38,726 bases of DNA from Boothiomyces macroporosus. Its lineage: Eukaryota > Chytridiomycota > Chytridiomycetes > Rhizophydiales > Terramycetaceae. Shown piece by piece: positions 1 to 38,726 of the stretch (its first letter is position 1; each line of letters begins with the position of its first letter). The notes beneath the pieces were generated by a model, which ran no database searches, was not told the origin of the DNA, and saw nothing but the letters and a program-made list of their open reading frames with translations. Both the position numbers and the translations under genes were made by a program. The stretch spans positions 1 through 38,726 of the forward strand of contig JADGKB010000119.1 in NCBI GenBank assembly GCA_027604185.1, written 5' to 3'.

Positions 1-6
1 AAAAAA

Positions 7-88
7 TGAGCGAAGCGAGGTTCGAACTCGCGCCTCTTTCGAGACCAGGGCCTAAACCTGGCGCCTTAGACCACTCGGCCATCCGCCC
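7..88 (-). tRNA. tRNA-Leu(TAG), copy 1
   Basis: This is an 82-nt class II tRNA read on the minus strand. The acceptor stem GGGCGGA pairs with TTCGCTC (two G-U pairs), the T-loop is TTCGAAC, and there is a long variable arm. The anticodon stem CCAGG/CCTGG encloses loop TTTAGGC, so the anticodon is TAG (leucine, CTA codons). Positions 1-6 give a T6 Pol III terminator immediately downstream. It is identical base for base to the plus-strand copy at 670-751, so the two form an inverted repeat around a 581-bp spacer. Confidence 0.96.
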
Positions 89-669
89 ATGTTCCTCTTG
101 ATGAGGAAGAACAAAATGAAATAGACTTCAAAATTATTTCTCGTTTTAATCTGAAATGATTTATCTCATCTGTCTTATTTCCAGGTTATTGTAAACTAAT
201 TTTCATGCTTGTGAGGTAGATAGATCCATACCTATGTGAGCATGTTTTGCATTCCAAGGGTATTCCTCTATAATATTCGTGTTTTGAGTATTATCGCCTA
301 GGCGCTACATCTAGGAAATAAATACAACTTTTCACTTTATCACCCATTCCTCGTACCGTTTAGATTGCACTGGTATTTGGATTATACATACACCCCATTC
401 AATTCTCATCCATAGCTCAAAATTTTCTTGATTGTTAGCATACCGTATCCAAGTATTTTTATGCTGTATCTGAGTATTTTCAAGTTCTTCCCAAGAGTCA
501 CTATAGATACTTTAGAATAAAAGATTATTAATTTATTCCACACAGTTTGAAATAGAACAGAGGTACTGAATAATAAATTCAAACTTGATATTTCAAAGGG
601 AATAGTTTACCACTGGAAAAGTCAATAAAATGAATTACAATACAAAGAGAGGCAATTTTGCGAAACCGT
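89..669. other. Intergenic spacer between inverted tRNA-Leu copies
   Basis: This AT-rich stretch has no credible coding region on either strand. It contains a two-part hairpin at about 204-244: an outer CATGCT/AGCATG stem and an inner AGGTA/TACCT stem around a 10-nt loop. A small perfect hairpin lies at 92-108 (TTCCTC/GAGGAA). I recognise no snRNA or snoRNA boxes. The spacer holds the 5' flanks of both divergent tRNA genes. Confidence 0.6.
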
Positions 670-751
670 GGGCGGATGGCCGAGTGGTCTAAGGCGCCAG
701 GTTTAGGCCCTGGTCTCGAAAGAGGCGCGAGTTCGAACCTCGCTTCGCTCA
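670..751 (+). tRNA. tRNA-Leu(TAG), copy 2
   Basis: An 82-nt class II leucine tRNA, identical to the copy at 7-88 but on the opposite strand. The anticodon loop TTTAGGC gives anticodon TAG. The variable arm is TCTCGAAAGAGGC-like and the T-loop TTCGAAC is intact. The discriminator is A751, followed at once by T6 (752-757), a normal Pol III terminator. The perfect identity suggests a recent duplication by inversion or ongoing gene conversion. Confidence 0.96.
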
Positions 752-810
752 TTTTTTGTTATTCTGAATATCTTTCCTAACACACTGAAAATAGTCCTTC
801 CATTAAATCT

Positions 811-2295
811 TTATTTACGGCTAAACATATCGATTATTGTGCTAACTAGACCAACTACCCGTTCATTTTTACGCAATAATTTAGAGTAATATTCAGTAAT
901 CTTTGGATCAAGCCGTTTGTCTTTCAATAACAATTGGGTAATGTTACTTTTACCGACTTGAACTGCGTATTTTAGAGACTGATTATCAGGAACAACTCGT
1001 GTTAATAAGAGTTGGACAATATCCATGTTGCCCGATTCTATGGCATTGTTCAGGCAATCTGGATGTACTGATATTCGTTGATCTTTTAAAAGTAACGCAG
1101 CAATTTCATAGTGGCCCTGTAGACAAGCAATTCTAACAGGATAACTATCGTGGATTGTAGGGTCAACCCTTGAATCAAGTAATAGTTCTTTCACTAGTGC
1201 AACATTTCCATTATACACAGCTTTTCGAAAAGCAAAGCATCCGTCTGCAGTTGGATCAACTCTATGATCTTTGAGCAACACACAAACAACCTGAATATGG
1301 CCATTTTTTGCTGCAGATTTGAAAGAATTGTTATCATTTGCTGATGGATCCACTCTATTGTCTTGTAAGAGTGCTGTTACTACATCTACATGTCCATTTG
1401 AGGACGCTATTTGTATTGCTTTACAATCATCTAGAGCTGGATTAACTCGAGAATCCTTCAGCAGCAATTCCACAATTTCAAAATTACCCAGCATTGCAGC
1501 AAATAACAAAGATTGATTGGAATTGATGGTTGGATCTATTCGGGAATCTTCTAAAAGAATTTTTACAATGCTTTTCCTTCTAGCTCTTACAGAATTAAAG
1601 AAAGCTTCCTGGTTTGCAGATGATGGGTCAACTCGTGGATCATTCAACAGCTTTTTAACTAACTTTGCACTGCCACTATCTACTATTGTTCTAAATACGT
1701 AATTATTTTGGATTGATGGGTCCACACTTGGATGATCTACGAGGATTTCAACACATTCCATTCTCTTTGATTGAGCGGACAGAAAGAGTGGATAATTGCC
1801 ACTAAAACTTGGATCTATATGTCTAATAATTTTTTCTAGCAGTTTCGGTTGATTTTGATTTATATATTTGATTACAGCATTTTGAAATAGCGAGATAATT
1901 GCTTGAGATTCGCTAAAAGTGGGTGCGTTAGTTTGATGATCACTGTGTGAATCCAGCAAGAGCAAAACAATGTCAGATTCAAATGGAGAACACAGAACCA
2001 CTGATTTTAATCCTTCCCAATGGATATTTTTAAAAATCCGGAGACTGTTTCGAAACTGTGCAAAACAGTGATTATTAATGAAATAGTCCAACATATCAGG
2101 TGTAATATAGTCCTTTGAAACCACAATGTGTTGTGAAATATCATATCCTGGTATCCTTGAACAATGGAAAGAACCAAAGGTTGAATAAAGAATTTTCGGC
2201 AGGTTCAGTTTAATTGAGAAACGTAAATGGCTGTATTCTTGGAGAGTCAAGTATTGCGAAATAATTAATACTTCCAGAGATATCGATTGGAGCAT
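811..2295 (-). CDS. Ankyrin-repeat protein (494 aa)
   Basis: A single-exon gene starting at ATG 2295-2293 and ending in TAA. Residues about 165-480 form roughly nine ankyrin repeats of about 33 aa. Each has the pattern LL-x-D-x-R-V/I-D-P followed by N/D, A-x-x-x-G-H/N-x-x-V/I-V and LL. This 'RVDPS' ankyrin subtype is common in large protist and chytrid paralog families. The first 40 residues are hydrophobic and leucine-rich (SLEVLIISQYLTLQEY) and may be a degenerate F-box-like helix, which is inference only. No signal peptide or membrane segment is evident. The repeats imply a protein-binding scaffold; the target cannot be told from sequence. The gene stands alone between two leucine tRNA genes. 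Confidence 0.85.
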   Translation of the reverse strand: MLQSISLEVLIISQYLTLQEYSHLRFSIKLNLPKILYSTFGSFHCSRIPGYDISQHIVVSKDYITPDMLDYFINNHCFAQFRNSLRIFKNIHWEGLKSVVLCSPFESDIVLLLLDSHSDHQTNAPTFSESQAIISLFQNAVIKYINQNQPKLLEKIIRHIDPSFSGNYPLFLSAQSKRMECVEILVDHPSVDPSIQNNYVFRTIVDSGSAKLVKKLLNDPRVDPSSANQEAFFNSVRARRKSIVKILLEDSRIDPTINSNQSLLFAAMLGNFEIVELLLKDSRVNPALDDCKAIQIASSNGHVDVVTALLQDNRVDPSANDNNSFKSAAKNGHIQVVCVLLKDHRVDPTADGCFAFRKAVYNGNVALVKELLLDSRVDPTIHDSYPVRIACLQGHYEIAALLLKDQRISVHPDCLNNAIESGNMDIVQLLLTRVVPDNQSLKYAVQVGKSNITQLLLKDKRLDPKITEYYSKLLRKNERVVGLVSTIIDMFSRK

Positions 2296-2470
2296 TTAAT
2301 TTTTGAAAAACTGCGGGTCATTCATCCCTTCACATTGGTGGCTGGTCACTTACTGCCACGAATCGGACTCTGATCAACTTGATGTTTAATTGATACAGGG
2401 CTTAAATAAAGTTAATCGCACTGACCATGAGCTCATTAAGACAGACATGGCAAGTATAGAAAAAAAAGTA

Positions 2471-2554
2471 TGGCTAGAGTGGGTTTCGAACCCACGCTCG
2501 CTTTCACGAATTGGAACTTAAGTCCAACGCCTTAGACCACTCGGCCATCTAGCC
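2471..2554 (-). tRNA. tRNA-Leu(TAA), copy 1
   Basis: An 84-nt class II tRNA on the minus strand. Acceptor GGCTAGA pairs with TCTAGCC, the anticodon stem is TTGGA/TCCAA with loop CTTAAGT, so the anticodon is TAA (leucine, TTA codons). The T-loop TTCGAAA is present and T7 follows downstream (2461-2467 on the plus strand). The partial tRNA at the right edge (38674-38726) is identical over its 53 visible bases. Confidence 0.95.
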
Positions 2555-2633
2555 ATGTCGAAAAATTGGCTTTTGCATATTTACCCAATGCTCTCAAATT
2601 CAACAAAAGTGACAAATTTTCTTTTCCGTTTTC

Positions 2634-5331
2634 ATGGCAAGAGATCAATTATATTTGTTGGCAAGCAATGCAGACAAGCTAAACTTGAACAACCCCAACT
2701 TGAAAAAATTACTGGAAGAACGACTAAAGATACAAGGAGATATTGATCAATTAATGGGAAAATATGTTTTGGAATGCATTAGAACCATTCACCAGTTGCA
2801 CCTAGAGAATGCAGAATTGGGGATGAAGGATAGCAAAGCCGTTAGTACTTTGATTGCAATCATCATTTGCTGTGGAATCGTACCATCGCTGGAACCAGAA
2901 TTGAAAAATCTGCTCTTGAAAAGATACAAGTACCCATCCTCTGTAAAAACAAACATATCCCATACTAGTTTGGCTTACATAATCAGCTGGATAAGGAATA
3001 GAAGAAATCCAACTTTTGTGGGGGAAATTATTTTACAAAAACACTACAGCGAAGTACTATTAATTCTGATTCACAATGACAATACAGTAGAGCTGAAGCT
3101 TAATCAAATGCAAATCTCCAACATTGAAAAGGACATTGTACCAAAAGAGATACAAACGGAATTGCAAAAGTACTTTGAATTCAATGGCGATTTGATAAAC
3201 ATGGAAATATATGCCAAAAAGCTTCCAACGTTAGGGATCTTGAATTCACTGATTAAAATGATGATGAATTCATCCCAATTTCCGGATTACATAAAAGCTA
3301 CCACTACAAAGTATCTCTATCAAACATTACAAAGACCAGATGGCTGTGCCAGCTTGTTCCACAGTCTTATAAAACAAGACCCAGATGGTAATATTTATTA
3401 ACGCAGACCATATTACATTCCTTCATTTTGAAAAGATTTCCAATATAATCCAGTCACCGAGGTATGTAGATTTACCAACATATTACAATATAATCTGCAA
3501 ACAGCTTTTAGAAATCCTGAATAGTTCAACCGAAAACAAAACAAATGGGGCTTTGGACAGCGTAATAATATCCATCAAATGTGCGGCATTTGTGATTGTG
3601 AATTTTGTAAACAAGAGACCAAAAATGGCCAAAGCGTTGTTGATATCACCTATTCTCCAACCGATACTCAACTACATTAAACCAGTGTATGATTCTACTC
3701 TAGATACGGAATTGGATTTGGATGGAAATAGAATAGTTACAACAAGCAAAGATTTACAACAGTGTCTGAAAAATTTGGAAAATTTACTGGTTGGGAATGA
3801 ACCTAGCTACGCTTTAGTCGAATGTTTTTTACCCAGTACGTCCCATCTAACTCTAGCTGTTCATCCCCTATTTGCAATATACCAATATAGCAATAGCAGT
3901 TTACAAACAAAGGTATTCCAACTGCTATCAATTATTATCAAGCTGTTGGATACACCCAAAGCTGTCGCTGTATTAATTGAGATTACAAAGAACAGCGTAG
4001 AAAAGGAATCTTTGGGAATATCAAACTCATCTGAAGGAGGAATTCAGTTTATAGAAACAAATCAGAAATAGTATATTCTATTTAATTTAGTACTTTTGAT
4101 CCAGTAATTTTGGCAAGGTTCATGTCTCAGTTGGAAAAACCAGAACTTGTTGGAGACTTTTTTGTTCAAGTACTCGAGACTAGACTGGTTCTGGTCAATA
4201 ATGATATCAGAGATACTGAAGAGTAATTCATTTTAATATCAGGCTGGCTATCTATTATTCTGGAGTCATTGTTGCATTTCTGGATACCTTTGAAGATACT
4301 CTTTTAAAGAACACAAAGCAAATACTCAAATTTGTCAAAGCGACATTGCTAGACTCTGATGATGATGAAAAGCATATGGGCTTGACGTTGCTATCTCAAA
4401 TATTCAACAACAAAGGTTTGAAATGTTTAACGTAGATGAACCTGTGGAAGACTTGGAATCTTTAAATGAAATTAAAATCATACTCTCAACATTATGTGAT
4501 GGAAACGATCAAGTAGCTTTGTTGGCACGTTCTGTTCAATTACAATTGATGTCGAGGGCTAAATCAAATACACAGGAGAGCAAGTCAGAAGAAATATTCA
4601 GAGAAGCGTTAAAGGAACTGGGCGACGAACTTTTGCCAATTAGAGCCCATGGAATGAACCAAATACGGTATTTGGTTTTACAAAAAGATCCAATCTCTAT
4701 TCAGCACCTTGATTCTATAATCAACATCTTTATCGATTTTCTACAGGATACTGACAGCTTTATCTATTTGAATGCAATTAAAGGATGCTCTGCTTTGGCT
4801 GATGTATACCCAGAGAAAACTTTAAACAAGCTGACTACAATATACAAGGACATCCAGTACACGGATGAAGTCCGTTCAAGAATGGGCGAATCTATATTGC
4901 AAATTATTCAAAGGTCGGGGGAGCTATATCCAAAATATGGTAAATGAAAGCTAAATTAAGCTGATATAATCTCACCCAGTATAATGGTAGTACTGCGACA
5001 TGAAAGCGCGCTGTTGAAATCCTCGGCAATTATATTATGTTCCCACATAGCAAAACAATCTCCCAGATCCCTCCTTTTATTCATTAATCAACTTTATGAT
5101 TACGCAATCGGGACTATTCAGTTTGAAAAAGACTTGGATATAAAGAAGAGCATACTTGTCCTAGCAACTAATCTAATTCGTAACTTGAAGAACGACCTTG
5201 TACAGCATGTCGGACTTGACCAGTTGCATAAACTTAAAACTCTCCTTGAGATTTTGGTGTTAAATGAAAAAGACTTTGTTGTCAAGGGTCACGCAGAAAT
5301 GTGCCTCGATGATTTGAATAATTTGATATAA
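2634..5331 (+). CDS. TANGO6: TANGO6/Rtp1-like HEAT-repeat protein
   Basis: Family role: yeast Rtp1 helps assemble and import RNA polymerase II, and animal TANGO6 was found as a transport/Golgi factor. The spliced model has six exons and 865 aa. Introns are 3388-3406, 4071-4090, 4223-4242, 4416-4435 and 4940-4960 (19, 20, 20, 20, 21 nt); removing them gives one open frame. The C-terminal half carries the diagnostic Rtp1 C-terminal signature: LLPIRAHGMNQIRYLV, then DTDSFIYLNAIKGCSALAD, then a last helical repeat with ALLKSSAI and GHAEMCLDDL. The rest is alpha-helical HEAT-like sequence. No membrane segment is evident. The ATG lies 80 bp beyond a tRNA gene. Family call is firm; the exact function in this lineage is inferred. 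Confidence 0.85.
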
Positions 5332-5415
5332 TAAAGCATTGCATTAAGATGGATAAATTGATGGATACAGCTACGGATATCCGCCAGATACCCGTTTAAT
5401 ATCCGAATGCCTCAG

Positions 5416-5486
5416 CGGAAAAATGTCCTTTCGGAAAACAATGGAATTAAATGTCGGAAAAAATATTTTCCGCGGCTGGTATAAAA
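5416..5486 (+). promoter_or_regulatory. Promoter of first GST gene: TATA box and CGGAAAA cluster
   Basis: A TATAAAA box at 5480-5486 lies 32 bp before the ATG at 5518. Upstream are four copies of CGGAAAA: forward at 5416, 5432 and 5455, and reverse (TTTTCCG) at 5466-5472. The last two make an almost perfect 18-bp palindrome. Clustered identical motifs next to a TATA box suggest binding sites for an inducible transcription factor. The factor is unknown. The downstream paralog shows no such cluster. Confidence 0.5.
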
Positions 5487-5517
5487 GTAGGTTATTTGGC
5501 AATTACAACATATTCAA

Positions 5518-6153
5518 ATGGCATCTCAACTCTACTTCACTCCTACTTCTTGCGGCGCTGCATCTTACATTTCTGCCAAGAAAGGCGGGCTTATCGGAAC
5601 CAAAGTTATTCCTAACCTCGTCGATATCAGAGAACACAAAGTGAAATCTGGTGCTTTGAAAGACACTGATTACTACAAAGTAAACCCAAAGGGTAACGTT
5701 CCTACCTTGATCTTGGAAGATGGCACTATTTTGAATGAAAATGCTGGTGTATTGCAAAAGATTGCTGATCTTGCACCAGCTGGAGCTCTCGCGCCAGCAA
5801 ATGGAACCAACGCAAGATACTTGTTGCAATCCAAGTTGTCCTACATTTCATCTGAAGTACACTCCTCATATGGTCCACTATTCAACCCAGCTACTCCAGA
5901 AGAAGTCAAAAAATGGACCTCAGCCAAGATTGCAGCCAAGCTCGATTATTTGAACAGAGTTGATTTGGCCGGAAAGAAATACATTGTCGGAGACTCGTTC
6001 ACTGTTGCCGACGCCTACTTGTACATTGTTCTTTCATGGTCGCCTTTCGTTCAAGTTGATTTGTCAAAGTATCCTGAAGTTGAAAGATATTTCAAGGGTA
6101 TTGCTGAATTGGACTTTGTAAAGGAAGCCCACGCCGAAATGAACAAGTTTTAA
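5518..6153 (+). CDS. Glutathione S-transferase, beta-class-like (paralog 1)
   Basis: A single-exon 211-aa cytosolic GST expected to conjugate or reduce electrophiles with glutathione. The N-terminal thioredoxin-like half has Tyr6 and the beta-class Cys12 in PTSCGAASY, the cis-proline region NPKGNVPTL and the glutathione-binding pair E-N (LNENAG). The helical C-terminal half has SYISSEVHSSYGPLFNP, with the His typical of bacterial beta-class enzymes, and the N-capping motif GDSFTVADAYLYIVLSW. Overall likeness to proteobacterial GSTs is strong; such genes are widespread in fungi, so transfer is possible but old. It is followed in tandem by a close paralog of equal length. It has a recognisable TATA promoter, unlike its neighbours. 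Confidence 0.9.
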   Translation: MASQLYFTPTSCGAASYISAKKGGLIGTKVIPNLVDIREHKVKSGALKDTDYYKVNPKGNVPTLILEDGTILNENAGVLQKIADLAPAGALAPANGTNARYLLQSKLSYISSEVHSSYGPLFNPATPEEVKKWTSAKIAAKLDYLNRVDLAGKKYIVGDSFTVADAYLYIVLSWSPFVQVDLSKYPEVERYFKGIAELDFVKEAHAEMNKF

Positions 6154-6298
6154 CTTATAATAAACTATTACGGTAAATTTCAATACTATAATCAACTGAT
6201 TGTGAGTTTGAATTAGTGGCAGTGATTATTCGCGGATACCACCTGATTTAGATCACCAGTTGATCACATATCAATGGAGAGAGGAAGCTTATTTTTTC

Positions 6299-6934
6299 AT
6301 GCCAAGTTACTTGTACTTTAGTCCTACCTCATGCGGAGCTGCCTCATACATGTCTGCCAGAAAAGCTGGGCTTATTGGAAAAGAAGTGATTCCAATCCTA
6401 GTTGACCTATCAACACACACAATTCAATCAGGGCCGCAAAAGAATACTAGCTACTACAAAGTCAATCCCAAAGGAAACATTCCAGCTTTAGTGCTGGAAG
6501 ATGGCACTTTGTTGAATGAAAATGCCGCAGTGCTGCAACGAATTGCTGATTATGCAGATTGCTTGGCGCCATTGAATGGAACCAATGCTCGCTACTTGCT
6601 TCAGTCAAAACTCTCTTACATTTCTTCGGAAATCCACTCTGTTTTCGGTCCCTTGTATCATCCAGAAGATGACTGCCAAGTAAAACTTTGGGCCAAGAAT
6701 CAGCTTGGAAAGAAATTCTACTATTTGGACAGGCACGAACTTGTCGGTAAAGACTACTTGGTCGGCGATTCGTTTACCGTTGCGGATGCTTATTTGTATA
6801 TTGTACTTTCATGGACACAAGAAGTTGATCTCGATATCAGCCAATTCCCAAATGTCGCTCGCTTCTACAAAAATATTGGAGAATTGGAATTCGTAAAACA
6901 AGCCCGGGAAGAAATGGACGAATTCGAATCTTGA
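6299..6934 (+). CDS. Glutathione S-transferase, beta-class-like (paralog 2)
   Basis: A tandem paralog of the preceding gene, 145 bp downstream on the same strand. I chose ATG 6299 over the in-frame upstream ATG at 6260 because it gives 211 aa, exactly the length of paralog 1, and aligns the first residues (PSYLYFSPTSCGAASY). The Tyr, catalytic-type Cys, NPKGNIPAL, LNENAA, SSEIHSVFGPLYHP and GDSFTVADAYLYIVLSW motifs are all kept. Differences cluster in the variable C-terminal helices that form the electrophile site, so substrate preference may have shifted. No TATA box or CGGAAAA cluster is visible upstream, so its control may differ from paralog 1. Confidence 0.88.
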   Translation: MPSYLYFSPTSCGAASYMSARKAGLIGKEVIPILVDLSTHTIQSGPQKNTSYYKVNPKGNIPALVLEDGTLLNENAAVLQRIADYADCLAPLNGTNARYLLQSKLSYISSEIHSVFGPLYHPEDDCQVKLWAKNQLGKKFYYLDRHELVGKDYLVGDSFTVADAYLYIVLSWTQEVDLDISQFPNVARFYKNIGELEFVKQAREEMDEFES

Positions 6935-6996
6935 TTTTTTGAATATATTTTGGTTTGTATTGATAATTTTCAATCTCTTTTTTTTCAAAATCAGAA

Positions 6997-7934
6997 ATGC
7001 AGAGAATATTCAGAAATTCGTTTGCGACGATATCGAGACAGATTCCAAAGTTAATTACTCCAGTATCAGACGGAAGCGGACCTACTCCTGTACCAGTGTA
7101 CCAGCAAGGAGCGAGAAGAACCGGATTAATTGCGTTGAAAAAAGGAATGACTACCCTGTGGGATGAATTTGGACAAATGGTTCCAGTAACTGTTTTAAAA
7201 GTAAAGGAATGCAACGTATTGGGAACTAGATATCACTCTGGATGCGGGTCGTATATGTTGCAAGTTGGTGCAGTCAACCACCCAAAATTGCACAGAGTAA
7301 AGAGACCACAGCTATTCCATTATAGAAAATTTAAAGTGCAGGCAAAAAGAAAACTAAAGGAATATAAAATATCTCCAGACGCCTCGATTCCTTCTGGTAT
7401 TAGGTTTTTAATGAAAGGTTTCCAACTGAGAGCAACACATTTTGTTCCTGGTCAATTTGTGGATGTTCAGGCAAAGACTGTCGGTAAAGGGTTTCAAGGT
7501 GTAATGAAAAGATGGGGATTTAAGGGAGGAAGAGCTTCTCATGGTAATTCTTTGAAACATCGTGCTGCAGGGTCTATTGGTCAATGTCAAGTAATTGTAT
7601 TTAATTGCAGGATCCTGGTAAAGTATGGAAAGGCAAAAAGATGGCTGGAAGAATGGGCGGTGTTTATAGAACTGTGCAATCCTTAAAAGTAGTTAAAATT
7701 GACTCTGCTCATGATCTTATTTATGTCAAAGGTGCGGTTCCAGGAGTAGATAACGCCTATGTGTCTGTTTCTGATGCCATTAGAAAAAGCTGGCACGGAA
7801 AGTGTTTTCCAGCAGGTGCTCAAGTTCCATTCCCAACCTACTTTGGAAGTAGCGAAGTTGAACGGGAACTATGTGCTCCTATCGATGAAAAAGCCTTTGA
7901 TCCTTTCGCAAGAACCCGCAGAGAAAAACCTTAA
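6997..7934 (+). CDS. MRPL3: Mitochondrial large-subunit ribosomal protein uL3m
   Basis: A structural protein of the mitochondrial large ribosomal subunit near the peptidyl-transferase region. The spliced product is 305 aa with one 20-nt intron (7591-7610). Splicing joins GSIGQCQ to DPGKVWKGKKMAGRMG, reconstituting the most conserved loop of the L3 family; this fixes the intron boundaries with high certainty. Other landmarks are GLIALKKGMTTLWDEFGQ and GKGFQGVMKRWGFKGG. The first 20 residues (MQRIFRNSFATISRQI) are basic and free of acids, a plausible mitochondrial presequence. It lies 62 bp after the second GST. Confidence 0.95.
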
Positions 7935-8220
7935 CTTACTGAAATAAATATGACATGAATTGAATATGGAAAGTTGAACTATGCGTATCTCCCAGGGATG
8001 GAGATACTAGGTTTTATACACTTAGGTTATTTGAGGTTTTAACAAAAAACCTAATTGACTAGATTTTTGGTTTCTAGGTTTTTTTCAACTTCCTGCCTAC
8101 ATTGAAACTAAGAGTACACTGGGGTTAGGTTTGTTTGACCCCCAAAGTTAAATTAACTTAGGTTTTAATGAAATTTGTAAGCTGTGCCCCATCATCTAAT
8201 TATCATCCAATACAGCTTAA
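7935..8220. promoter_or_regulatory. Intergenic region with seven TTAGGTTT-like motifs
   Basis: No gene is visible here. Between 8008 and 8166 there are about seven copies of a (T)TAGGTTT-like octamer. They lie near 8008, 8022, 8033 (variant GAGGTTTT), 8075, 8125 and 8158, with one reverse copy AAACCTAA at 8047-8054. Spacing is irregular (about 11-43 bp), so this is not a tandem array. The motif resembles a telo-box lacking one C (AAACCCTAA), a site for Myb-type factors in some eukaryotes. It lies between the 3' end of MRPL3 and the small gene at 8221. Confidence 0.4.
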
Positions 8221-8527
8221 ATGTCTTTATCACCAACGACATTAACATTGGTAGATTACCCATTATTATTAACCCATTTAAATTCGTTAAAGATTGAAGC
8301 CAATGATTTTGGGTTTTACAATAACATATTTCTTTACATTTTAAATTTGTTCAACTTTGAAACCCCTCAGTATATCATGCCGAAAATCTTTTTTTTTTCT
8401 TTCAAAAAATTTTCAATCTTGTAGTCCCAGCGACACCGTTTTATAAACAAGAAAGGCAAGTGATGATACAAATAATCAATAACTTTCGTTCTTCCTATGA
8501 CAGCTCTGTCTTTGAGGAGAATTTTTG
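8221..8527 (+). pseudogene. Small unknown gene, apparent frameshift at a T10 run
   Basis: From ATG 8221 a helical, leucine-rich open frame runs until TAG at 8422-8424. A second open segment in another frame continues through the same T10 homopolymer (8389-8398) to TGA at 8525-8527. It reads as convincing protein (PATPFYKQERQVMIQII, then FRSSYDSSVFEENF). No combination of GT..AG introns I tried joins the two frames. A one-base length error in the T10 run would give one continuous protein of about 102 aa. I do not recognise the family. Either the assembly lost a T or the gene is decaying. Confidence 0.4.
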
Positions 8528-8542
8528 ATCTGATGCCATTTA

Positions 8543-11500
8543 TTAATCCCATGTTGGACGGTTTGGGCCCAACAAAAACATAGAATCACCTGGTTGAACT
8601 TTTGAGCTTTTATCTGGATTTAAGACTACGTAATTGAACATGTTTCCTTCCTGATTTTGTCTGTATAGGGCAATTATAAGGCACTTGTGTTCCCAGAGCA
8701 TGTATGAAAACAAAGTACCAAACGGCATCCCAACAAACAATTCATTTTCTGGGAGTGGTTCTTGGAAAAAGTTGCCAAAATCGGTGTTTGGAGTGCTAGC
8801 AGCCTTCTTTTCTTCTGTGCCATTAAACAGAAAGGCTTTCAACACGGACAGCAAATTCTTTTCATAATATGCTTGACACAAGACAGAGTGGAACATTTCT
8901 TGAGAAAATAAATGACCACCGCAGAATGAAGGAATGATATTTTGCATCTGTACTTCCACTGCATCACTGGAAACCACTTTTGAGCTGGACATGTGGCTCT
9001 TTCCAATGATTTTCATGTTCTCTGAATGAATAAATTCAGAAGTAACAAAGTTGTCTGTATTTTCACACATTGCTTGGATATTGAGTAGAGCTAAAAGTGT
9101 AGTAGCGTCAGAAACTCGCTCAGTGATATTGCTCTGGTATGGATCAGAAAAACAAACTGTTCTTTTTGCTAAATTAATGTTTTTTACCATGAGTAATTCT
9201 TGTTTTCCTTAAATCTTTTCTTAGGAGAGGTGTTCCAATAACGTAAAATATGTTTTCATACTCTTCAATTACCTCCCATTCTTCACTACTCGGTGGAGAT
9301 TTGCAAAGAATGACTATAGCAGTATCAGGATCTTTTTGCCTAAATGGCGCTACAAAGTAAGCGATTGCTAAAGGAAAGTTTTCTTGAAGGCAACAATATA
9401 CAATGTGATCATTAATATCTGCAGGAATACTAATCCCTTCTTTATATTCCAATTTGTCCATCGCTTCCATGGCAGAATGAATCGCCCTGAATCTAGCAGG
9501 AACACCAGATTGCGAATAAGATTCACTGTATTCGTCACCAGATTTTTCAGAAGTGGCGGAAGGAGCACTTTGCTTTCCAGTTTCTGAGATTGGAGATACA
9601 TTTTCTTTGTCGAGCATGTGTTTAACTTTGACGCTTTCTGCAGAGCTCATCCTTCTGAGGCTGAAATCACCACTTTGGCCAGAATTACTTCTGTGGAGCG
9701 AGTGGGCTCTTGGAGCTTCCTTTTCAACGGCAGACTCTCCTGATTTTGCTGAACTAGATCGCTTCTTTTGCACCAAATCAAATGCTTTTTGTCTAAGCTT
9801 ATCAACAACTCTGGGAATCGATTCCAAAGACTGTTGTGAATCCAGGCCCCCTTTTGAATGAAATTCTACATTTTTATGCACCATTGGAGGTTTCTCTGCT
9901 AGGAATGATTTGATCTTTTCATGGGACCAAAAGTCTTCTGAAAACATCTTTTCCGTTTCAGCAAGATGTTTGCCAACATGATACTTGGAAACCCTGTGTG
10001 CGGTTTTGCTGTCATCGGCAATCAAAAATGCAATTTCACCTTCTTTTAGGATTGTGCCTATTGGATTCAAGTTTAGTTTTAATTCATCTGCATCTGGATC
10101 TTGTTCGCCTATGGCAAACAAAATTGCTCCATGTTGCTGATAAGCAAACATTGCTGCCTCTTCATAAGTCATATTTTGGAATTTTTCGCACAAGTTAACT
10201 TGATACAGCTCCATCTGCGCACCTCCGAGATATTCATCTGCCCACTGAGCTTTGACCTGCTCAGCTAGAACCTTTACCGCATGGTCTGATATAGAATTTG
10301 TTAAAAGATATAAAATAGTAGAGAACCCAGGAGATAAGCAATTTTGAGCTGCCATACCTAAATAAGCAATAAAATACCGAGTTTAAATTCGTCGATACAA
10401 AGTACTTGATCCGCAATATTTTCCAAATGAGTTTTGTTCCTTGGTAAAAGAATTTGTGCATAAATCATCAGGTCTGGATGAAACTTGCGAAGTGACTAGT
10501 TTAAAATGTTCTTACCAAACATCTCATGACGGTTCTAGCATCTTCCTCAATAGGCTCTACATCTGATATTCTACTAGCCAAAACAAAAGCTGACAATTAT
10601 CCAATAGATACCCGCTTTGGCAAGATGCACTGCCGCACTTTTCATTGCTTTAAAAGACATTGGACTTCCTTTAACATACTGAACTCTGTGCTCGTACACT
10701 GGGTCAGATAATAAAGCTTCCAAATCCTCACTAGGCTCATCAACTGCCAAAAGCACAACATGAGTCGTCAGGGTTAAAGTTCCATGGTCCGTAGCTAAAT
10801 TAACCAGACGTTACCAAAAAATTCTCTCAAGAATCCACGAAGTGCTGTTATTTCCAAATTTCCAAGAATAACAACATGACTTCTACCACTTTTTGGTACA
10901 AATGGAGCAGCATACTTTGATGTGCTTTTAATCAAATCCATAAGTTGTCCAAGCTGAGTAGGAAGGTAAACAGCACCCACCAACATAACCCCTAGCGTAA
11001 TTACTCGAGAAAACATATTATCTGGAACAATATCTGTCGACAAACCAGAGGTTACAGAGACTGTGATCGTATAGAAGATATCAAAAAAGTTGAGATCATA
11101 GTACTTTTGGATTTTGTACAAGCAAATATGAACGTAAGCAGCAACTGTGAATAAAGTATTAAAGATGGATAATGCCAACAAAACTACTTGCTGCTGTACT
11201 GGTGTCATTCTGAAAAACTTGTTTTGCCCTAACTCTTAATCAATACTAACCAACTTTGAAAGTTCTAGCAATAGAACTGTGTAATCTGATATTAGATAAA
11301 TAAACCTCCAAAATCGGAAAGGGTATAAATACACTAGAGGTCCTCCTTCTAAAAAGGTTCCTTTACTCAGTACAAAATCAAAGTAAACCAAAACTGCAGC
11401 ACCAAACGATGCAATAGTAAATATGGACCAAGTAGATTCGAGCTCTTCTAACGGTGAAAGATTAAAGTAGATTCTCGGAGCCCATTGAGCAAATAGTGCA

Positions 11501-12154
11501 AACGCAATAAAGAAATCAATATCTTTTTGTCAATAATACTTACCTTCGTAGATCCTGGGTGGAGGCGGCGGTGCTATTTCCGTTCCTCTTGGCCCGATTG
11601 AGTGCCAGGTTAGCGTAATATAGGACACGACAAACAAAAAGTTTAGCAGCATATCTACCACATCCCACCACTTTAGAAATGGACTGGAATCTAACCAGTA
11701 TATGCTACATTAATCAAAAGTACATTTCCAATTTCCACTTTTCATGTTGACTAATACCAGAATCATCATCATCGCCAGAAATTTGAACCAAATCTGGTTT
11801 CTTGAAATCTGTATTGATTGATGGTTTCAAAAGGGGGTCCTTTTCATCCTTGTTTTGTTCATCTGATGAATTCAAAGATAAATCATTTGCTGAGATTTTG
11901 TTGGAGCTCTTTGATTCGACTGCTTTGGATTTTTCTGTATTCATTAGCGTGCCAACTAAATCAGCAAGCTTTTCTCCTTTTATTTCCAGCTTGCCTGTTT
12001 TCAATTCGCCTTTAATTACACTGGTGTCAGTGGTAGATTGTTTCTGGTGACTCTCCTGATTGGGTTTCTTGGAATCTGAATGCTCTTTAATCGAATTCAT
12101 TTCTCGTACTTCTGATAATGAAATTTTTTCCATTGAATCATCCGAATTGTCCAT
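8543..12154 (-). CDS. BK-type (Slo-like) RCK potassium channel
   Basis: A plasma-membrane or organelle cation channel of the large-conductance calcium-activated family. The spliced product is 1150 aa in nine exons. Introns are 11705-11723, 11523-11543, 11229-11246 (18 nt; 11233-11250 fits equally), 10795-10814, 10590-10611, 10496-10515, 10358-10377 and 9169-9187. An acidic/serine N-tail (about 140 aa) precedes the S1-S6 core. RCK1 follows with GRSHVVILGNLEITALRGFL, AVHLAKAAFVLASRISD and FKLGMAAQNCLSPGFSTILY, all close to Slo1. A serine-rich linker (about 690-800) leads into RCK2. The pore region reads TVSVTSGLSTDIVPD (near residue 350) instead of TVGYGD, so potassium selectivity is uncertain. 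No obvious calcium bowl is seen. Confidence 0.88.
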
Positions 12155-12308
12155 TATTAGTAAAATTTTTATAGTTTTGTTCTAAGTTGATATAATCACG
12201 TGATGAGCAAAGAAATGAGCATAAAGACATGATCAAAGAGCATAATCTAGTCAGGAGATATATTTGGTTGTTGAGGATGCGAAATCGTTGACTGGATATT
12301 TATTAATT

Positions 12309-13311
12309 TCAAACTGGTCGCTCAGCTTGTGGTGTAACCCTTACTGCCAGCCTCCCTTCTTGTGCAAGCTCAAAATCTACTAATCCAGTGTGTGCGCAAA
12401 CTCTGTTATCCCACACTGCTATGGTATTTTTGGTCCATTTGAATCTTGCCTGAAAATCAGCGCCAATAGCAACATGCTTGTAGAGGTAGTCCAAAATATT
12501 CAAAGACTCTTCATGTTTCAATCCCACAATACTGCGCGTAAACATTGGGTTTACAAATAACGCCTTTTTACCCGTTACTGGATGTGTTCTTACAATAGGG
12601 TGTTCATTAACCACAGGCTCTCTGCGAAGAGGCAGCCCAGTTCTTCTAGCCATTTCTGCCTGCTCCTTTGCTGAATGAATTGCTGTTAATCCTTCTAGGA
12701 ACTTTTGGAAAGGTTTAGAAAGTCTATTGTATGCTTCATATTGAGATGACCAAATAGTATCACCACCAGCCCTTGGCATATCTATGTTAACAGTAGACAC
12801 CTAAAACAGACAAGAATGTCAGCCCAGGAGGTTGAAGTTCATAAGTAACATCCGAATGCCAGCGGACTGAAGTGCTGAAAGTGTCAAATAAATTGGTGGC
12901 ATGATCTTTATGGGATACAACATGGACGTATGGCTTCCCTTTTAGAATCCCATAAGTTTGATGAACATGCAACACTGGTGAAAAGTGTCTTCCGATTCGA
13001 ACCATTTCATCAATGTTTTCTCTTATATCTTGATCGCGAAAGAATACCACTCCTCTTTCTGCAACAAGCAACGCCAATTCGTCCAATTCATCAGGGTTTA
13101 AAGCTGAGAGCTGAATTCCAGATATATCATTCCCTATCAGCGGAGACATTACAACATTCTTTGTTGCTTTCGAAAGAAGCTTTTTTGTCCCCCTTGCCCT
13201 TAATCCCACATCTATATAGTTAAAAGGAGGAATAGGAGGCCCAATATCCGCCTTTTCAAAGGATGGAACTATTTTACTGAGGGTGGAATATCGCTTGAAC
13301 CACCTTTTCAT
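12309..13311 (-). CDS. TauD/TfdA-family sulfonate/alpha-ketoglutarate dioxygenase
   Basis: A predicted Fe(II)/2-oxoglutarate dioxygenase related to yeast Jlp1, which releases sulfite from sulfonates such as taurine during sulfur limitation. The spliced product is 327 aa with one 19-nt intron (12782-12800, gtgtctactgttaacatag). Splicing turns FLSVL into FLSVL-DMPRAGGDTIWSSQYEAY, the expected family segment. The iron ligands are His152 and Asp154 (WHSDVTYE) and distal His301 (WDNRVCAHTG). Arg314 or Arg318 would bind 2-oxoglutarate. The N-terminal PPFNYIDVGLRARGTK and IGNDISGIQLSALNPDELDELALL match fungal sulfonate dioxygenases. The first 13 residues are basic and could be a targeting signal. 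The true substrate cannot be told from sequence. Confidence 0.88.
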
Positions 13312-13559
13312 ATTTTGGTAAGTTCAATGCGGCCGAATTAGTGCATATGATTTCATCATTCCTTGCAATTTAGATAACTGATGGTAGTACAAGCTGGATC
13401 TCATACATAGATAAATAAAACTGCCATGATTTCTGCTCTTGGATGAATATAATCCGCCATGGTTCTTTACTGACTGAACAAAAATAATTGTGAACCACGC
13501 CGTTTAATATCATTCTAACATCAGTTTGGAACACGGTTTTCAAATTTGCTTTTTCAAAA

Positions 13560-14324
13560 ATGCTCTCACTTCACACTGCAACATTTCTCAAAGATTTCTT
13601 TCCGGATGCTCTGAAATATCTTGACTATTACTCTAGCATCTACCTACCAACCCAACCACTTATTTCCTGCCATATCAGCGAAATGTCCTTGGCGGTGGGA
13701 GGCTTTCAAATTAGGAACTATAGTTTACTTCCTATGCAATTGCTTGGTCTCATCATTGGGTTTTATGGCTCAAGAATTATTAGAAAAAGGGAACGCAGGT
13801 TTGTTGCTTGGAGGTGGGCTTTCTGGTATTTTGGATGGATGAATTTGACTTCCATCATTTGCCACAATTTTGCTACAAAGTATTCCTTGGTTTGGGAGAT
13901 TTTCAGGATATTGGATGTTGTATTTACTGGGGCTTCATCGTTGTGTCTGACATTTGAGCCTTTTTTCAACTATATTCCATCTGTATTCTGTCCTTTGGCG
14001 TTCCCTGCGTTGCTCGCTTTGGCTTATATTGGCGATTACTCTGGTAAATCAATCCCATTTACAGCAGAGTTCATGTATATCGGACTGATGGCGATTGCTA
14101 CTTTGATCCTACTTCCTCAATTGGGCAACATTGGTAAAAGAGGAGCTTCAGTCGCGATAAGCGGTGTAGGGATTATCTTGGGAGGTCTCCTTACTGATGG
14201 GTTGTTCTGTAACGCATCTAATGGATTGTATTCGGCAGTTCACGTCCTATTCATGGGCTGCGATCTGATATTTGTTGGTTTCTACATCCTATCCAAACCT
14301 CCCAAGAAAGTAAAGGCAAATTGA
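13560..14324 (+). CDS. Polytopic membrane protein, unknown (254 aa)
   Basis: A single-exon gene ending in TGA. About six or seven hydrophobic segments are visible: around 55-70 (LLGLIIGFYG), 85-103, 115-132, 138-155, 170-187, 198-215 and 228-245. A basic loop RKRERR follows the first. Polar residues inside the membrane part (WMNLTSIICHNFA, with a Cys-His pair) hint at a ligand or metal site, but I recognise no family. The tail PPKKVKAN is basic. It is divergently transcribed from the dioxygenase across 248 bp and is followed 57 bp later by a mitochondrial carrier gene. Confidence 0.7.
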   Translation: MLSLHTATFLKDFFPDALKYLDYYSSIYLPTQPLISCHISEMSLAVGGFQIRNYSLLPMQLLGLIIGFYGSRIIRKRERRFVAWRWAFWYFGWMNLTSIICHNFATKYSLVWEIFRILDVVFTGASSLCLTFEPFFNYIPSVFCPLAFPALLALAYIGDYSGKSIPFTAEFMYIGLMAIATLILLPQLGNIGKRGASVAISGVGIILGGLLTDGLFCNASNGLYSAVHVLFMGCDLIFVGFYILSKPPKKVKAN

Positions 14325-14381
14325 ATAAACAGGGACGAATAATAGTTCTGTTTTGAAACGTTTTTTGAAAAAACATTTTTC

Positions 14382-15253
14382 ATGTCTAATCGACCTTCAC
14401 CTCTAAAATCATTCATTTCCGGAGCATCTGGCGGGCTATCGGTTGTGATTGCAGCTCATCCATTCGATTTGATTAAAGTGCGGATGCAAGCCGCGCATGA
14501 AGGACTTGGCTTTCTACATGCAACAAAAACAATTGTTCAGCAACACGGGATTCTTGGTTTATATAGGGGAGTAAACCCGGTTCTGGTTGGAACACCCATC
14601 ATGCTTGCCATCAACTTTTGGGCTTATTTTATGGCACAGAAATATATTTATGAATTGGAAACTGGAGAAGTTTATACAGACATGGATAAACTAAGCATAC
14701 CGCAGATTGGATTAGCGGGTGCATTGGCTGCATTACCTACTGCGGTACTGTTAGCCCCAGCAGAGCAAATTAAAATCAGACTACAGCTGATGCACGGGAA
14801 GCAAGGATCCACTTTCAACGTAATTCGACAGATTATAAGCGAATCAGGACCAAGAGGGCTATTTAGAGGCACATTTTTGACATTTGCCAGAGATTTCCCA
14901 GGCTCATTTGCATATTTTGCTACATATGAAGCTATAAAACGTCAAGTCAAAAACGATAGAAATGTAATGCCAATTGGATGGACTCTAATAGCTGGAGGTA
15001 AATGATTCTAATTCAAGGCATCGCGGGAATAGCAAACTGGACAATTGCTATACCTCTAGACACTCTAAAGACTCGCGTTCAAGCATCAAAAGACATGGGA
15101 ATCAGAACAGCATTCACTTCATTGATAAAAGACGGCGGTGCATTCGCATTATTTAAAGGATTAGGACCTACTTTACTTCGAGCATTCCCAGCGTCAGCTG
15201 CATTTTTCTTTGGGGTAGAAACAAGCACTAAAATTTTGAATCAATGGTTTTGA
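14382..15253 (+). CDS. SLC25 mitochondrial carrier, carnitine/ornithine-like
   Basis: A transporter of the inner mitochondrial membrane. The spliced product is 283 aa with one 20-nt intron (14998-15017, gtaaatgattctaattcaag). It joins IAG-G to IAGIANWTIAIPLDT. The three tandem repeats each carry the signature: HPFDLIKVRMQ (Pro27), LAPAEQIKIRLQ (here A-P-A-E instead of P-x-D/E, as in carnitine/acylcarnitine and ornithine carriers) and IPLDTLKTRVQ. Typical G-x-x-G helices and GLYRGVNPVL and GLFRGTFLTFARD motifs follow each repeat. The closest groups are the acylcarnitine (SLC25A20) and basic amino acid carriers; sequence alone does not decide between them. The third repeat is in the second exon. 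Confidence 0.9.
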
Positions 15254-15293
15254 TAAATATATATCATTCAAATTATAGAAAAAAAGTAATATA

Positions 15294-16339
15294 TTAAATA
15301 ACGCTAACGTCATGTAATGCGACTGCAACAACCGCTTTAGAATGGCCATTATAGTGTCTAATAGTTTCACCAGATGATAAATCCCATAATCTGGAAGAAT
15401 GGTCAGAAGAGCCTGAATAAATAGAATAGTACCTGTTACGAGGTATGCTGAATCAGCGGAAAATGCGCAGTCCCACACCCATCTCTGATGTCCATTTAAT
15501 GTCTTTTGAAGGTTAAATTGGTGGGTACTAGCATCCCAAATCTTTACAGTATGGTCAGCGGAACACGTAGCCAACAACTTGTTGTCTGGTGATAGAACGC
15601 ATTTTGTAATATACTTGCTATGTGCATTCACTCTTGTTAGAGGTGCAAAATCTGTAAGGTCTCCCTGAGTCCTAGTTTTCCAAGCATAATAATATCCCTG
15701 AATTAAATACATTAAACTTTGTTGTTTGCTGCCACCAGCAAAGATCCATCACTAGCAATCGACACACTTCTAACTGGCGTTTCTTCATCTGGAAGCAACT
15801 CGTGCGTGCAGCTATTCTCTCCAAGATCCCAGACTCTGATACTACCATTCTGGTCACATGAAATTAATTCTCCTTGGTTTGGATGGATTATAACATCATT
15901 CACTGGCGATTTAGGGTCTGGGGTATAATCTCTCTGAATTCCAGGCATTCTACAATCAACATCTAATTACCGCACATCGAATATCTTTATCGTTCCGTCT
16001 TCGCTCCCAGTAACAAACCATCTTCCAGCCGACTGAAATGCAATGGCTGTAACGTTCTTTGTATGTCCTTCAAAGGTAGTGATGGGATTAGGATTAGTAG
16101 ACTGTACGTCATACAACTTGATATGTGGGTTCCCTACATTATTAATTGCTAACCTGCAGCTGCAAGTATGCGTTTATCTGGCGAAATTGCTAATCGATTA
16201 ATCTGGTTAAATAGAAAGATACTGAATCCGGATGTTGAATAGTGCGTAAGCAAGCTCCAGATAATGCCTCCCAGAATTTTATAGTGTGATCGTATCCTGC
16301 TGTTGCGAGCACCACATCTGTGATTTGCTGATTAACCAT
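15294..16339 (-). CDS. LST8: LST8/GbetaL WD40 subunit of TOR complexes
   Basis: LST8 is the seven-bladed WD40 protein that binds the TOR kinase domain in TORC1 and TORC2. The spliced product is 314 aa, the normal family length. Introns are 16203-16222, 16134-16153, 15950-15970, 15698-15717 and 15413-15432 (20, 20, 21, 20, 20 nt). Junctions are fixed by near-identity to LST8 of other eukaryotes: [66 protein letters not shown] and [21 protein letters not shown] start at ATG 16339 ([19 protein letters not shown]) because the upstream in-frame extension has no family counterpart. One residue (Gln) usually present after HPDS is missing at the first junction. It is convergent with the carrier gene, 40 bp away. 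Confidence 0.96.
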
Positions 16340-16401
16340 GAAAAAGTAAAACTGGTTGAGGGAGAATTTAAAGTGAGAAATGCGATTCATACATACAAAA
16401 T

Positions 16402-17784
16402 TTATTGAAAGAAATCTCGCTCAGTAATGTAGTTTTCCCAGTTTGGTTCAAAGGCTTTGGCGAGCAACCACACCATATCTTTACCGCCTTTGATCGTCAC
16501 AACCAAAACTTCGCTTAAATCGACATTATCAAACCAGTCTTTGAGATACTTTGTGTTGCCGATTACAACCTGCTTAGTTTCGTTGAATTTTTGCAGAGTG
16601 CTGGTGGTTAAATTGAACTTCCCAAATGATACAGACACGCTTTGCAAGCTTTCGACCGTGTTGGTAATAGATTTACTGAGCTCTGAATGTACAGTGGTGA
16701 CTGACTTGCTGATACCTTGCTGAACACCATCAAATGTGCTATTGATGCCTTCAATAGTATTATGAAGACCATTTTGAACTTCTTCGATCGTGTTTGAAAA
16801 TCCACTTTGAACACCACCAATTCTTATCGATATCCCTTCTTGCACTTCACCAATAGTGCTACTAATCCCTGAAGAGACAGAGGAAATCCCCGACTGGAAG
16901 CCCTCGACTGTTTGAAAGACAATTTGAATGCTCCTGGTTGGAATATTGGTGATTCCCAAAGTATTAAAGTTTAGGGATTCAAACCCAAGGTTCACTTTTC
17001 CATTAAGGGTGCCTTTTAGCACATTATCGATGGAAGCATAAAGATCATTTAATATCCGTTTGTTTTCATATCTTAGGACATACTTTTTCGATATCAACCC
17101 ATTCACAATCAGAGTTACACACTGGTTGTACAGTTCGTGGTAATTGAACTTTGTTGAAGTATCAATATGTCCAATTAAGTTGCGGTCTAGAAGCACTCTT
17201 GAAACAGTGTAAAGCTTCTTTTCGCTATAGAACTGTAGATTTTGAACTGATCCCAGCACCTGCATTTTAATTTCAAAAGGCAATGGCAACAATTGCAGCA
17301 CTCTAGCAGTTTTAAACACCTCCATAGCCTGTTGATTGCATTTTGCATAGTAGTTCTTGTTGCGCTCCAAATAGCTCGCAAGTCGCTCTGACAATTCAAA
17401 ATCAAACCCAGGATTTCCGTTCAATTGTAACTCCAATATATTGTAATTCGCACTAGGCTTTTCAAATACAGCGAATAATGCTTGGATTCCATTAAAGGTA
17501 ATCAAATTTTCGTCCAAATCAATATGAGATATTTCTGAATGTTTTAAAGCAGAAACAAAATCGGGTATCGAATCGTCTGATATTGAATTGTATCCCAAAT
17601 TGATATGGGTAAGAGTAGGGTGTCGGTTTATTGCTTGTGATATGAGCTTCAGTCCTTCATTTTGGATATGGTTGGAAAAGAGAGATAGCTTTACCAAGGA
17701 TTTATTCGCCTGGATCGATTTGGATATTTCAATCAAGTCATTCAAATCTATTTGTTTATGATCCAAGTCTAAAACTGATTGCAT
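16402..17784 (-). CDS. LRR protein with eight 11-residue amphipathic repeats
   Basis: A single-exon 460-aa protein from ATG 17784-17782. Residues about 10-130 are ribonuclease-inhibitor-like leucine-rich repeats ([47 protein letters not shown]). A mixed helical middle (130-290) follows. Residues about 296-383 are eight uninterrupted 11-mers of the form I/F/L-x-x-x-I/V-x-x-x-V/I/L-x-G/S, for example [11 protein letters not shown] and [11 protein letters not shown]. Such 3-11 helix repeats bind lipid surfaces in perilipins, apolipoproteins and synucleins, so membrane or lipid-droplet association is plausible but inferred. No transmembrane segment is evident. The combination with LRRs is not one I recognise. 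Confidence 0.75.
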
Positions 17785-17934
17785 AACAAATGTCACCTGC
17801 TTGAACAATTTGAATGTTGGTGGCGCAGGAACTGCAAATAACTATTGGAATTGGCACAAGGCCTTGCTGCTTAACGAAAGCAATCCGACTTTAAGCTTGA
17901 ATGAATATACTCACGTGAAAGAATATTAAAAGAT

Positions 17935-20539
17935 TTATTCGTTTTCATTTGAATGTATCGCAGCTACTAGACTCATTAGGGGATTATCATTATTATTTTG
18001 AGCAGCAGGGTCACTATTATGTGCAGTCTTTCTAGGACTTTGAGGTGGCGGAATTACATTTGCATTAGGTTGACCACGGTTTGGTAACTGCTGCGAATTA
18101 TAGTCTATAGGTATTGTTTGAGGAATTGATCTTTGGGGGCTGATAGGTTTGTTTGTTTGAGCGTAATGATGTATAGGGCTGGATGGTTGATAAAGGTGCG
18201 TCTGTGGATATGCTGGCGCATATTTATTGGGGCTAGACTGATATTGAGGGGCTACCTGCTGAATGCCTGGCAGTGTTTTATATGGACTCTTTGGTGGTTG
18301 ATCTTGTAATTGCAATGTTGGGCGTAATCCTGGAGATGCCTGTGCTGGAAAAGCATTGTAGTTGGTGGATTGATGATATACATTAGCTTGCTGTACAGGA
18401 TTAGGCTGAATATGATTATTTTGGTACACTGGCCCTCTATTCGGACTATGTGGTTGTGTAAGATGCTGCAGTCCATTTGCAGAAATGCCATTGAATCCAT
18501 TTCCATGTTGAGCGACCTCTGACGGATGTACTGTAGGTTGATGGTTGGCAGCTGGTTTAGAAGCATTTGGCTGGTCTACAGTTATCCCCAAGTGATAACC
18601 AGCGGGCTGTTTGTGCTTGATTTGCGACACATTTGCAGAGTTAACAGTTTCGACATTTGGTTGCGATTTTACAGGGGATTTGGGAGGCGAGCTTGGTATG
18701 TCCATTTCCTTCTTTTGCTTTACTAAATTAAAAGCAACTCACCTTTCTTGGGCTTTGGGAGACAACCATTACATATGAATTCCATTTTTTTCCACTGTTC
18801 AACATCTAGGTTTGTCGTATCCACGCCTTGTTCTTTTGCAGCGCAGAGAATGTGTTGCCAAACTGCACATCGTTCGCAAGCAATTATCGGTGTTCCATCT
18901 GGATAAATACTGAATTACCGTCATAATTATCACCAGTAATACCACATGAACATGAGAAATACCAGTAGTCGTCCTCTTTTTCTGGCGGTGGAGATTCAGA
19001 GTTTACAAAAGATTCATCATCTTCCTCAGTTAGTTCTTCTTCCTCATCAGAATCATAAACTCGAGATCTCTTTCTCTGGTTCTGTTTCTTTTTCTTTTTT
19101 GGACGTTTTCTTTCCGAATATGACATTGATTCTTCAATGATGCTTCTATCAATCCTGTTTTCTCTCTGTAGCCTTCTTAACTCTCTTGCTCCCAACTTTT
19201 GTAATTCTAACTGTTGTTAATTACACAAACCTCCTCCTCGGTAAGTTCTCTAGGTGGATTTCTTCTCGAAGCTCTCGTTTCAATTCTGTTAGCACTTCTG
19301 GTTTTGCGAGCAGCCATCTCTGCTGCTTCACGCTTCTTTTCCTCTTCTTCAACAATTCGAAGGGCTTCCTTGCGGTCTTCTTCTTCGATCCGTAATTTTT
19401 CGGCTTCTAACCAAGCCTGATACTCTTTTTCCCTCTCTTCTTTTGCTACTTGGTGATTCTAAATCAAAAGTAAGTTACATATATATCGGTAATAACCAAA
19501 GGCAAAAGATCTTGGTTTACGTAGCGATGTAACTGCTTGTCTAGCGCACTTCTAGAAGACTTGAACTTGTTTGCAAACTCATTCCAATCTTCTGCTGTTC
19601 TACAAACCTAATCTTAGGGATACCATACAAGCGACCAATTAGTAGGCTTGTCCTCTTCTTCCTCCTTTTCCTTTTTCCCTTTTTTCTTTTTGGAAGGAGA
19701 TTCTGGGCTTTCCATATAAAGACGAGAATCTGATCAATAAATTAATTACCATCAAAGAGCCAATAGATATTTCCCTTCGAGTCTTTACCAATCGGCTCTA
19801 CTCTCCAGCTTGTAGTTTGAATTTCGGTAAATAACCCCAATGGTCTAAAGTTTTCCAGTCGCTCCAACTGCATCTCACAAATGAAATGTAAGGTTAGAAC
19901 CTATATTAATGTCCCGCGTACTCTTTCTTTTAGACTCAGTTTCGTGTAGCTAAAGCTTTCGTCTTCAGTGTATTTAAATGGTCGTTCTTCCTCTGTCATT
20001 CTTTTCTCAAACTCCTTGTTCAAATAGCCGATCCAAGTTTCCGGACTATTGTTAACCTTTTAAATACGTTATAAATCGATTTTTCGTGGATAGCCGCAGT
20101 AATCTCACTTGTAAATCTATGATCCAGCTATCATGCGTGGCATTGATAATCTCTGATTCCAGCATCTATATTAAATTCTATATACTTCCGTGTCAATGAA
20201 TCCAAGCATCATTCCTTCTTGGAATAACTGAAAGAATTGAGATATTGCGCTGAATTGCCACATGGACCACAGTATTTTCAAGTCCTCCGACTTTACGGGA
20301 GTATGAGCGTGAGGTACCAACTTTTGAGGCGAGAGCCCAGTATCATCTAAATCATCGTTATTTTGCTCTTTAGGGATTTCGATTTTGACGTCTCCCCCAG
20401 TCTCATTTTGAGCTACATCTTCCGGTGTTTTTTCGTCAACTTCCATCACTCCTTCCTGTTCTTTGAATGGTTCAATCTCTTCCGTAATTTCTTTCTTATT
20501 TTCCTCCATAACTATATCAGCTTCTGCATCTGATTTCAT
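17935..20539 (-). CDS. DDT/WHIM-PHD chromatin protein (RSF1/CECR2-like)
   Basis: A probable nuclear subunit of an ISWI-type chromatin remodeller. The spliced product is 806 aa in ten exons. Introns are 20166-20185, 20046-20067, 19901-19921, 19730-19749, 19608-19628, 19459-19478, 19211-19230, 18899-18918 and 18723-18742 (20-22 nt). An acidic N-tail precedes a DDT-like segment (about 85-190: LQVRLLRLSTKNRF, LKERVLTLHFICEMQLE). WHIM-like motifs follow (WRVEPIGKDSKGNIYWLFDD, WSLVCRTAEDW). Then comes a charged coiled coil (about 320-440) and a PHD finger (about 480-545: CSCGITGDNYDDG, CERCAVWQHILC, FICNGC). The last 260 residues are disordered, rich in Pro, Gln, Asn and SP motifs. Domain order matches RSF1/CECR2 relatives; the exact orthology is not certain. 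Confidence 0.82.
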
Positions 20540-20586
20540 TTTGTAAAAGAAAAAACAAGGGCGTCTAGATCAAATGGATTATATTT

Positions 20587-21000
20587 TTATTTGTATAAGT
20601 TGAGGATCGTATAGCCTTTGTAGCAGCAATAAGAGAAAATCGTGTTGCCTATGGCATCCCCAATGGCTCCCAAGGGAGAAAGGAAACCGGCAGCATAAGC
20701 CATGTAGTCAAACACAAAAAATGGGATCATGGAAACTCCAAATACAAAGAATGTTTGCTGAGTAAACTTTGCGTTCAAGATCAAGACCCCACATAGAGTT
20801 GCTTGAGATCCAAATGCCTGCATCAATAATTTTGCCGCTGGAGAGAGTATTAACCCACCAATGCTGTAGTTCATTACAGATTTCAGAGTAGGCTCCGTGA
20901 ATGAGAGTCTTAAAGTGGTTTCAGGAAAGATTAAGCAAGCCAACCCCATTCCCGTAAATACTGTTCCCATTAAACGTTGATAGAACACGGATGACTTCAT
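20587..21000 (-). CDS. Small four-helix membrane protein, unknown (137 aa)
   Basis: A single-exon gene, ATG 21000-20998. Four hydrophobic segments are visible: about 10-27 (GTVFTGMGLACLIFPETTL), 45-62, 68-95 and 100-125. The start resembles the small bacterial and fungal DUF4345-like membrane proteins, in which a helix is followed by FPE/L and a second helix pair, but this is a weak likeness. It lies 47 bp downstream of the PHD gene's start, on the same strand, with the secreted protein gene 26 bp beyond; these three minus-strand genes are tightly packed. Confidence 0.65.
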   Translation of the reverse strand: MKSSVFYQRLMGTVFTGMGLACLIFPETTLRLSFTEPTLKSVMNYSIGGLILSPAAKLLMQAFGSQATLCGVLILNAKFTQQTFFVFGVSMIPFFVFDYMAYAAGFLSPLGAIGDAIGNTIFSYCCYKGYTILNLYK

Positions 21001-21026
21001 ATTAAGACAAAAAAAAAGTCAAAAAA

Positions 21027-21662
21027 CTACATGAAATTATAATATAAGATAAAAAGTAACCATGGTCTAAGAGCACTAGCAGAGTTGGGAATTACATTCG
21101 GGTAGGAAGCGGGAAGGTTTACCGTTGTTGTTGTGATGTTTGGAGTATCAGAAACAGTAACCATTGGAGCAGCACTCACTGTTGTTTGTGTAACTTTGCA
21201 GTTTAGATTGGCGCTATTTTGGACTGTTGCAATGATTGTTTTATCTGCCCCAGAATTTGCGAGTATACTTGAAACCGCTGCTTTACACTCTGTGCAACCT
21301 TGCGAAGTAAAGCTAGTAGCGTAAAAGCATAAATCATTGTTTTTATCTGTCGCACAGTATAGCTGTGTATTCAATAATCCAATAGCGTACAAGTTGGCCA
21401 AAGTTGTTGTTCCGCCACTGTACTGTACATTAGCTGAACCGCAATTCCCAAGATCTAAATTTTGAATATTTGATGAGCATTGGCTGGTGCACATTTTTAC
21501 AGGATTGGCGTTGGCAATGTCCAACAGGGAAGATGAGCCGCAATTGGCAACAAAAGTAGTTTGAATATTCTGTACGACATATGAGCAATCGTCTTTTGCT
21601 GATCCGATGAGTTTTATTGCTGATCCTGTTTGTGCACACACAGTTGTCAAGAGTAACCACAT
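21027..21662 (-). CDS. Secreted, cysteine-rich, probably GPI-anchored protein
   Basis: A single-exon 211-aa protein. A short hydrophobic start (MWLLLTTVCAQTGSA) looks like a signal peptide cleaved near Ala10-Ala15. About ten cysteines follow in residues 25-155 (DDCSYVV, ANCGSS, MCTSQCSS, GNCGSA, YCATDKNNDLCFY, QGCTEC, LNCKV). A Thr/Ser-rich stalk (VSDTPNITTTTVNLP) and a C-terminal hydrophobic tail (LRPWLLFILYYNFM) preceded by NSASA suggest a GPI-anchor site. This layout is typical of fungal cell-surface proteins. No enzyme motif is seen. Its function is unknown. Confidence 0.7.
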   Translation of the reverse strand: MWLLLTTVCAQTGSAIKLIGSAKDDCSYVVQNIQTTFVANCGSSSLLDIANANPVKMCTSQCSSNIQNLDLGNCGSANVQYSGGTTTLANLYAIGLLNTQLYCATDKNNDLCFYATSFTSQGCTECKAAVSSILANSGADKTIIATVQNSANLNCKVTQTTVSAAPMVTVSDTPNITTTTVNLPASYPNVIPNSASALRPWLLFILYYNFM

Positions 21663-22120
21663 TTCTAAAAAAATCTCAGTTTGGCAAGATCTTTAAGGCT
21701 GACCAGTCCCGTGAAATGGAAAATTTACGAAACTTAATGCAGTTGAATTTCCGCTGGGTACTATCAGTTTCGAAATAACGAATAGTAATAGCAATTACTT
21801 TCCATCTAATTAATAATAATAGCGATTACGTTCCATCTAGCAAATAATACTAGGAACTAGCTCTACTTGTAATACCGCAATGAATTTCTACAGCTTTGGG
21901 ATTCCATTCTATTTCCAGATGGAATTGCTGGTTTCTTGAATCATTGCTCTATCTGTTGTTTTCTATGGTAAAGCAAATATTATCAAACGCTCCAATTGAG
22001 TGGGAGTATTCCCTTGTTAAAGATAGCAAAGTTGGTCAAAAATGCTTATAGACACTGCCCAACAATATCCTAGGTTAAACAAGTTTTTCAACTCTTAATT
22101 TTCAAATCTGAAAAGTGTAA
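21663..22120. other. Divergent intergenic region, 458 bp
   Basis: This holds the 5' flanks of the secreted-protein gene (left) and RMC1 (right). No coding region is supported. It contains a 31-bp imperfect direct repeat (21786-21847). A further copy of the repeat's ATTCCATCT core lies inverted as AGATGGAAT near 21918-21926. No TATA box of the GST type is seen. Confidence 0.5.
21786..21847. repeat. Two-copy 31-bp direct repeat
   Basis: Two adjoining 31-bp units begin TAATAGCAATTACTTTCC (21786) and TAATAGCGATTACGTTCC (21817), and both continue with ATCTA. They differ at a few positions. The shared core TTCCATCT appears again inverted about 70 bp further right. This could be a duplicated promoter element for one of the two divergent genes. 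Confidence 0.6.
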
Positions 22121-24153
22121 ATGACAACCACTCACATACCTACGATCGCAACAACGAATTCATTGTTTGAATCTGTTACCCTGATTAATTTTGAAAAGGA
22201 TCCAAACACCATAGTTCACTGTTATCCTAGTCACGCTAGACCTCACGTCCTAATACATGAGGGTGAGAAGCTGACTGCTCGGTCCTTGGAAGCAGGAGAA
22301 GAAATTTCAACATGGAGGTATGTCAAAAAGTAATTAGATTGCCATATAACGGATTCATTCGCCAAGTGCAAGCATCACTGGACTTTCTTTATATTGGGAT
22401 TCTACAATCAGCGAAAAGCTTACAGATCAGATCAGCACTATCTGAAAACTTTTTATTTGAATATACAAAAGATAGCCGTAAATCAGACTCTATACTTGGA
22501 TTTGAATGGATCTTTCAAGGGGAGCTAATGATAGTTGCAACGGATGGAGTGCATTTCTTTCAGGTTTTTATTGTTAATTCAGGTCGACTCAAATTCCAGG
22601 TTCTATCAGATCAAAAGTATAAAAATTAGAATGAATTGGTATCAGTATTGGCCAGAAACACGATTATTACTTGTATCTACGGGGTCACTGAATATCTTTA
22701 TTTACCACTTGTCACCGAAATCAAGCCATGTTACCTTTCCTACTCTACAGTTAGAGCTTCCTAGATCTAGAAGTTCAATGATAAACGGGAATCTAGTTGT
22801 TCAAGTAACTCGTAGGCACATTTATACCTTCTCTTTACATTCACACAATTATATCGGATTCTTAAATACATGGGTGCAAACCCCAACGCTGTCTTTATAC
22901 CACATCACTACTAAATCAACGTATAGGAAAGAGTATGAGCTATATTTACAGAAGCCTGGAAATTTTTCATTTACTAAATCGGATAATCTTCTACTTGCGC
23001 ATAATCACACTTTAAAGTCAACTTTGATATTTGACGTGAAATCGCAGTTTGCCAACAAATCACTACTACCTCCTATGTCAACTCTCTTTACAATGAACTC
23101 GGTGGCAGGGGATGAAGATTCTTTCTTTACATCCTATCCGAAATATTATATATCTCCTGCGAATGGTAGAATTTCGCAGGTTGCAATTAACCTGCCAGTC
23201 CTAGTCGAGATGCTTGAAGAACAGGAAAGTTGGTCACTTGTAAACCTGACTCAATTCATCATCAGAAGAAAATCAATTCATTCCTCTACGCAAAGACTCA
23301 AGCCAATTCGAAAGGCTATATCTGCACAAATAGATTTAACCATTGTCCGCACTCTGTTTGATGTATTGTATCTAAACTATGAATCAAGGTAGCGAATATT
23401 TAATAAGTGTTCCAAAGGTTGCAAGGAATGTATCTTTTGAATCATTGGTATCTGAATTATCTTCAAAATTTTCTTCTTCTGGAGTTACTGAAACACCTTT
23501 ACACGAAGAAGATACCGGGACGATTAGCTTTCAAGATGACCTTTTTTGTCATTTATTCACTCCACTAGTTCCGAAAACACCGCCAGACTACATGACAAGC
23601 TGCCTTTTAGAGTTTATTGAATCCCAAACAACGTTCAAACAGCCAATCAAGTCCTTCATTTATGAACTGCTTCACCATATTATGATAAAAGAAAACTATT
23701 TTGTACAGCTTCACCAACTGATCAAAAGTGAAATTATTCCAGATTCCATTCAACTCGGTAAAACGTTACTTGAGCATGGAGGGGAGAGCAGGATACAAAG
23801 GGAAAATGTTCAAGTCGGAATTGATATGCTGAAACGCCTTGAATGCCATTCGGAAGTGCTTGGTGCATTATCTGCTCAAGGAAAGGCAAGTAATGTTAAT
23901 ATAGTTATTAGAAGCAATCATTTATGCACAGCAATCACACACCTTAAAGTTCCTGTCTCCACTATACTTTTTGGAAGCAGCAATGAAAGACGAGACGCTA
24001 TTCTTGAATATTTACAAGTACTTTGAAGAGCATGGAATGATACCGTTAGCAATGCAGATGGATTTAGATTCCTCTAATGGTGGAATTGCCCGGTATGTTA
24101 GTGTATATAGAGAACTATGGGGTCCGCAGATAGAAATGGAAGGAATGGATTAA
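22121..24153 (+). CDS. RMC1: RMC1 (Mic1-domain) regulator of MON1-CCZ1
   Basis: RMC1 (C18orf8) is a subunit of the Mon1-Ccz1 Rab7 exchange factor acting in late endosome and autophagy traffic. The spliced product is 651 aa. Introns are 22318-22337 (20 nt), 22564-22582 (19), 23389-23407 (19) and 23886-23904 (19, GC-AG). The N-terminal two thirds are beta-rich and propeller-like: ILGFEWIFQGELMIVATDG, then MNWYQYWPETRLLLVSTG. The C-terminal Mic1 domain (about 470-640) has VGIDMLKRLECHSEVLGAL, LSPLYFLEAAMKDETLFLN and FEEHGMIPLAMQ. The last intron joins SAQGK to LLEAIIYAQQ in the expected family position. It ends 19 bp from the convergent next gene. RMC1 is absent from many yeasts, so its presence fits an early-diverging lineage. 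Confidence 0.85.
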
Positions 24154-24172
24154 ATACAATAAATTTATTCGA

Positions 24173-25867
24173 TTAAAAAGATTGCAATTCTTGGGCAATG
24201 TGCTCGAGTATTCCATCAAATTTATCTACATCTCTTGTGGCTCTGTACATGTCAAAAGAAATTCTTTCTAATTCACATCGATGTTTTTGCTCATCTTGGA
24301 GTAACCTGTTTAGCTCAATCTGTGCCGGAGTTAAGATGAGTTGAGCTTTTTCTTTTGGTAGTTCCTTTGGAGATTTTGGAACACTTTCTACAAAGTTTGT
24401 TGGTGGGAACTCGGTCTTTGGCGGAGGACGTGGGTAGTACGGATCTCGAGGTGCTTGATGCTCTCTAGGAGGAATTCTATCTTGTGAAGGAGGGAATCGA
24501 TCCGTTGGAGGATATCTTTCTGGAGGATATCGCTCGCTTGGAGGATACCTATCTCCTGGGGGGAATCTGTCATTCATTGGATATCGGTCAGCTATTGGTG
24601 GATCACTTGAAGGTGGATATCTACCGCCGGAATTATAACGATCACTTTGAGGATATGATTGATGTCTGCTTGGAGGATAGTCATTGTAGCTCCTCCTTTG
24701 ATAAGGTGGTCTGCTTGGATAACCCGGACGAAGGCCCCTTGGGGAATCTTGGTAGTCGCTCGTCGACTGAGAATAAGATCGCTCTGCGCTGTCAAAGCTT
24801 TTTTCAATCTGCTCGTCCAACAAAGGCTCCGTCGACCTCTTATTTGCATCATCTGTAAATGGTTCGTCTTGCTTTGAGATATGATGCATTTTATTGTCTG
24901 GAGAAAGACTTCGATCATGGTCAGGCAGTGCAGGTCTATCATGATGTTCAAAAGGTGGTGGTCTTCTGTAAGGAGGAGGTCGTCTGTCCAAACCAGGAGA
25001 TGGCGGTCTTCTGTCGTATGGAGCTCGATCGTTATATACAGACACAGGTCTATTGTACCTTTCACCGTAAGGTCTCCTATCTGGATATGGGGCAGGCGGT
25101 CTGGAACGATATTCGGGGGATCTTGGTCTTCTATCATCATACCCGTGGTAATCTGGAGATCCAGGACGGTCTACAAATTCTGGAGATCCAGGTCTGCGTT
25201 CCCCAATTTCCAATTTGGGAGGCGACCGTGGTGGATGAATGCCAGCGCTCTGGACACTTGAACGTCGCTCTTCGACAAATCCTGGTGGTCTCTTTTCTCC
25301 TCCTGGAGACGGAGAACGGGAACCTCTACTGAATGGGCTTGGAGTTCTACGCATTCCATAACGAGTTGGAGAGGGTGGATATCTGGGAGGTGAGCGATAT
25401 CGTTCTGGCGAGGGAGGATACCTGTCAGGATAACCTCTTCCAGAATTATATGGCGGTGGAGGATATCGTCTTCTTTCATAGTAGCTATCCGCATACCCCC
25501 TGCTAGGATAGCCTCTAGACATTCCTCTCCCTCGAAATCCTCTTCCTCTGTATCCATCATCGTACCTATTAGGAGGATAGTCTCCATATCTGTCTGGTGG
25601 TGGGTAACGCCTTTCTGGATAATCCCTTACGTCTCCTCTTGGATTTCCACCACTGGGAGATATTATTTCTCCATTTTCCAATTCCAAATTGTCATTCCTA
25701 GTATCGGCCTCCATTCCGTCATTTGGCTTTTCGTCAAGGAAAGCTGGATCAGGTCTTTGGTAATCCCTTGGCGGATATGCAGATCTTCGGTCGTAATAAC
25801 CAGGCGGCGGTCTTCCGTAACCTCCCCTAGGGTCATAATATCGTCCTCTTTGAGGATAACTGGACAT
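24173..25867 (-). CDS. Disordered Pro/Arg/Tyr-rich protein with RYPP repeats
   Basis: A single-exon 564-aa protein. Residues 1-500 are low complexity, rich in Pro, Arg, Tyr, Gly, Ser and Asp. They have RGG/RGRG patches (YRGRGFRGRGMSRGYPSRGY), RS/SP motifs (RSPSPGGE, RSLSPDN) and a run of R-Y/F-P-P units near 435-480 (DRYPMNDRFPPGDRYPPSER). The last 55 residues are different: a charged amphipathic helix (LTPAQIELNRLLQDEQKHR, ELERISFDMYRATRDV) that could dimerise or bind a partner. RGG plus RS composition suggests RNA binding or condensate formation in the nucleus, which is inference from composition. The opposite strand shows long open frames that are shadows of this biased sequence. It is head-to-head with MED19, 44 bp apart. 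Confidence 0.7.
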   Translation of the reverse strand: MSSYPQRGRYYDPRGGYGRPPPGYYDRRSAYPPRDYQRPDPAFLDEKPNDGMEADTRNDNLELENGEIISPSGGNPRGDVRDYPERRYPPPDRYGDYPPNRYDDGYRGRGFRGRGMSRGYPSRGYADSYYERRRYPPPPYNSGRGYPDRYPPSPERYRSPPRYPPSPTRYGMRRTPSPFSRGSRSPSPGGEKRPPGFVEERRSSVQSAGIHPPRSPPKLEIGERRPGSPEFVDRPGSPDYHGYDDRRPRSPEYRSRPPAPYPDRRPYGERYNRPVSVYNDRAPYDRRPPSPGLDRRPPPYRRPPPFEHHDRPALPDHDRSLSPDNKMHHISKQDEPFTDDANKRSTEPLLDEQIEKSFDSAERSYSQSTSDYQDSPRGLRPGYPSRPPYQRRSYNDYPPSRHQSYPQSDRYNSGGRYPPSSDPPIADRYPMNDRFPPGDRYPPSERYPPERYPPTDRFPPSQDRIPPREHQAPRDPYYPRPPPKTEFPPTNFVESVPKSPKELPKEKAQLILTPAQIELNRLLQDEQKHRCELERISFDMYRATRDVDKFDGILEHIAQELQSF

Positions 25868-25911
25868 TTGAGAAGAAAAAAATTTGGAAAAATTTGAAAA
25901 TAAATCAAAGG

Positions 25912-26480
25912 ATGCAATACCATCTTTTCAAAACCAAACCAGAAGAGAAGCCAGTGAATCAGAAAATTCTGGGATCCGATGATTTGATATCGAAATTTGA
26001 TCTTCTTTCAGAATACGATTTATATGTTCGAGATGCGCATCACGATAATCATTATACGAAATATACCAAGGATGTCGCAGGTTGGTGGAAATTTACAAGT
26101 AGGAAAGCAAGATTTCACGCCGGACCATATGTTGGGAGAATTGGTCTTTGGACCTCCTAAGGGCGATGTTGAACCAGCGAGGTTCGAGCAAAGTGTGTTA
26201 CAGCAATCATTCACTTTACTGCCTGGACATGTTACTGTATCAAGGCGTCTAATTTTAGATTGACAAAAGCCAGTATGGATTTGACAATGAATCTGATGCT
26301 GACTCCAATCCGCCGGAAAAAGAAAAGTTTATCATCAAGCTGGGTAATCGCAAGGTTAATTCAGATTTGAAACGGAGAGATAGTGGCCAAGTGAAGATCA
26401 AGGTACTTGGGAATTCTTAAAAAAAGAGTAAACGCAAACGAGAGGACGACATTGACGGAAATATTTCCAAAGTACATTGA
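25912..26480 (+). CDS. MED19: Mediator complex subunit 19-like
   Basis: MED19 is a head-module subunit of Mediator. The spliced product is 166 aa. Introns are 26081-26102 (22 nt; acceptor 26099 also fits), 26237-26258 (22) and 26403-26426 (24). The matching features are the LISKFDLLSEYDLY helix, Y-T-K-D-V-A-GK in the position of the family's L-P-GK loop, ELVFGPPKGD, the motif QSFTLLPGHV (family F-x-L-x-x-G) and a lysine/arginine-rich end (KSKRKRED). The 24-nt intron is needed to reach this basic tail; without it the frame stops after VKIKVLGNS. I start at ATG 25912; the upstream in-frame TTG is not used. Family assignment is probable, not certain. Confidence 0.62.
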
Positions 26481-26562
26481 GTTTAAATTAGAAAGCGAAG
26501 GAGATCGATGTTGAAAATTAATTGTCATACTAATGTAATATATTTAATATCTTCATACAAAT

Positions 26563-28239
26563 TTATCTGCCCAGCTTTGAGAGCATTGAATCCAACTTTT
26601 CAATTTCATTATGTAATTCTACCTCTTTGTAGTCCTTTAAATCCGGCGCAAATTTCTTTTGTGATTTAGAATGCATTCTGGCTGCTTTGAGAGCATCCAT
26701 GTCCAGTATATCTATGTTAAACCAACTTTACCCGTAGGGTTAATGATGGAAATTAATGGCCCCAAAGTAATGCTTCCATGATTCCGTATGGTACACGGAG
26801 CACTTTTAAGCCTTGGTATTTTACTCTCTTGGGGAGGTCTGACGTGTCTAACTGATGAATACGGTCTTGCTTTGGGAAGAGAGAGATTTTCTAACACGAT
26901 ATTGCGATATTTCTTGTCTTCAACAAATGCTGTCAATTGTCTCGGGTTGTGCGTAACGGATTCTTCATCTACAAACTGTGTATGATTAATGGCGGCTTCC
27001 GATATCGGTTTGAACCGGCATTTGCTCTCTTTTTTCGTTAAAGAGTCTTTTTTTGATTCTCTAGAGGTAGGTTTGGCCAATGTGGATACAGTTGGTTTAC
27101 ATTCTGGTGTATCTGCAGAAGTGGAAGAAATGGAAGGTCCGCCAGGGAATTTCAGAGAGTTACTTGCGGTCATGGATCGGTATAATGGTGCAGACTTGAT
27201 GAATCTTTTGCTTCCAAACTCTTCATTCATTTTTTGAAGAGATTGAGAGTTAATTCTATGAAGGCTTTTTGAAGATTGCAATTTTGAAAAGTTGGTGGGC
27301 TTTTTAACTTCATAAACTTCTAACGCATGATATTCTGGCATAGAAGTGCTCAAGTATTCTAAGTTGTTTGATTTGTACGCTGAAGCTGCCCTGCTAGATC
27401 TATCCATTATTCCGCCAGAAGGCTCTGTTTTTATCACACAGCTTTTTCCGTTAGAATCCGCAAAGTAATTTTGTTTTGGTGGTGCCTCCACTGGTTCAAC
27501 TATTAGATTTGCAACATCGTGTGGTTTCTCACGAACCGGTCTAGCAGACCTGATTGTAACAGCTCTACCACTCTTTTTCTTGTATACTTGAGCAATTTTA
27601 TTTGAAGCCCTAGAAGCAGATCTTGAAGATTGAGTCCAATCGCCCGTAACATATGGCGAAGGGTCGAATTGTTCCTCGACCAGCTGATCCTCTACATTTT
27701 TGACCGGCAGTTGGATATTTAATGGTGATACGTCAATCAAATGTAAATTCTGAATGGTTTCAACCTGTTCAATTTCTGTCAAGTCCTTGTTTAGTCCAAC
27801 ATCAGACACTATATCCTCCAAGACACTCACCGGCCTGTTGACTGGCGTTGTTGTCCTGGAGTATACTTTAAATGAAGCACTAGGCTTTAATGCTCGCTCC
27901 AAATCCTCTCTTCGAGTATCCCATTCTTGTGGACGATTATCATGTTTCCTTATTTCCAAAAATTGTTCTGCAGGTGGGGCATAGTGACTAGTGATGATGG
28001 GGCTAGCTCTTCTCTCTACCTTTTTAATATGATTTTCTTTTCTTCTTGTATTAATAGCTTTCAATATTTCCGTCCTAGATTAAATTTATAGTACTCTCTC
28101 CGCTTTCTAGTTTCCATCGCGAATACTTCTGCAGCGTGATGCATTTCGTTAGACGGTGTATGTTTGACTCTTACAGGTTTGGTAAACCATTCCCGGTTGT
28201 GCCTGGGTTAATTTCAATTATTTACGAAAAGAACGACAT
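26563..28239 (-). CDS. Unknown disordered protein with tiny first exon (537 aa)
   Basis: I do not recognise this family. Four exons with introns 28203-28225 (23 nt), 28075-28094 (20) and 26712-26731 (20) give 537 aa. Exon 1 is only 14 nt (MSFF plus two bases). The N-terminus SHNREWFTKPVRVKHTPS and the helical basic stretch METRKRRETEILKAINTR look structured. The middle (100-450) is disordered, with many Ser, Pro and basic motifs (RSARPVREKP, YRSMTASNSLKF). The last exon adds ILDMDALKAARMHSKSQKKF and ends in a short helix (HNEIEKLDSMLSKLGR). A cytoskeletal or flagellar role is possible but not shown. It is divergent from the tandem membrane-protein genes. Confidence 0.65.
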
Positions 28240-28505
28240 TTTGCAAAAGTCTGAAGAACACGTCACCTCAATTGAAGAGCAGCTTTAACATTCACTTAAT
28301 GTCATGTGGTGGTAAAATATCAAACGAGTAGTTTGAAATCCAGAGAGTTATTCTTCGAGATCTACTCCGCCATTATCTCTCAATAAAGTCCGCGTGAAAT
28401 TTCATTGCAAGCACTGGGGCATTTGGATACTCATGAGCTTTACGTTGGGATAAATTTCTATATTATCTCCAGAAATGTGTTCCGCGGTTTTCCTACTCCT
28501 TCGCG

Positions 28506-29777
28506 ATGAATGAGGTTGACTGGGAGAATTCAACAAGCCAGCTCCGTCGCAATTCTTCGAAAAGTACTAATGCAAAAAAGGAAGTTGTGCCAAAAGATAT
28601 CACTAATTTTCAGTTAGTAATATTCGTAATTCGACGGGCGATTTTCCCATATGTGGACATTGGATTATCAGTTTACACCACCGTTACACAATTCACATCT
28701 TGTACTTCATACTTTATTGCGGCTTCGTACAGTCTATTTCTCCCACACGATATATTTTTCCCACTGTCTATTTTAGCACTCTTGGTGTGTGTAGTGTCCT
28801 ATATTCTAATGTACTATCATATGCGCCTACGATATTTGCAGCTTCAGAAGGAAGGTATAACGAGGTATAGGCAGATTCTCCCACTTTTAACAAAGATGAT
28901 GGCAATGACAGATAAGACCCCAATCGGTTTACTGCAGAAAAAAGTAAATCTGCTTCAACTAATCGGCCAAGATATCATTCAAATTGCAATTGGATACTAT
29001 AATCTAATTGCCAGCAAAGTAGCCTTTACATGGCTCGCATATGCAAAGGTTCTGTTGTCAGCGGTAAAACTATCCTATTCGTTTGCAAATTATCTCTCGC
29101 TAAACAAAATATTTGTAATGAAGAGGAATCAATGGAAGATAGGGCTATTCCTTTTGTTCTCCGCCATCTCTATCTGCCTGTCTATAGTCATTCCAAACCA
29201 AATTGTATCTTATAGCGATGGTATAAATGTCAGGCAGCTAAAACTTCAAACTGGTAACCAAACTTGTTATGCTTTTGCATCAAATGAATTCCTTACTGAC
29301 ATCGTAAAAGTGTTCCCCCAATACTCTTGCAGTATTGGGGACAGTGCTTTGATATGCCCTTCGTTCAAACTGGTTAATCTGGCCCAGTATAGCACCAATA
29401 TTCAAAAGAACATGGCGACAAAATTCTCGAGGGGCTTTTATTACGCTCCCGTCTATCAAGCGTACATGAAGAAATCAAGATATACAGAAAAACTTCTTTT
29501 TGAACTGGAATATGAGCCAATCCCAAACTTGTGCGGGAATAGCGGAAACTTTTATCCAGATAACTTTTTTCTGGCCAATACAACGTTAACATCGTTATTC
29601 AGTCCAAACAACACATGGATTTCTCTTTCGGCGGCATTGAAAATGAATATTTATCTCGGCGTATACCGTTCCTCATCTTTCTACGCTTACTACACTGATG
29701 ATCAATCAGGAGACAATTATATTGTGACTGGTACTGCAAACGTCAGAATTGATTCAAAATGTATACTTTCTGAATAG
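28506..29777 (+). CDS. Multipass membrane protein, tandem family member 1
   Basis: A single-exon 423-aa protein. A polar N-tail (about 35 aa) precedes hydrophobic segments near 40-60, 70-90, 92-112, 150-170, 175-200 and 215-235. Then comes a roughly 190-residue polar domain with five cysteines conserved in all three paralogs: TCYAF, YSCSIG, LICPSF, NLCGNSGNFYPDN and the terminal KCILS. N-glycosylation sequons (NQT, NTT, NNT) sit in this domain, suggesting it is outside the cell or luminal. The helix LIGQDIIQIAIGYYNL recalls the D/E-x-x-Q helix of XK-related and similar proteins, only weakly. Codons 29316-29340 form a perfect 10-bp hairpin. Function unknown. Confidence 0.75.
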   Translation: MNEVDWENSTSQLRRNSSKSTNAKKEVVPKDITNFQLVIFVIRRAIFPYVDIGLSVYTTVTQFTSCTSYFIAASYSLFLPHDIFFPLSILALLVCVVSYILMYYHMRLRYLQLQKEGITRYRQILPLLTKMMAMTDKTPIGLLQKKVNLLQLIGQDIIQIAIGYYNLIASKVAFTWLAYAKVLLSAVKLSYSFANYLSLNKIFVMKRNQWKIGLFLLFSAISICLSIVIPNQIVSYSDGINVRQLKLQTGNQTCYAFASNEFLTDIVKVFPQYSCSIGDSALICPSFKLVNLAQYSTNIQKNMATKFSRGFYYAPVYQAYMKKSRYTEKLLFELEYEPIPNLCGNSGNFYPDNFFLANTTLTSLFSPNNTWISLSAALKMNIYLGVYRSSSFYAYYTDDQSGDNYIVTGTANVRIDSKCILSE

Positions 29778-29872
29778 TCGTAGTATTTAATAAATCTAAC
29801 AAACCCTATTTGAATGTTTGAATGGGCCTTTTGTTCATCAACTCTGGTGAGTGACGTTTCCATACTTTTGAA

Positions 29873-31195
29873 ATGCAAGAATTTCACCCATGGGTACAAA
29901 TGGGTGGGATATCGCCCAGTCCAACTTCTAAAGATATCAAGAGTGCGAATACAAATTCAGATTTAAAAGGGAGAAATATTTCAGAAAGGCGAAAGCTGTT
30001 ACCGCTAAGGAGATTAAATAACTTTCAACTACTTATTTTCATTGTTAGGAGAGCAATATTTCCAATAATAGATATATTACTGTCACTATATACAGCAGTC
30101 AGTCAGTATTCTTCATGCACGTCTTACTTCATCGCTGCCAGTTACAGTCTGCTGCTTCCTAGATATGTATTCTTCCCGTTGGCACTGCTTGCCCTAGTAG
30201 TGTGTATTGGATCATATGCAGTAATGTACTACCATATGAGTATCAGATACAGACAAGTTCGCAGGGAAGGGGTTATAAACATTAGAGAGATACTACCATT
30301 CCTAAGCAAAATGATGGCAATGACGGACAAGACACCTCTAGGAATACGTCAAAAAAAGTTTAATCTGATCGAATTAATATTTCAAGATATTGTTCAACTT
30401 GGAATTGGATACTACAATCTGAATGCTAGTAGAGTGAACTTTACTTGGCTATATTATTCAAAGATAGCCGCATCAGGTGTAAAGCTTGCTTATCAGTTTG
30501 CGAATTTCATTTCTACATATTACATGTCCAGGAGGTTTCTTGTAAAGTCTTGCCTTTTCACTCTGTTTTCTGGGATTGCATTGGCATTATCGATTGGAAT
30601 ACCCAAAGCAATGGTACTCTACGAAAATGGGATATATGTAAGGCTTCTGACGCTCAGCACTTACAACCAAACATGCTATTCATTCAACAGCGATTCTACT
30701 TTTCCTCAGAATAATATGGTGGCGGTATTTCCCCAGCATTCGTGTAGTAAAGGCGAGAGTGTGCAAATATGTTCTCCTTTCAATATGGTCAACTTGGGTA
30801 ATGCGCCATCTAGTTCGGTTGTACCTGGAGCTCAAACATCATTTTATGGACAATTTTACTACGCACCGGTTTACCAAGCATATATGAAAAAGAGTGGCGA
30901 CAGTGAAAAGCTTCTATTTGAATATGAGACTGCACCCATCACCAACGTATGCGGTAATACGGGGAATCTAGCACCAGATAGTATGTTTTTCACTAATGCG
31001 CACATAAACAATCTTTATCAGGTGAACAATACCTGGCTGTCCCTATCTGCTGGTCTCAAAATCTTGAGCAGGAATGCAGAATACAATAATGTATCATTCT
31101 ATCTAACGTATACCGACGCGACTAATGGTAATACGTACTATGCAGTGGGGATTGCTTCACTAAAGATTGAATATACCTGTCAACTCTCAGTATAA
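29873..31195 (+). CDS. Multipass membrane protein, tandem family member 2
   Basis: A single-exon 440-aa paralog of the preceding gene, 95 bp downstream. Shared landmarks are NFQLLIFIVRRAIFPIIDI, SCTSYFIAASYSLLLP, the cytosolic-looking loop KMMAMTDKTPLG, QDIVQLGIGYYNLNASRV, the last membrane helix GIALALSIGIPKAMV, then TCYSF, HSCSKG, QICSPF and NVCGNTGN. YYAPVYQAYMKKS is kept almost unchanged in member 1. It is closer to member 1 than to member 3. The N-terminal 45 residues are the least conserved and carry no signal peptide, so the first hydrophobic segment probably acts as signal anchor. Function unknown. Confidence 0.75.
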   Translation: MQEFHPWVQMGGISPSPTSKDIKSANTNSDLKGRNISERRKLLPLRRLNNFQLLIFIVRRAIFPIIDILLSLYTAVSQYSSCTSYFIAASYSLLLPRYVFFPLALLALVVCIGSYAVMYYHMSIRYRQVRREGVINIREILPFLSKMMAMTDKTPLGIRQKKFNLIELIFQDIVQLGIGYYNLNASRVNFTWLYYSKIAASGVKLAYQFANFISTYYMSRRFLVKSCLFTLFSGIALALSIGIPKAMVLYENGIYVRLLTLSTYNQTCYSFNSDSTFPQNNMVAVFPQHSCSKGESVQICSPFNMVNLGNAPSSSVVPGAQTSFYGQFYYAPVYQAYMKKSGDSEKLLFEYETAPITNVCGNTGNLAPDSMFFTNAHINNLYQVNNTWLSLSAGLKILSRNAEYNNVSFYLTYTDATNGNTYYAVGIASLKIEYTCQLSV

Positions 31196-31241
31196 TAAAC
31201 TATGTGTTTGTGGTTGAAATTAGAATGACATAATTTTTGAC

Positions 31242-32477
31242 ATGTCGACGAAATCTGATTTGAAGCACGCTGAATCAAAGCCTTTAGAACCCCTAACCTT
31301 ATTAAAAAAGGGAATTTTCTACCTTCGAAGATTCATACTGCCAATGTGCGACATCATGTTGTCATTATACAACAACTACTCGGAATTTGGATCATGTACC
31401 ACGTACTTTATTGCATCTATTTACAGTATGTTCTGGACACGATATGTTTTTTTCCCTATATCCATTTTTGCTACATTGGTATGCTTGATAACGAAATTCT
31501 TGATGTATCGCAATATGTGGATCAGATACCAGCAGGTGAAAAAAGAGAAGGGCTTATCATGGACTGAAAGTATACCCTATATCAACAATATGATGGCTTT
31601 GGGAAACAAAACTCCACTAGGAAAATATCAAATGAATATTAGCTTGGTTGGTTTGTTGGGCCAAGATGTGGTGCAAATCGCGATTGCATACTATAACCTG
31701 AACGCTAGTAGAGTAGATTTTACGTGGATAGCGTATATTAGGGTAGGCTTTTCGGGAATTAAACTCTCTTACTCTTTTGCGAATTTCCTATCAATGTACG
31801 CTAAACAGAATCATCGGATTATAGTCAAAGTTACTTTATTCGTGGTATTTGCTGGTATAGCGTTTACTCTTTCTTATATTGTACCAAAGATGCTTGTCCT
31901 TTATAATAATGGTATTACTGTGCGATTTCTAAAACTAACTACTACATCGCAAACCTGTTACAGATTTGCAAATGTCACAGCCGATATGCAGTCGCACATG
32001 GTGGGGATTTTTCAACAAGATACTTGCAGTTATGGAACCAATACCACCAAATGTCCTCTTTTTGAAATGCTGGATTTGAGCAAAGCCCCAACGCGCAGCA
32101 TAGTAACAACCGCTCCTACATCATTTACATCGCATTACTACTTTTCACCAGTGTATGCTGCCTACCTTGCTAATTCAAGGCAAACAGAGACTCTTCTTTT
32201 TGAAAACCAGTACAGCCCCACCCAAACTTTGTGTGGAAACGCAGGGATATTCTACCCAGATAATGTACACATATCACGTACTACATTAGCTCAAATGTAT
32301 CAGCCCACGAATCAGTGGGAATCGTTATCAGCTTTTCTCAAAGTAGTAGTGTTGAATTCAAACACACAGCAGGGTGTACTATACGCACAGTATAATGATT
32401 CTATTTCCGGTGATGCTTATTTTGCTGTTGGACAAGTTAGTTTTCAAATTTCAGATGTGTGTATCCTGTCAAAATAA
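31242..32477 (+). CDS. Multipass membrane protein, tandem family member 3
   Basis: A single-exon 411-aa paralog, 46 bp after member 2. It is the most diverged of the three but keeps every landmark: LRRFILPMCDIMLSLYNNY, SCTTYFIASIYSMF, NMMALGNKTPLG, GQDVVQIAIAYYNLNASRV, then TCYRF, DTCSYG, TKCPLF, TLCGNAGIFYPDN and the terminal VCILSK. The five ectodomain cysteines and the K-T-P-x-G loop are invariant across the trio. Same-strand head-to-tail order indicates unequal-crossover duplication. It is followed after 27 bp by DNAAF6. Function unknown. Confidence 0.75.
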   Translation: MSTKSDLKHAESKPLEPLTLLKKGIFYLRRFILPMCDIMLSLYNNYSEFGSCTTYFIASIYSMFWTRYVFFPISIFATLVCLITKFLMYRNMWIRYQQVKKEKGLSWTESIPYINNMMALGNKTPLGKYQMNISLVGLLGQDVVQIAIAYYNLNASRVDFTWIAYIRVGFSGIKLSYSFANFLSMYAKQNHRIIVKVTLFVVFAGIAFTLSYIVPKMLVLYNNGITVRFLKLTTTSQTCYRFANVTADMQSHMVGIFQQDTCSYGTNTTKCPLFEMLDLSKAPTRSIVTTAPTSFTSHYYFSPVYAAYLANSRQTETLLFENQYSPTQTLCGNAGIFYPDNVHISRTTLAQMYQPTNQWESLSAFLKVVVLNSNTQQGVLYAQYNDSISGDAYFAVGQVSFQISDVCILSK

Positions 32478-32504
32478 AGTGTTTGTTGATTTTGACGCGA
32501 ATAC

Positions 32505-33031
32505 ATGAACTTTGCGAGCGACGAAATCGGCGCCTTATATTCATTACTAACTCCCTCTGAAGAAAAAGAACCACAGAATCAGTTTAATCCTGGTGCGATT
32601 GGGCCTAAAAAGAAGCACAATATAGTTCCAAAACCTAAAAACCCGGATGCTATTTGGGATGAAGAAGATGTCGATCTACCAGTAGAGGCATTTGATCCTA
32701 GAGAAGAACCAGAGTAGAAAACACTAATAATAGGTATGAGTTGAAGTATGTCCAAAAAGTTTCAAGCGAAGACATGTATTTGGGCATGAGCGGTCGAACG
32801 CCATCAATCGGTCATTCTGACAATCTGTCAATCTGCGTCAAACTTCCAAATACTCTATTCAAAGATATATCGATTTCAATCACTAAATCGGTATTGGAAG
32901 TGATGACCCCGAACAAGAAGCTCAAGCTGTTCTTTCCCAAGCCAGTCCAGGATGAGAAAGGAAATGCGAAATGGGAATCCGATACTTGCACTTTGAAAAT
33001 TAACGTTCCGTTGGAGCCCCCAATGTTCTAA
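32505..33031 (+). CDS. DNAAF6: Dynein axonemal assembly factor DNAAF6 (PIH1D3)
   Basis: DNAAF6 is a PIH-family co-chaperone that works with HSP90/HSP70 in the cytoplasm to pre-assemble flagellar dynein arms. The spliced product is 168 aa with one 20-nt intron (32714-32733, gtagaaaacactaataatag). Splicing gives IWDEEDVDL, FDPREEPEYELKYVQ and SSEDMYLGMSGRTPS, which closely follows the animal protein. The C-terminal half (about 80-168) is a CS/p23-like beta-sandwich (LSICVKLPNTLFKDISISI, KLKLFFPKPV). It is diagnostic of a lineage with motile flagella or cilia that keep dynein arms. It sits directly after the tandem membrane-protein genes and 44 bp before the EST1/SMG-like gene. Confidence 0.9.
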
Positions 33032-33075
33032 TAAACTGCCAGATTTACCAATCCCATTTTTCCCTTTTTTACCTT

Positions 33076-35188
33076 ATGAAAGAAAATGGAAAGAGATTTA
33101 CATTCCAAATCAAAGTAAATGGATTTAATATTAGAGAGACACAGTCATTGATTCAGGAAAAGAAATTAAATCGTAATCGCATCTTGGAGTTGTGTGAAGA
33201 TATAATCAGGTTGGATGCAGGATATGCCATACACAAACGTGTGGATGACACCCTATGGAACGCTTGCTTTTATTCCAGATTCGAAGAGTTGAAGAGCGAT
33301 TTCAAAAAATCCAAGAGCGAAATTACCCTGTTGCAGCTTCAAGGAGAGCTGGATCGTGCAAACAGCTTTTTCAAGATGCTCATATTGGATTTGACGTTTG
33401 ATAAAGATGTAAAGAATGTATCCAACGATCCTGGCTTAATGATTGCGTACAAATCCCTGATATACCTCGGGGACGTTGGTATAGAAGGATTAATATAGCC
33501 CGATATAGAACTGCGTATATCACTCCTATTAAAAACTGGACAGAGTCCTGGAACTGGTATGAAAAAGCCTACGAGCTATACCCAACAGGCGGGAAACCCC
33601 ATGCGCAGCTGGCTCTTCTCTCTGTCTATAAGATGAATGACATTGATGTGCTTTACTACAATTGTTTGAGCATTGGAAATTCTGAAACAAGTCCGGTTCA
33701 ACGAAATAACCTCGATCACTTTCTTTTAAAATACACGTCCAACCCTTCTGTACCTGTTAGTAATGAGTAAGATGAAATTAATCTAGCAACTTTGCCTACT
33801 TTATTGATTCCTCGATTACATTTTTTGGGTTCCTTTTCAAATTCAACACCGTTGGTACTGAATTCTTGCTCGAATATCTGACCAATTTGGAAGGAAATTT
33901 AAAGCAGATTCAATTTCAAGATTTAACGAAAGTGTTAAAGTTAGTGACAAGTTTTGTGATTTTTGTTCATGACTGTGAAATGCTTTTTGAATCTAGCAGT
34001 AACGCTTTACTAATTAGACCAATCTATTGAAAAGCAGCTGCTTAGACACTATCAAGTACTCGCATTCTCTCTTCTACTCTCGATTACAAAAGAATGTGCA
34101 ATATATGTAAATTCCCAACTAGAAAACGGGGATACAATCGAAGATTTGGCTGATACGGTCATTGAGCACCTGCTTCCAATAAGCGTATTGGTGACCTGGC
34201 TCTCCAACTATGTTCGAATAATCAATTCATTTATTTCGTATGGGGCAATGCTCAGGCCAAAAGAATTTGAAAATGTACTTGGCATTTAATTTAGAAATTG
34301 CATGAATGGGCTAATTCCATTGTGCCTATTGTAAACAAAGTGTCATCTTTTGCCGATATGGACGGGGGTAATGAAATTATTAGTGCTGATGCCCTATTAA
34401 TATCTCTTTCGGCTTTTAAAGACTACTACAATAGTAATTCAAAAATATTATCTTCCAACACCGATAGCGCAATAACAATATTTTCTCGTATGTCTGGATT
34501 CATAAAAAGATTGAGTGAAGATGAAGTACACCATCCTAACTTAGAAATTCAACTTTATCATTTTCAATTCACAAGAAGGACAATATATAGTTAGGGATAA
34601 TTCCACCAAACGCAAAGAGTTACAGAAAATGATGAAAGCGTTGGCGACCGAAAAGCTGAAAGATGAAGTTAAAACCTTGGAAATTCAGCAAGGTAATTTT
34701 TCAAATTTGGATTTACCAGTGTATGTGCTGGATTTGAATTGCTTCCTAAATATTTTGAATACAGTAAAGTCCTGGTTAATGTCTAAATCGTGTATAATTA
34801 TAGTACCATATGATGGTAATTGATATTAATGATAGTGTTACAGAGTTTGGATACCTTGAAGAATGGAGAAGAGAGGATTAATATCTGTGCTAGAGATGCT
34901 ATTAGGTATCTTGATCAGCGGCTGCGTTATCCTTCTATAAATTTAATTGGACAGAATCCAGAGGAGCAAACTCCAATGAATGATATTGGCAATGGGACTG
35001 TGTTCATTCCTCGGGCTTACTTGAGCATACTACAATGCTCCCACTATTTTAAAAGTAAATCGGACGAGCGAATATCCGGCGAGTTTGCCATGGTGACTGA
35101 TAATCCGGAATTGACAATTATTGCGGAAGACTTGCATATCCCTGTCATTCAAATGGAAAGTTGGAAACCAAAAAGTAGAAGAACATGA
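33076..35188 (+). CDS. EST1/SMG5-6-like NMD protein with C-terminal PIN domain
   Basis: Family members bind Upf1 through a 14-3-3-like fold and act in nonsense-mediated decay and, in some, telomerase recruitment. The spliced product is 664 aa. Introns are 33479-33498, 33767-33786, 33999-34017, 34275-34294, 34526-34544 and 34816-34835 (20, 20, 19, 20, 19, 20 nt). The first junction restores SLIYLGDVARYRTAY, the hallmark of the EST1/SMG N-terminal domain, followed by AYELYPTGGKPHAQLALLS. The C-terminal PIN domain (about 515-664) has YVLDLNCFLN (Asp520), ICARDAIRYLDQRL and FAMVTDNPELTIIAEDL (Asp636). Two of the usual acidic metal positions are visible, so nuclease activity as in SMG6 is possible but unproved; SMG5, with a dead PIN, is the alternative. 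Confidence 0.82.
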
Positions 35189-35259
35189 GGTGTTTATAAA
35201 CACTATTGAAGAATAAAACAGTTGAAAAATTCTCATTAAACACAGCATTTTCAAACAGA

Positions 35260-35517
35260 ATGGGAAAACCAGATGAGGTTGACCAAGTGCTTGAAAAGAA
35301 GCGTTTCCATAAACTGTATGAAAATCGAATCTTATAAGATCTAGCATATTAATGTGCTCCTTGTATACCCAGCACAGTTCTTGAACAGAAGCAGCAAAAG
35401 CTAGATCCGCAAGCCAATCGGATAGAAAACACGCAAACTTGGAAATCTATTTATTTTAAAGACTTCAACACGCTGGAATACAACTCATCATTTAATTTTC
35501 GCAGTTGTGAATTGTGA
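35260..35517 (+). CDS. Possible small unknown gene, splicing unresolved
   Basis: From ATG 35260 the frame reads GKPDEVDQVLEKKRFHKLYE and stops at TAA (35335). After about 50 bp the same frame reopens with TVLEQKQQKLDPQANRIEN and TWKSIYFKDF, to TGA at 35515-35517. The sequence looks protein-like (charged, helical). Two splicings keep the frame: one intron of 57 nt (35317-35373), or two of 23 and 19 nt (35317-35339 and 35355-35373). Neither has the branch-like motif typical of this window in the right place. The end overlaps the 3' coding end of IPI3 on the other strand by 67 bp, which weakens the case. I recognise no family. Confidence 0.3.
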
Positions 35518-36752
35518 TTAGTAAGCATTGCAATTTGCGCTTTTAGATCAGCAACTTCATCCTCGTTGTTATGCAATTCAATAGGCGCAAAATAATCTTG
35601 TGCAACTTTTTCGAGAGTATCAGCAGATTCTTTCTTTATCTGCACTGTATGCGACATTTCCAAATCTGCATTAGGAAATCTAGAGAATTGTGATATTTTT
35701 AAATCTTTTGGTGCTAGTTCTTGCTCTATCAATTCTGGCGGTTGAAGAATTACCGTGCATGTGGTAATTGGGCTTTTCTTTGAAAAGGTTTTAACACTTT
35801 GACGACTAGCTACATCCCATACTTGACAAGTACCGTCTTCAGAAGCGCTAACTAGCAATGACTCGTCCATTGAGAAGGCTAATTGGTGAACAATATCCCT
35901 AAATTAATATCGAATTACGTGTGTTTCTCAAATTTGTGTAAATCAAAGTCTTGCACATCAGTTACTGTGCTATAGTCACTCGCCCTTTTTTCACTGTACA
36001 AATTCGATTGGTAAATTGTACCGTCTACAGCCCCACAATATACTGATGTCTCGGTTGCGTTAACGGCTATTGCAGTTAAAGAACGCGGAAACATGACTGT
36101 CCCAATATTTTCTCCAGTGATTTCCCATATTTTGCAAGACTTGTCCATCGAACATGAATATACTCTGGCATGATTGTAAGGTAATAGTGAAATAGATAGC
36201 CCTGTGATAGGTAAAGAATGCCCAGATAAACTAATACTGGTAGGTATACTATCCTGTGGAAGAGTTAAATCCAATAAATTATTAAATGACCAAACAAGCA
36301 CTTGAGAGTCCTTTCCTCCAGTTATCAATCTCATATCATCCACTGTAAACTTTATACAGCTAACCGCTTTGTAGTGAGCATCAAACATTCGAATCATGCG
36401 TCCAGTTTCAATCTATATTAGCATGGTATACCTCCCAAATATATATCCGTCCAGATTCTCCACCGCCAATGCAAAACTCTCCTGAATTTGAAATTTCCAT
36501 TGCAGTTAGTTTTTCAGGAACAATAAATTTGAATAGTGAGGGCGATTTAGAAAATTGATAGACGTTAACTGTACTCTTGTCCAACTGTGGTGTCAAAAAC
36601 AATCCAGCTCGAAGCCAATACGACTTTCTAATCGCAACGCAGCTACTGAGATTTGCCTTGTACGATGCAATCAACACTCCTGTCCGTATATCCCAGCAGT
36701 GAATGACATTTTCCTTGTTTGAACATGAAATTGCGACCTCGATATTATTCAT
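35451..36752 (-). CDS. IPI3: IPI3/WDR18 pre-60S ribosome assembly WD40 protein
   Basis: Ipi3/WDR18 belongs to the Rix1 (PELP1-TEX10-WDR18) complex, which matures the large ribosomal subunit in the nucleus. The spliced product is 420 aa. Introns are 36413-36431 (19 nt, gtataccatgctaatatag) and 35899-35918 (20 nt). WD40 blades are visible at CWDIRTGVLIASYK, YIWEIETGRMIRMFDAHYK, LITGGKDSQVLVWSFNNLL, YSCSMDKSCKIWEITGENI, VYCGAVDGTIYQSNL and SASEDGTCQVWDVASRQSV. The GGKDSQVLVWS blade and the C-terminal coiled coil (about 385-420) are characteristic of this family. I start at ATG 36752 because the upstream extension is hydrophobic and overlaps the divergent neighbour. Only 19 bp separate its ATG from that of MOCS2B. 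Confidence 0.88.
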
Positions 36753-36771
36753 TCTGCAAAAAAAAGAAAAA

Positions 36772-37227
36772 ATGAAGACGAAAATTGAAATTACCAGAAA
36801 TGAAATTCCCATTCAGGATACGATTAAAGAGTTTAGCAACCATAGCGTCGGTGCGATTGTTTCGTTTCTGGGAACTACAAGGTCAACATTTACTGATGAG
36901 AGCGGAGTTACCAAACAAGTTCAATATTTGTCCTATGAAGGCTACGAACCAATGGCTATAAAAGTAATGAGTGACATTGCAAAAGAAGCGAAAGCACAGT
37001 ATACCGATTTAGATGGCGTAGCAATTATCCATCGCCTGGGAATAGTTGGTCTTGCCCAAGAATCAATCTTGGTTGTGACTGCTTCTCCGCATAGGAAAGA
37101 TGCTATAGATGCGGTTGGCTGGATAATGGATAAAGTCAAAAAACTAGTTCCGATTTGGAAATTGGAAGTATACACCGATGGCTCGACTTGGAAGGAAAAC
37201 AAGGAATGGAGGGATAGAAATTTATGA
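36772..37227 (+). CDS. MOCS2B: Molybdopterin synthase catalytic subunit (MoaE/MOCS2B)
   Basis: This is the large subunit of molybdopterin synthase, which adds the dithiolene sulfurs to precursor Z using the thiocarboxylate of MoaD/MOCS2A. It is single-exon, 151 aa, the usual length. Motifs are VGAIVSFLGTTRS, LSYEGYEPMAIK, IIHRLGIVGLAQESILVVT, ASPHRKDAIDA and KKLVPIWKLEVYTDGSTWK; the lysines in the last motif match the active-site lysines of the family. I start at ATG 36772; the upstream in-frame ATG at 36703 lies inside the opposite-strand IPI3 coding region. It is head-to-head with IPI3 (19 bp) and tail-to-tail with CWC24 (20 bp). A molybdenum-cofactor enzyme must be encoded elsewhere. Confidence 0.93.
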   Translation: MKTKIEITRNEIPIQDTIKEFSNHSVGAIVSFLGTTRSTFTDESGVTKQVQYLSYEGYEPMAIKVMSDIAKEAKAQYTDLDGVAIIHRLGIVGLAQESILVVTASPHRKDAIDAVGWIMDKVKKLVPIWKLEVYTDGSTWKENKEWRDRNL

Positions 37228-37247
37228 TTTATTAATATATAAACTAA

Positions 37248-38160
37248 TTATTCTTCTTCTTGCATTTGCTTTTGGATTTCAAGTTCCTTTTCCTTCATGC
37301 GCTTCTTCTTGGCATCAAGTTTGCTAACTAGCTCTTTGGCGACGTTGAACACACCCTGAGTGTTTTGATTACACGCATAGCATCCAGGCGTCTTCTTGAA
37401 TTGCTTGATTGCGCAGGCTTCGCAAAAATAATGTTTACATTTGGTGACAACAGGCGATTTGAAATCGCCTCTACATATCAGACAAGCAAATGGCAGATCA
37501 TCATCACTTTCTACTTCATTTTCTACTTCAACAAAGAAGCGGTTGGGATCGTTTTCTTCAGCTTTTTTTCTCTGCATCTACATTAGCAATATTTACCTCT
37601 TCCCATTCCTTGTCAAGTTCCCAGCCCATTTTGTAATCGCCTCTATCGTGCATAAACACACAGCCATCACCGAACCCACAATAACCAGTTTCCTTATAAT
37701 CTTTACATATCGCTGGAGCGTAATCAAACCGACAAGATATTCTCACATTTGTTTGTCCTTTCAACGGACCAGCTCTGATTCCACCAGCATTCTTTTGAGT
37801 TATTTTTTCCTTCTTTTTGTTGATGTATTCCTTGTAATTATCTTTTCCTGTATACAAATTATCTAGTTTTTCGGCCTGATCCCCTGCAATGATATCTTCT
37901 GCACCATCAATATCAAGTGTTCTGGTAGCTGAATCATTTCCTAGTTCCATAGCGGTTCCAGAAGCCTTGAAGGCTACTCCAAGTGCGGTCATATTTTCAT
38001 CAATGTGGATATCCTCTCGATCTTCTGGTGTCTTTCCTGACTTTCGTTTCTTTAATTGTGACGCTGATACAACTTTTGAATCTTCTTCCTGCTCGTCGTC
38101 CAAAGCTGCTCGCTTTCGAAAGACTTTCTTTTTCGACGATTTCTTGAATGCCAATTCCAT
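37248..38160 (-). CDS. CWC24: Pre-mRNA splicing factor CWC24/RNF113
   Basis: Cwc24 binds the 5' splice site region of the activated spliceosome (Bact) before the first step. The spliced product is 297 aa with one 19-nt intron (37578-37596, gtaaatattgctaatgtag) between EWEE and [11 protein letters not shown] basic acidic-patched N-terminus is followed by the family segment [20 protein letters not shown]. The CCCH zinc finger is at about 152-171 ([20 protein letters not shown]). The RING is at about 220-260 ([41 protein letters not shown]). A helical, Lys/Glu-rich tail ends the protein. Both domains and their order match RNF113A/Cwc24. Its presence matters here because every intron in the window is extremely short. 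Confidence 0.93.
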
Positions 38161-38386
38161 TGGAAAAAGTTTTTGTTTGAAATTTCAAGTACCATTGGAT
38201 CATTCTGGAAGCATCAACAAGACAAGCCAACTTTTTACAAACAAATTAATTGATATTGTTGTATTCGTTCTAGGTTGGTTGACGAATATTATTAACTCAG
38301 TTATGGGACAATTTTGAGAATCATTGGACATTGAATAAGATAATTTGTACTGGCAGTTGATAATGAAAATGTCGTATGTAAAAAAG

Positions 38387-38467
38387 TGGTCGCTGTGGGA
38401 TTTGAACCCACGCCTCTTGCGAGATTAGTACCTGAAACTAACGCCTTAACGACTCGGCCAAACGACC
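38387..38467 (-). tRNA. tRNA-Leu(CAG)
   Basis: An 81-nt class II tRNA on the minus strand. Acceptor GGTCGTT pairs with AGCGACC, the anticodon stem TTAGT/ACTAA encloses loop TTCAGGT, giving anticodon CAG (leucine, CTG codons). The T-arm GTGGG-TTCAAAT-CCCAC is perfect and T6 lies just beyond the 3' end. The body is leucine-like, with no sign of the serine CTG reassignment seen in some yeasts. Confidence 0.93.
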
Positions 38468-38673
38468 AGCAAAATTCAAAAAATTCAGTTCTTTTTATGT
38501 AACCCAGCTCTCACCATTTCTAAAATACAATGTCTTCTAAATCCCTTTTAATCTCGATTAATATCGTTGATCATTAAGATGGAAATTGTTCAAGTATAAG
38601 TAGCAGCTGGTCAAAAACTACGGTGATTTACTATTGTAATTGGACCAAGTTGATAGATATTATTAAAAAAATA

Positions 38674-38726
38674 TGGCTAGAGTGGGTTTCGAACCCACGC
38701 TCGCTTTCACGAATTGGAACTTAAGT
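38674..38726 (-). tRNA. tRNA-Leu(TAA), copy 2, cut by the window end
   Basis: The 3' 53 bases of a tRNA identical to 2471-2523 of the first tRNA-Leu(TAA) copy. It includes the acceptor 3' strand, T-arm, variable arm and part of the anticodon arm. The 5' half lies beyond the window. A T7 run lies just downstream (38664-38670 on the plus strand). Confidence 0.9.

Follow-up and report, generated by a model that had tools for sequence, protein, structure and literature searches.

The introns of the chytrid Boothiomyces macroporosus (Rhizophydiales) appear to be ordinary major-class (U2-type) spliceosomal introns, which, wherever they were sampled, have settled on a form fixed at about 20 nt, close to the minimum. 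Judging from the sequence, we give this reading a probability of roughly 90%. In the window, that is, the whole stretch of 38,726 nt analysed here, the original prediction had placed 50 introns in a narrow class of 18-24 nt, with lengths of 18 nt (1), 19 nt (11), 20 nt (27), 21 nt (5), 22 nt (4), 23 nt (1) and 24 nt (1), and an independent gene finder led to a closely similar number and range of lengths. This gene finder demanded GT and AG at intron ends and used splice-site models with iterative training; it replaced an earlier one without splice-site models, which was too weak. Its output for the window was 51 introns: 50 had 19-25 nt, and the remaining one (31190-31223) had 34 nt. The latter was discarded because it would join two tandem paralogous genes. 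The final list also holds 51 GT-AG introns, with lengths of 19 nt (10), 20 nt (28), 21 nt (7), 22 nt (4), 24 nt (1) and 25 nt (1). The two lists were compared by counts, lengths and end positions, the only earlier coordinates at hand, and the first and last introns coincide with the start and end of the span proposed before (3388..37596).

Introns of the window and the proteins they interrupt

The introns are listed below with coordinates, strand and length. All are gene-finder calls unless otherwise marked, and "named earlier" denotes a name carried over from the original prediction.

3388..3406, +, 19 nt, TANGO6/RTP1-like gene (2634-5331; Pfam RTP1_C1 and ARM_TANGO6)
3836..3856, +, 21 nt, TANGO6/RTP1-like gene
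4071..4090, +, 20 nt, TANGO6/RTP1-like gene
4223..4242, +, 20 nt, TANGO6/RTP1-like gene
4416..4435, +, 20 nt, TANGO6/RTP1-like gene
4940..4960, +, 21 nt, TANGO6/RTP1-like gene
7591..7610, +, 20 nt, ribosomal protein L3 gene (6997-7934; mitochondrial as named earlier); unique in the genome
9169..9187, -, 19 nt, putative potassium-channel-like gene (8543-11208; named earlier)
10358..10377, -, 20 nt, putative potassium-channel-like gene
10496..10515, -, 20 nt, putative potassium-channel-like gene
10590..10611, -, 22 nt, putative potassium-channel-like gene
10795..10814, -, 20 nt, putative potassium-channel-like gene
11523..11543, -, 21 nt, gene model 11236-12154
11705..11723, -, 19 nt, gene model 11236-12154
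12782..12800, -, 19 nt, TauD-like gene (12309-13311); weak donor GTGT
14998..15017, +, 20 nt, mitochondrial carrier gene (14382-15253; three Mito_carr stretches)
15413..15432, -, 20 nt, LST8 gene (15294-16390); also protein alignment
15698..15717, -, 20 nt, LST8; also protein alignment
15950..15970, -, 21 nt, LST8; also protein alignment
16134..16153, -, 20 nt, LST8; also protein alignment
16203..16222, -, 20 nt, LST8, first junction; also protein alignment
18723..18742, -, 20 nt, gene 17935-19715
18899..18918, -, 20 nt, gene 17935-19715, inside a weak PHD-finger match
19211..19230, -, 20 nt, gene 17935-19715
19459..19478, -, 20 nt, gene 17935-19715
19608..19628, -, 21 nt, gene 17935-19715
19901..19921, -, 21 nt, gene 19742-20539
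20046..20067, -, 22 nt, gene 19742-20539
20166..20185, -, 20 nt, gene 19742-20539
22318..22337, +, 20 nt, gene 22121-24153; placed by eye, not called by the gene finder
22564..22582, +, 19 nt, gene 22121-24153
23389..23407, +, 19 nt, gene 22121-24153
23890..23914, +, called as 25 nt, with 22 nt equally possible in frame
26081..26102, +, 22 nt, gene 25912-26521; weak donor
26237..26258, +, 22 nt, gene 25912-26521
26344..26364, +, 21 nt, gene 25912-26521
26403..26426, +, 24 nt, gene 25912-26521; less certain
26472..26491, +, 20 nt, gene 25912-26521
26712..26731, -, 20 nt, gene 26563-28144
28075..28094, -, 20 nt, gene 26563-28144
32714..32733, +, 20 nt, PIH1 CS-domain gene (32505-33031; DNAAF6-like as named earlier)
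33115..33134, +, 20 nt, EST1/PIN-domain gene (33086-35188); also Pfam
33479..33498, +, 20 nt, EST1/PIN-domain gene
33767..33786, +, 20 nt, EST1/PIN-domain gene, within the EST1_DNA_bind match; also Pfam
33999..34017, +, 19 nt, EST1/PIN-domain gene, within the EST1_DNA_bind match; also Pfam
34275..34294, +, 20 nt, EST1/PIN-domain gene
34526..34544, +, 19 nt, EST1/PIN-domain gene
34816..34835, +, 20 nt, EST1/PIN-domain gene, within the PIN-domain match; also Pfam
35899..35918, -, 20 nt, WD-repeat gene (35451-36752; IPI3-like as named earlier); also Pfam
36413..36431, -, 19 nt, WD-repeat gene
37578..37596, -, 19 nt, CWC24/RNF113A gene (37248-38160)

Are these segments really spliced? We infer so from reading frames and protein conservation. 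Removal of the introns rejoins the conserved protein at all five junctions of LST8 and at the six alignable junctions, out of ten, of a PUF gene. At the first LST8 junction there is no gap against the four nearest chytrids, while seven more distant relatives have one extra residue. Pfam matches cross the junctions of the L3 gene (Ribosomal_L3, 146-231; junction at residue 198) and the TauD-like gene (TauD, 57-319; residue 170), and the PIH1_CS match (68-162) starts at the junction of its gene (residue 70). Alignments with human RNF113A and yeast CWC24 cross the CWC24/RNF113A junction (residue 188), with gaps nearby. Once 22318-22337 is taken out, an upstream frame of 66 residues runs on into the remainder of gene 22121-24153. 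The model 11236-12154 may belong to the channel gene 8543-11208 as its upstream portion. The PHD finger of gene 17935-19715 scored 22 bits (cut-off 24) on a shortened protein, and the whole protein had no Pfam match; nor did the proteins of genes 19742-20539 and 25912-26521.

The same proteins point to the host. LST8 is 88% identical to that of Globomyces pollinis-pini, by which match the organism is taken to be a fungus and an aphelid, rozellid or rhizarian source, also weighed, was set aside; the closest named proteins are, with one exception, from chytrids, with an affinity to Rhizophydiales near Globomyces and Terramyces.

Length and architecture beyond the window

Is the narrow length class a peculiarity of one contig? 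The assembly has 15.2 Mb, and the main sample for the gene finder was 238.7 kb. When every intron length from 10 to 250 nt was allowed equally in this sample, 144 of 222 introns fell at 17-25 nt, with the maximum at 20 nt. Though GT and AG are imposed by the gene finder, five control dinucleotide pairs gave no peak in the same range (16/151, 7/149, 7/127, 13/142 and 15/182). A second run, with an intron-length prior learned from the data, gave 288 predictions, 270 of 19-25 nt and 267 of 19-23 nt; none had 15 or 16 nt, and one had 14 nt. Twenty other contig-end samples yielded 220 introns of 19-24 nt. A pattern scan of the whole genome, which used no gene models and permitted 16-46 nt, placed 98 of the 100 matches listed (120 in total) at 19-22 nt. 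The spacing from GTAA to YTAAYN(1-2)YAG, also model-free, was 19-22 nt in 85 cases against 9 in reversed sequence. Thus the tight peak near 20 nt claimed for the window is borne out on a wider scale. Each kb of coding sequence holds about 1.5 introns. Introns of 3n length contained a stop codon in 47 of 56 cases (permutation mean 38.1); this excess was given no weight, since 3n introns without stops escape the gene finder.

One layout recurs among the introns of 19-25 nt from the 238.7-kb sample (n=270): a GTA donor, then YTAAY as the branch motif, its A usually at nucleotide 14-16, and AG after 3-4 more bases. GTA starts 94% of them and 176 carry an exact YTAAY. Under a hand-set scoring scheme the best branch A lies at -6 in 127 and at -7 in 112 (239 together). 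The branch motif is complementary to the GTAGTA box of the U2 snRNA. Only 3-4 nt separate the branch A from AG, so that the branch site and the acceptor are all but merged and a pyrimidine tract would not fit between the two.

One alternative is that a sizeable further class of introns of normal length escaped both the gene finder and the earlier reader, so that the peak is only part of the picture. The absence of longer introns holds inside the window; elsewhere some predictions depart from it, a few of which may be real: 18 of the 288 lie outside 17-26 nt (counting the discarded 34-nt one), seven of them with a branch-like motif, and 5 of 69 predictions in 13 further loci have 29-68 nt. One of these five, a predicted 46-nt intron in the Isy1 gene, has excellent signals, and the pattern scan returned matches of 41 and 46 nt. 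Given such predictions, longer introns are probably not wholly absent from the genome. A substantial class of them is nevertheless improbable, for non-peak predictions were as thinly spread in the unbiased run as in the controls, only 2 of the 100 whole-genome matches listed exceeded 22 nt, and introns of 19-21 nt suffice for LST8 and the alignable part of PUF.

Could the segments be something other than introns? Assembly or sequencing errors, or insertions leaving the genes broken, are one alternative, since most of the segments put the gene out of frame or bring in a stop at the DNA level, as errors do. Such errors would carry no splice signals, yet GTA, YTAAY and YAG recur at fixed spacing in a single narrow length class, and excision restores conserved proteins; this is the least credible of the alternatives. 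Hardly more credible is removal as DNA, or by minor-spliceosome or self-splicing chemistry. In ciliates, short units with conserved ends can be internally eliminated sequences, but here the host is a fungus, the GT-AG ends come with a branch motif fitting the U2 GUAGUA box, and U1, U2 and U6 of the major type, the snRNAs that were sought, are present. A GTAA donor is unlike that of U12 introns, and self-splicing needs an intron much larger than 20 nt.

Splicing machinery and a possible mechanism

The original prediction had proposed comparing the splicing genes with those of relatives. This was taken up in part, within this genome: U1, U2, U6, SF1 and U2AF65 were found, and like Cwc25 and the recovered part of Prp8 they look ordinary from their sequences. 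U2 (two copies) and U6 scored above the cut-off; U1 reached 68.8 bits against 69.5 over a match of 163 nt, with the canonical 5' end ATACTTACCTGG. The three snRNAs are full-length with unchanged recognition boxes. The N-terminus of Cwc25, MGGGDLNLKKSWHP, aligned with human Cwc25, retains the glycine plug MGGG. Isy1 was also found, but its model has a 1-nt exon at the 5' end, so that the N-terminus is a poor check on the clash proposed for Stentor. None of 13 examined among 17 zinc-finger matches was U2AF35-like, a weak test in which 12 loci were either translated in part or searched, on both strands, for a U2AF35-type motif, and one more was read. Since U2AF65 seems to keep what we take to be its U2AF35-binding motif, this suggests that U2AF35 is present and was missed. 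The RED_N profile had no match in the genome, which is again a weak test, as a profile miss does not show absence of RED.

Then how could such machinery act on 20 nt? In human complexes, extended helices of 17 nt with U6 and 14 nt with U2 are described; splicing of a model pre-mRNA in human extract ceased at a 5' site-branch distance of 46 nt, and the structural minimum was estimated at about 52 nt (PMC6692369). The two extended helices could not form together on a 20-nt intron, and therefore only short core pairings would be used. With about 14 nt between 5' site and branch, less than the extended U6 helix and far below the human minimum of about 50 nt, U1 and U2 could not sit side by side; U1 would have to pass the 5' site to U6 rather than remain bound next to U2. 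The splice sites may be paired across the intron as a single composite signal, with the fused branch and acceptor read by SF1 or U2. There would be no room below about 19 nt, and length may also be held by fixed spacings from the branch A to either end, with a play of about 1 nt in each. We tentatively propose, at somewhat less than even odds, that a fungal lineage has brought almost all of its introns to about 20 nt while its spliceosome, with U1, U2 and U6 at full length, the Cwc25 plug intact and both SF1 and U2AF65 retained, stayed otherwise canonical and assembles by hand-over. Such a machine may even have come to need introns of this size; longer ones would then be poorly spliced or resolved as two tiny introns in series.

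Known tiny introns and significance

Introns of about 20 nt are far below the length thought to be needed by well-studied splicing machines: the branch A is at nucleotide 14-16 here with ordinary snRNA boxes, against the human minimum of about 52 nt. Introns of this kind were known from relict nuclei, from giant ciliates and from one reduced parasite, and altered snRNAs or proteins have been noted in these. The earlier likening to nucleomorphs and ciliates was correct, and mikrocytids should be added. Chlorarachniophyte nucleomorphs have introns of 18-21 nt in Bigelowiella natans and 18-23 nt over four genomes (PMC6461891). They share with the chytrid the length class, many introns, a compact genome and conserved snRNA recognition boxes, but they are relict green-algal nuclei, whereas this genome is fungal. 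As described in that source, their 5' motif is only GU and their U1 and U5 snRNAs are shrunken (U1 102 nt), in contrast to the dominant GTA donor, strong branch motif and 163-nt U1 match seen here. The heterotrich ciliate Stentor coeruleus, with introns of 15-16 nt, is also near-minimal and uniform, and its branch A lies 6 nt from the 3' end; its branch consensus is reported as weak and its Cwc25 as lacking the glycine plug (PMC9505925), while the chytrid introns are about 5 nt longer and its Cwc25 keeps MGGG. Introns of Paramecium and Nyctotherus, about 25 nt (PMC5014332), are likewise only very short, but these are ciliates and the introns are about 5 nt longer. Mikrocytos mackini, a rhizarian parasite with a strongly reduced spliceosome, has uniform introns of 16-17 nt in a nuclear genome (224 predicted; PMC10245619), while those of the chytrid are mostly 19-22 nt and 288 were predicted in 238.7 kb alone. 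Fused branch and 3' splice sites are known in Yarrowia, Giardia and Trichomonas (PMC2483917), where the branch is similarly at a fixed short distance from AG with no pyrimidine tract between. Those genomes are described as intron-poor with longer introns, unlike the intron-dense chytrid, in which the 5' site, too, lies at a fixed distance from the branch. Among the matches listed by a literature search that fell short of most subscription journals, no fungal report of such tiny introns was found, and one may exist in print.

One practical consequence is that annotation settings built for longer introns would miss introns of about 20 nt. For Rhizophydium megarrhizum, whose assemblies are about the same size and were annotated with a Saccharomyces model, one isolate had 76.9% completeness for the genome against 40.5% for proteins, which its authors explain by partial gene models and fragmented genes (PMC13391722). 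We can only guess that tiny introns would fit this gap. Because the fungal machinery is closer to that of yeast and human, comparison with chytrids having normal introns could isolate what permits such short ones. If the proposal of a canonical spliceosome is true, shrunken snRNAs, a reduced spliceosome and loss of the Cwc25 plug would not be required for tiny introns.

Intron lengths in the gene finder and in model-free counts

The assembly that contains the window has 15,203,306 bases in 216 contigs. A gene finder was trained on 238.7 kb of it, namely the window plus 10-kb stretches taken from the starts of 20 other contigs. In a length-unbiased run, introns from 10 to 250 nt competed equally; GT, AG and a coding gain were required, and the splice-site weights were learned from the run's own output. 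As many as 144 of the 222 predicted introns are 17-25 nt long (30 of 19 nt, 73 of 20, 24 of 21, 13 of 22, 3 of 23 and 1 of 25), and the remaining predictions are scattered sparsely across all lengths. Under the identical procedure, five other dinucleotide pairs gave 16/151, 7/149, 7/127, 13/142 and 15/182 at 17-25 nt. A second run used a length prior learned from the unbiased result, and thus favours short introns by construction; it gave 288 introns in 147 genes, with 53 of 19 nt, 134 of 20, 54 of 21, 23 of 22, 6 of 23-25 and 18 of other lengths. Beyond the window, 220 introns of 19-24 nt were found in the 20 contig-start stretches. In 13 additional loci fetched for splicing genes, 64 of the 69 predicted introns are 19-24 nt, a count in which a few introns entered twice because of overlapping loci.

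The peak is also seen when no gene model is used. For GTAA followed by YTAAYN(1-2)YAG, 85 occurrences have a spacing of 19-22 nt, compared with 0-3 at any other single spacing in the range 14 to 60; the reversed-sequence control has 9 at 19-22 nt and 0-5 at other spacings. A genome-wide scan for GTAAGT to TTAAYNTAG at any total length of 16-46 nt gave 120 matches, against 56 for the pattern read backward. Among the 100 listed of these 120, the lengths are 19 nt (58), 20 nt (27), 21 nt (9), 22 nt (4), 41 nt (1) and 46 nt (1). The original prediction had listed 50 introns, 18-24 nt long and spread over 14 genes of the window, and described them as a near-minimal, uniform class; it is confirmed by the independently trained gene finder, the control dinucleotide pairs and the model-free spacing counts. 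There are 1.48 introns per kb of coding sequence, and at least one intron is present in 105 of the 147 genes. Scaling 270 introns per 238.7 kb, a sample of one contig and 20 contig ends, extrapolates to roughly 17,000 introns in the genome.

Are there longer introns as well? Outside 17-26 nt there are 18 of the 288 predictions, 7 of them with a branch-like motif, and five of the 69 in the additional loci are 29, 31, 41, 46 and 68 nt. Since such predictions exist, the class near 20 nt is dominant but probably not exclusive. The 46-nt predicted intron of Isy1 (locus L035, 1761-1806) has excellent signals, with a GTAAGT donor and a CTAATGTTAG end, and is a candidate for a rare longer class. Two pairs of predicted introns stand in series: on the minus strand of locus L014, introns of 21 nt and 20 nt lie back to back with zero exon bases between them, and at 1259-1299 of L035 two 20-nt introns are separated by a 1-nt exon. 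Judged from sequence, both pairs look like sequential splicing rather than a single 41-nt intron. A 34-nt call in the window (31190-31223) was false, the gene finder having fused two tandem genes; by eye, the surrounding region 28437-32477 has three genes in tandem, whose products are similar multi-pass membrane proteins.

Conserved proteins across the junctions, and homologues

Two window genes are referred to by coordinates:
15294-16390, minus strand: LST8, with five introns of 20-21 nt
37248-38160, minus strand: CWC24/RNF113A, with a single junction

For the LST8 junctions, 12 fungal relatives were aligned, 11 of them at the final one. At junctions 2-5, conserved residues are rejoined with no gap at the junction. 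Junction 1 is gap-free in the four nearest relatives (Globomyces, a metagenome protein, Polyrhizophydium and Batrachochytrium); seven others have one extra residue there and one relative is divergent. In a PUF gene, 6 of 10 junctions sit in well-conserved sequence, of which five are gap-free in 7/7 comparison proteins and the sixth in 5/7; the other four sit in poorly aligned sequence. The CWC24 junction is spanned by the alignments with human RNF113A and yeast CWC24, with gaps nearby. Gene models in variable regions may contain errors. Note that the names DNAAF6, IPI3, BK and mitochondrial L3 are putative ones from the original prediction; the domain matches obtained here concern the DNAAF6, IPI3 and L3 genes. 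One gene in the window is labelled as a PHD-finger gene from a match under its cut-off.

LST8 is 88% identical to that of Globomyces pollinis-pini and 79-80% to those of Polyrhizophydium and Batrachochytrium. For the window glutathione transferase (5518-6150), the nearest sequence is from Terramyces (84%), the window's own entry aside. These similarities place the organism in the Rhizophydiales, as a chytrid close to Globomyces and Terramyces. The PUF protein (from locus L040) scores highest with an entry labelled Rhizoctonia solani (63% identity over 51% of the query), an entry that may carry a wrong label or stem from contamination; the Globomyces homologue ranks next (67% over 63%).

At the left end of the window, two tRNA-Leu genes (6-89 and 669-752) have the same anticodon on opposite strands. 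The final 55 bases (38672-38726) repeat 2469-2523 inside another tRNA-Leu gene, thus a tRNA repeat probably marks the end of the contig. Elsewhere, equal-scoring match pairs lie 45 kb apart on contig C20 and 42 kb apart on C36, and Cwc25 has equal-scoring matches on C49 and C100, which suggests duplication or unmerged haplotypes.

Intron anatomy and splicing machinery

Among 270 predicted introns of 19-25 nt, the donor is GTA in 94%, and just 21% have a G at position +5, though the canonical U1 5' end could pair there. The final three bases are TAG (71%), CAG (18%) or AAG (11%), and the mean GC is 29%. With a hand-set score, the best branch A is at -6 in 127/270 and at -7 in 112/270, with an exact YTAAY in 176/270, leaving a gap of only 3-4 nt between branch and AG. 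From the 5' end, the commonest branch position is 14 in 19-mers, 15 or 14 in 20-mers, 15 in 21-mers and 16 in 22-mers; because it shifts with intron length, the length varies by about 1 nt on either side of the branch.

There are two U2 snRNA genes, one 193 nt and the other 191 nt long, both with GTAGTA; their first halves, including the recognition box, are near-identical and their second halves clearly different. U6 is a single copy with ACAGAGA. The U1 match, at 68.8 bits, is just under the cut-off of 69.5; it covers the whole model (163 nt) and has ATACTTACCTGG near its 5' end. U2AF65 is present with three RNA-recognition motifs; its genome match fell short of the curated cut-off for this family, probably owing to the introns that interrupt the gene. 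SF1 is present with helix-hairpin, KH domain and zinc knuckles, as are Cwc25 and Isy1, and Prp8 is seen as far as the fetched locus extends. The splicing-factor gene models themselves hold tiny predicted introns. The N-terminal MGGG of Cwc25 is kept in this chytrid, whereas it is reported lost in Stentor (PMC9505925). U2AF35 was not found among the zinc-finger matches across the genome (17, of which 13 were read), nor RED in a genome search for RED_N; both are weak tests.

Known short introns and a possible splicing mechanism

Introns near 20 nt are comparable to the tiny classes reported in nucleomorphs (18-21 nt; PMC6461891), heterotrich ciliates (15-16 nt; PMC9505925), mikrocytids (16-17 nt; PMC10245619) and Paramecium (near 25 nt; PMC5014332). 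For fungi, a survey of 644 genomes names Cryptococcus for its short introns, with a mean of 63 bp, and gives a mean of 3.93 introns per kb in its two chytrids, and the available part of it mentions no class near 20 nt (PMC8476143). No report of tiny introns in fungi is among the literature matches listed, whose coverage is partial, so reports may exist in print. Assemblies of Rhizophydium megarrhizum are also about 15.3 Mb; contig homology in one single-cell sample is reported as mostly Globomycetaceae, and annotation of the MAGs used a Saccharomyces model (PMC13391722). That a fungal nuclear genome has a near-minimal class, as originally proposed, is supported by the peak seen throughout the sampled parts of this chytrid genome, with which the homologous proteins agree.

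Then how might such introns be spliced? In human B complexes, the helix of the 5' site with U6 is 17 nt and that of the branch with U2 is 14 nt, with 21 nt between them, which sets a minimum near 52 nt, and splicing of a model pre-mRNA is reported to cease at 46 nt (PMC6692369). A 20-nt intron has no room for both helices. What is more, U2AF65 requires at least 8 pyrimidines to bind efficiently (PMC8363638), but the stretch from branch to AG observed here is only 3-4 nt. The simplest reading is that the splice signals would be read as one composite across the intron, with branch and acceptor fused into one recognised unit. We infer an order of events in which the donor would be handed from U1 to U6 while the branch is held by U2, and core pairings only would be used in place of the extended helices.
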